The position numbers and the translations under genes are program-made. Shown one piece after another: positions 1 through 64,000 of a DNA stretch of 64,000 bases; position 1 is the first letter of the stretch; every line of letters starts with the position of its first letter. The DNA lies in NCBI RefSeq assembly GCF_910596095.1, contig NC_056538.1, forward strand, positions 18,400,501 through 18,464,500, read 5' to 3'. Source of the stretch: Thunnus maccoyii. Its lineage: Eukaryota; Chordata; Actinopteri; Scombriformes; Scombridae. The notes beneath the pieces are model-generated. The model made no database searches and was not told the DNA's origin. It worked only from the letters and a program-made list of their open reading frames with translations.

Positions 1-196
1 GTTAAAGCATTTCAGGAAAAAATGGTTTTGAGTAAAGACTGTGGATCAGAGAAAATGTCAAGCAACTACCAGCTGCAGTCAAAAGCTGGTATCGATCATA
101 AAATCTTCTCTATTTTTCTTTTGTCCATTGACCTGTTACACTAAAACCGTGCTTTACAAGGGCATTAATTATCTGCTATGAAAGCGGTCCTGGCCT

Positions 197-248
197 ACAC
201 ACACACACACCCACAAACACACACACACATACACACACACACTCACAC
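197..248. repeat. Imperfect (CA)n microsatellite
   Basis: Dinucleotide tract with a few interruptions, in noncoding sequence beyond the hepacam 3' end. Confidence 0.9.
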
Positions 249-730
249 AAGAGGCTAGATAAGAGCTTTCCAACAATAAAGTCACCCTCCTCTACTGGGA
301 ATTTCACATCAGCAGACTGGTGTGAACAAGGACATTAGTGAGAAGGCTCGACTAGGCAGTAGGAGGAGGTAATTAATTAGAGATGGAGAGTGTCATACGT
401 CTCTATTCAACTCATAGGATACCTCACTCCCCTTACGAATACACACACATACACACATACTGTTTACACACAGATGTGATCCTGCTCCCTAGAGTCTAAT
501 TACACCCTGGGCTTCCAAGCTCCTCTGCCACGCTGGATGTGGAGCATGATGGGACGGACTTGGTGACTAATATACAAAATGTGAGATAAAAATATGATAA
601 AATTTTCAATTTCAATTTCCAAAACAATCAATAAGAATGGGCCTCTTTCATTATCTGAGGACATTTCATTTCCACTTACTGTGAGCTACAAGTGATTATG
701 CACATGTTTGTGTGCTTGCCTGCCTGTGCT

Positions 731-732
<2 letters not shown>

Positions 733-757
<25 letters not shown>
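733..757. repeat. (GT)n microsatellite
   Basis: About twelve GT units in noncoding sequence. Confidence 0.9.
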
Positions 758-765
<8 letters not shown>

Positions 766-1954
766 TCATGAGGCTGTGTGCCAAGGTGTTTCAAACAGAA
801 CAAAGACTGCAAAGCCCAGATCAAAACAGGCGGATCTGATTGCTTATGAAACCGCAAGACTCGTCACACCTTCAGCAACGGAAGATACATTTCAGGATAA
901 AAGCAATAAATGAAATCATGCAGATTTTCATGACAAAAGATGTCCAGCTGGACATCTGAGGGGAACACATTATCCTGATAATAGTGACAGACCAGGCCAC
1001 ATTGTGTGTTTGTGTGTTTGTGCACACTTCCTCCCTTGCAAGCTTATAACTGAATATAGTTCAGAACATCCTTTAATCTTTAATCTTTTTGGTCTTTTTA
1101 TGCCATGCTCACTGACAATGTGTTTTTTTTAGCAGTGGACAGAATAACATGCTGATGATAAAATAAACCACGTATTAAGTGATTATTACCCCCATACGTG
1201 GATACAGTTGCCATCTACTGTAAACTCATCTGGGCATATTAAGGAGTGGTTTATCCACAATCAAGAATGCTTCTATTCATAGCAAACTGATTGGAGGCTA
1301 CATGATTGCGTGGCCCACTTTAAGTTAAGACTTACTGTAAATATTAAGTCTGTGACTGCGCATTATTGATTTAAAGCCTCCTCTTGAAGTTGATTAGCCC
1401 ACATTAGGTAACTGTGCAATCAAACAAAGCTTTATCCTCATTGACCTTTTCATATCAAGTAAATGAATATTAAGAATCATCTGTCATCATGCTTCGTTTA
1501 GATAAAGCAAAGGGACCAAACGGTAATAAGACATCCACACAAGTATACAACCCAACATGGCACAACAAAATGTCATATGTCAACTGCTACACATGATTGA
1601 TTTAAAAAGGTTCATTGAAAGTTTAGGAAAAGTGGTGAAGGTAAAATATATTTACAAGTAAAATCTACCCTTTGGAACTGTTTCATCACCAGTGTACACT
1701 GAAATACAGAATCTAAGAAAATGTGTGGGTGACACCTAATGGACTAGAAAGGAATTACACTTGTACTCAGCAATACTCATTCAGCTCATTATGGCTTTGT
1801 TGTTTGGTGTGTGTAACATGATAATAATATTATAACACTGTAGTAACACACAGAATGATAGGTAAAAATAAAAAAATGCATGAAATTAATATGCAGGGTT
1901 GTGGTGGAGAATATTACAACACTGATGACACACACCATACCAGCTATTTGAATT

Positions 1955-1960
1955 TTTATT
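1955..1960 (-). other. Possible hepacam poly(A) signal
   Basis: AATAAA on the minus strand lies about 460 bp after the hepacam stop codon. It is the clearest candidate seen downstream, which would give a 3' UTR of roughly 0.5 kb. Confidence 0.3.
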
Positions 1961-2419
1961 ACCTTCGGTTATATAATGATCCAACATAGAAAGTACAGTT
2001 TGAGGTTTAATTGTTGAAAGGGAAAACAAGGCAAAACCCCTTACCAACCCAACCCCTTAAAACTATTAACTTACATATGTACAGGCACTTATCAAAAGTT
2101 CCCAGTAAAATTCACAATACATCAATATATACCAGAGCTGGAAATTGTTCACTGTCTCAGCATCATATACATAATATACTACATGCTGGTGGACAGGAAG
2201 TACTTTTTCATATTACAGGATATCATCGAAAGACTACAGAAAATACTGTGCATGGAGAGATAGATAATAGATAATGGAGTTAGCAGAAAGTGGGCTCATC
2301 TCTTATCCTAGTGCATCAAATCCATTATCCTCATGGCAGGATACAACAAACTATACATGTACTTTACATATCACAGAATGAAAGCATATTTCCCAGGAAT
2401 GCTGAGAAATGTGCGGTCG

Positions 2420-4114
2420 TCACTGCTGGGGTGGACAGTGAGTCTGATCACTGGGGTCTACACACTCTGCCTCTACAGGCAGGTGGCTGGTTGGGATGCC
2501 CACTGGTGGACGAACTTTTCTGATCGGGCTGAAACTGCGTGGAGATGAACCGGGGGAGTGAGCGGGGGAGCGTAGAGGGCGTAGGGGAGGACCTGGAAGG
2601 GGTTGTGGGAGAGGTTGTGCCAGTGGAGAGGGGCTGCGGGGGTACCTGCGTGGGGCAGTCCAGATGGGCCGCTCAGTTCTGTTGGAGGAGGGGGGAAGGA
2701 CTGGGGCATAGGTAGCAGGGATACTCATTTCTGATTGGCTGAAGGTATTACTAGAACATTCTTCCAAACGCTCGAGGGTCTCCTGAAACAAGATGATGTG
2801 ACACATGTTAGAATCATCATTTGCTATAGTGTTTTATTTAAGATTCTCATTTTGATGAAGCCATGATTTTTATAAACTTTAGCTTTAACCTTTACACACT
2901 GTCCATGTCAAATATGACCCATTTTTACATTTAATAAAAAGATCCTAAACACTATTCTTTTAGCTTGAAATGTTATGACTTTTCCTACAGAGACCAAGAA
3001 TATAAAAAATGAAAATATTAAAACTTTTTTTATTTTACACATTCACATTTTTGAGGTTGTTTCTGGGTAAAAAAAAAATCACCATTCAAAAATGTTGATG
3101 CATCCTTCACATTCAATAACATTAATTGAAATCATGATGGCTGCTATGTTCTCCTGTTTCAGGTAACATAGGACAATAACATAGTGTGATTGCGAATGTT
3201 TTTTTTTCTATTCACAAATATCCTTAAACCTAAAGAATACAATCTCTTTGTTCTCTGAAAGCTCAATCAAGGATTTATCACCCATTTATCAATGATTAAT
3301 GACTGATATTGTGTTTATGAATGAAAAATACATTTGTGGTTCAGAAGTTTGGTATAGAGACTAATTATGAGCAATACTGTGAAGGGTCAGCATATGAACA
3401 GTATGTAAGGGTTAAATGGCTTGGAGCATCACTTACATCTTCGTTGAGAACATACAGAGGCATGGGACTCCTTCGACCAAGTGTGGTTGGTTTGGGTACA
3501 ACATCAACTACAAAAAAAAAAAAAGAAAAAAGAAAAACATGAAACATATGAAATATATATTCATATAATAAAAAATATAATGTGTGACATGTGTATACAA
3601 AGGTGTTGTAAAGCTATATGAAAAGGAAACACTGTTGCTCACCATCATGGCCATTTTCACTCTGCTCTACATAGATGGGAGCTCTCTGGGGGACAGGTCT
3701 ATGTTTCTTTCTTTAGAAGGAAAAAACAGATTAAATCAAAATCTTAAAATGTTATATAATCTACAAGTCACTGTGTTGATCACTTGTCCAATAAGGATAA
3801 ATGTTAAGAATAGCAGAATATGGTGACACTGTTGAGCTACTTAAGATTCTAGCCACATCCTCAAGTGCAATATCAAAGCCAATGAGAGCGAGAGAGAGAG
3901 AGAGAGAGAGAGGAGAGGGAAAAGAGGAAAGAGAAGAAAGAGTGGCTCTCACTTGGAAGGTTTCCAACAGGCACACACTGTCACCAGGGTGATTAGGAGG
4001 AATATGCCCCCGGTGGACAGGATGATGTATAGCGAGCTCCTTCCTAAACCAGAGGGATACACAGGGAAGGCAAGAAAGAGTGAGAGTGACAGAAAGAAAG
4101 AAAGAAAAAAAGAC

Positions 4115-4169
<55 letters not shown>

Positions 4170-7100
4170 AGACATTGAGAGAAAGAAAGAAGAAACCGAG
4201 AGGTCTGTGTTAACACGTCACTCATGTCTAGCACATTTCCCACCGCTTTTAAGCAGACTCAGCCCTCGGGTAACCCCACAGCTCAAAAAGCCGACACTTG
4301 ATCCATCGAAAGTAGGAAACTACAGACCAGTTTCTCTTCTCTCATTCTATCCAAAACACTTGAACATACTGTACTTAACCAAGTGTCTAATTTTCTTTCG
4401 CAAAACAACCTACTCGATCCTAACCAGTCTGGCTTCAAGAGTGGTTACTCTACTGAGACTGCTCTGTTGGCAGTTCTGGACTCCCTGAAGTCAGCAAGAG
4501 CAGCGGATCATCATTTCTCATCCTGCTTGACCTGCCTGCTGCCTTCGACACAGTGAACCACCAGATCCTCATGTCCACTCTCTCCAGCCTCGGCATCACC
4601 ATCATCAACCTTTTCTTGTTTTTCACAGTGGAAAAGTAAAAGTTTGAAAACATGAAGTTCTGTTTTCAAGGCAAGAAATTAGTTATTTTGGAACATCCTA
4701 CTTTTCTTTTAAACCTATAATGAGATGTGGCCAGGATATGCAGTATCCAAAAGCAACATTAAATCTTTTTTCTACACTGCTTGGGAAGTCTTATTCATGC
4801 CAGCACATTGGCATGAATAAGGTGCAGTGAAGTAGCACACTAGTGTAGTCACTTTGAGACTTTGTGCTGTGCTGCTATGCATGCAGAGGGAACAGAGAGC
4901 AGTCTGAGGGCCTGTAGCTGTCCCTTCAGGCAGCACATCACAGTACAGCAATAATGAAGTCAGGATTACTGAGGTCCACTGAGGCAAAGCGTCCTCCCCA
5001 CCTGCTTTCTTTTTCTACTCCCTCCTCATAAATAACTGTCCATTCATTGGATCAGACTGTCTCTCCCTCTCTCTCCCTCTGCTTGACGTGTGGCTCTATA
5101 ATGGCGCCCAGTAACAACTGCTCTCAGCCAACTCTGCTGCACTCACAGTCTGGATTTGCACTTGTTGTAAACAACATTGTTAGAGAGGCAGACATGCTTG
5201 TGTATGGGTCACTGTGAGATGATAATTGCTTCTGCTTACTACTGAAAATAGATTGCTGTTTTCGTCATCAGTTTTTCTGGTATAGGGGAAGAAATTGTAA
5301 TTCTCAAAAACCATCTGATGTTACTATACCATTATCTCTTCAGCTCAAATGTAAACTTATATCACAACTTAAGATCCTACCGGTGTAACATGCCACCTAC
5401 TGTAGACAGTGAGCTTGACAGCCATGCTCTTCATGCTGCTGATGGGGTTGTCCACTGTGCAGGCGTAAATGTCATCGTCTGACATCAGAACGCGCGAGAT
5501 GGTCAGCACCTTTTGGTCGTGTGAAAGCTGCAGGCGTGAGTCATTGGATAGCACCTTGCCTCCCTTCAGCCAACTGTAGATGGGCTTTGTGCCATTATCG
5601 TGGGAACAGTGCAGGTGGAAGTGCTCGCTGTACTCCAGGACAGATGAAGCCATCATCTGGATGTAAGGTCTGGACACAGGAACTGAGGATAACAGGACAA
5701 AGACATGGGGGGGCTTGAGATTGAAATTCAAATATATTAGAGACTGACCTTTAGTTATATAAGAACAACTGACATTCATTTGAATGTGGTTATAAGATTT
5801 CTTAAAAAAAATACCACCAACACTGTGAATCACTCTGTATCGTGTTCTTGGGCAAGATTATGTATTTTCAACTTGTATTGATTTTCTGTTAGCTTATAAC
5901 TCCTCTTCAGTGTCCTGCGCTGATTGCTCAGATATTTTGAAAAATGAGTAATTCTGCATACCATCCACAGTGAGCTCAATATAGTGCTCTCCAGTGAAGG
6001 TGTCATCCGTGATGGAGATCTCCACTTCGTACGCCCCTTCGTCTGACAGCTGCAGGTTGTGAAGCAGCAGTGAGCCATTCTCGAACACCAGGATCCGGTT
6101 GCGATATTCTGGCCTCAGGTTCCCTATGATGTCGATTCCTATGGACTGCACAACAGTGATAGGTTTCTCTTTGTCCCGCTTCAGCTGCCACTTAATTACA
6201 GGCTTGTCGGAGCTGCTGCTGGAGTAGCTGACTGACAACAGGGCCTCTTTCCCCACCGTGCCCCTCACCAACTGGGTTTGGCTGGTCACATTGACCCCTG
6301 ACACCTCACCTGGAAAGATGGCAAAGAGGCAGTAAGCTAAGGAGAAGATAGAGAGGAGTACAGGAATAGTAGAGGGTTGCAGAGTAAACAAAGGGCAGCT
6401 CCTTTGCAGCCTTTGATGCTCCAGTGAGCAGAGATCAGAGGAATAAACTGTTCATACATTATGAAACAATAGAGGAGAAAAACACACTAATTACTGTTAC
6501 ACTAATTACTACTCTTGCTGCCAGTACAAACATAAATGAAAAATATGAGTATAGCAAATGGGCATGGGTACAGGGGCCCTGCACACCAGATGTAAAAAGT
6601 ACGTACATTCACTTAAGTACGGTGTAAATACAATTAATTAAGTGTAAGTACAATTTTGAGATACTTTCATTTTACTCTAATATTCTCATTTGTGAGACTT
6701 TATCTTTTTCACCACTGCATGGAAATGGATTGAAAGGATGGAAATATCACATAGCCTTTTACTCTACTTCATTTACTTGTATGCTGTTGTACATTTTTAG
6801 AGTTAAGTTTCACAAATGTGTGATGTGACCACATAAAACATTAAAATAGTTCTTGCATGTTAATGTATCAATAATGTAATAATCTCTACTTCACTTTACT
6901 TGCAACCCTTAAATTGTAAGCATGTTTTAATTTTAATCAGTAATTTATTCTATTGGCACTTAACTTGCTAAAACATTTAAAGCAGCAAAGTCACTTCTAA
7001 TTGACCTTTTTCACAGCCGCCATTTTGACCATACTCCAGTAGGAAAAGCAAAGGTGTCACTAATAACATTAATGATGACTCTGTTCTATTAAAAAACTGA

Positions 7101-8809
7101 AACTGAGGGAGCTAACAGAACTCAGCCATCACTAATTCTTATTAATTTTATATCCATTCTATTATTTATGCCTATACTTATCCTGCTATAACATGTCAAA
7201 ATGCTGCATTTCTCAGGACTTTCAATACTTTTTTTTGCTTCATTATTTAGGCCTTTGTCTAAGATGTTTGTTTTTTCTTTGACGCAGACTTACTAAACAG
7301 AAATGTTATGCATTTTTGCCTTAATACAGCAATTAGCCAGCTCACTGTATGCTACGCACCCGCGTTATGTTCACTTGGGCCCATGATGTCTAGTCACATC
7401 TTGATCACTAATCTACTTCTCAGAAACTCCCCCCAGGAATTCCTCATGACCCCTCGTAGTGAACAACTAATACACTAATTTTGATTTGTGCTCCTCAATT
7501 ATCCTCCACCTCCCACAGGGATGTGGGGATAAGGTATTACAGTCTGAGCCACATTTCATCCTTTATAGAGGAGCCCTGTCTTGGAAACCAAACACAGCAA
7601 AGCTATTATGTTCACAGTAGAGGTTCCTATAACTCAGTGCCGCTGGACACATGGAGGCCTAAACATTGGCTGCAGGCCTGTGAGGGGCATCCTACTGTTG
7701 GGCCTCAATGATGGAAAGAACAACCTAGATGAGAGAGAGAGAGAGGGAAAGAGAGAGAGAGGCAGGGGGAGAGACTGCACTGTTCACTATTCTTTGCAGT
7801 GAGGCAGTTAGCAGGGCATCGCCTCATTGCCGTGGTAACCATTTGGTCCGCCTGACAGGGGTTGCCAAGGCGATAAGACAAAGGGCATGATTGTTGGAAC
7901 TAGTTTCCTCCCTTGAAAAGAGTGAGAGAGGGTGAGAAAGAGAGCGAAAGAGAGAGAAAAACTCTTTGTCATTGGTGAAGTTGGAGATAGACACAGAATC
8001 CAGTGATTCTACCAAAACTGGCCTGGTCGGGTAAACTGGGCCCTTGGTACGGATCACAGAATTAAATCATACATTTTTAAACCAAAATCACCAAGTTGTT
8101 AATGTTTGACATCACTTTTTCTCACCCATGAACTCACCCAGAGCTTCCCAAGTACAAAAAGCAGGCCCTGCCCTTTTCAACAGCTCTTCACAAAACTTGA
8201 TATCATCACACTTAACCTGCATGTCCTCTTTCTTACATACCTACAATAGCCACTCCAGGCTCCTCTTGAGCTTGTGATGGGGGCCCAGTTTAGAGCATCA
8301 CACATGAACTAATCCATTGTGCAACCAGCTAGTGGTACACAAGGACAAGAAAAGAAAAATCTGCGACTAACCTGGATTAACTTTACTAGACAAACAGTAA
8401 GGATGTGAATTTTGATCTGGCTTTTAAGTGACACAGAGTATTTTTTAAAACTGATGAAAACAAAGAAAGTGACTCAAGATTGTAAAAGAAAACCAAAAAT
8501 GTTAAAAATAGGTTAATTGAAATGAGAGTAACTGAACAGGCCCAGTCTGGCTTTGTCTTTACTTGTTACCAACCAATCAGAATCTCACAATTCAAGGAAA
8601 AATCAATGTTTTCTGTCAGTCATCTGAAACATGGCACAGTCTCGGTGAGATCCTTTATCCTCTGATTTCTTTGTAGGCAAAAAAAAAAAAAAAAAAAAAT
8701 GTTTGGACTTACCTGTGAAGAGAAGGAGGAGGAGGCCAAAGAGCGTCAGTAGTGGAGGAATGTCAGTAAAACTGTTGCCTGTAGAGGAGGTCTTCCTCTC
8801 CACCTTCAT
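2420..8809 (-). CDS. hepacam: hepaCAM / GlialCAM, two-Ig cell-adhesion protein
   Basis: This gene encodes an Ig-superfamily adhesion protein that in mammals acts at glial cell junctions and partners MLC1 and ClC-2. Coding exons, in transcript order, are 8809-8713, 6309-5962, 5682-5401, 4043-3953, 3710-3643, 3507-3437 and 2782-2420. All junctions are GT-AG and in phase, giving 440 codons with the stop (human has 416 aa). Exon 1 is a signal peptide beginning MKVERK. Exon 2 is the first Ig domain, with the near-invariant stretch [15 protein letters not shown]. Exon 3 is a second Ig domain with CSHDNGTKP. Exon 4 is the transmembrane segment [12 protein letters not shown] followed by CWKPSK. The last exon is Pro/Ser/Arg-rich and keeps RRYPRSP. 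An upstream in-frame ATG would add ten residues; I chose 8809 because the human protein begins similarly. Which fish paralogue (a or b) it is cannot be decided here. Confidence 0.93.
3890..3912. repeat. (AG)n microsatellite beside the hepacam transmembrane exon
   Basis: GA-rich tract lying about 40 bp beyond the donor of the transmembrane exon. Confidence 0.9.
4091..4171. repeat. (GAAA)n microsatellite in hepacam intron 3
   Basis: About twenty GAAA units with minor changes, 48 bp upstream of the transmembrane exon on the minus strand. On the transcript it is a long pyrimidine (TTTC)n tract just before the acceptor. Confidence 0.95.
4213..4612 (+). mobile_element. Broken non-LTR retrotransposon (LINE) reverse transcriptase fragment
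   Basis: Translations in shifting frames give [20 protein letters not shown], then VSLLS, and further on [16 protein letters not shown]. These are hallmark segments of the reverse transcriptase of fish L2/CR1-like LINEs. At least one frameshift separates the pieces, and both ends are missing, so the copy is dead. It lies within hepacam intron 3, opposite to the gene's direction. Confidence 0.8.
6310..8712. other. hepacam intron 1
   Basis: A 2.4-kb intron with AT-rich sequence and short GA-rich tracts (near 7729-7765 and 7920-7960). I see no gene in it. Confidence 0.7.
8679..8699. repeat. Poly(A)/poly(T) run after hepacam exon 1
   Basis: Twenty-one A in a row, 13 bp past the exon 1 donor of the minus-strand gene. 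Confidence 0.95.
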
Positions 8810-11800
8810 CTTGTGTCTAGGGCAGAGTCTTTCTCCCACTTAGTGAGCATGGTTTATCCACCCTGGGCACGTCTCTACGAATCAACACTCTCGCCACTGC
8901 CTGACTGCCTGCAACACTGGCCTCTGCCTGGTCACACTGAGCCCCACTCTCCTCACAGCACCCCAGTCAGAGCCAACAACAGCCAACTGTGTGTGTGTGT
9001 TTGTGTGTGTGTGTGTCCATGTGAGACAGAGACATAGTGTAGATGAGCTCCTCTCTTCCATGCCACATTGCCCTTTCAAAAAAGCAGCTCAAAGAAAAAT
9101 AGTGTTTGCTTTTTTGGGCAATTATTTATCTTAAAGTGTCTGTTTCTTTCTTAAAGCTTCCTGTAAAATAAATGCTTTCTTTTTTACACTCTAAGCATAC
9201 TCTTGCTATAAGTAATAAGGAGTTGCAATCATGAGTTGAGCTACTTTGCAGAAATTCCTGCTGGGAAGAGCTAATATACTTCAACCAAAACAGTGGCTCT
9301 AAGAGGAGCCCACTTAAAACCCTCAAATGTCTGAGTTTGAAAAACAACTCACTTCCCCCCTCTTTGGCCCACCTTTGTCACATTGTGCAAACTCCTCTCT
9401 GGACTGGAGCCTCTCAATAAACTCACAATTTGTCACTTGGCAACCAACCCTGCTGTTGACCCACACATATAGCCTTGAAGCATTTTGCTGCTAGACAGTA
9501 CAGTCAGTACCTGTCAGGTGTGTAGTGCACGTTACTGTCCCTGTATGAAAGCTGCATGATAATAAAAGCAACAAATAAGAGGAAACAAATTAAAGGAAAG
9601 ATGTTATACCTACTTTGTCCTCTAGGTGGCGTAGCAGCTACATTAAGACAGTGAACTGATGGAGAAATTAGAGGCAAACACTCCTTCTAAAGTGAAGCTG
9701 CCAAAAACAGTGTTTTGTGAAGTTGTGGCTTTTATTGCAACACATTTGCTCTTTTTTTTTACTGACCTTTTAATATTCACTATGCATGTGAAAAAACAGT
9801 GAAACACACGGGTCAAAAGGTGTAAAATGAAAGTAAAACATGCTCTTCAAGAATAAGACAGGAAGACTGAATGAAGAGTCAAAATACACTATGTTGAGTT
9901 GATTTAGTTAACTTTATTGCTACAGATATATCTCCTGACTGCCAATCTACCACTAGCTTCAAAGGTCCCACATGCCTAGACTGTCACCATTAATTATTTT
10001 AGAAATGACGTGTGTGTAAAATCCGCATTTGCCACATCAGTCATTTGTACTGTGTTGTGAAGATAAAAGCATTAGCTTGTACTCTCTGATGAGTCAATTG
10101 CATTATAAGTCATCTCTCCCACTTAAGGAAAGCAGTCTTTTGTTATGAGTTTTTTTTTCTTCTGAGCATTTTGTTTGACTACAAAGGGAGGTTTTATGCA
10201 GAGGAGGAAGCACGGTTGATAGAAAGCTCCAGGAATGTGGGAACAGCTGCCACTCTCCCAGGACTCCTGTGTAGTCGGCCATCAAAGCTGAACCTCTCCC
10301 CTCCACCTCTGCCCTCGGTAAGAGCAGCACCTCCCTCTTCCTCTCATCTTCTAACACACTCTAAATCAAGGGGGACACTTTCCAGTCAATAGAGGAAGAG
10401 AGAGGGAGTGCAGACGGGGGCCTGTGTACATGTATTATGACAGGAATGATTGTCACATTTAGCCCATAACAAGACTGATGTCATCCTGTGTGGCTCCCAC
10501 AGTGCAGGTTTACAAGTATATGGATGCAATCAAGATGTGACAAAAATGTATCTTTAGGCTACAATGTGAAGCTGATATAACATCTTCTGAATGTAAATCC
10601 TTGATTTTATGGTGTCACTGATGGTGTTGTTTTTACAGCTGTGGCATTAAAGACTACACATTTCATCTCTACCAAGTTGTGTAACCTTAGTAATAAAAAA
10701 TACTGTATCTTTTAAGATGGTGAGACCACAGGAATAACCACTGGAAAGCAGATAATTGCGCCCCCTGTTGTTTGTCTTGGCTTATACATCTCTAATTACC
10801 ACCCAGGAGAGTAGAGAGATCTTTCCTCACTGACAAGCTGTCTGAGAAAGAGAACAAACTAACCAAGCAGATCTTTCAGATGATCTTCTCCTGAAATAGT
10901 CCATGTTCAACTTAACAAGTCACAAAAAAAAGGAGGGGGCTGAACTATAATTCTCTGCTTCACTATGGTACATTTAACAGGCTACCTTGTGCTTCACAAA
11001 TGTGCTCACATGACACATATGAGGATCTATTTAAGACCTGAACCAACACACTTTTCAGGCTCATTTTTGAAAACCTGTCTTTTCCCTTATTCTCAGAATT
11101 CAATCTACAGCACCAAGTGGGTGTTGTGCTATGTTTGGAGGTGTGCATAATATTGATTGTTCACCCACAGTCATTAAAGAGACAGGAGAACATGGCCATG
11201 GCACCTCTGGGACTGAGTAGGAGAAAAGAGAGAATAGGTCCATATAAAACCCATAGAGGATGTGTATAAAAGTGTGGCGGAGGAGGGATGTCAGCCTGAG
11301 AAGGAAGTGCTTTGCACTCTGCAAAACCACTGACACTCATGTTGGTTGTCCTATCTCTACAGCTGGTGTCACAACCAACATCCCATGTCTGTGTGCATGT
11401 GTGCACAAGAGTTAGAGTGAGTGACTTGAGTGGGATCTGTGCACTAAAGTATGGGTTGTGTTTTTCCTGTGTGTGAATGCATGTGCAGTATGAGTTTGTG
11501 CAGAGTGCTGTATGGCTCAGATGTGTGTGGGTGGGCTGAGTGGGAGCACTGGGAGACTGAAGATGCTCTAGCCTGTTTCTCATAAAGTGAACAAGACTGC
11601 CTCTGCAAATGAAGCAGAAATGATGTTATTCTTTTGTGATTTAAAAAGCCATATTGCAATAAAGGTAGGCCGTGTATTGGAAAACATTCAACATGTACAC
11701 ACATCACTCGATGGCGTGGGTGTTTATGAAAATGCACCTGTTGACACCATGGATGCATTTTATAGCTTCATGCATACAGGCTTTGCAACTGTAAGCAATC

Positions 11801-13098
11801 AAATGATCTAAATGGCCATTTAATAGCTATTATTATTGGTAAAAACTTAATTTGTCAAGTGTTACTGGCAGTTGTAAATATTACAAATGCATAGCATTAT
11901 GTTTATGAATTATTTATGAAATTCCTTGTTTAAGAGAGCCACACGGGAGACAACACATTGTTTCAGCTTCATGGAAACCTGCTGTCGCCAATTAGCAGCC
12001 CCCACTTATGTTGCAGTGAAAAATGAGCAAGTTTGGCTACTGTAATATCGTAAAATAGAAAAACCTCAACTTTACCACCTAATTTAGAAACAGAGGTGGA
12101 GGTGACAGGTGACATAGAAGGTACTGTTTGAAAAAAAAAGATCCTTATGTTGAATTAATAAAGTTTAAAAGAGACATTTCACCATATATTTAAGGTGGAT
12201 TTATTAGTGTAATGCCATGACTCTACAGCAAAGTTCAGCAGGGTACTTTTCAAGCATGAAGGCTCTGCAAAATCTTACAATGGAATTTCATACACCTGAT
12301 TTAACAAAAGTCAAACCCACCAACACAACAACAGAGCATATTGAATCTATGTCTCATAAGATAAAGCTGTACCAGATGCATCTGGAAAAAAAAAAAAGTG
12401 TAATTACTGCATGCTCACTGTTCTGGAAGATCAGATTTATAGAAAATGCTCGATAAGGTGAAAAGAGAACTTATTTGTCATGTGATCAAAAAGATAATCA
12501 TGTATTTGCAATCTGAATAAGATAACTTAGAATGAATAGAACATACATAGCTACTTCTCTTTTGATGTTTTTGACGTTTAATCATTTTTGTAAGCAAGTC
12601 AAATAGGTAAATAATAGTCATGATACAAGCACATCAAAAAACAATGCAAAATAACATTAAAGCCACTAATTACGCAAAGTGTAAAGCTGATGCATACAAG
12701 GTTTTACACACAGATGGTATGAACTGATCCATCCGAAATAGGCCCTGTTTAGCATTTAGAGGACATTCATTTTCACATTCACAGATCATCATCTAAAAAC
12801 TAGCACACTACCAGAAGTTTCACAAGTACATGCAGTGAGTTGCAAATTCTGGGTCAAAGACATCCGTACTGATGAGACTGCTGGACATGCAGAGTTAGAA
12901 GTGTTAAAGTTTACAAAATACACATAACACACCCTCAAAACTGTCTGTTCATTTTCTACTGCTAATTTGTGTTGAAAGGAAAATGACTCCTGGGGTAAAA
13001 AGGTGTGCCTAAAAGCCAGCCTAGCCAGCTTATGCCAGCCATCTCTCTTGCTACCTTGTTTCCCCTCTTTTCTCTTCATCCAGGTCAGGACAGGGGCG
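8810..13098. other. Intergenic stretch between hepacam and nrgn
   Basis: It should hold the hepacam promoter on the left and the nrgn 3' UTR on the right. An AATAAA on the minus strand at 12200-12205 is one possible end of nrgn. No coding exon was recognised. Confidence 0.55.
8989..9017. repeat. (GT)n microsatellite upstream of hepacam
   Basis: About fourteen GT units with one TT break, 180 bp upstream of the hepacam start codon, probably in the promoter or 5' UTR. Confidence 0.9.
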
Positions 13099-16000
13099 TC
13101 ACTGCTCTGGCACAGATGTGTCGTCTCTCTCTACTGCCCCCGATCCTCCTGTCTCTAAAAACAGAAATAGGCAAGGTGGAGTTAAGCACTGCAGAGCCTG
13201 GAAAGAACAGCTTCTGTATACGCTCTTGTCGTCAAGGTAATTTTTAAGGTTACTTGTGGGTGGATCTATTGTAAAAAAAGAAAGAAAAAAAAACACTTGA
13301 TGGTATTGGTATTAAGTTGCTACTTAAGGAGAATTCATTTTCAAAGGAGGTGAAAGCTTACCGTTATGCAAATATACATTTTTAGAATTTACTTTCAGAG
13401 TTTTACATCATTGTGTGATGCTGAGAACTTGATTATCTGTGAGAGGTGATGGCTAACATAACCAATGAACTCAAAAATCCACTTCTGTTGCAAAAAGGGG
13501 TCTCCCCCAGTGGGAGGTGCTCGGGATGCTTGGTTCCAATCCGACAGGTCCATTAATTCTGCTTGGCCCTCTGAAGCATATACCGAATGCACCTGGAGCT
13601 ATAAATATATCTCCTACATGAGGATTGCAAGGCAGCCAGCAACTGGGTTAGAGAGAATCATTGACGTAGATCCCTTGTGTCAGCCACATCCCCAAAGAAA
13701 ATGCTGCTTTGTCTTACAGGAAAAGGTGAAATTTTGAGGGCTGGAAGGTCTAAAGTTTTCTCTTGATTCTCAAAAGAACCTAGTTCTGGTTCATGTTTAA
13801 GAAAAAAAAAATCTGATTTGAGTGGATATCTGATGTAAATGTGTGGTTATGAGTCCTATGAGTTTTATTTATAGCTGTACTGAAATGACAGCATTTTAGC
13901 TTTGTGGAGATGTTTGCATAAGCATAAAATCAAAGCTCAACCCTCTGTTGGAATAGTTTATGTCCTCGGGAGAAAGCATTTTTGACTAGTAAAAAAAACT
14001 TGTTGTGAGTTGTGAGACTGTAATGTGACTGTTTCCCTGTAGAATTAACTCTAATTATTCTTCTCTTCTAGCGATTAACAGCACATCTACAAGCAGATTC
14101 ATTTATAACCCTTTAACAAAAGAAGTAATTGAAAGATTCAATCATCTGTTGCTGCTGGAGACTCTATGGGGTAATTAAATGAGTCACTCAGTTATGTACT
14201 GCATTAATCACATATAGGGTAACTCATAAGGGGCTCTAATAAGTACATTTAATTATGTATAGCTATTAAATGGTTTCTTTTTCTACTATGTAAAATGGCA
14301 AATCAATGCGTGCTGTGTGTTCTGTGCTCCGGGAAAAGGTCACAAAATTTTCTAACATCTTAAAATGACAACTAATGCTCTACCAACAACATGCAGAACA
14401 TACTTTCATTTGAATTATACCTAACATTATTTTGAATCTTGACTTGCTTTAAACTCCGTGTCTCACAAGACTCTGTTTATGGTCAAAGATGCAACTTATA
14501 CTCAACCTCCATCACTTACCTCATATTACCTACTGTAGTTTCAGCTCCTGATAAGAGACTCTGTTACCATCCTTAACGTCACTAGCCATAATGCCCTCTT
14601 TAACAGCATTATGTGACCTAGTCTTATCCCGTGGTTCTACACCACTGACCTGTGTCCCCCTGGCTGCCGTTGAGCACATCCCCAGTGCTGCTCACCTCCT
14701 CCCCCTCTGCTTTGTCCTCCGGCTTCATCTTCTTACGGGTCATGTGACCACGGAAGCCAGCCTGGATCTTGGCAGCAGCCCTGTTGGCCTCGGGGTCATC
14801 CAGGGGGATGTCCATGATGTCCTCCTCCTCCTGGGGCCGGCTACACTCCTCCTGGTGAGAGGACCAAAAAAATAGTGGTTTACCACAGTAGGACAGCATA
14901 TTACGTGATCAAATGAGGATGTTTTCTTCCTGGAACACTGGCAAGAAAATATCATCTTTAACAGACTGCTACACTATATTTTGTAAAGTTAACTGTATGT
15001 GCTACAGCACTTTCTTTTTTGACAGTGAGGGTTGTGCGCTTGTTGCTGAGTGTCTCTCCCTTATTCCGTGACTTCAATGGTGCACTCAGGAGGTCAATAA
15101 CCCACTTTGCCTCCCATTTTCTCTCCCTTTCTCCTCTTGTCATATACTGTATAACACTCTGCTGGCAAAAACATGTCTGAGTCAGCCTATTTTGTAATGA
15201 ATTAACATTGTTTGCTGTGTTGTTTTGGATGGAACATGGAAAAGGTTCTGTATATTTATCAGACACATGGATTTCCAAACTGATCAATGGCCAATGATTA
15301 TAAGATCATTGTTTATTACACAAAGAAATCTTCATATACTATTAAGAGACAGTGAAAAGCACTGCTACCTCTTTGAGAATATATCCTTAGCTAGAGGAAG
15401 ATTTATGATTTAAAAGAAACTAAGGGTGTGGTTGAAAAATAGTGAGGTTTAAAATTTCTTTCAAGGGTAACTTGCTCTGCAAACTGGGCTGAAAAAGATG
15501 ACCCAGCGAAAATGCTGCTGCAGTCAACACCAGCAGCTTATTCGGTCACATTGGAAGTCCAGCATCCACTGTCCCAAAGGAAACATGGGGTGGGCGGAAG
15601 AGAAATTCTGGCTCGTCGTAAAGGGTCAGTGGAATAGCACCAAGACTGTCGACAAGTTATGTAAACACCAATCCAAATTCTACACCCCGTGCATTGCTTA
15701 TGGAAACAGATTGACATTTCACACAAAGGCAGCCCACAGAACGAGCCTACTGTCATCCCACTACCTCGGTGAAGCCGTGCATCATGTCTCCAGTGAAACC
15801 CCTCCAGTGTAGGAGTGTGACCACCCACCTGTTCAGGCAGCATTCATTAGCCTCTCTGTCTGACTGCTCACAGACAAGCCAGCATCCAGCTCTTTTGCAG
15901 AGATGCAGGACTGGAATTTGCTGTCTATACACCTCAGGGGTCTTTTATTGTGGCTACTGCCTCACAGTCCTTACAAAGATTGATTTTAAATATTCTGATG

Positions 16001-16371
16001 CAAATCTTGTGCAATATTACCCACTTACAGTATGATGAAAGGAACATGAAAACTGATTCATAATTAAACAAGGAGTTTCTATGTTAGCTTCTCTGTGAAA
16101 AATTAATCATTCGTGAGTCATAAATATACACTTGGTTAGTGTAGTAAATTTCCCTCTAGAAAAGGTCTATAAACAATAACACACACATAGCAGGATGTAG
16201 TTTGTGGGAAACCAAACACTTTTAAATACCATCAGTAACTAACAAAGTGTATTACCCAACTGTATGTGCATCTACCTACAAAACTGATCAGTGGGAAAAA
16301 AATTGAAAAAATTACATCTATTAAATTAAGAAAGTTAATCTGAAGCTTCTACTTACATTGTGACAGTCCAT
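13099..16371 (-). CDS. nrgn: Neurogranin, calmodulin-binding IQ protein
   Basis: Neurogranin is a small postsynaptic protein that binds calcium-free calmodulin through an IQ motif and so sets calmodulin availability. Coding exons are 16371-16357 (MDCHN), 14851-14650 and 13154-13099. They join in phase to give 90 residues and TGA. Residues 6-29 hold an acidic segment with [10 protein letters not shown], close to the mammalian DILDIPLDDP. Residues 30-48 are the IQ motif [19 protein letters not shown]. The serine that PKC phosphorylates in mammalian neurogranin is glycine here (GGC at 14758-14756). The third exon is my inference: the CAG/GTCAGT donor at 14650 joins a TTTTAG acceptor and encodes an 18-residue tail ending DDTSVPEQ. 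If that intron were retained, the protein would instead end QWCRTTG. Its place beside hepacam and spa17 matches mammals. Confidence 0.9.
14852..16356. other. nrgn intron 1
   Basis: Noncoding; nothing recognised on either strand. The second nrgn intron (13155-14649) is likewise empty. Confidence 0.6.
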
Positions 16372-18579
16372 GTCTTACTCTCAGAGATGACTTCAGTCTT
16401 CAGGTGAGCTGACCTAGTATGACTTGTATGCCTAGTATGCCTCGATTTCTAGTTGGACCAAGGAAGCTCTCTTTAAATGAGTCTCTGGTATAATACAGAT
16501 GCCTCACTGGCTCTTACTAACAATCACTGTATGTTCAGTAACACCCGCTCACGCACAGAGTGAGAGAGAGACATACAGTCAGAGAGAGGAAGAGAGAAAG
16601 AGGGAGGGAGGGAACGAGAGACCTCCTACAAACATGACAGCGTGTGTTCCATCTTTTCAGTCTCATTAAGGTTGATGACCTACTGTGTTCACATTTTTTA
16701 CTGTTATAGACCTTTAACAGACCTTATTTCTCAACATACACTGAGCACAGTCTGAAGACTTAAGAAAAGTAACTGACAGATGCTAATGCAATAATGTAAA
16801 GTTTGACAATACTGACACAAGAGAAAATAATGGAAGTATTTAGTCTGGGTATTAAATATGAACACAAAGTGACTACCACATGCACTGAGCATAAAAAAAA
16901 AATTCACAAGTTTGCAGTGTTGCAACAATAAACTCCACAAATAAAAACAAATGACTAACATAGAAATACTATGTAAAAGCCAGATGGTCATGAAACAATA
17001 ATTGCTGACTTTCAAATTCTACTAATAGGGTGAAAAATAAAAGAGTGTAAGCATCTTGGACTGTTTTACACTACGAGGTGTTATAAATTTATTAGAGGCA
17101 GAGCGAGCTAACAGCCCTCTCCATCCCTCTGATCCCAGCTGGTATGGCCGCCCACACTCCTCTGCCAGCCTCAGAGACAAGACGGAGAGGGAGAGAAACA
17201 GAAAACATCCATTTATCTGAGTTATATCTCTGACATTAACACTCTCCTGCTGGTTTACTAACCATTCAGACAATATGTTAACTTATCCTCACGCCTAATT
17301 TCACTAAGATGACTTGTTTATCAATCATTTCACTTTGTTAATTTGTAGGAATGACAACTACTGAGTAATTAAATTTACTGTAATCAATCATTACATAGTT
17401 GGACTGCTCATATTAGCTGAATCCACTACATGTTAACCTAAGATGATTAGAGCATAGAAACATCTTTGTGGGCACTTGAAAACAGTGAAATAAAGGCATA
17501 AAAATTTAAATGAAAAAAGACTAGAGCAGATAGGTCACTTCTAGAATAGATGGCCTATATAGTGTACAGGTATATATTTGTATTTGTGGTAGTTCTGTTT
17601 CAGCTGAAATAAATTCTGCAACAGAATACATATAAATAGCACTTTAAATAAAAAATACAGAAAATGCTGTTTTACTGTGCTTTATCAGTCTTTTAGAAAC
17701 TGCTATTAAAGGTAGATTACTGATACAGATGGTGCCTAGCAACTATCAGCATCACCATCTCCTATTAATTCCATGACGACACTAAGAGAGAGCAGGATAG
17801 TGAGGGGTTACCATGGTAACATTCTTAGTGCCGCTTCCTACACTCCCTCCGTGTTTGGAGCCTTGTTGGGTCCAGACAAATCAGACAGGGCTAACTGCAG
17901 TAAAATGTTAAAGGCCTAATTCACAAGACACATTGCTCAGTCTGTCTTTCATGATGATAGATTACTGAATCAAGTTTCAATTTGCGGAGGCTGCCGTGGC
18001 TCCCAGGAGGAGAGTGGATCTGGCGCTAACAAAAGCACCGTATTACAGTTTTATGACCATGCGGCTGAGCAAACGCCTCAAACAGCATCTCAAAAACTGA
18101 GACAGAATATGCTAAAACTGACTCCAAAGGTCTAATTTCCGTACATTTTTGGTTGAGATGATTTTGATCATGGCCGCCTCGATGACATTCAAAGTTTATC
18201 AGAACAACGTCATCCAGAAAATGAACTATTTTGGAGATATTTTCAATAACCTACCCCTAGTGAGTCCAGGGGAGAAAAAAAGTGAGGGTCACTGTTGATC
18301 AGACTCGTCCTTGAAAAGTTTATGTATATAGGCTACCTGAAACAGAAATGGGAGCACAGCAGAGTGTAGCCTAACAAAAGACACCTCTGTCTAAGACTCT
18401 GTGAACATTTAACATTTTATTATGCTGATGAATGTGGAGGCTGTAGAGATGTGGCGAGCCTCTACTAAATTAAAATCATAAAAGTTATGGCCATAAATGA
18501 TAAAATATCTAGGGTATTTTCTTCACATCACATAAAAAGGTGTAGGTAGATATGACGTAAAATGGGATCTTTAATATTC
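16372..18579. other. nrgn upstream region and spa17 downstream region
   Basis: It holds the nrgn 5' UTR and promoter and GA-rich sequence near 16558-16620. No gene was recognised. Confidence 0.55.
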
Positions 18580-18585
18580 TTTATT
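18580..18585 (-). other. Poly(A) signal overlapping the spa17 stop codon
   Basis: AATAAA on the minus strand overlaps the TAA stop (CAATAAAG). If it is used, the spa17 3' UTR would be only a few tens of bases long. Confidence 0.4.
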
Positions 18586-19241
18586 GAGAAGGTTCATCAA
18601 ACATTACCTTGTCACTTCTCTGGCCCTCAGGCTCTGCTGTGTCCTCTTCAGACTCATGTGGCTTCAGACTCTGCTCTCCTTGTTGGTCAGCAGCCGCCTG
18701 ATCTGCACTTTGAGTGGGGCTGATGCACACTGCATCACTCCTCTCTTGTGCTTCGGATTCATTTTTTCCTTCTTCCACATCTTCCTCTGCTTCTGACGTT
18801 GCCTTCTCTGATGTGACCTCCTTTTCTTCCTCTCTGTCCTCTGGCTGCGACTCTACGAGCGTTCTCTCTTCATTCTCCTCTGGTAGATGTTGTGCACTTG
18901 GCTGTAAAGTTTCACTCTCTGCCTCCATTTCAGCTTTTGATATATTTGGCTGGGTTACTTGTGATGAATCATTTTCCGCATCGCCATCATTAATTTCTTT
19001 ATCCTTCATCTCACTATGACCTTCTGTGTCTTCTCCAGCTGTGTCTGCCGTCTCATCTTCTTTGATGACAGGGTCATTTGACTTTGTCTGTTTTTCTGAA
19101 TCCTCATTCTGGTCAGATTCGTCTCCACTTATCTTCTCATTATCCTCGATTTTATGATTGGTTTCATCCTCTGGGCTCTCTTTTTCTGCCTCAGTGGTGG
19201 GCCGATGTGAGGATATGATGTTTTTAACACCTTCTCCCTTC

Positions 19242-19280
<39 letters not shown>

Positions 19281-21730
19281 CTATCATTTAAATCAGAGTC
19301 ATTTGCATCCACCTTTTCCTTCATGATATTAGATGCCTCCTGCTGACTTTCCATTTCCTCCCTTTCGGTGTTAATTTCCTTTAGTACTCCCTCCATTTCA
19401 GGTTCATCAAGGTCTTGTGTACCAGATATATTTTGGTCTGTCACCACTGCAGCAACCTCACTGGACTCTTCATGTTTCCGCATCTCTGACATCTCGGAGT
19501 GTAAAACTTCTTCTGAACCCTCGTCTACTGGCTGTTTCTCCCCAATCTCAGTAATCTGCTGAGCCTCTGGAACATCTTCAAAGCTAATTTCAACCAAAGA
19601 GTTTTCCTTTGGTATAGCATTGCTGTCCAAACTGCCCTCTATACAAGCTAAAGTTTCATGTGTTTCCCCAGAAGAAGCCTCAGTCTTGGTTCCTTCCTCC
19701 TCCATTGTTTTATCTGCCTGATCTTCAGCTTCTTGTTGATTACCCGCAAGTGTTTCAGATTGAGGTAGTGATGACTGTGCGAAAGTTTCTTCAGCATCGA
19801 CCGTGGTTTCTTCCACTGTTTTCTCAGTTTCTCCGAGTTCTGTAGCACACACGTTTACGTCAGCGAGCCCAGAATACGGAAAGACTTCCACTGGTACTTC
19901 AACTTCAGTGCCCTCCTCTCCCTCTCCAACCTCTGTATCATCAGCTAAAGTCTTTTCTTTATGAAATTTTTCACCTCTCTCATCTTCTGCAGTACTCAGC
20001 TCCTGTGCACACACTTCTACATTTGAAATCCCACCGAATGACGACAAGTCAGTGGTCTCAAACTCAGACGGAGGTATACCTTGGTCTGGAACAGAGCTGT
20101 TATTTTTTTCGTTAGCTGCCTCCTCAACTTGATCAAGTGCAGTTATTGTTGGATCTTTCTTCTCCTCTGTCTCACTCAGTTCATCTGACTGTACATCTGC
20201 AACTGGGAGTCTGTTGATTGATTCTTCTTGTGAAAGTCCCTCTCCCACTGAAATAATGTGTTTCTCTGTAATGTTTTGTTTTTCTTCTCCCACTGTACTT
20301 TCAGTTAAATCAACCTCTTCAGAGACATTAGGTTGTGTGGCGGAGAGAACTGAGGCCTCTGCTGAATGACTGGATTCATCTTCAGTTTGGGACTCATATG
20401 ATTGTTCTCTAAAAAAGTCCCAGTCAAAATGAAAGACTTGAGGTGAGAAATGTTCAGTATGACGTGGAGAAAATTTATGTGATAAAATGTGATGCTTCTT
20501 CAAAACAATACAAGGTCATACAATGCCCTTCTGGCTCATCAGGAACCTGTGAATGTCTTACTGCAGCTGGTGGTCTCTTGTCTTGTAGTTCTGCCTTTCG
20601 TTCTTAACCTCAACACTGTAAACCTGACAAAGCTTTCAATAGTGATCTGACTTTTTGTGCTACCTTTCTACTCCACAATGTATTTTTGCTTTTGAGGTTA
20701 TTTTCACTGACTTGTCTGAAAAATTGAGACATGACATTGGACTGTTCTATTCATATTGTAAACTAAATTAGTATTAATTAATGTATTTGCTAAGGAAATT
20801 GGAACACAGTGTTTTAACAAATGTATAATGATTATTTTCTAGCATTTAGAAAGTACACCTCCCATGAGGTTAGGACAATGCATGTATGTCCAACTTCATT
20901 GAAGGTGTAGGTGTTCAGTTAATATACTACAATAATTGCAGGTATATGATTAAGATTGTATATCTTGTCCCAATTTGATGTAGTAATTTTCCTACATAAG
21001 AAAAACAGCATAACCACATCTACAGAATACCTGATACCAAATGACTCATATTGAAACATTTAAATAATCAACATGAAAAAAATTATATTTTATTTTCATC
21101 TCTTCTTAACTTGTCACTTTCCTCTATCCTTTCCCTCAAGTCCACCCTGTCCCTGTCCTCGTCTGTTGATAGCACATAAGGTGAGACTCACTTGGAAAAG
21201 GTCACCTCTGTTGCAGGCTCTTTTTGAGGACTAGCCTGTTGGAAAAAATAACAACAAAAACAACAGTGTAATGGTAAATAACTCACAAAAGCATAGAAAC
21301 CAGAGTGGATATTTAAGGCTATAGGTATGATGACAGTAGCAGGTTAAATTTATTTCAATATACAGACTATATAGGTTGATCTAGCACCCAACTAACCTTG
21401 AATGCATGGTTGTTATAGAATCTATCTTCCAGTTTGGCAGCCCACTCAGCTGGGTCCATGCCACTATCTATGAGCCAAAAAAGAAGAAAAAATAAGAAAA
21501 TTATTTCTGCAGTGACACTGACAGCAGTTAATGGCATGTCGTTTCATTTTTTATCAGATATAAAGCTACTAGTTACCTTCTCTTTGTTTAAGAAGGATAC
21601 TGAAGTAGTCTGCAGCATATTTAGGAATGTCATCAGGCTGGTCTCGTAAAACTTCTCTAACCAGTCCTTCCAGGATGGTACCAAATCCCCTCGGGACCCT
21701 CAGGTGATTGTTGGAGAAAGGCACTGACAT
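18581..21730 (-). CDS. spa17: Sperm protein Sp17 with giant acidic C-terminal tail
   Basis: Sp17 is a flagellar fibrous-sheath/axonemal protein whose N-terminal RII-like docking domain binds A-kinase anchoring proteins. Coding exons are 21730-21577, 21467-21397, 21235-21192 and 20408-18581. Phases match and give 699 codons with the stop. The N-terminus MSVPFSNNHLRVPRGFG, then LEGLVREVLRDQPDDIPKY, and finally PAEWAAKLEDRFYNNHAF, is clearly Sp17. After about residue 75 the similarity ends. The last exon encodes about 609 residues rich in Glu, Asp, Ser and Thr, with a run of 13 Asp and a loose internal repeat (NVEVCAQEL and DVNVCATEL). Mammalian Sp17 has about 151 aa and ends near an IQ motif; I see no IQ motif here. 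A noncoding first exon probably ends at 21910 (AAG/GTAGGT) and joins an acceptor before 21790. The last-exon start at 20408 rests on phase and the acceptor TTTTTTAG. Confidence 0.85.
19242..19280 (-). repeat. In-frame trinucleotide repeat coding for 13 aspartates in spa17
   Basis: Thirteen ATC/GAT units encode an uninterrupted Asp run within the acidic tail. Confidence 0.95.
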
Positions 21731-21952
21731 GTTTTTAGGATACTGCTGTGACAGCTAGGGAATATCTGACCAGGAGAAGTCCAAGTTTTTCTGAAGAACA
21801 TAAGCTAACGTAAATTAAATGTTTGAAAATGGCAGTAGCTAGTCGCAATTTTATTAACTGCAACTATGTTACGATTTAAAAATGTCTATAACTACTTATT
21901 TGTACCTACCTTGTCGTTTGAATGTTTTAGCGAACAACAGTACTGTAATTTG

Positions 21953-21974
21953 TTGGCAACTGTTTCTAGGCAAC
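21953..21974. promoter_or_regulatory. RFX X-box-like sites at the spa17 promoter
   Basis: TTGGCAAC at 21953-21960 and GTTTCTAGGCAAC at 21962-21974 resemble the X-box (GTTGCC..GGCAAC) bound by RFX factors, which control ciliary genes. They lie just upstream of the predicted noncoding first exon of spa17, whose donor is at 21910. The right half-site is perfect; the left half of the second site is degenerate. Confidence 0.4.
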
Positions 21975-22160
21975 GGTTCTAACTACGGGCAGCGACAAGG
22001 CTCAAATGTCAGAAAAACTCACAAGAACTAATGGTATACATGCTCCTTTTATTAAACACAGAACGGGTATATAAAACAATAAAAATACATACATTTAGCA
22101 TTATTATTAGAAACACAGATAGCGTTTAATAGCATATTTACAACACAAGCGGCGTGTATG

Positions 22161-22166
22161 TTTATT
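22161..22166 (-). other. Poly(A) signal of the Ig receptor gene
   Basis: AATAAA on the minus strand lies about 48 bp after the receptor stop codon. A further candidate is near 22047. The spa17 promoter begins about 190 bp beyond, so the two genes are tightly packed head to tail. Confidence 0.5.
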
Positions 22167-22186
22167 CCTTCCTTTCTCTCCTCTTC

Positions 22187-22208
22187 CAGCAGCAGCAGCA
22201 GCAGCAGC
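22187..22208. repeat. (AGC)n repeat in the Ig receptor 3' UTR
   Basis: About seven AGC units immediately after the stop codon of the minus-strand receptor gene. Confidence 0.9.
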
Positions 22209-22213
22209 TTCAG

Positions 22214-24689
22214 TCAGGCATATGTGATGACTGCATACTCAGAGTTGGTGCTCATCTTGCGGCTGACCTCTCTGGGCTGCGGGACGTGCAGTCTGTCAGC
22301 TGAACGTGAAGCCTGGAGGTGAGACCTTGATTCATCTCCCCACCACTGCGGGGGAAGCAGAGACAAACTTATTTAGTGTGTTGGCAATAGCAAGGCTGGC
22401 ACAAAACCCCCTAGTGCTCTTAAACATTATTTTCAGTCATTCTAAGAGGTATAACTAGTCTAATACATCATCCCTAGGATATATCTTACCTTCATGACGA
22501 TTAAAATGTTCGGTTTTTGTTAAAACACTTGTAGAAAGACGTTGCTTCAACTCTGATGTTGAATTGTATTGTGTTTCACTTCTGGGTGCTACTAATATTT
22601 AGTCTACCTTTCATTAATGAATACCAAGCAAACAGGTAACTGGAGTGTATACCCATGGGTTATGCAAAAACTTAAACATAAGTGATAAATTAGTAAGATA
22701 ATTATTGATAAGTGCTTGAATTATGATTTAAAAAATAGCTTTGCATTTGTAAGTTTCTTGTTTGGCAGCCCTGTAGTGATTCCTGCTCATTATGTAACTC
22801 ATTTGAACAACTTTACACTCAGGTGCCAGATCTAGAATAACAAAAAAAGCTCTTATCCAATAGAAATGAATAAACTGGTTAATTTAACTATTAATTTGGG
22901 ATTAGGATTTGGAAGATGTTGATAGTGCAATCTCGTTCCTTACCTCTTTTTGGTCTCCAGGAGTCAAGTACCCGACCTGAGTGAGCTCTGGTGTACTGAC
23001 ACCTCGGACAGTGATCATTATGTCAGCATATGGAACCTCAGTGTCACTCTCATTATCTGTTTCAAAGGAATGATTTACAGCAATTGTCAGAATTTGTATG
23101 TGATGCTGTGTCACTAGTGGTATTACTAATCCGGAAAATGATCTTACCTGGTGTAGGAATCCTCAAAGTCACTCTTTCACTTTGTGTTGACAATGATCCT
23201 GAGGAAAATGAAGGGTATGAATGGCAGTATTGTATTTGGGGGTAAGAAAAAAATCTTGCATGTGATTCTTAATATGTTATGATAACTGTTTACCCTTCAA
23301 TGGTGAAAGGACAGCATGAGAATGTGGTGGTGAGCTAAAACGGTAATGAATAAAGAAATAAACCAATAATTTTATTTGTAATTTTTTTTTTCAAAAACAT
23401 AGGTGAAAGATAATTGGACACTGATTTTGTGAAACATTCATTCTAAAATTGTACTCACCCTGGTCTGGAAAGAACAGGCTCCCCTGGAGAATGTGACATG
23501 ATAAACACAATGACTTAAAGATAAAATAGTGTGTATTTTCATATTCAGAATTCAGAGTTTTTATTGCAGACAAGTGTTGAATGTAATATTCTTATAATCA
23601 CCTTTACCATTCCAGTTCTGTCTGCTCCGGTTCAGACACAGATAAACAGCCAACGCTGCGAGCACCATGGCCACGGAAACAGTGACTGTTGCCAAAACCT
23701 TCATTCCAGTAAACTCTCCTGTTGACACGGAAAAGACAGCATTAACAGAGAGTGTTTGAATCGAAAGGGCGAATCTTACTTTTCAGTTCCATAAATAGAT
23801 GTACACGATTATATAAAATGTAGTCATGCATTATGTACGTTAATTCATTTCATATTCTGCACTTATTCAAAGCGTCATCTTACCTCCACTTGAATCTTTT
23901 GGCTTAGCTGGAACAGATGCTGAGAAATGTAGATCATAGTGTATAAAAATAAAAGTAATGCGTAATGTGCAAGAAAATAACACGTATTTATGAAATATTT
24001 TATATCCATACTCACCATTTGTAGTTTCAGTCCTTGGAGTAACTGTCCAGTTTGGAACTGGAAAAAAGCGTTTTCATCATTTAAATTCATGAAATCTGCT
24101 TCCGGCTTTGTAACATTTGTTTACTTATAGCTTATTATTACTATAGACCTGTTTTGTCAAAAGCAAGATATATCTCATCTTATAATAATATTTCTGTACC
24201 TTCAACATGCAGTGACACAACACGCTCGATTTTTTTTTTAAGTTGAGGGTGATCTGTATCTTCTGTGTAGCAAGAGTAGTTATACTTAAGATCTTCAGTG
24301 GACACATTTGGTAGACGAAGAGATACTGTGCAAAAGCTGCCTTGGATGTTGTCCCCGAGACAGACAGGGTTCTCCGATGCTTTGCTCCAACAGCCGCGAA
24401 CAAATCCAGCAGAGCAATTGTAGCTGCAGTTTAATGTAAGAGGGTCCCCTAATACTACAGTAGTCAAATCAAAGGGTATCTTCATATTCACACAGCTCAC
24501 AGAATCTGCAAGGAGAGGAATTTATATTTACTTTACAGAAAGACCATAATATTATCTAATACAAAGAAGATTGTATTTATTGAATGTGTATACATAATCA
24601 ACATATTTAATTTAAAGAGAATAAATACTGTTTTCCATACCTTGGATCATCCAAAGAAAGAGCAATGTGAAGTGAACTGAGATCATCAT
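22214..24689 (-). CDS. Single-Ig transmembrane receptor with ITIM-like tail, unnamed
   Basis: I do not recognise this gene, but its architecture is clear. Coding exons are 24689-24641, 24505-24200, 24057-24016, 23919-23884, 23718-23608, 23483-23459, 23334-23294, 23198-23148, 23056-22944 and 22345-22214. They join in phase to give 301 residues. Exon 1 is a signal peptide (MMISVHFTLLFLWMIQ). Exon 2 is one V-type Ig domain flanked by phase-1 introns, with LNCSYNC, GCWSK and YNYSCYTED; the extra cysteines recall CD300/TREM-like or other fish immune receptors. Two short Pro/Thr/Ser exons form a stalk. Exon 5 holds the membrane helix VLATVTVSVAMVLAALAVYL. The cytoplasmic tail carries VPYADI (tyrosine near residue 230) and, at the very end, SEYAVITYA (tyrosines near 295 and 300), both fitting the ITIM pattern. 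This suggests an inhibitory leukocyte receptor. The ligand is unknown. Confidence 0.82.
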
Positions 24690-24830
24690 TGTTGCAGCCA
24701 ATTTCCTTGATAACAGCTGCCTTAAAACACGCAGTCAAATAGACTGTGCTCTTGTAGTTTTGAAACTCTTGCACCTGTGCAGAAAAGCACTAAAATACCC
24801 ACACATATGCTCCAACCCTTCGGTAAGGGT

Positions 24831-24910
24831 ACAGGAAGTGGTATACAACAGGATTTAGAGCTGCTAAAAAAATAATTCATAACTTTCCATGTATTGCAAC
24901 CGACTTCCTG
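24831..24910 (-). promoter_or_regulatory. Two ETS/PU.1-like sites upstream of the Ig receptor
   Basis: ACAGGAAGTG at 24831-24840 and ACTTCCTG (CAGGAAGT on the minus strand) at 24903-24910 are ETS-core sites of the PU.1 type. They lie 142-221 bp upstream of the receptor start codon and are common in myeloid and lymphoid promoters. Binding is not shown by sequence alone. Confidence 0.35.
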
Positions 24911-25407
24911 TAAATGAAAGTTCAGTTGAGAATGTGAAAGCAAAAAAGCATAAAAAAATAAAATTGTACTCATGCATTTATACTGCAAAGCGTGCATTTC
25001 ACACCCGATTTGAAAGAAGGGCGCAATAGATGACAATGTGGTTTGCATTGCTGCTCATTAATTGCTCAAACAGTAGGAGGATGTGTCTGACAGTCATTTC
25101 TAAATTTTAAGAAAAAAAAAAGGTGTGATTGTGATTGAACGTTTGATGTCAACTGCTGAGTCAATATGATTCATTCCTGAAATCTATTTGATTTTCCATA
25201 TCTTTTCTTTCCATATCCCTCTTTGTAACCTCTAAATGAATTACACTGGTAACATAAATAATTGAAATGATCCACCAACAGAGACAATATCTAGGTTAGC
25301 TTTAGCACATGCTCATGCATTATGAAAGTGGAGGGTACTGTTACAGAACATCATTGCACACCATTATAAGCTAGAGCAGTCATCTGGGAATCGCATTTCG
25401 TGCTCGT

Positions 25408-25504
25408 GTTTCACTTTCACTGACTTAGGGCCTCTCACTTTCATGCCTTTACACAATCAGTCTTGTAGACTCAGACCAAACAGTTCCAAATGAGCATATA
25501 AAAT
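25408..25504 (+). promoter_or_regulatory. ISRE-like element and TATA box before the giant gene
   Basis: GTTTCACTTTCAC at 25408-25420 fits the interferon-stimulated response element / IRF pattern GTTTCnnTTTC. A related half-site (CTCACTTTCA) lies at 25433-25442. TATAAAAT at 25497-25504 is 40 bp before the first in-frame ATG. This spacing fits a compact TATA promoter. Function is inferred from motif only. Confidence 0.45.
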
Positions 25505-25543
25505 AACTGAAATTGTGTGGACTTGATTAGAGATTTGTTGATA

Positions 25544-28500
25544 ATGTACTCATGGAAAGTAATGCATCTGTTCTGTTTTTCAGCTGCATGGATTTTTCTG
25601 CTGCGGACACATTCTGGACTTGCCTCAGGTAAGAGCAATAACTATTTAAAAGTTATACATATATGTTTTATTTAACTAATTAAGCTAATTTAAGAGGAAA
25701 CAGACAAACACTGATTCATTACAGACTTCCTGAAATTCATTTATGTGTCTCAGAATCTTTTGAAGCAAGTGCAGACCTCCCTTTCAGTGAAGAGACCAAC
25801 TCTGATCAGTGTCCAGAAGGAACATACTTCTCCCACCAGCTTTGTTTAGAGTGTCCCTCTGGTCATTTGTAAGTCATCAGTGAATAACTAATATTATCTA
25901 CCTGTATAGTTTTACAAAGAAAATATATAGGTAAAAACTCATTTTAGTATAAATACAGACACTATTTTTGCTCCTGGGGAACCATGTGTAAGAATTTGAA
26001 AACATTTTGATACTGAAATTTGAAAAGAAATATGTTTATGTATATATAAATGAATAATTAATTAATATATTCCTATTTCATTCACCTATTTCATAGTTGT
26101 CCTGGCAATGTATCTGCACCTCATAGATGCCCAACAGGAACATTCAACCTCTATACAGGGAAAAGCAGTATCAGTGACTGCAAGGTAATAGATCACTGTG
26201 ACAAAATGTATCATTATACAATACACTTTTCTTTTGTCATAGCTTCTTTTGAAAGAAGGAAAAATTCATATTTCCTTTAACAGCCTTGCAACACTCTTGT
26301 TTTGTTATGGTTCTTAAACAAATTTGATTCGTATACCTTTTCGTATACCGCAGAGAACATCTTCACTTATCATAGCAGGAAAAGCACAGGTGGAACTAAT
26401 AACACTAACAACAGCAGTTATTGCAATGCAATGCAGCACTTAATGATCTTATCAGTTACACCTGTGCTTGAAAGGTCAAATTGCCTGCTGTTGAAAAAGG
26501 TCTCTACGACTTAAGATTCTCTCCACCCCTCATGTGTTTCCCCCCTGCAATTGCACAGTTTGAGAGCCACTGATATAACAATACATATTACAAGATATTT
26601 GTAATGTGATCATCAGAATATTAGTTATTTGCTGTTAACCTCAAATACTGTGCTCAATGCTGTAGAACAGGTAGTCACTACTAATATCTGTATGTTGCAG
26701 CCTTGTTTTCCAGGTCTGATCAGTTCAGATGATAGAGTGGATTGCAGACTGTGTCCTGCAGGTTTCTCCTGTGATCCAGCCAATGGGACGCTCTCTTTAT
26801 GTCCCCCAGGACATCATTCTCCTGAAGGGGTCGTTCAGTGTCTGACCTGCCCTGTAGACTCTGTCTGCACCTCTGGTTTCCCTCATAAGGTAACAGAAGG
26901 GCAGACATTCACAAATTTAACCTCATGTTAAACCAAATGTTTCACAATAGAAAGAAGAAAAACAAATTGTATGTTTTTCACCCTTGTCTTGTATGTTTTG
27001 CCTCATAGTGTGGGCCTGGCAAAGAGCCCAACTTAGATCACAATGAGTGTAATGACTGTTCCCCGGGCTTCTATTCCACTGTGTGCACTATCCAGTGTCT
27101 TCAGTGTCCTGCAGGTATAAAAGACTATGAACACATGTTTCATACATGTGTAGATTTTAAATAAAACAGTTAATTTGTGATCAAAAGGTCCTTCAACAAG
27201 TAAAAGTGAGTCCTCTGCCTGCCACAGGAAGTTACTGTCCAGAAAGGGGGATGTCGCAGCCTCTCCCCTGTCCTCCTGGTTGGTCTTCCACATCGGGCCA
27301 GACATTCTGCCGTAGCTGTAACAACACTTCCTTACTGTGTGGGGGAGCTGTGTCCCCCCGCTGGAGCCAACCAGTCTACAGGTCCAGTCAACCAATCATC
27401 TGTCGACCAGGAACATACAAAGACTCAAGGGAAGGGTTAGCCTGTGTTGTCTGTCCAATAGGTTAGTGTTTATCACGGCATACTGCCATTTATGTTACAG
27501 TTTCCTTTCCTACGGGAAGATGCCTAATATATATTTGAATATGTTTTTTCCTCACCCAGGTCATTACTGTGTAGGAGGTGTAGCTATACCCTGTCCTGCA
27601 GGAACTTATGGCCCCAAAGAAGGTCTGCAGAGGCTGAGAGACTGTACAATCTGTCCTGCAGGTAGAGTAAACCTTTGCATTCTATACTGTTATTCTTGGA
27701 GTTTAAGGTTGCACACACCGTGATGTGTGCAGAAAATCATAACATCATATCAATGAATACCAAAAGTATGTATACCAATAGACTTGACTAAGTTAATAGG
27801 CCAATTTAATTAAGTTAATTGTTTTGCGTGTCCTTAACATATATGATATGCTGTTAATACCTGTTCTTGTGATCGCATCTATAAATACTTTTCTCTAGGG
27901 TTTTACTGTCTGGAAGGCATCTCACGGACACCCACCTCCCAGTTCCTGTGCCCACAGGGCTATTACTGTGAAGAGGGCACAGCCACCCTTCATGGGTCAC
28001 CTTGCCCTGCTGGTACAGCGGGGGAACAACTGGGTCAGACAAGTAGGGCAGCCTGTAAGAGATGTAGAGAAGGACGCTTCTGTCCTGCAGGTAAGTCTTA
28101 GCACTAATACAATGACTTTATTGACACAACATGAAATACTAAAATACTAAAGAAATTACAGCCATAATTGTAAAGAACATGAAATGGAGCCTCACACAGA
28201 AGAAAATAAGATCTATATTAGAGATAAAATATGACAGCATGATGCACTGGGCCCACTACTTCTCCCTTTGTATGTTGTGTGTGTGTGTGTGTGTGTGTGG
28301 GTGCGACAGGCTCTTCAGGTCCTGGTCTGCCCTGTGCTCGGGGGAGATACTGCCCTGCTGGCACCTTGGAGGAAGTGATATGTCCTCGAGGCACCTTCAC
28401 CCCTCATCAAGGAGCAATAAGTGAGGCATTTATATCCCATATCATTACTGTTTTATACTAACCACTCATCAATTAAGGTTTTATATTCGCAGTTATTGAT

Positions 28501-29282
28501 TTCTTTCCAGCATACTGGACAGAAAGCTCTGGTTTGCTATTTATTTCAAAGTGAAATTATCATTTGGGAACAGCTCTGCAGTCCCTCAACAGCTCAGCTA
28601 AAACTAATATGGTGCTATAGCAGTCGATCATAGCAAAACTTGATCATATAAAAATATGTGTTGTTTAGTTTACATGATGAATAAGTATGTATGGATGAGG
28701 AATTGTAACAGATGGATGTTAAGAGGGCAAAGAGAGAATGCATCTAATTTAGCAAAAAAAAAAAAAAATCCCAACAGCTGTGTGGTGGTAAGCTGGAGCT
28801 GTGAGTGCAGAATGGAAAAAATGATGCATGACTGTGAAGTAATCTAACTATGTGCTACATTTTATAATAGGAATAGATCACAAAAAAGTCCAGTTGATTC
28901 CTTTAAATATATCAAACAGACACCATAAATAACTTTTCCTTAGCAAATTAGGAGAATTTTAGTTACAAGTTTACAGTTACAATGAGCAATATCAACTAAT
29001 ATAAATAACGTTGGACTACATTGTACTATAAACCTACAACAATCTTAGAGTGACAACAGCATCTTTGTTCTGTTAACTATTTCCTCCAGGTGTGAAGGAC
29101 TGTCTCAAATGCCCAGCTGGTTTCTACTGTCCTGTGGGGACAAGTGACCCTGTGCCCTGTCCACCAGGCTCCTTCAACCCCTTAGAGGGTCAAGATGAGT
29201 TGGCTGATTGCAGGGAGTGCTATGCAGGAAAAGCCTGCACACAGGTAGCTCTGAGAGCCCCTGATGTGGATTGTATGCAAGG
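25544..29282 (+). CDS. Giant repeat gene, exons 1-10 (N-terminus, residues ~1-471)
   Basis: Exons are 25544-25628, 25754-25868, 26097-26184, 26701-26889, 27009-27114, 27228-27461, 27560-27661, 27899-28090, 28310-28420 and 29090-29282. Exon 1 is the signal peptide. Exon 2 gives an acidic spacer (ESFEASADLPFSEETNS) before the first cysteines. Exons 3-5 are the most divergent units, with HRCPTGTFNLYTG, RLCPAGFSCDP and NECNDCSPGFYS. They lack the YCPxG core and probably form a specific N-terminal cap. From exon 6 (GSYCPERGM) the regular repeat begins. Exon 9 starts just after a (GT)n tract that abuts its acceptor. Confidence 0.82.
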
Positions 29283-32200
29283 GTAGGTAACCTGCTCAGA
29301 TTAAAGACAATGTTTTCTGTCAGTGACACTCTGACCTTATTTTCTCAAATATATCTGATTTGAAAGAGGTCATAGACTTTCACATTCTGTAAGTATTTTT
29401 TTCTTTGTGTGATCTCTATGATTTTGATTAGTTTTCTTAAATTCCGGTAGCTTTGTGTGTCCCCCTGGTTCCTCTAAACCCAACGCCCCGACCAATGCTT
29501 GCCCACCAGGGACACTGAGCAACCGCACGGATCTCACTGACCGCTCACAGTGTCAGCGGTGTCCGGCACGATATGCTTGTCTGCGAGGTATATACACATG
29601 TTTATCCAGCTGGCTTTCAAAATCACCATTTGATATTTCATAATATCAGAATAGATTATTATAGCTATGATGCCTATTAGGGTTGGGCAATATACCATTA
29701 TAATATAGAATATATGTTGTGATATGAGACGAGATATTGTTGGGAGCTTAGGTTACTATCGTGATGTAGCTTCAATTTGTGTTCTTCCTAGACCTGAAGG
29801 CTGCATTATAGTCAAATTATACATATTTATGGACTTATTTGACTGCTCTAGAGTAATGAAATTACAGTAACTATGAATACTTCTACCTTTTGGATCAGTA
29901 TATCATCATTAATAATGACATTTTTTCTCAAAACTTTCTTAGGTGTAAACATGTTCTAAAAGCCAATAATCAAACCCCTCCGAAAAAATATTGTCACATT
30001 ATATCAGTATTGAGGTGTTTGATCAAATAAATAGTGATACTTGATTGATCTCCATATTGAAGCACTTTTTTTTTGGTTTGAACAGGAACTGGTGGTGCCC
30101 AGAGACCACCACTCTCCTGCTTTGCAGGGCATTATTGTCCACCTGGAACTATGTTCCCCACCCAGTACAAGTGTCCTGTGGGGACTTGGAGTGGTCACAG
30201 TGGATTGGAAGCTGAAAGTGAGTGCCGGCCGTGCCCACAAGGCTGGTACTGTCTGGCTGGGTCAGGTGCTCCATCAGGCCGATGCAGCTCTGGACACTAC
30301 TGTCCTGAAGGTACACATGAGGGTGACACAAGTGGATAATATAGGTAGTATTTACATTACATGAATACATTTGTTCAGTGCTGAAAAACACAAAATTATC
30401 CTCCAAGTAATTACGTGTTTTTCTTTGTAAACTGATGAAATATTTAGTAAAGTTATGGGTATAAAATGTATTCCTAAAATAAGATTTCTCTTCAAGAGAT
30501 GTCATCATGAGTCTTTCTTGTGGATATATCTTTGTTGATGTTGCATCACCAGGGACAGCATATGGCACCCAGTTTCCTTGTCCTGTGGGCACCTACAGCA
30601 TCCAAATGGGCAACAGGCAAAGAGAAGAATGCCTGGTTTGTCCTGAAGGCTCGTTCTGTCAAGAGGGCACCTCTAAACCTTCACCCTGCCCGCCGTAAGA
30701 AATAACTGTATAAGTACCAGAGAGAAAATGTAAAAATGATTTTGAAGGATGAGGAGGATGATAAGAAGAGAATTTGCAATATGGGGTAAAATGAGGGATT
30801 AAGCTGGTATAATAAGTATGATTTAGTATTTACCCTCTGTTCTGTCTTTCTCTAGCTCCAGTTTTCGCCGTCTGAAAGGAGGTCAGAGGCTTGAGGACTG
30901 CTCTGCTTGCCCTGCTGGCTATTTTTGTCCCCACTCAGCCACTGTCAACCCCAGAGTGTGTGGAGCTGGCAGCTACTCTGTAAGGCCCCATCTATAACAC
31001 AGCCCACTGTGACTGGTCGACTGACAGAACCAGTGGAAACCAGAGCTCGTGTTTTTGGTCTCGTCCTTCCATAAGCCATTCTGATTGTCCTATTTTTAGA
31101 TTAGCATTTTCCGCCCACAGTGATATCGTCTTACATTGCTCACCATGTATGTACATCTGTAAATGTCATCCACAGACGCAGTTGAAGTCAAATTTTATTA
31201 TAGTTCATCTTTTGCTCTCAATATTGAATAAATATCAGTGTTTTTCCATCATCTTCCAAGTTAGATCCTCCTCTCCCTTGCGTTTTAAATTTGTATTTCG
31301 CTGTGGCCCTCCCCCATACTGGTTGATATCTTTAACTTCACCTCTCTGAATCTTCTGAATTTGAACGTCCTCTTGTGTGTAGGATGAAGGCTCTGTGGAG
31401 TGTTCTCCATGCCTGCAGGGCCACTACTGCAGTGATGAGACCACTAGTGAGGAAGCCATGTTAAGCGTCATGGTGTGCCCCCCAGGCTTTCTCTGCTCTC
31501 AGGGTTTAGCCAGAGACCCTCAGCGCTCAGCCACCCTCTGCCCTCGTGGCTTCTACTGCCCTGGAGGAGGCATTGTGAGTTAGAGCAATATACATACAGC
31601 AGAGGGAGATTTTTTTTTTAATTATGTGGTCTGCTTTTCAAAAATCTATAGCATTTTTGGTCGATCACAGCTGATTGTAATCTCTTATAGGATCCCAACC
31701 CCATTCCTTGCCCCAATGGTACCTATAGTGAATTTCCTGGTCTGCGAGAAGTCAGTGAGTGCGTCCAGTGTCCTCTGGGGAGGTACTGTTACTCTCAGCA
31801 GCCTCAGGAGCAGCCTATTACCAGACCTGTAAGATCCCAAATGAATGACATATACAGTATTTGAGATGCAGAACAGAATAGTATGGTACCTTTTTCACTG
31901 TAGTAATCATACATAAAAATATAGTCAAATACTGAGTCCAAAAACTTGCATACTATGTTTATTTGATTGTAGGTGAAAATTGTACTTGCATAGTAAATGA
32001 TTTGACCATCTATGCTGTAATCTGTACTGTCTCAGACAGGGGTGTGTCCTGATGGGCACTATTGCCCCCTAGGAACTGGATACCCGTACACCTACCCTTG
32101 TCGGGCAGGACAATACAGGAACATCACAGTCGGTCACAGTGGAGAGGCGTGTGTTTTATGTCCATCCAGGTATTACTGTGACAGACCAGGAACTCACACA

Positions 32201-35200
32201 CCCTTGGTCTGCCCTCAGGTAGGAATATCCAGCATTTTGAAAAACCATTTTGTTGCATATATGATAAAGTGTATCTTCCATTTCAGAGTGTTTGCCTCTA
32301 TCTATGTGAGATCTCAGATAATAAATGTCTGTTTTTCTCTGTCTTCTTTTCTCCCCCTGTCAATCACTCTATTCGTAGGGCTTTTATTGTCAAGAAGGCA
32401 CTTTCTTTCCCGAGCCTTGTCCTGAGGGAACCTACAGCTCACGCTCTGCTCTCAGTGATGGGTCTGAGTGCTCCCCTTGTGGCGGAGGCCAGTATTGCAC
32501 TGGTGTGGGACTCAAAGAGCCCTCTGGAAGCTGCGAGGAGCGCTTCTACTGTAGAGAGGGAGCCAAGTCTGCAGTACGAAAATGTTATATTAATATTTTA
32601 TACAGAGGTTGTTAGTCATTAATAGTAGTGTCCTCTCTGAAAGCTTTCTCAATAAGTGATGCTGCAAAAAGATTAGAGCAAATCTCTACATCTATGACTA
32701 TAATAGAAAATAATGTCTTATATTTCACATTTAGCAAGACACGCACACTAAGCCAGTTTATATATGATGATTCTTAATGTAGGGATGAAACTCATATTTC
32801 GAAACATTATGTTGTTTTGTGTTACATTCAGTTATTCAGAAAACCGTTTCAGGGATGAAATTACTTCACCATACAGTACAGTCTGGCTTGTCTTTACATG
32901 AATATACTCTGACAATGTCCAGACTCCAGTTGATGGGTCGACAGGAGGTTTGTGTCCATCAGGAAGTTACTGCCCTCTAGCTTCTTCCTCTCCCTTTCCC
33001 TGTCCCCCTGGCACCTTCGGCAACAGCACTGGCCTCAGCAGGGCTCAGGATTGTGTCAGCTGTCCACCGGGGTAACGTCACTCACACAACTCACTGTTCT
33101 CCTTTTGTAATGTGAATATTTTGATATCAGTTGATTTATATAAGTGAACTATGTAAAATGGCCAATACATCTCTCTCCCTGTCAGTTTCTATTGTTCAGG
33201 TTCCAACAACACCTCACCTTCAGGTCCTTGTTTTCCTGGTTATTACTGTACCGGTGGCTCAGCTTCACCAATTCAGTATGAAACAGAGGAGGGTTATTAT
33301 TCCCGGAAAGGAGCAGTCAGGGCAGAGCCATGTCCTCTTGGCACTTTCCAGCCAGTAGGAAAAAATCTAGAATATACCAAGTTTAAAGTGTACTGTTAAA
33401 ATTAGATAATGAGATAACAGCTTATTCAAGGCTATTCCCTTGTGTATAAATCCTCCACAGCGCCGAGGTGCACAGTCATGTGTCGAGTGTCAAGGAGGGA
33501 GACTGTGTAACCAGACAGGCTTTTCTCAGCCACCACTGTGTCCCACAGGACACTACTGTCCTCCAGGGTCCTCTTTTCCTCGCCCCTGTCCTCCAGTCAG
33601 TATCTGTGTGTTTGTGTGTCTGTGAATGTTTATTCAGCTGTTTATTGCTGTGCTTCAATCTCATCTTTTTTTTGTAAGTCAGTCACATTAGCTGTATCTC
33701 TTATTTCTGCACTTTCGATCAAGTTTGCATAATTGATACTGTAATATGACACCATGTTATTATTCAGGGCACCTACTCTGACCAGCCTGGTAACGATTCT
33801 GTGCAGCACTGTCGACCGTGTGAGGCAGGGTGGTTTTGCAGCAGAGCCGGTCTCTCTGACCCTCAGGGTCTGTGTGACCCTGGACACTACTGCACCTCTG
33901 GAGCCTCCACTGCCTCTCCAGTAAGACATGGAACAACTTTGATAACTGGACTTTAAAAATCTGAATAGTTTGCAATTGAAACAAAGTCAGTCAAGTCTGT
34001 CTGTTGGTTACATTATATGAGACAATGTAAAATAGTGCAAGCAGGGAAAATATGAAGCAACTAATGAGGTGGAAACTTACATTTTTTGCTTTCTAGATCA
34101 TGGCAGCTGTTAATTTCCCACACACTTTAACTGCTAAAATGTTTCCTGCCATTTGATATGAATATTTATTTAGAGGCATGTTTAATACAAGTTTGCATTT
34201 ATTAAATAAATAAAATTTGTTCCTCAAAAGTGTTTTTTTGGATAAGCTGCTGATAGTGCGTGGGAAATGAATGACAGCTACAAACTCAAACTGCCTACAG
34301 CTTTAACTTTTCTTCTTCTGACTTTAACTGAAAGCCAAAATGGTCCAACTTTGTGGTATTCTGATGATTACGCCAACACTCCCACAGGTGGCTGTGGCCT
34401 CTGGCGGTGTGTGTCCTGCAGGCTATGTTTGTCCACGAGGGACCAAGTTCCCCCAGCAGCACCCCTGCCCTGTAGGAACCTGGAGTAATACTGTAGGAAG
34501 CCAAAACCTGTCCTCTTGCTGGCCCTGCCCTCCTGGACTCTACTGCAACAGTACTGGGCTCAGCCAGCCCTCGGGAACCTGTGATACAGGTGTGGGAATA
34601 AATTATCTGCTACAATGGAAGAAAGCAGATTTGATGTTGTTTCATGTTTTTAAACTGTCAGTAAATACAAACAGCAGTCAACAGAGAATAATATCAAATT
34701 ATTCGTAAAATTGTAATGAAGTAATTTAGATTTTTGTTGATTGACCATTCGAAACCTGTCCATATAGAATGTCAGTTCATTGTTAAAAACACAAAAACAG
34801 TGCAACAAGGGAAAAAAACACAAACAGAAAAGATTTTGTACATGAGATCATCATCGCTTCAGTGTTTTAAGTTACTAAACTTTTGTATCCACTGATTTAT
34901 AGGATACTACTGTTCTGGAAGGGCAGTGTCCCCGATGCCCTCAGACGGTGTGACAGGGAACATTTGTCCAATTGGACACTTCTGTCCCATGGGCTCAACC
35001 TCTCCTGCACTCTGCCCTGATGGGACTTACACAAACACTACAGGTATAGAAAATTCATCCGATGACATTACATAACATATGAGTTATAAGGATTTTAATG
35101 CCTGCATTCCTTTCATTATGTCATTCTTTCTTTATTGCCTAAAGGGGCAGAAGCATGTGATGACTGCCCCTCAGGGACCTACTGTCTATCAGGAGAAGAT

Positions 35201-37963
35201 GTCCAGCGCTGTCCAGCAGGACACTACTGTCTCGGTGGCGGTGTCGAGGGCATCCTGCCCTGCCCTCCTGGCACATACAGCCCCCAGTTTGGCCTCAGCC
35301 AAGTGGAGCAGTGCCTCATATGTCCAGCAGGTGAGAGTATTGTCACATGGTTGTCTTAATATCTTTGGAGGACACTGGAAATGCTGCCATTAAATATTTA
35401 GTAAGTTGAATTGGGTTTTATTTAATGTAATAAATTCTTATTATTTGCTTGCAAGTGTGGGAAGTTATTGCTTTAAATGAGAGGGAATTAATCATTTTGT
35501 TAAGGGAATATTTTATGATATTTAATTAATCAGAGAAGGAATATTTTCTATGCTGACAAGTGTGATAGCCTTTTTGTTCTTCTATCTGCAGTGATGCTTT
35601 CAATTCTTTGTGCTGTTCTAACAGGGTTTTACTGTGAGGACTGGGGTCTGTTTGAACCCACTGGGCCATGTCAGGCTGGTTACTACTGCATAGCAGGTAC
35701 ACTTCATGTACACTATGATGCTAGCACAGTTGTTGAGTTTGATAACTACACCATGTGGGCTGCTGATTTGCTGCTAAACTGGATTAGACAACTAAATCTA
35801 ACTTAAATGTGCAACTTCTCAAGGTGTAAACTTTCAGAATCCGGATGGCAACTTCAGCACAGGAGTGGGAGGAGCATGTCCAAAGGGGAAGTACTGTCCT
35901 GAGGGCACCAGCCGTCCACTGCCCTGTCCAGCAGGAACATATTCTAACAGGTTGGTGTATATCAGTATCACATAATACACATTTTTAAGCAGCTAAACCC
36001 TTTTGTTTTACCACGTAAATCTTTATGTTTGTGTATGCATGTGTTTATATGTGTATGGTTGCAGTCTTTATTTGACAGACATCTCTGGCTGTAATCAATG
36101 TCCAGCGGGTCAGTTCTGTAATACTGCAGGTCTGAGCCGTCCATCTGGACTGTGTCAGGCAGGGTTTTACTGTCCAGGAGGAGACACAACAACCACAGGT
36201 AGAATGGCAAAATATTGACTTTTATGTTGTTATGAGAAGTTCATTTCATGTGTGCTTGTGGGATAATTTCAAAGTTATTTGCTCCATTAATCCTGTCTGC
36301 AGGGTAATGTGGTTCCATCCTCAAATATCAGCACAGATGTTTAATGCTTAATTAATCAATGATTAATAATGACTGTAGTTCATACATAAGTTAAATAGCA
36401 GAACGCAGAACTAATATATAATGTGTGGAGAGAAATCTTATGAACAAGCATCAGAGAAACAGATGCTGATAAATGCAGGAAATCTCAATGTGTGAGGGTG
36501 TTTTGTTGAATGACTGATTACTGAATTAATCAGGGTTTATCACAGGATTCATCACATTAAGGGCTTAGCAGTCATAATCTCCATGATTTACCACATCTAA
36601 TTGGTTTTCCCTTTCCAGGCTCAGAAGGAGGTCTTTGCCCACCCGCTCATTACTGCCCCATGGGTAGTGCAACCCCAGTGCCCTGCCCAGCTGGAACCTA
36701 CACCAACCTCACAGGCCAGTCAGCCTGTTCCCGCTGCCCTGCTGGCTACTACTGTCCAGAAAAGACTGGCAACTTCACCAAGTTCCCCTGTCCTCCTGGA
36801 TTCTACTGCCCTGATGGTAAATTTACCCCCAAAACAGTCATATTTTCATTTCTTCATGAATTCTTTGAAAAACCTGACACAGCGTAAACTCAGCATAGCC
36901 TCTAAAGAAGCTAGGCACTTCTATCTAGATTTTATTTTAGTATTTATTAGCATGTACTGTACATCACAGGTAAATGTTTATAGTATTAAAAACATCAGTA
37001 TCTCATGTGGCACTTATCTGAAGTCTAACTGTATTATGTACATAGGTACTAGGCATGCCACCCAGTTTCCCTGTCCTCGTGGATACTACAACCCAGAGCC
37101 CATGACTCAGAGTCTGGACAGCTGCCTGCCTTGTCCTCCAGGACACTACTGTGAGAAAGAGAGGCTGACCAAAGTGTCTGGAAAATGCAAGGCTGGTCAG
37201 TAATAGTGTTTTTGTTTATCTCTACCAAAGATACAGTCACAACAACCATACAGCCTAGTTTCTCAGTGTCAGGACTTTGTCCTCTGTGTCAGCCAATTTG
37301 TCTTTAAGGGCCGGCAAGCCAGTCCAAAGTAGTCAGGAAGACTTGCGAAGTAGTGAACAAAAAGTACACTTTAAACACAAAACATCACAACTCAACACCA
37401 GTTTCAACAACAAAAACAGCTTTAAAATACTGATTTACAAAGGCATTAACAGCCTGGCCCCACATGCCAACCACACAATGCACACAAGTGTTCAAAAAAA
37501 GAACAATGGCTACATGGTTTTTCTTTCTCTCACCTTGCTCTGTATTGCTGTCTGTCTGCCTTGTTGAGCTTCTTCTTTCACCCTGCACTGAGAAAGATAT
37601 CAAGTGATATCTATGGTGATGCTACTGCATATGTCAACAGACAGAGTGTTTGTATATCACAGAGACAGACAGCAGTCAAAACATCAGTACATCATCTAAT
37701 GTGTCCCCTACTCTGTCTCTTACTGTATTTGTTCCTCTCAGGTTGGTTCTGTGTGTCAGCAGCTTGGAACTCCCAGCCCTTTGACCTGGACAATTACACA
37801 AATGCCAACTGTCTTTGTCCAGCTACCTCCACAGGGGGGCGCTGCCAGGTGGGCTTTTACTGCCCCTTAGGTAGCTCAGAGCCCATGGCCTGTCCACCTG
37901 GAGCCTTCTGCAACATCTCAGGTATTTCAACACTGATAATCAGAGACATTATGGTACACACAA

Positions 37964-38012
<49 letters not shown>

Positions 38013-41000
38013 AAAAAACTTTTGAGGTGGTTATAAGATTTCCTTCTATGTTTGATGGCAAATTTGTTCTGGTCAGTACATATGTTAAAGTTATACAAAT
38101 CCACAAGTATATAAAAAGAAGTGTAAGAAAAAGTAAATAAGACAGCTTTAGAGCAATTTAATTGCCTTTTAAGTGCGCACACATTATTCTGCATGAGAGG
38201 ACATCAGTTCCCGGGCAACATAAATAAAGGATTATTTGATATATAATATGAAAATAACACATTTACTTATGTTGCTCACCAGGTCTGGCTCTGCCGATGG
38301 GCCCGTGCTCCGCTGGGTATTATTGTGTAGGTGGAGCCACTGAGGCCAGACCAACAGATGGAGAAACAGGCAGCATCTGTCCACCTGGGACATACTGTGG
38401 TAAGCCCTGCTTTACTGCTTTGGAATGGTTGTATCACTGACTTGCCAACAAAGTTTTTAAGCTTATTAATAGTCATATAATAGAGCACTTAGTGATAGAG
38501 ACAGTACATTGAGTCCACAGATGACTGACATTATGCTTAATTTTAATACTTATAATTGAGTTTAATAGGAAAACAACATCTGAAATAGCAGCAGCACATA
38601 TCAGCTTCTGCCCCTGTGAGGGAGATTTAAATAGTGGTTATCATTTGATGTTTTACATCCCTCAAAACTGTAGACCAAGGGCTTCTTTATACTGTAGAAT
38701 CACCAATTTTCACAGACTGAATGGAAATCCAGGGGGCAGATATATCAGTTCTTCTTCTGACAGAAGCCTTGATACACCATGACACATTGCAGTCATATAA
38801 TGAATATGAGCCAGTCCACCAAAAATGTAAATATTACTGAGATTGAAATGGTGGATTTTTATTCTAATGTCCTCTTAAAATATCATGAATTCTATATTTT
38901 TAAGTCTCATCGCATCATGTGTTATATTCTTTGGGCTGCTAGTTGGTATTGATTGGATTTTTTTTTTTTTACAGCAAGAGGGTCCCAGCCTTTTACATTG
39001 GAGTTTTTTCTTTATTCTGCAATGTCTTCCCACAGCCTAAAGGCATGCAAATTAGGTGGACTTGAGACTCTTAAGTAGCTATATTTATGACTGAGGTGGA
39101 CTGGACACCCTAAATTACCCATGGGCATGAGTGTGAGTCATCATGTGCATTGGTCCTAGTCTGTTGATAAACTGTTGACCTGTGTGGGGTGTTTTCACAC
39201 TTCCTGTCTGATGTATTCTGGTATAAGCTACAATACCCTATAACCCTGAATTTCATGTAAAATCAATGAATGAATGACTGCCTACTCATGGTATTTCTCA
39301 CCCTCCAGTTGAGGGCTCAGGAGAGCCTGAATTGTGTCCAGCTGGTACTTTTTCCGCAGTGCCAGGTCTGACCAGTGAGGCTGGCTGTCAGCCCTGTACT
39401 GCAGGTTTCTACTGCAGAAGAGCAGGTCTCAGGACTCCAACTGGACCCTGCAGCCAAGGTCAGTCCATACATTGTGACATTGAGTCACTACTATCATAAA
39501 ACTTAAGTAAGTTTCTGGGACTTGCCTGTTTAATAAAGGTATATGTGTTTGATACATCCTTTCCATCCTTTCACACTGATTGACTTGTGAAACAATGCTT
39601 TAATGATGAGCTAACCACCTGCTCAATGCTACTCTATAGTATTGTGTCTCTTGCCACCTCCATAGGCTATTGGTGCCCTCCTGGTCAGACTGTGGCTACA
39701 GCTCTTTCATGTCCTCTGGGCCACTTCTGCCCACCGGCTAGTGCAGCCCCAGAGCCCTGCCCTTCAGGAACCTACCAGGACAGAGAGAAACAGGCAGCCT
39801 GTACTGTCTGTGAGGCAGGTAGGAGCCCTCTTCACTCTTTTTACCTTAACACAGTTATTTAGTCTTGTGCCATTTCTGTTTTGCTGAACAGGCTGCTCGC
39901 AACCCAGCAAGTTATTTATTTATTAATGTTGATGGATTGTTCAAATACGGGTGCATTTATTATAAAGCACTTTGCCAGTTTGTTGAGAGAAGTACTCTGC
40001 AAATATCGACATTAATTTCACATCACCATGTTTTCAGTACTTTCCGATACTGACAGGGCTAATTTAGAAGCAAAAATAGACATTTACACATTTCTCTTCT
40101 TTCAAGGTTACTACTGTGATCTGAGACTGGGTCTAGCTAATGCCTCTTTGCTGAGGCCCTGCCCTAAAGGACATTACTGCCCTGCAGGTACAACCCTGCC
40201 TAATCAGCACCCCTGCCCTATAGGCTCCTTCAACCCAAGACAGCGCACAGACAGCCTAGCAGGTTGCATGCCATGCACTGCTGGACAATACTGTCCTTCT
40301 GTGGGACTGTCAGAGCCAGCAGGTGAGAGAGAGAGAGATCTCTCTTCCCTTCTCTTTTCTTCTCTTTTCTTCTCTTCTCTTCATGTTTTTATTATTAAAC
40401 ATTTTAATGTTTAATAATAAAAAACACTTAACTGTAATTCCAACAAACAAGCCTCCACACTCCACACGCTAATGATATTCATTATGTGTTGTTAGCTAAA
40501 CTATTTGAAAAATTTAAGGTTCAGAACGAGGCTCCACATGTTTTGTTTAATATTTAAACACGCAGTTCATCCAAGTTTCAAATAAACATATTTTCTCACT
40601 TACTGCGTGTGCACATAGTTTTGCTCTTATGTTTTTGTCCAAGTTTTGAGACACCTATTTCAGAGATGGATATCTCAAAAGCTAGGCAAACTCCAAAGCT
40701 ATATATACCGGAGGAAAGTGAGAAAATATACTTTATAATTCAGATGATCCAGTTGTATAAACCCAGAAGTGGTAGTCTGTATCATGTAGGGCTGTAAATT
40801 TGTCTACGTTAGTGTGTGATGATAATGTTGTAATGTTGTAATATTCTTTACCCATAGGACCGTGTCATGCTGGTTATTGGTGCAGAGAGGGAGCATCCTC
40901 TCCTAGCCCACTGGATGGACTCTCAGGTTCCTTGTGTCCGCCTGGTCAATACTGCTCCTCAGGTTACTGGCTTATTTTCCCTCAATAAGCAATCAGCCAC

Positions 41001-44000
41001 CAGCAGCTGGCTCAGTGCTGCTACACTGTTGATGCTTAAAATGTATCAAGGGGATCTACATTTTCCAAATACTAGTTTTTGTAAAACAATGCTGATTCAG
41101 CTTGTTTTATAGGTTAATGTAACCAAATTTATACTGCATGAGGCTATTAACATTCTTGGGCTACAATGTTTTATTCATGCTAATTATCATTCGGTGGCCT
41201 ACAGGAAGTTCTGACAACATTTATCTTGTAACTTTTGATATAATTTTCTTTTGATTAATTTGTACATTTGTTCTCTCTGACTTGGGGCACTGACCCATGC
41301 TTAAAAAATACTGCTGTAGGGTAAACTCTGCCTTGTCCTGAGTTGCTCAAAAGTGCACGCAGCAATGGGTACTTTTAAAAGAGTGCCTCACTTAAATTCT
41401 GCTTACACAAAAATGTCCCCCACTGTAATAGTATATTGTATAGCTAAAACCAGTATCTGCACTGTTCTTGTCATCTTTTAATTGTTTTCTGCATACTTTA
41501 CTGGAGTTTAAATGTGAGTTGGTTCTTATGTCATCTTTACAGGCACCACAGCTCCTGTGGCCTGCCCTGAAGGAAGCTGGTCAAACAGCTCAGGCCTGCG
41601 TAGCCAGGAGGACTGCAATCCCTGTCTTGGGGGATTTTACTGTGACTCTGCTGGCCTAACAGCACCTACTGGACGCTGCAGTGGAGGGTACACCAGACTG
41701 CAATAAATGATATGAATGATAGAAATGCTTCCCAGCAATTTTATCATCCCCTGTTGTAAAACTAGCCACCACTTGCCCTTGCACACATAAAATGTGTGCA
41801 TGAGTTTTAATACTCTCATGTTTCATATCCAGATATTACTGTGTAAAGGGAGCTGTCACATCCACCCCTACTGATGGAATTACAGGGGGACCTTGTCCTG
41901 AGGGTTATTACTGCCCAGAAGGAACTGTTCAACCTGTGCCCTGTGTTCCGGGGACATATGTAGCTGTTACATATGCTACTCAGTGTGAGCCCTGTGTACC
42001 AGGCTGGTACTGTGTGACTGGCTCTTTGTACTTGTGTCCTGCAGGTTTGTGTTTTGCTGTTTATGCTCTGATAAATGCTGTCAAAATATATTTTCAGTTG
42101 TATGCTGATTGTCTGATATTATTATAAAATTTCCATGATGAAAGATCACTGTTTCTGGAGTAAAATGATTGATAAATACACATAAATATACACTCACCCA
42201 ACGATTGAAACAAGTTTTTGTATTCGTCATATTTATGCATTTCTTTGTGTTTGTTTTGCGGCCTCCAGGCTTCTACTGCCCTGAAGGAACTGGATTTGAC
42301 ATGAGAAGCTGTCCAGAGGGAACTTATGGTCCTGACCCTGGCTACTGGTCTATCTCTCAGTGCAGGCAGTGTGACGGTGGCCATTACTGCTCTTCCAGAA
42401 ATGGCACAGCTGTCACTGGACCATGTCAGGAAGGATATTACTGCTCACATGGAAACACTTCTCCACAACCTCTCTCACAGGCTGCAGGTAAACAAATATC
42501 TTCACCAGACATGTGCTGAGTGTTCACACATTCAGGAAATACAATACAGTATAGTCTGATAATACCACATTTTTTCTAATGTATATGTCAGAAAATGGAT
42601 TTGTCACCTCCTGGGTCTTATAATTCATATTCTCCAGCAGTGATCCTATTTTGAAGTGGTCGAGAAATGGCAACCTTGTTCTCTGTGTCTCTTACTAGGA
42701 GAGGGAGGGCCATGTCCTGCTGGTCATTACTGCCCCCAGGCCACCGTCCATCCTCTGCCCTGTCCACGTGGAACATTCTCTAACCTCACCAAATTAGTCT
42801 CCCAGGTCGCTTTGACTCATCACACTCACATGTCTCCATGGCTATGATTGATAGAGAAGTCTTTACCTTTGAATCTCCTCAAGGATGAAGTTTTGATTGA
42901 AACTGTAAACATTTGTTGTTTAGTGATTTTTATTTTTTTGTTGTGTGAATTGTGAAAATTAGTTTATGGATTAAACAAAAATGAACAACTGCATAATTCA
43001 AGATTGTTTTGTGCAGCATTATGAAGACCCAAAGTGTTCAATATTAAATTAATAAACAAGACATGCAATACATTATCATTAGAATATATACAAATAAAAT
43101 ATATATTCATGCATACCAATGCAACAACTTATCCCATAATTACAACGCCTTAACTAGCTCTGTCCTGTTTCTCTTGATTGACAAAGACTTATGAAATAAA
43201 ACAATCATTTAAGGAAAAAAAAATCCTCAGAAAAAGAACATTTTGAAATAAAAACTGATGTCAAAGAAGCAGGATGACATAACATTTCATAATAATGAGC
43301 TGACTTCAAAAAATGTATTGGATTATTTGACAGTTTCTTATACATTGTCTGTATTTATTCATATGATTATTCATCTCATAATGTATAGATTATTTAATAC
43401 TGAACACTCTGGGTCTCTGTACAGCATCATTTTGGACACTAGCCACTGCTACACCACCTCTATACAATATATTATATACAGCAGCTTTCAGTTTTGTTCA
43501 GTTCAGTCTTTCAGGCAGACAGTCAGTATCTACTCCCAAATCAATGTTGCAATGAGGCACTCTTTTTCAATTTTCTTACAGCCACTTTATCTGTCTTTCT
43601 TCCTCTCCTCCTTTTCCTTCCTCTCTGCCTCTCTTTGTCTCTCTCATTTCCCCTCTCAGGAGGATTGCCAGCCGTGTCTCCCTGGTTACTATTGCAATGC
43701 CGTGGGTCTCTCAGCACCTTCAGGAGAATGCTGGGAAAGCTTCTTCTGTCTAGGAGGTGCAGATCGTCCTGACCCTCCTTTGAGAGACAGCCGTGGAGGA
43801 CCGTGCCCAAAAGGTGATCGGGTCTCTCAGCATAAGTTAGACATCTGTGTCTTAATTTGTTATGTGGACAAATGTGTCCAAGGCAACACAAAAAGGAAGA
43901 GCACATGGGTATAATGTAATCAGGTAGCCATTGTGTAGACAGTAAATAGCAGCCAAAAGCAATACCATGCATGGTATTGCAGGAAACACAAAAGCACATA

Positions 44001-47000
44001 ATTAAGTTTAGAACTTACATAAGCCCAGAGACAGCTTACTGAACAGGTAAACAAAACACTCTTTCAAGTTAATAGGGCTAAACATAAGCAGCTGCTCTGT
44101 TGTTGACACTGGAAATCGAACCCTGTCCCCTGTGGATTGTATGTGTTTGTGTGCGTGTGCTTGAGTGTGCGTATCTCTTTCATGACTCTCGTCTTCACAC
44201 AACTAGGTTATTACTGTTCTGAGGGCTCTGCGGCTCCTCAGCAGTGCCCCCTGGGAACCATCAGTACAGAAGATGGCCGAGCCAGCTGCAGTGTCTGTCC
44301 CCAGGGGTAAATTTGCTTATCACGGAGACACACAATCACTCTGTACCATAAACATATACACATTTGCGCATTTAAACACAGTGGATTATGCAAGAACTGT
44401 AAATATACATACAATACAATTTCCCTCTTACTTTGCACACACATATACACGCACAGACACAAGTACATCCACACATCACTGCCATCACCAGCAGCCAAGA
44501 AGTAAATTATTCCATCTTTGTTTTTGTCTGGATAGATTTTATTGTCCTCGCAGTAGCAACGGCTCTCTGTCAGAGAGTTATGAGTGTCCAGTGGGTCATT
44601 ACTGTCCGTCCGGGACCTGGTCCAAACACCAGTACCCGTGTCCAGCTGGATCCATCAATCCGAACACTCGGATGGCAAAACCCCAGGACTGCTTGCCCTG
44701 CCCTCCAGGTCACACATCATTTACTGCTAATGATTATGAAATTCCTTAAGGTTATGTAGTTGACTCAGGGCTTAAAATGAACTTATTATATTAACAAAAA
44801 GTGCACTTCATACAACAGCTATTGTTAAAAACCAGGATCAAGAGGAGCATTATAATGATATACTGTATCCTAACTGGGATTCTGGTTTTCCATTTCACCC
44901 AGTTTCTCTATTTTTACAAAAAAGGTTCATTCTGTGCATCCTCTGGAATGGGTGTTGTATCAGGCCAGTGTGGTGCTGGGTATTACTGCCTCTCTGGGAC
45001 TTCGTCCCCCACACCAGAGGATGGAGGGATGACAGGTGACAGGTGTCCTGAAGGTCATTACTGTCCCCAGGGTTCCTCTGCACCATTGCCCTGCCCCATA
45101 GGACGTTACAGCAACAAAACCAGGAACAGTCATCTCTCTGACTGCCTGCCTTGTCTTCCAGGTTGGCACTTATTTACCACAATTTTGTATTCACTTGTGT
45201 TTAATTATGTGTATTTAATCTGTCAGAGGGTAAAGTTCCCATTACATAACTTGATTTATCAGGGATACTCCCTTCACACAATATATGTGACTGCTTGCGA
45301 CTGCTTAACAGTGTCCCTTTTGTTTTGCAGGCTTCTTGTGTGTCACCAGAGGGCTCCCTTTCCCTTCTCAAATCTGTCCAGCTGGCTTTTACTGTCCAAG
45401 TAGAGAAAACAGCAGCCTTCAAGCCTCAATACCCTGCTCACCTGGAAACATGTGCCCACCTGGAGCTCATAGACAGGTACCCTGCTTTCCAGGGACCTAC
45501 CAGAATTTACCCGGGCAGGTAAGGAAGATGCAGATCTGTTATGTCCTGCAGTCACAAAGGCAAGGAACACCTACTATATAATGCTTTACAAGTGACCCCA
45601 TAGTCACTGTGCTCCTGCCTTACACAGTAGATGACTTGATACAATGGATTCCTACATATTTGTCATAAACAGTGCTGTTAACTAACTGTATATGACCTGT
45701 AAAAATGGAATTTTTGTGCAGTGTGAGACTGTGTAATCTGCACATTCTGGAGGAAGTTATGGAGCTTTTATATCTAAAGCAGGAGTCTGACGTGTTTGTA
45801 TCTGTTCATATTAGAGAACATATGTAGTCATAATTTTGTGTATGCACTGTGTAGCAAAAATTATATCCATGAATACTCCTCCACAGGCAGAGTGTGTTAA
45901 ATGCCCAGCAGGATTTTACTGTGCTGGCTCAGTCGATGCTGACACTGGGCATGTGTCTGGGACTCACACTCCCATGCTGTGTCCTAAAGGACATTATTGC
46001 CCACCAGGTAGGATACAATAGTGCAGTCATTGCAACACATTCATGCATGACAAACATACAAAGTTATCAGACTCATTAGACAGAAGTATATGTGGGACAC
46101 AAGTGATGTTGCTCACATAATTACACTGATTAATTAACTAATAATGTGTTGTATTGCATGGGATATGTTGTTGAATAGTGTTCTTGTTTCGTGTGTACTC
46201 CTGAACAAGTGGCTGTAACAGTAAATGGCTTTCTAATTATGCAAATGGCCATCACAGAGCGTAATCAAGATAAGGATGGTCTTCACAAACTGTTCTGTGA
46301 TGTTTAGTCCTGGACCATCTGTAGATATTAAACGCTATTTATCTACAGGAACGCAGTCTGGTGTAGCATTCCCATGCCCAGCTGGTGCCTTTAGCAGGCA
46401 GATGGGGTTGTTCAATAAGTCGGGCTGTGAGCTCTGCCCTCCAGGGAGATACTGCCGTTCCTCTGGACTGGCTGCTCCCACTGGGGACTGCTCTCCTGGG
46501 TAAACACAGGCAAACTGAACACGTATTTCATCATGCTTACAGACAGACTATGAGAGATATGACATCCTGTTTCTGTTTAATTCTGTCTCCCTTGTCTATA
46601 ATTAAACCTCCCTTATGCTCTGTCTCTCCCTCTGTCTTTCTCATCTATCACTTCCCACATCCCCCTCCCAAATCTTCTCTGTCCTCATCATCTCTCTGCC
46701 CATAGTTACCTCTGTATCCACGGTTCTGTTTCTGCCCAGCCAGAGGGAGGCCCAACAGGAGGCCCTTGCTCTGCAGGGTCCTACTGCCCTCAGGGTACCA
46801 GCTATATGGTTCCCTGCCCTGCAGGCACCTTCAGCTCCATAGATGGTGACATATAACAATGAATGATTAAACAGATACACCCTTGGTGACATTTGAACAT
46901 AATAGGCTGTGTTAACGAAAGTTGTTGATGGTGTGAATCTTAGTAAATAAATGAGAAAAATTCCTACCCTTCTTCATCAGAAGGGTAGGATTTTTAATTA

Positions 47001-47722
47001 ATTAAACATATAAGCTGTATTTTTGGTGTTCCAGGGGCAGTGTCTATAGAAGTATGTCAGCCATGTTTGTCAGGCCATTACTGTGCGGAGGTTGGCCTCT
47101 CTTCCCCATCTGGACCCTGCAACCCAGGCTTCTACTGCACAGAAGGATCCAAAACTGCTGCACCTTGGGGTAATATCACAGGTAACAAGATTCTTCTACT
47201 TGCGCTCAATGTAGCGTTAATAGAAGCACGGAAACATGCACAACGGGTTGTTTTAAAAATGGTATTTGTAATATACGGACTCAGGTAAATCTGTCATGAG
47301 GTTATAAAATGCTGTGCTGTTGACCATTTTTCCTCCTTAGTTATTATTTAACCTTTTCATGGATTTTGACTACATCAGCTGGAGAGGTCTCCACCGAACA
47401 TTTACCAGTCCCCACTGCTTTCTCTTAGCAGTATATTCCTCTGTGGAATTAGAGAAAATGGCTCTGGCCTTTTAGTTCACTCACTAACCTAATGAGTAAT
47501 GACATCCAATAAAGGTCTATTGTCTCAGTTACAGGAGATACCACGTCACCATCCCCACTTCCTGGTGTTTCAACCCCAGGTCAGTTCCATGGTGATGTAT
47601 GTCCTGCCGGTCACTATTGTCCTAAAGGGAGTGAAAGGCCAAGCCCCTGTCCTCCAGGTACCAAACCAACATATCCAGAGAGGTCTGAAAGAATTTCTGT
47701 TGTAATGTATCATGAACCTGCT

Positions 47723-47758
<36 letters not shown>

Positions 47759-50700
47759 CAGAAGTATATAAGCCCCCAGTCATTTCCCCGAGAGAGTTAT
47801 GTGTCCAACCTCCTGCTTTTTATTACATTGCTTCCAAAGGTAGTGTACAGTGCCATAAAGCCCCCAGAGGTACAGTATACTGGCTTAATGTATCCAGAAC
47901 TTTAGAGGAGGTAGTAAAACCTAATGGGAGTCCAATAAAACTGTCATAATGGTCAGCTAGCTACTTAACCAAGTGAATAAATGGAGCCATCTACGGTGTG
48001 CACACAAGACACTGTTACATCATGCTATTTCCTTCTGTGTGTGTGTGTGTGTGTGTGACAAAGAAAAAGAACTAGAGGGAGTTATTTTTATTCTCATGAT
48101 AATTTGTCTCCTCCATATAGGCACTTTCCTGGGGAGGTCTGGGGCTGAGTCTGAGGCAGACTGTGGAGCTTGTTACCCGGGTTTTTACTGCCCCTTGTGG
48201 GCTCAGACCTCTGCTGACCTCCTCTGTCCCCCCGGGTGGTTCTGTCCACCAGAATCAGTGTCTGGACATCAGCCAGGTACAATGTGCATCATCAGGGGTC
48301 AGCTCAGGTTTAACTACTGTAGTCTTTGCACTTCATCATTTTCTTTTTTTTTTCACTTAGTGTCTGATCTCATCGACCATGTCTGGTTTCCCAATATTTG
48401 GTTCAGTACACCAAGCTTCACTTACTGTAGTACTGTACTATACATCTTTAATTAGGGAATGGACAGAATACTATAGAGAAAAAATGGTTGTATTGAAAGT
48501 AGTGAGGTAAACTTTACTTGTAAATTATACATCAGGTTGCATGCCAATTAGCCAATAATGTATTCAATAACTTATCAGGTGGCACTTTTGTAGGAGTGGT
48601 TTTAACTGTAATAACTGCATACTTAACTTATTTTCCATGAGATGTTTACATTACCTGTCTTTCTACACCCTAAATTTAGTTATGGTGTAACTGTGTAGTA
48701 ACCGGTGCTGTAACTAGTAGTGTGTAGCAGAACTCATCAATTACTTTACAAACCGTACATCTACATGTACCATGGAGATTATTTTATGCCTCAGATGGGG
48801 TTTTCTTCTCCTCCTCCTCCTGTGTTACATGTGCACCTAGAGTTTCTATGAAAGGCATCTTTGTCCCCTTTTCGCCTTTTATCAGGAAGACATTTTGCTA
48901 ATTTGAGCATGAAATGGCCCAGAAGCTATAAATAGTTTCCAGCTCGTCGCTGTCAGAGTCAGGGCACCTGCTGCTGAGCCTGCTTTCTCTTCTCCTCGTC
49001 TCCCCCAGGATTTTCATACAGGACGAGTCACTCTCTTCTTCATTGCTTTGTTTGTGTGGTACCACACTGGGCATGGTGAAATACAGCAGCCATGCTTGCT
49101 TTCATGGATAATGCCCCCCTAAATGAACTTATGTGGATAAATCATAGTAGCACTACATTTCAAATGCAAATTACTCTTGTTTATTTTGTTAAAATGGAGA
49201 TGAGAGTTTGAAAATTCTTGATTGCTTATCTGATTGTGTCACAGGATGCCAGTGCCCACCTGGCCATGCGTGCCCGCTTGGTAGTGCTGAGCCGGCCATC
49301 TGTAGCCCTGGCACTTTTCAGTCTTCATCTGGACAGTCTGCTTGTAACATCTGCCCACCAGGTTAAAAAAACACATCTGCACTCTCATGTTTATATACTA
49401 TAAACTATACACAAAGAAACAAAGGTGAACTGGAGCATATTATGAAATGGGACACCTCACCTTGCCCAGGTTTTTACTGTATGGAAGGTTCATCTGTGCC
49501 ATCTCCATGTCCAACGGGTGCTGTCGGTCCATCAGCTGGCAGGACGTCCCTCATCGACTGCTCCCCCTGCCCCTCTGGCTTCTTCTGTAACAGCACTGCT
49601 CTGGCAGAGCCGTCTGGACCCTGCAGCCCAGGTCTGACAGGCCCCTATCACCAAGGGAGAGGATGTCAGAGAATTGTGTTATAAAAGTGTCTTTTCCTCT
49701 CTTGTATGTGTGTTCTGTATTAAGCCACATTTATCCTTCAGTGTAAATGTTGCAATGTTCTCTGTGAGATATCTAACTACATTGTCTACCACAGGACATT
49801 TTTGTTCCCTGGGGTCCACTGAGCCTTCTCCCGTCTCCCAGCCTTACGGAGATGTTTGTCCCATGGGACACTTCTGTCCTCAGGGTAGTGGGTCACCCAA
49901 ACCCTGTCCTGTTGGCAGCTTCCTCACAGAGCCTGGAGCTTCCTCTTCCTCTCACTGCCACCCCTGCCCACCGGGGAAATACTGCCTCAGTCCTGGAGCA
50001 TCACAGCCCACAGGTGGGGGATTACACCAGGTTTCCCATTAGTCAACAACAGTCAGGCTTATCATTGCTCATTGAGTATTGAAGGCTTATTGTGTAAAAT
50101 CCACAACATTTCCTATTTCAGCTGTACACTGCAACTAAGTATAGGTTCAGGAGTCATACACATCACATTATCTGAATCTAAATGAAACTTAATGGCTGAT
50201 CATCAGGCTGAACTCCCATATAATTAGATGTGTATTCATTCCATTCCAATTTATAATACCTCCCGGTGGTAGGTCTGTGTTTTGCAGGTTTCTTTTGTTC
50301 CGGTGGTGCAGATAGCCCCACACCCCAAGCCACCCCCTCTTTGTTCAGCTGTCTTCATGAAATATTGGAGGTTTATACCACAAAGACAGACGCCGCCTCT
50401 TGGATGCACAATATGTCCTGCTTCGATAACTCCAGTAATTCTGGTAAAATATGGGTTTCTTCAGTTTGTAATAACACAATAAATGCTTCCTTTGAAAGGG
50501 CAGTACATCAATTTTTTTCAGGCTATTCAACCAGAGTGCAAAGCCTTACGTGCCTTGATAAATGTCCCACAAAGCAGTGGCTTTTCAGTTTGACCTTTCA
50601 CTTAAGTATTCTACAATTAATTATTGCCTTACAGTGTTACATTGTAAAAAGATGTTGTTCCCTTGACAGTCAAAAGTGTTAAATTAGCATGTAGAGAGAG

Positions 50701-53700
50701 AGGAGAGGCTCCTCTTTGGTTTCCTGTCTGCAAGACAAAGATATTAACTTAGACATCTTTCATGTTTTATCTGCCATGTTCTATTATAGGGAGAGACGCG
50801 AGCTGGATCGAAGTGGTAATGGCGCCACGGGCAGATTCAGACCATACTGTGACTCACTCACCGCCATGTCTCAAGAGTCCACATTATGCATGTACCACCT
50901 ACAGAGGAGATATATGCCCTAGGGGTGGGTAAATCCTGACAGTGAACTTGTGCACTCAGTGCAATACTTGTTCATCCCCTAAAGTGCAGATATGCACGTT
51001 ATTTTCCTTGTTCATGACACGGTAGTCCCACTTAATATAATTGCTGTGACATATGACTGATTTTATCTGATCTGCCTAGTGTGTGCAGTATAGTCCAGCT
51101 TTAACACCACTTCATCTTGATTTTCTTTGGACTTTGTTTTTAAAAATAATGAATGGAATATGTTTCAATCAGGGCAAAACTATTTGGTTTTTGTTCATGC
51201 ACAAATGGAGCCAAGATGTTGGTGGTTATCACATTAGAATTCCTCCTGCAGATGAAACTCAGTCTTGAAACTTCAAATTCCCCTAGTTGTAGACCTGAAA
51301 GTCTAAATGCTGGAGTTGGACTTCCCTCTTGAGGAGCTGAAGATGGTTGGGTAGTAGTGCGGATAAAATAGCTGCACTGAAATGAAACAGCCGATGTCAG
51401 ACCAGCAAGGAACCGATTTAAATTCTTGCAGCAAAGTAATTACTGCCCCCTGGAAACCTTGAAAAAAATCTGGTGGGTTAACTGTAAATAGAAGAAGCAG
51501 AAAATAAGAGTGTGGGAATGGAAAGTTCAGACTTTGAGAAAATCCTCTATCTCTAGAGGGAGTGTGTGCATAAGACCAGTAGACCTCTTGATTGGACTTT
51601 TGCTCTCACTGAAGTTGATTTACTTCAGTGATACTTTGTGGCTATTTTTCAGGTTTCTATTGTCCACTGGGTTCTGCCTACCCCCACCCCTGTGAGGCTG
51701 GTTCGTACTGTAACCAAGCTGGTCTAGATGCCCCAGCAGGATCCTGTGCGGCAGGATACTACTGTCCTAGAGGCTCTTTAGACTCTCATACCACCTCTTG
51801 CCCTGCAGGGCATTACTGCCCACTTGGAACCCTTCTCCCTCTCCCCTGCCCTCTTGGAACAATAAAAAGTAAGATGTCACTCTTGTTATTTAGCTGTAGC
51901 TTCTAGATTCGATATAATCTTGCATATTGTTTGATTTTTGTGAACAATTTTATTATCAATAGAAAACTGCATGCTACCTGTTTTCTCTTCCTTTGAAAAG
52001 AGAGACAATTTAGGACAAGTCAGTAATCCCCTGCCCTTTTTGGTCATGAATTAATGATGAGTGAGTAATCAAACACAATACTAAACTGTGAATTACAACA
52101 CCTAATCCTCTTTGTTGCACCAATTGTCAGTTTTTCTTGCTTATGTTCTTACATGAACCGGTGTCTATCTTTGCAGTTCAGTGATGCAGAGAAATATGAA
52201 AACTTGCATTGAAGCCTTTTTCTCCCCCTTGGGTGCCTATGAATAATTTCAGTCACAAAGTGGTTTAATCGTGTAACTGTATTCTTGTCTCGCGGCAGAC
52301 AACCAGAATCCTATTAAAATGTGCTGTAGCTCCTTTGTATGGTTATGAATTAGAAACTGATGAGGGAATAGGTATGTACTTTTCATTTAATTAATATTGT
52401 TATCTATTTTAATGCTTTCATTACATTAACTTATGAAGTGATCAGTGATTTAATTTTGTATGTCAACAAATTCTGTGTATACAGTGATGTACAGATAAAA
52501 CACAAAACAATGAAAAACATTCAAAAGTATATAAATGAATAAATTTATTTCTAATTGATGTATATTGTTTGCTATCAGGTTCCCTTGGTGGATCTACAGT
52601 TGAGGATTGCCAGCTGTGTCCTCCAGGTCATTACTGCCACCAGAGAGGCATAGCAGAGCCAAGTGGCCAGTGTGCAGAAGGCTACTACTGTCCTGAGGGA
52701 CAAAGCTCTGAAAGACCACAGCAACATGTCTGCTCAGTGGGACATTATTGTGAGAAGGTCAGCCATGCAGTACAAGTCTTCAAGCTATTGTCAGTCATCA
52801 TTGTTGAACATTGCATGTGATGCCTTCCTCCTTGGCCGTGTCTTTCATTCTGTCATGACAAATGCATTGCTGCATGCCATGAGTCAATTGTTTTCCTCCT
52901 GTTTGCTTGACAGTTTGTCCTGTGTTGTCTTTCTTGGTCTTCACTGTCGTTGCAACCATGATAATGCCTAACGATGCATGTTGTTCCCCAGATATAAAGT
53001 CTAATAAAATCACTAATGGTTGCTTTAGGGCAGTGTCAGACAGACAGCCTGCCTCCCAGGCAGCTACCAGCTCAGACAAAGCCAAGGCAGCTGTGAGACA
53101 TGTCCTGCTGGTTTCTATTGTGAATATCAAGGTAAAACTGATGTGTTGACAAATCATTGAATGACAAAGCATTTAGCAGCAGGGGACGTAAATATAGTCG
53201 ACATTAAGGTAATGGCTGTTTTTTGTAAGCAACCAAAATGAAAAATGTTCTTTTTTTTCATATGCACATCAGGAATGATCCTTCCACTTTCATGTGAGAA
53301 AGGATTTTATTGTCCTAGTGGATCAGCAAATCAGCATCCCTGTCCAGCAGGTACCTATGGAAACAGGACAGGGTTGGTTGAGGAACTGCAGTGCTCATTG
53401 TGCGACCCTGGGATGTACTGTAAAGGAACAGGTACAATACATCACAGTTTTTGACCCTTATTAGTTGCTTGTTCTCTATTTCTCACAGTTGACCATTTTG
53501 CAAATGGCTGCAGTTTAGATTTATAAGTGTAATCCAGAAACAATTAGAAGTAAATAGCTGCTCTGTTATTTGAGTGATAAAAATCTTGCTTGAATGATAT
53601 TCCTTTTAAGGGAGGTCTTCCCCCAGTGGCCCATGTGCTGCAGGGTTTGTTTGTGTTGAAGGAGCCTCTGAACCTTCACCATCAGACAGTCTGACTGGAT

Positions 53701-56700
53701 TCCCATGCCCTCCTGGTTTCTATTGCTCTGAGGGGACTTTTATACCAAGACCATGCCCCAAAGGAACATTCAGGTGGATATTGAGCAATATCTCTATGTA
53801 CTTATTAATCTTTGTTTGAATTACATCTATAGGATTTGAGCCACTGTTGTTGTAGCTGGTGACTAAACGGTGTAGTCTAGGTATCCTGAACTAATATTGA
53901 TTTTTTTTTTTAAAAAGTCAAATTAATAGATCTCACAAGTAGATATTTAGGCAAAGTCAGGTAATGATCCATGTCCAAGTTTTTGTTGGTGTCACTGCAA
54001 CAATGTGTTTAAACAGGAGATATAATCTGATGTGTCATCCTTTTTAAAATTCTCTAAGGTGATGCAATACTCAGCAATTATTATCCAAACAGCATAGCAC
54101 TCGACTTCTCTTGTAGTTTATTGTTATTTATATATTCACATCTTATGACAGTCAGCAAAGCAGGCTTGTGGATGAGTCTCAGTGTCGTAGCTGCAGTCCT
54201 GGTTTCTACTGCTCAGAGATTGGCCTCTCTGCAGTCTCTGGATCCTGCCTGCCTGGTAAGAAACAAGACTGAAAATTCAATTATGTTAGTGTGACACATT
54301 ATCCCACTTTACATGAAGGTGTTGCTTTGCAAACATTTTATAAAAGTGTCTCTCCACAGGATTCTACTGTCTAGAGGGATCTCATACTGCTGCTCCAATG
54401 TCAAGTGTATCTGGAAGTGTTTGTCCAACAGGGCACTACTGTGCAGAGGGCAGCAGTGTACCCTCACCCTGCCCAGCTGGCTCTTACCAGAATGAGACTG
54501 GAGGAAAAGGCAAAGATGACTGCAAACCTTGTCCTCTTGGTAAACAAGAAGATTCTGTATAAAACTGTAAAATACTACTTTTTCTGTCACAATTTCTGTC
54601 TGTCGCTCGAGATGTTGCTGCCATTTAAATGTGGGGCAGCTGTGGCTCAGGGTCATCCACTAATCGGATGTCAAAGTGTCCTTGGGCAAGATACTGAACC
54701 CTAAATTGCTCCCGATGGCTATGCCATCGTTGTGTGTGAATGCATTAGATTCTCCTCCTGATGAGCAGGTTGCATGGTAGTCATCGGTGCTATCAGTATA
54801 TCAATGTGTGTGTGAATGGGAGAATGTTGGCTTGCAGTGTAAAGCGCTTTGAGTGGTTGGAAGAAAGGCGCTATATGAGTGCAGTCCATTTACCATTTAA
54901 ATGTCTTTGCCAGGCTGGTTCCAGGATTTATCCGGCCAGAAAGAGTGTAACCCTTGTCCTCCTGGGTACCACTGCCAGTCCCCCAGTCCCAGCCCCACCA
55001 GGGGGAGCTCCACTGGACTCTCCAGCCCTCTGCCCTGCCCAGCTGGCTACATCTGTCCTAGGGAGAGTCCAGACAGTCAGCCTCTCCCATGCCCTAAAGG
55101 CACATACAACCCCAGCCCGGGTCTCACCACCACAGGTGAAAAGCGAGAACCTTTGTGAAAAAAGGGAACAAGTGGAATAATAAACCCTCTTTGAAAAAAG
55201 TATAATTTGGAGACTGGATATGAAAGTAAATTACTTGACTATGCAAATATTTTGTGGTGTACTCTCGAGGCCTTTAGGATGTTATTGATTATTCAAATAA
55301 AATTTTCCTTCAGACAAGATTAAAAAAATCTGCAGTCAAGGTAAGCACTTTTCTACAATAAAATAAACCAGGTTCAAGGCCTGTGAACCAAATTTTGTTT
55401 TTCTTGAAATGATCTTCCTCAATTTTTGTTTGATTCAAGAAACTGACACTTCCATCTGTGTGCAGTTGTTTCGGAGACATGTTGATGGATCTCACCTAGC
55501 AGGTGGCTTGTTTTGCTGTTAGGACTGAAGTCAAAGCTGTCACTCTCTTTGTTTACAGGTGAGTGCCTAGTGTGTCCAGCAGGTCTGTTCTGTGGGTCTG
55601 ATGGTTTGATTGAGCCGTCTGGATCGTGTGCTGCTGGGTTTCTTTGCCTGATGGGTGCCACGGTTCCCAACCCAACTGACAACAGAACTGGATCTCTCTG
55701 TCCCCCAGGGGTTTTCTGCCAACAGGGGGTTATAGCAGGTAAACAGAATGAAAGACAGCTAGGTTTCCATGTTTTAATGCTTTCCATGTTTTAATGCTGA
55801 TTTAATGGGTTATAAAGATAATCTCTTATATTTAAATGCATTTTTCCCCTTGTGTGTTTTAGGTGATTGTTGGGCAGGGTTTTATTGTGACTGGGGCTCT
55901 AGCAGAGCAGACCAGGCTCTGTGCCCAGCTGGTTTCTTCTGCCCCAGTGGAGCACCAGTCCCCATGCCCTGTCCTGCAGGGACATTTAGCTCTGGAGCAG
56001 GCAACACACACCAGGACAACTGCACCACCTGTACCCCTGGATACTACTGTCAAGGTGAGTCCAAAAGTTTTCTTCAGCACGAAGAGCAAGGGTGTTTTTC
56101 CACCACGAAATCCATGCAGGATAGAGAGGAAAGAGGAAGAAGAGAATACAATTTATCTTCCAGTAGTAGTCACCATAGATTATCATTCAGTGCAGCCACA
56201 AGACATGTTTTTCATGAGTTGATTTTTAAGCTATGATTATAGACACACCAAAAGGATACGAATCTTTGGCTAGCTAGCTGCTGATTATATCATATGCTGT
56301 CTTTTTAAAGAAAGCAATGGATTCATACCCATTCCATGAGGGATACTCAATGTCATTCAGGGGAGCACTCAGTTTTATTAATTGAAGCAGATATTATACA
56401 ATACATCTTTAGGGAAAAGGGTACAACTGATCTGACAACTGATCTGACAGTGTCAAAGTGTCCTTCATAATACAGCTGTATCTTTTCAAAGTCTAAGAAG
56501 GTTTCGTCAGATATGTCAGTCTTTTATTCATTCTCTCTGATGTGATTCAGTTGAAGGCACTGTACAGCCCGCACTGTGTCCCTTTGGATACTACTGTCCT
56601 CCAGGACTGACACTAGGACTGGAGTTCCCTTGCCCACCTGGGACTGTGCAGAACCAGCTCGGAGCCTCAAGTCCTGATACCTGCCTGCCCTGCCCTGCTG

Positions 56701-59700
56701 GTATAGAAAGGATAAACCCCTAATTAAATAAAAAAAATACTTGTTCACAGTTAAGTGAATGTGTTTCAAATTTGATGATGATGAGTTTTATTTTGTTGGT
56801 ATTTCTGGCAGGAATGTTCTGCTCTCAATCTGGTCTATCGCAGCCCACAGGACTCTGCGAGGCAGGATACTACTGTCCAGCTGGATCAACCAGCCCTAAC
56901 TCTACTGAGTATCAGGTGTTGTTGTTGTTCTCTTTTGTCTCTGTAGGTCCATAACCTTGTGATGTTGGTCAGTAAGTAGTTGGCCAGTCAGCCCTTGCCC
57001 CCAAAGAATGATTCTTACTGATATTGGTGACCTTTTGACCTTTCATGTCAATTCACAATTCATGTCAAAATATTCTTATGCCCACAAGAAAGACCAAAGA
57101 CTCCTCATTACCTTTCTTCCAACAACACCATCAAGTGGAACTTTGTACACAAGCTATCAAAAAACCACATTTCCTGGAAATTTGTTGTGGTTATTAATGG
57201 TGCCTTGGCAATGAATTGCTTTTCCTCTAGCACCACCATCAAACTTAAATTTCCACTGGTACACAAAAAATATCAGACTCTAACTGTGTTTACCATGAAT
57301 TTCACTGAACTGATTTCTGCTCCCCATTTTGGTCACCCCATAAGCTTTCCTCAATATCCCCCTGAGGGGAAAAAATTTCAGCACAACATACTGCATAATC
57401 AAATAGAAGACTGCCATATTGCTGAGCATTTTTATACTATGATAAATGATAATAAATGAAATTGTAATAAATGGGAGTAAATTGCTATAGTTTAACAACC
57501 ACATGACCCTTCCAAATCACATTTTAAGTCCAACTACTTATAAGGCTTTAACAATAGGAAAATCATTATTTTAACTTTCATCAAGCACCTTTGTATTGCA
57601 GGATGTAATATTTTAGCTTTAGACTTGACCATATTCGACTTTAAGTCTTGTTACTACATGCAAGCAATGCATGCTTTACCATGCATGCATCCTTAGGACA
57701 TTATGCATCAAAGCATATAAATAAACACTGTCATTTTGTGTGTTATGACACTGACTGCATTAGGGTTTTTATTTTTTATTTCTATCTCAGGCAAATTCTA
57801 CCAGAAACCATCTTTGCCCCTCTGGCTACTATTGCCCCTCCGGCACTGGCTATCCACTCCCTTGCCCCACAGGCTCTCTCTCCATCTTCCAAGGACTGAA
57901 GGGGCTAGAGGAATGCCCACCCTGCCCCCATGGACTGTTTTGTGACAGACCTGCAATAGCTGAGCTCTCAGATGCTCTCCCATGTCATGCTGGGTAATCA
58001 CCTTTGCTCTTTTGGCTTTTCAGTTTAAAACCTCTCCACTCTGTCTGAGAGTAGAGAGACATACTGTTCTTTTGTCCTTGATGGATATTATTCAGACAGT
58101 TCACTTGACTAGCTGCCTTTGACCTAGACAGGAGGTGGTCATGAAAATAGTTTTGCTTTGAAATTGTTTTTCTTCTTTCTTAAAAATAAAATAATTTTAT
58201 TATTTCTCTGTCTCTCCCCTACCTTTTCTGTTTCTCACCTTCTGCCTTTATTTTAAGATTTGTGCAAAAGATTTATACATAGATTCAAGGGACCATTCCA
58301 TTATGTCAGCAGGATATCCGGTGTTCAAAAATCAATTGCAAGCCAGTATACTCACAAACAACTGAATCAGACAGATAATTGAGGCAAGCAGACAGTCTTT
58401 ACCTGAGCGTCTGTTGAGTCTCAGCAGGAGAGGGAGCAGTGTTCTTCAGCAGGACAAAATTCACACACTTTGGTAAAAGCTGCATTTTGGTCGTAAAGTA
58501 TGCTCTGCAGTGAATACTTAAACAGATAAAACCCACTTTAAAGTGGCTGTAGCAGTGTGTGTGTGTGTGTGTCAAGGTTACAGAATCTGAGTTTATTTTT
58601 TATTCCATCCTTGAGGTATAAATAGGATCTATGATCTGAGTTGACTACAGAATTAGACTTCAGTGAAATTAAAAAGTCATAAAACAAGTTCTATTTTATT
58701 TGACACTAATCACCACCAGATATCAAAGCATTTACATTAATTTGGAAACACTATTCTTTACAACTTATGATGCTTGCTTCTGAAACTAATTTCAACATAT
58801 GTCATTTCAATTTTCAGTACCTGCATTCTTGGGACTATTTATCACAGATTTCTGGTTAGACATTATTTTAATTACATTGATTGAACAATGTGAACTGCCC
58901 TGAATTCAAATGTACTAGTTTCAATGTATCAATACAACAGTGACTGTAAACAGAAATGCTGCTCATTGAAAATCTGCCTTTTTAATAAACATTCCATAGC
59001 CATGCTCTACTTGAGAACACTACCTACCATTGTAAAACTAATAATTCTAATAACCTTCATCATTGAAATTTGAAGTGGCCTTGATTGACACTGAATACTT
59101 TCATTAAAATGTTTTCTCAAACTTCTCCAAAAGATGATATTTTCTCACTGACAGATTGTGGGATCTTACTAATGGCAACTTGAAGCAATATTTGTGATAT
59201 GAAGTTTGTTTTTCCTGTTTATGCCTACAGGTACGTTTGCCTGGGTGGCAGCTCCAGTCCCACCCCATCTGATGGTTCCCATGGCTACCTCTGCCCCGCT
59301 GGCCATAGCTGTCCTGTTGGCTCAGCAAGTGAAGTTCCCTGTGAGCCTGGCACTTACAGTCCAGCCCCTGGAGCAGCCCACTGCATAATATGCCCCAGAG
59401 GGACCATGTGTTCCTCGTCAGCCACTAAAGAGCCCTCGATCTGCCCAGCTGGTGAGGATGGTGATAATAATCTTCAAGTATAAATCAGATCATTACTGCA
59501 AGTCTACACAACTCTAAACTACATAACAGCAGTACTGTCCAGTGGGAAAATTCCTAATGTTGCTACATTAATAATAAACTAATATTTGATAACTGTTATG
59601 ATCTCTTTCTAGGTCATTTTTGTCCTGCTGGGACAGCCCTGCCTCAACCCTGCCCTGTAGGGACTCTAAGTAATCAGACAGGAGCACACTCCCTCTCTGT

Positions 59701-61224
59701 GTGCACAGCCTGTCCCTCTGGAGTGTACTGTAGCTCATATGGAGCATCAACACCACAAGGTGCACAGATACAATAGAGATGTTTAGTGATATGACTTTTG
59801 TCTTATAACAAAACGTATGCACCTGTATGCTGGTTAAACAATTTAATAACAGATAAGCAAATTGATGAGGAAATTTATAGGGTTTGTGTGTTTTTGTCTA
59901 GGTTTATGTTTGCAGGGTTATTTCTGCCAAGGTGAAGCAATAGGGCCAACACCGCAGAGCTCTGACAACTTCCCCAGGAATGGGCCTTGTCCTGTGGGCC
60001 ACTATTGTCCAGCAGGTTGCCTCTCCCCAATTCCTTGTCCTCTTGGCAGTATCCGCAACACCACTGGTACTCATAATGTTTACACACATTATGAAATAAT
60101 GTTTTTTCTATTAGATACCATGTCTTGGCTTTTGAAATAGATTCTAATATCATGCCATTTTCTCTTCTGTGAGAAACAGCTTTCTGTCACTGTCACTTTA
60201 TCTCCTCACTGGTATCTGTTGTTCTTCTTTCATAGGAGGTGTGTCGATGGAAAGCTGCTCTGCCTGTCCTGCAGGTCATTACTGTTCTACTGAAGGTCTG
60301 GCCAACCCCAGTGGGCCCTGTGCTGCTGGTTTCTACTGCCCTTTTGACTTCTCTTCAACCATTCCATATGCCTTCCTCTGTCCCAAGGTAAGGCTATTCA
60401 TGTACTCTTTAATTCTTTCTATCTGTGTTCCCTGTCTTCCACTGAATTCCCTTCCCTGTCCTTCACATATCCATTGTTGTTATTGTCTACCTAACAGTAT
60501 CTCTAAGCTATCTTAGAGAAGCTTGTGCCACGTTGATTATCATTAATGTCCTGCTGCATTGAATGCCACCCCTCAGTTGCACTTTGGTCATTTCCATTCT
60601 CTCCTAGGGCCACTACTGTCCAGAAGGCTCTGCCCTAGCCCTGCCTTGTCCAACAGGAGAGTATCAGCCAAACCTGGGCTCAGATAGCTGCATTCCCTGC
60701 CGACCTGGATTCTACTGTGAGGAGGCCATAATAGGAGAGCCATGGCCCTGCCCACCACACTCATTCTGCCCTGCAGGTATGCTATGTACAATTTTGACTA
60801 CAGAGGATGACAACTTTAATTTAATTTCCATGTATGTATAATCTTATAAACCATCACAAAGAAAACAAAAAAGACACAAAACTCCCTTTCAGATTTGTGT
60901 TTTAGTCCAAAATAAAACAAAAAAAAAAATTGTACTTAATGGCACTTATTGCCATTGTGGTAATTACTATGTAATAAATCATGCAGCCTGTCTCTGTTCT
61001 TCTGCATCTTTTGTCAGGCACCATGGTGCCTCAGCCATGTCCTAATGGGACATATACTCATCCAAACCAGGGAGGGCTACAGGAAGAGAGAGAGTGTTTA
61101 CCCTGCCCCCCAGGGAACTTCTGCAGGTAAAGAGCGCTGGTTCACTGGAAGCATCACAGCTTATTTGCATGCAAGCATGAGCACGCAAATGTGCACTTGT
61201 CTCACATACTGTACAATACACCCA

Positions 61225-61284
<60 letters not shown>

Positions 61285-63897
61285 TATGTATATAGACATA
61301 CTGTACAGTTAGGCACATGCACATCCTGTGCTCATGCATACATGCTCAAAGGCAAACACGCTCTCTGCTTTGATTATACTCACAATTAGCAGAAGGAGGG
61401 AATACTGTATATCATGCTTCGGGAGTCATGGTTCACTGAACAGCCAAATTAACACCTTAATATGGATGAATATAATGAATTTGGATATGACTATGGGAGG
61501 TTAAAATGGTAGAAATTATGTAATTATCAAGCTGTTTATCTAATGAAGTGTGCAATCTAGTGTCTTCAGAAATATTCTTGCCCATGCTTGTGTGTGTTTG
61601 TGTGTATGCAATGAATTTTGTGGTTTTATGGATAAACTAACCTAGTGTATATTTTCCAAAGAGCTGGTAGGATCCAGGGTGTGTGTGCTGCAGGGTATCT
61701 TTGTTTTTCTGGGAGTGCAGATTTAACCCCGCAGGGACCAATGTCTGACTTGACCCAGTGTCAGTGGGGCATGCAGTGTGCTGGACCATGTCCACCAGGT
61801 ACAATGCATCAATTCTTAAAAACAAACAAACAAACAAACAAATAACCTAAATGCTAGCAACAATTGATATTCAGTTTATCCACAGTGTTGTTCTCAGATG
61901 ACCTTTGAGATTAGTTATCTCAAACTTATAAGTATAGTCAGACAGTCAGTTTATCATTTAACTCTTTAAAGTTAATTGTAAAAACCTAAGCATTTTTTTA
62001 TTCTAGGTTTTTACTGTCCTGAAGGCACAGAGGAGGCTGTGCCGTGTCCTACAAACAGTGTCAGAAGCTCCCCAGGAGGTGCCAACCTACAGGACTGCTT
62101 ACTGTGCCCACCTCAGCATTGGTGTAAACCTGGTACAGACTGATAACAGTCTTAATGTTTGAGTGTTTTGAAGTATTTTTGTAGCTAATGCAGTCAGGTT
62201 TACAGAATTACAGTGCAGGATAATCTTTTAAACATTATGAAGTCTCCTTTTTGTGGACAAATTGGGTTTGAGAAATGATGGAAAGCAATGCCTGAGTTTG
62301 TGACATTGATTTAGACAATTAAAACTTAGCAGAAAGGGCATTGCGTAGTTTTGGAATTCTTACAGTGAAAGTCTCATTTTGTCTTTGGTGAGCAGTTTTT
62401 CAATCCTGATGCTTTGTACAGAGCATACTGCCTGCTTTCTATCGTACCATGTAGTTGATTACAGTCTTGTGTGTAAACTGATTAGATGTCAGCATGATCT
62501 GGGACTAAAAACCACTGGCTGACAGCCAGGTGAGCCCTGAAAATGATGACTAAGGCTGGGATCATGAAGTGTTTACCGGTCAGAAATATTGCCAGGGGCA
62601 AGTGCTTGATGAGCCTTAAAAGTAATCAATAAAATATTGAAATCTTGAAATCAACTCCTCAAACGGAAAGCAAGGAGTGTAACAAATGTGCACTGAAACA
62701 ATCTTCACATAAAAATATGAAACTGTTTTTTTCCCCTCATAATATTTCAGCATTTTGTTTGTTTGTTTGCAGGAGATGCAGTCCTTCATCTGTGTCCTGC
62801 TGGTCATTACTGTGATGGTTTACCTGGCAGCAGCTCTAATGGAGAGACAGGACCCAGGCCATGTCCTCTGTACACCTACCGAGCTTCCCCTGGCGCAGGC
62901 AGCAAGAGTGACTGCCTGCCCTGTCCTCCTGGTTCTCACTGTAATAGCACAGGTCTGACACACTGCAGCTCACACCATAGACCACAACCTACTAATTTAA
63001 AAGGTTAATTAAAATTACATATGCAAATGTAACAGATTCCTTAAATTACAGGTGATATTTTCTCTTTTCTTTCTGCTATATCTTGTAATGAATTGTAAAA
63101 TAGTTACACCTTAGTATGCCTCTCTTGAGTGGGTTTGAATTCACATTTGGAAGGACAGTTCAATGCAGTTTGCCTTTCTAGGTTGTATTAATTTCACTAG
63201 GCATGCACACCTTTATACTTGTGCCTGAGCCTTTAGCTGAGATAAGAGTGGAGAAGGTATAATGTGATTGAAGGCCTTGAATTTAAAACATACCTGGGGT
63301 GACAGTTATGACTGAGGGGTGGATTTACAAAGGAAAAACTTATTTTAATCTCCCTCACAAATGCTTAATGTTTGAAATTGAAACCATATTGTTACTTTAT
63401 CTGCTGGATGATGTGCAGCAGATGGTCTCCTCCCTCTCCTCTCTCTGATTCTTTGTATTCATACATGAAAGCTTCGTAAATAATGAGTAGCAAAGAACTT
63501 CACTTGTGTCTGAGTCATTTTGATAAGTTTAATGGTTCAGGTGTTTGTTACTTCATTGAGGGTCCCACTCAATTTGATAATTTCTTATGCAAAGATGAAA
63601 TTAATTTATTTAAATTATGGTTTCACTGTGTGAAGTAATATGTTTTCTACATTTTTTATTTTTATTTTCCAGGGCTTACAGACTACTCCAACCATCCTTG
63701 CCCACCTGGTTATTGGTGCAGTGGGTCTGGACCCCCTTTTCTCTGCCCACCAGGCACCAAGAGGTCCCTTCCTGGAGCTGCTGCACCTAGCCAATGTGAG
63801 CCCTGTGCAGGGGGAACCTTCTGTCCAGATCCTTGGGCTACAGGAAAGCCCAATGTGGAGGGGATACCCTGCAGGGCCTCTTATCATTGTCCCATGG
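25544..63897 (+). CDS. Giant secreted/surface GCC2-GCC3 repeat protein, 3' end missing
   Basis: This one gene fills the right 38 kb. I chained 79 coding exons (coordinates in the eight segment entries below), all in phase and without a stop, giving 12,322 nt or at least 4,107 residues. The start has a signal peptide (MYSWKVMHLFCFSAAWIFLL); a second in-frame ATG at 25562 is also possible. Nearly everything after residue 45 is a cysteine-rich repeat. A unit reads roughly CPxGxYCPxGSxxPxPCP, then GTYxNxTG, xxDCxxCPPGxYC, GLxxPSGxC and GYYCxxGA. This matches the GCC2/GCC3 or ephrin-receptor-like (TNFR-like) fold. Many NxT/NxS sites suggest glycosylation. No kinase, EGF, LCCL or membrane segment is seen. 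Exon 79 ends with a good donor at 63897, so the gene continues beyond the window. I know no named vertebrate gene of this form. Function unknown; an extracellular structural, mucosal or immune role is only inference. Confidence 0.85.
26382..26469. mobile_element. MITE-like 88-bp element with 16-bp terminal inverted repeats
   Basis: AAGCACAGGTGGAACT at the left end and AGTTACACCTGTGCTT at the right end are inverted repeats with a single mismatch. The interior is AT-rich and noncoding. It lies in intron 3 of the giant gene. Confidence 0.55.
28276..28300. repeat. (GT)n tract abutting exon 9 acceptor of the giant gene
   Basis: About twelve GT units end ten bases before the exon, so this intron has GT repeats where a pyrimidine tract is normal. 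Confidence 0.9.
29451..33354 (+). CDS. Giant repeat gene, exons 11-20 (residues ~472-1023)
   Basis: Exons are 29451-29587, 30086-30310, 30553-30694, 30856-30979, 31383-31574, 31691-31828, 32036-32218, 32379-32573, 32923-33071 and 33186-33354. Introns after exons 14 to 18 and after exon 20 are phase 0, unlike the phase-1 pattern elsewhere. Exon 12 has the first full unit (GHYCPPGTM, then GSGAPSGRCSSGHYCPEG). Exon 18 carries VGLKEPSGSCEERFYC. Exon 20 has a divergent acidic stretch (YETEEGYYSRKGAVRAEPC) in place of the usual PCPxG core. The acceptor of exon 17 is ambiguous (32036 or 32040); 32036 keeps the frame. Confidence 0.8.
29678..30045. repeat. Probable dispersed teleost repeat (GGGTTGGGCAATAT type)
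   Basis: The stretch opens with TTAGGGTTGGGCAATATACC and closes with AATATTGTCACATTATATCA and GTATTGAGGTGTTTGATCAA. This resembles a widespread AT-rich nonautonomous repeat of fish genomes. The call rests on recollection only. It ends about 40 bp before exon 12 of the giant gene. Confidence 0.4.
33461..37195 (+). CDS. Giant repeat gene, exons 21-30 (residues ~1024-1521)
   Basis: Exons are 33461-33595, 33768-33920, 34388-34589, 34903-35043, 35145-35330, 35625-35693, 35824-35950, 36065-36198, 36619-36816 and 37046-37195. Typical motifs are AGLSDPQGLCDPGHYC (exon 22), TGLSQPSGTC (exon 23), GAEACDDCPSGTYC (exon 25) and AGLSRPSGLCQAGFYC (exon 28). The donor of exon 23 (CAG/GTGTGG) and that of exon 30 (TG/GTCAGT) are weak but give the right phase. 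From exon 23 onward most introns split the glycine codon that precedes xYC. Confidence 0.82.
37742..42805 (+). CDS. Giant repeat gene, exons 31-40 (residues ~1522-2056)
   Basis: Exons are 37742-37921, 38283-38399, 39309-39458, 39666-39818, 40107-40322, 40858-40962, 41543-41687, 41833-42044, 42269-42487 and 42699-42805. Exon 31 begins with an unusual low-cysteine stretch (WNSQPFDLDNYTNANCLC) before returning to the repeat. Exon 36 is short and clear (CHAGYWCREGASSPSP, then GSLCPPGQYC). Exon 31 has a weak donor (CAG/GTATTT), and exon 40 a non-consensus one (CAG/GTCGCT). The exon 40 call is supported because its frame continues exactly into EDCQPCLPGYYC of exon 41. Confidence 0.8.
37967..38006. 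repeat. (AT)n microsatellite in intron 31
   Basis: About nineteen AT units; noncoding. Confidence 0.9.
39010..39282. repeat. Degenerate dispersed teleost repeat in intron 32
   Basis: It contains TCTTCCCACAGCCTAAAGGC, ATGCAAATTAGGTGGACTTG, AAATTACCCATGGGCATGAG and CTGTTGACCTGTGTGGGGTG, and ends in AATGAATGAATGAC. This is a decayed copy of a repeat abundant in fish. It is noncoding. Confidence 0.5.
40330..40382. repeat. CT-rich low-complexity tract after exon 35
   Basis: Runs of TCTCTT and TTTTCTTCTC immediately downstream of the exon 35 donor. Confidence 0.8.
43660..47657 (+). CDS. Giant repeat gene, exons 41-50 (residues ~2057-2569)
   Basis: Exons are 43660-43813, 44207-44306, 44536-44708, 44925-45161, 45331-45518, 45887-46007, 46349-46499, 46706-46845, 47035-47181 and 47529-47657. 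Exon 44 alone encodes a whole variant unit (GSFCASSGMGVVSGQCGAGY, then GDRCPEGHYCPQGSSAPLPC). Exon 45 departs from the pattern (FLCVTRGLPFPSQICPAGFY). Exon 46 carries an insertion between CAG and LCPKG (VDADTGHVSGTHTPM). The acceptor of exon 50 may be 47529 or 47535; both keep the frame. Confidence 0.8.
47725..47759. repeat. (TAG)n microsatellite in intron 50
   Basis: About eleven GTA units; noncoding. Confidence 0.9.
48036..48057. repeat. (GT)n microsatellite in intron 50
   Basis: Eleven GT units 64 bp before exon 51. Confidence 0.9.
48121..53431 (+). CDS. Giant repeat gene, exons 51-60 (residues ~2570-3064)
   Basis: Exons are 48121-48276, 49245-49361, 49470-49631, 49795-50013, 50288-50443, 50907-50924, 51653-51868, 52579-52757, 53029-53131 and 53273-53431. 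Exons 51-54 and 57-60 are regular. Exon 55 begins normally (GFFCSGGADSPTPQ) but then runs about 35 residues without the motif. Exon 56 is an inferred 18-nt microexon (G-DICPRG) needed to reach exon 57 in phase; both are the least certain exons of the gene. The donor of exon 57 (AAAAA/GTAAGA) splits a serine codon with the GT that opens exon 58. Confidence 0.72.
53611..59451 (+). CDS. Giant repeat gene, exons 61-70 (residues ~3065-3637)
   Basis: Exons are 53611-53773, 54152-54255, 54360-54539, 54914-55135, 55559-55738, 55863-56054, 56551-56700, 56812-56915, 57791-57993 and 59231-59451. Typical motifs are IGLSAVSGSC (exon 62), DGLIEPSGSCAAGFLC (exon 65) and SGLSQPTGLCEAGYYCPAGS (exon 68). The acceptor of exon 64 lies only ten bases after a transposon-flanking repeat. 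Exon 68 has a weak donor (CAG/GTGTTG), but exon 69 picks up its phase 0 and continues with LCPSGYYCPSG. The intron before exon 70 is the longest in the gene within this window (about 1.2 kb). Confidence 0.8.
54632..54892 (+). mobile_element. Nonautonomous dispersed element flanked by an 11-bp direct repeat
   Basis: The segment runs from GGGGCAGCTGTGGCTCAG through TGTCCTTGGGCAAGATACTG to AAAGCGCTTTGAGTGG and GGCGCTATATGAGTGCAGTC. I know this as a very common short interspersed repeat of teleost genomes. CCATTTAAATG occurs directly on both sides (54621-54631 and 54893-54903), as expected for a target-site duplication. The class (SINE or hAT-derived) is not settled here. Confidence 0.7.
57000..57420. 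repeat. Possible dispersed repeat in intron 68
   Basis: Segments such as TTTTCCTCTAGCACCACCAT and AACTTAAATTTCCACTGG resemble a common fish interspersed repeat. No ends could be defined. The 875-base intron otherwise shows nothing. Confidence 0.25.
58555..58572. repeat. (GT)n microsatellite in intron 69
   Basis: Nine GT units; noncoding. Confidence 0.85.
59613..63897 (+). CDS. Giant repeat gene, exons 71-79 (residues ~3638-4107, open)
   Basis: Exons are 59613-59759, 59902-60066, 60236-60387, 60608-60776, 61018-61126, 61662-61798, 62007-62132, 62773-62952 and 63673-63897. Exon 72 must use the first of two acceptors (59902), since only that gives GLCLQGYFC in frame. Exon 76 has a degenerate unit (QCQWGMQCAGPCPPG). 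Exon 79 encodes NHPCPPGYWC through YHCPMG and ends with an ATGG/GTAGGT donor. No stop codon or membrane segment has appeared by then, so further exons must lie to the right. Confidence 0.8.
61225..61282. repeat. (CA)n microsatellite in intron 75
   Basis: About twenty-eight perfect CA units, the longest dinucleotide tract in the window. Confidence 0.95.
61817..61842. repeat. (AAAC)n microsatellite in intron 76
   Basis: About six AAAC units starting 19 bp after exon 76. Confidence 0.9.
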
Positions 63898-64000
63898 GTA
63901 GGTTTATCCACACAGTTTATAATATTACCATATATCTGTAAAATCTGTATGTGATGGCATGGAATATTTTATTTTAATAATAAATATAGTGATTTTAATT

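Follow-up and report, generated by a model that had tools for sequence, protein, structure and literature searches.

A candidate gene for a giant, disulphide-rich membrane protein in Thunnus maccoyii, with a short paralogue nearby

The 64,000 nucleotides analysed here (the window; G000:C6:18400501-18464500 in the assembly of 782 Mb and 54 contigs that we searched) hold a long chain of repeat-coding exons that runs on past their end. With moderate confidence, and going by sequence, we read this chain as part of one gene whose product is a giant type I membrane protein, about 5,290 residues long, with a disulphide-rich rod that would stand on a conserved, anchored base. The phase-matched, stop-free exon chain itself is confirmed as real and lies far above chance.

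The exon chain and its surroundings

Exons were chained by a dynamic programming finder that combines codon log-odds with splice weights, matches phases and admits no stops; its codon model was trained on the giant gene itself. A free run on 25400-64000 gave 79 exons from an ATG at 25588 to a stop at 63941 (4,110 letters with the stop counted; 10.5% Cys). Its score of 1390.6 compares with 172.8 for the reverse complement of the same region under the same finder, with a mean of 20.1 for 20 dinucleotide shuffles (sd 6.6, maximum 33.8), and with 88.9 and 42.7 for two plus-strand control regions (1-25400 and 78-114 kb, respectively). This bears out the claim of the preliminary description that one giant open chain of 79 exons is present. 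A generic codon table combined with equally generic splice weights gave a poorer chain (66 exons, 2,636 aa) and a much narrower lead over the reverse strand: the chain scored 293.4, the reverse strand 127.3 and the 78-114 kb control 39.5.

The features of the window are as follows.

21569..21754, minus strand: RIIa frame that we take to be spa17-like (Pfam)
25544..63897, plus strand: portion of the giant gene that falls inside the window, modelled as 79 exons with 4,121 residues (exon finder and controls)
25544..25628, plus strand: first coding exon, MYSWKVMHLFCFSAAWIFLLRTHSGLAS, phase 1 donor, its start fixed by hand on the earlier proposal
25754..63897, plus strand: array exons, units of about 75 residues with eight cysteines (local HMM and Pfam Ephrin_rec_like)
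28310..28420, plus strand: weakly supported, repeat-like exon with a donor score just below zero (exon model)
44927..45160, plus strand: complete unit in one exon (SFCASSGMG...CLPCLP), seed of the local HMM, acceptor score below zero
49022..49075, plus strand: doubtful model exon, hydrophobic and without Cys (exon model)
50288..50924, plus strand: stretch where the model is poor, holding two doubtful exons and coinciding with the widest gap in the array (model residues 2751-2847)
63898..64000, plus strand: window edge inside the gene, in a model intron; the gene continues about 12.1 kb past the window end

The preliminary description also gave the gene a signal peptide, and this was upheld in part. 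A signal-peptide-like start, MYSWKVMHLFCFSAAWIFLLRTHSGLAS, can be read by eye at 25544. The free chain begins at 25588, so the finder did not pick this start unaided. Its best 19-residue hydropathy is 1.30, under the cut-off of 1.5 of our helix scan, and its best 11-residue value is 2.26. Forcing the start to 25544 yields a model of 79 exons and 4,121 residues up to 63897, in agreement with the earlier figure of at least 4,107 residues; 76 of these exons equal those of the free chain.

The number of exons is not firm. Four runs with different settings gave 74, 89, 84 and 79 exons in the window, and the count of 79 is therefore one good solution, not a measured count. Fifty-eight exons were identical across all four runs and 74 of the 79 final-model exons were present in at least three; 12 of these 79 carry a negative splice score. 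The exon at 49022-49075 is probably false, and those at 50288-50443 and 50790-50924 break the repeat. All 101 model introns are GT-AG, which carries little weight because the finder requires AG and penalises GC, so that the result is largely by construction. Phase 1 was found in 56 of the 81 repeat-region introns, doubtful exons counted.

We followed the gene into the flanking assembly DNA; coordinates past 64000 continue the window numbering. Three further repeat exons extend to 64874. Cys-rich exons then reach 66677 and the juxtamembrane region ends at 68624; beyond it come a transmembrane exon (68728-68890) and tail exons that end at a stop at 76057, with AATAAA at 76210. The full model, in which parts of 64840-69200 were read by eye and one acceptor was set to 66533, has 5,293 residues plus the stop, and the gene runs to about 76 kb. 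From 70.9 kb the tail model is uncertain, with weak exons (71477-71954) and a phase conflict at a join near 75 kb. In a 19-residue scan of the model protein, the strongest hydrophobic stretch was 4653-4671 (mean 3.07), and two weaker ones lay above the cut-off, one within the array at 228 (1.74) and one in the tail at 4902 (1.83). The protein is rich in cysteine, proline and glycine; 465 cysteines lie ahead of the transmembrane helix and the ectodomain has 49 N-glycosylation sequons.

Pfam matches in translated pieces placed RIIa, IQ and two-Ig proteins on the minus strand upstream of the giant gene, a phosphodiesterase farther out and a plus-strand V-set exon downstream. We take the IQ neighbour to be neurogranin-like, the two-Ig neighbour hepacam-like and the V-set neighbour sodium-channel-beta-like; the Pfam matches themselves give only the domains. 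The RIIa match (E 1.6e-11) agrees with the earlier placing of a spa17-like gene beside the giant gene. Adjoining the RIIa frame is a long acidic frame (18581-20515, minus strand). Between the spa17-like and giant genes, at 23561-24521 on the minus strand and divergent from the giant gene, are Ig-like-looking frames and a hydrophobic stretch.

The repeat array and its module family

An iterated local HMM, seeded from the single exon at 44927-45160, produced 63 overlapping matches to a unit with a consensus length of 75 residues and eight cysteines. Fifty-five of them are nearly full length. Of the 4,238 residues in the span 42-4279 of the model, 4,043 fall within a match, the last matches lying beyond the window. 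Since 27 neighbouring matches overlap, by at most 11 residues, the array is as long as about 56 full units. Six interruptions are longer than five residues, and the largest (97 residues, 2751-2847) falls where the exon model is poor.

The array looks old and diverged. Identity between units averages 37% and reaches 56% at most (1,814 comparable pairs), and neighbouring units are no more alike than distant ones. One array stretch used as a query matched other parts of the array at 33-59% identity, and Tandem Repeats Finder, which would overlook units that share less than about 70% identity or whose introns vary in length, returned eight rows, all of period 2-20. Thus, there is no sign of recent duplication. 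These results bear on the idea that the array has no function and is either a relic in decay or a product of assembly expansion, which we regard as very improbable. A few doubtful exons in the model would suit such an origin. However, the frame is open over 79 model exons against the small null set by the shuffles, the diverged units still hold their cysteine pattern, and neither the array-stretch search nor Tandem Repeats Finder turned up high-identity copies. The open frame and the kept cysteine pattern do no more than suggest strong selection on the giant gene.

The preliminary description called the protein an almost pure GCC2/GCC3 array, and the Pfam profile supports this. Ephrin_rec_like (PF07699; cut-off 23.1 bits) matched residues 1-1083 at 50.3 bits in seven stretches and the next two segments at 34.9 bits (10 stretches) and 41.1 bits (five stretches), with E-value limits of 1, 1 and 0.1 for the three segments. 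These three array segments thus belong with the GCC2/GCC3 repeat proteins. The C-terminal segment (exons 80-93), at 16.7 bits, falls below the cut-off. The unit here is longer than the module of the profile, at 75 residues and eight cysteines compared with a 48-position model, and it forms a long tandem array.

SCUBE proteins and Eph receptors carry the GCC2/GCC3 module in few copies, beside other domains. In the segments scanned (the model apart from exon 22, exon 51 and exons 94-96), we found no match to the ephrin-binding, FN3 or tyrosine kinase domains of Eph receptors, nor to the VWA, sushi, EGF, CUB or pentraxin domains of SVEP1 or SCUBE. The passages on SVEP1 in PMC10129328 give it VWA, sushi, EGF and pentraxin domains besides this module. 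The giant protein therefore shares with SVEP1, SCUBE and Eph receptors an extracellular Cys-rich module, and it differs from them in that they have few copies and additional domains. An ELAPOR1-type protein is not indicated either, TNFR_ELAPOR1_6th scoring 16.7 bits against a cut-off of 33.2. Apicomplexan CRMPs, as portrayed in the relevant passages of PMC9815656, are surface proteins with ephrin-receptor-like and other Cys-rich domains; Toxoplasma has two, with nine transmembrane domains, and the family is apicomplexan-specific. The giant protein has one strong hydrophobic stretch (4653) and two weaker ones (228 and 4902) and so lacks their multi-pass core; we see a part-resemblance and no kinship.

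The matches listed in the open-licence literature, among them PMC4224354, PMC6993872, PMC1929063, PMC12716839, PMC9815656, PMC6019070 and PMC10129328, concern Babesia GCC2/GCC3 proteins, apicomplexan CRMPs, Eph receptors, SVEP1, thyroglobulin, choanoflagellate GPCRs and a Hydra transcript. A giant vertebrate GCC2/GCC3 array is not described among these listed matches. The protein probably has an unnamed entry in automated annotation.

The membrane-proximal base and the short paralogue

The preliminary description saw no other recognisable domain in the protein, and this does not hold for the whole gene. The juxtamembrane region, the transmembrane helix and the tail lie past the window, and the base is common to a second, shorter gene. 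The protein appeared to consist of repeats only because the window edge cuts the gene before its base.

G000:C6 about 18676340 down to about 18660000, minus strand: the short paralogue, which lies on the strand opposite to the giant gene and some 200 kb from it

The paralogue starts with a signal-peptide-like exon (...NFWCLWWLFASVLLSLVHGNNFS..., judged by eye), which is followed by an exon with a single GCC2-type unit and then by the base. Its unit scores 14.4 bits in Pfam, under the cut-off. The base of the paralogue, joined by hand with its splice borders checked only in part, is identical to that of the giant gene at 115 of 425 positions (27%; E 8e-34 for that single comparison), and a full alignment of the two bases gives 30% identity. 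Both bases have C.C.G...FQ.SDG.C.C, GD, NxNxxxDxGxFRxL, GxYVF and, closing the juxtamembrane region before the helix, PDW. In both genes the base comes directly after a repeat unit, the start points of the compared sequences being a chosen cut. Thus, the two genes form a local family that has in common the region from the last repeat to the transmembrane helix. By inspection, the positions of the base introns appear to differ in several places. The tails are only weakly similar (68 residues align at 24.6 bits, E 0.004, a score that none of 100 shuffles attains), and that of the paralogue carries repeated DPxTG-type motifs. In sum, the short gene resembles the giant one in its signal-peptide-like exon, GCC2-type unit, juxtamembrane region, PDW motif and transmembrane helix, and differs in having one unit and a DPxTG-type tail. 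Upstream of it, at G000:C6:18683540-18681376 on the minus strand, are ZP-domain exons (PF00100, E 6.6e-7), possibly tecta-like.

No Pfam family was found in the base past the last repeat of either gene, the best matches being unrelated (F-box 0.33, Rrn6_HB 0.25), and the scanned pieces of the paralogue tail and base gave no Pfam match at E up to 0.1. Sequence searches of solved structures returned nothing for the array stretch (E up to 0.01), the base alignment (E up to 1) or the giant tail (E up to 10), one unrelated match for the base (E 0.96) and three for the paralogue tail (0.16-2.8). The pattern GD..F...GxYVF had led us to guess that the base has a cupredoxin-like fold; with no support from any tool, we dropped the idea.

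In genome searches, which score best candidates only and therefore give copy counts that are lower bounds, 53 of the 54 matches (E <=0.01) of a 656-residue array query lay within the giant gene and one at 18675593-18675754 on the minus strand. A 479-residue query of base and tail matched itself in 11 of 13 cases (E up to 10); the others had E 1.46, at 18671602 beside the short paralogue, and E 4.09. Six of the seven matches of a 281-residue base query were to itself (the seventh, E 3.48). With the paralogue base as the query, eight of 14 matches were to itself, the giant gene accounted for five (best E 0.011), and one was on C2 (G000:C2:2337259, E 0.21). We rejected this last as a third family member because no repeat or base exons were seen around it (plus strand, 60 kb) and the match extends in part into a CVCVCV simple repeat. 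Searching the genome for the Pfam family picked out 16 places, all of them outside the giant-gene locus, presumably because single exons score low. No homologues were confirmed in viral contigs.

The paralogue also matters for the idea that our model fuses two or more adjacent genes, for example a secreted repeat-only protein and a separate short membrane protein. This seems improbable to us. It is true that the finder always yields a single chain and that, as the paralogue shows, a base may carry just one unit. Nevertheless, the unit matches continue to residue 4279 with no breaks over five residues beyond the six noted, the array-ending exon (64662-64874) joins the base exons in phase, and the base follows a repeat unit directly in both genes, given the chosen cut.

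The model protein contains exactly one R-x-[KR]-R, RKRR at 4496-4499 within RPRKRR; the composition of the ectodomain predicts 0.26 such sites there. It is followed by the acidic DTDEEDDDYD and sits between the Cys-rich block and the juxtamembrane region. The corresponding place in the paralogue, a stretch of 83 residues, has no such motif. The site is no more than suggestive of furin-type cleavage. It is possible, though in our judgement unlikely, that the product is mainly a secreted filament of a matrix or mucus-like kind, with alternative ends or complete cleavage freeing the array and the anchored form being minor. The position of RPRKRR just ahead of the juxtamembrane region, the richness in cysteine, proline and glycine and the ectodomain sequons would all fit such a filament. 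Against it, the paralogue has both the pre-helix region and, in the same position, a hydrophobic helix, so the anchor looks like a kept feature.

A model for the giant protein and its family

We propose that the units of the anchored protein fold as small disulphide-stapled modules and build a long extracellular rod. By analogy with TNF-receptor-type modules, an array this long may reach some hundreds of nanometres. The conserved working part would be the membrane-proximal base, and the rod may govern reach or avidity, much as would be expected of a long tether or an adhesion receptor. Tethering, adhesion and matrix linkage are the usual roles of giant modular surface proteins. In a weaker part of the model, a furin-type cut at RPRKRR would separate the rod from the anchored base, and the rod could then be shed or remain attached.

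More tentatively, we suggest that the two genes represent an unnamed vertebrate receptor-like family with a juxtamembrane domain outside Pfam, in which one base carries either a one-unit stub or a rod of about 56-63 units. As the furin-type site is found in the giant form and seemingly not in the short one, it may be the giant's rod that can be processed or shed. The giant gene and its one-unit paralogue would be a natural pair that differs above all in rod length, and the purpose of such rods may therefore be directly testable in fish.
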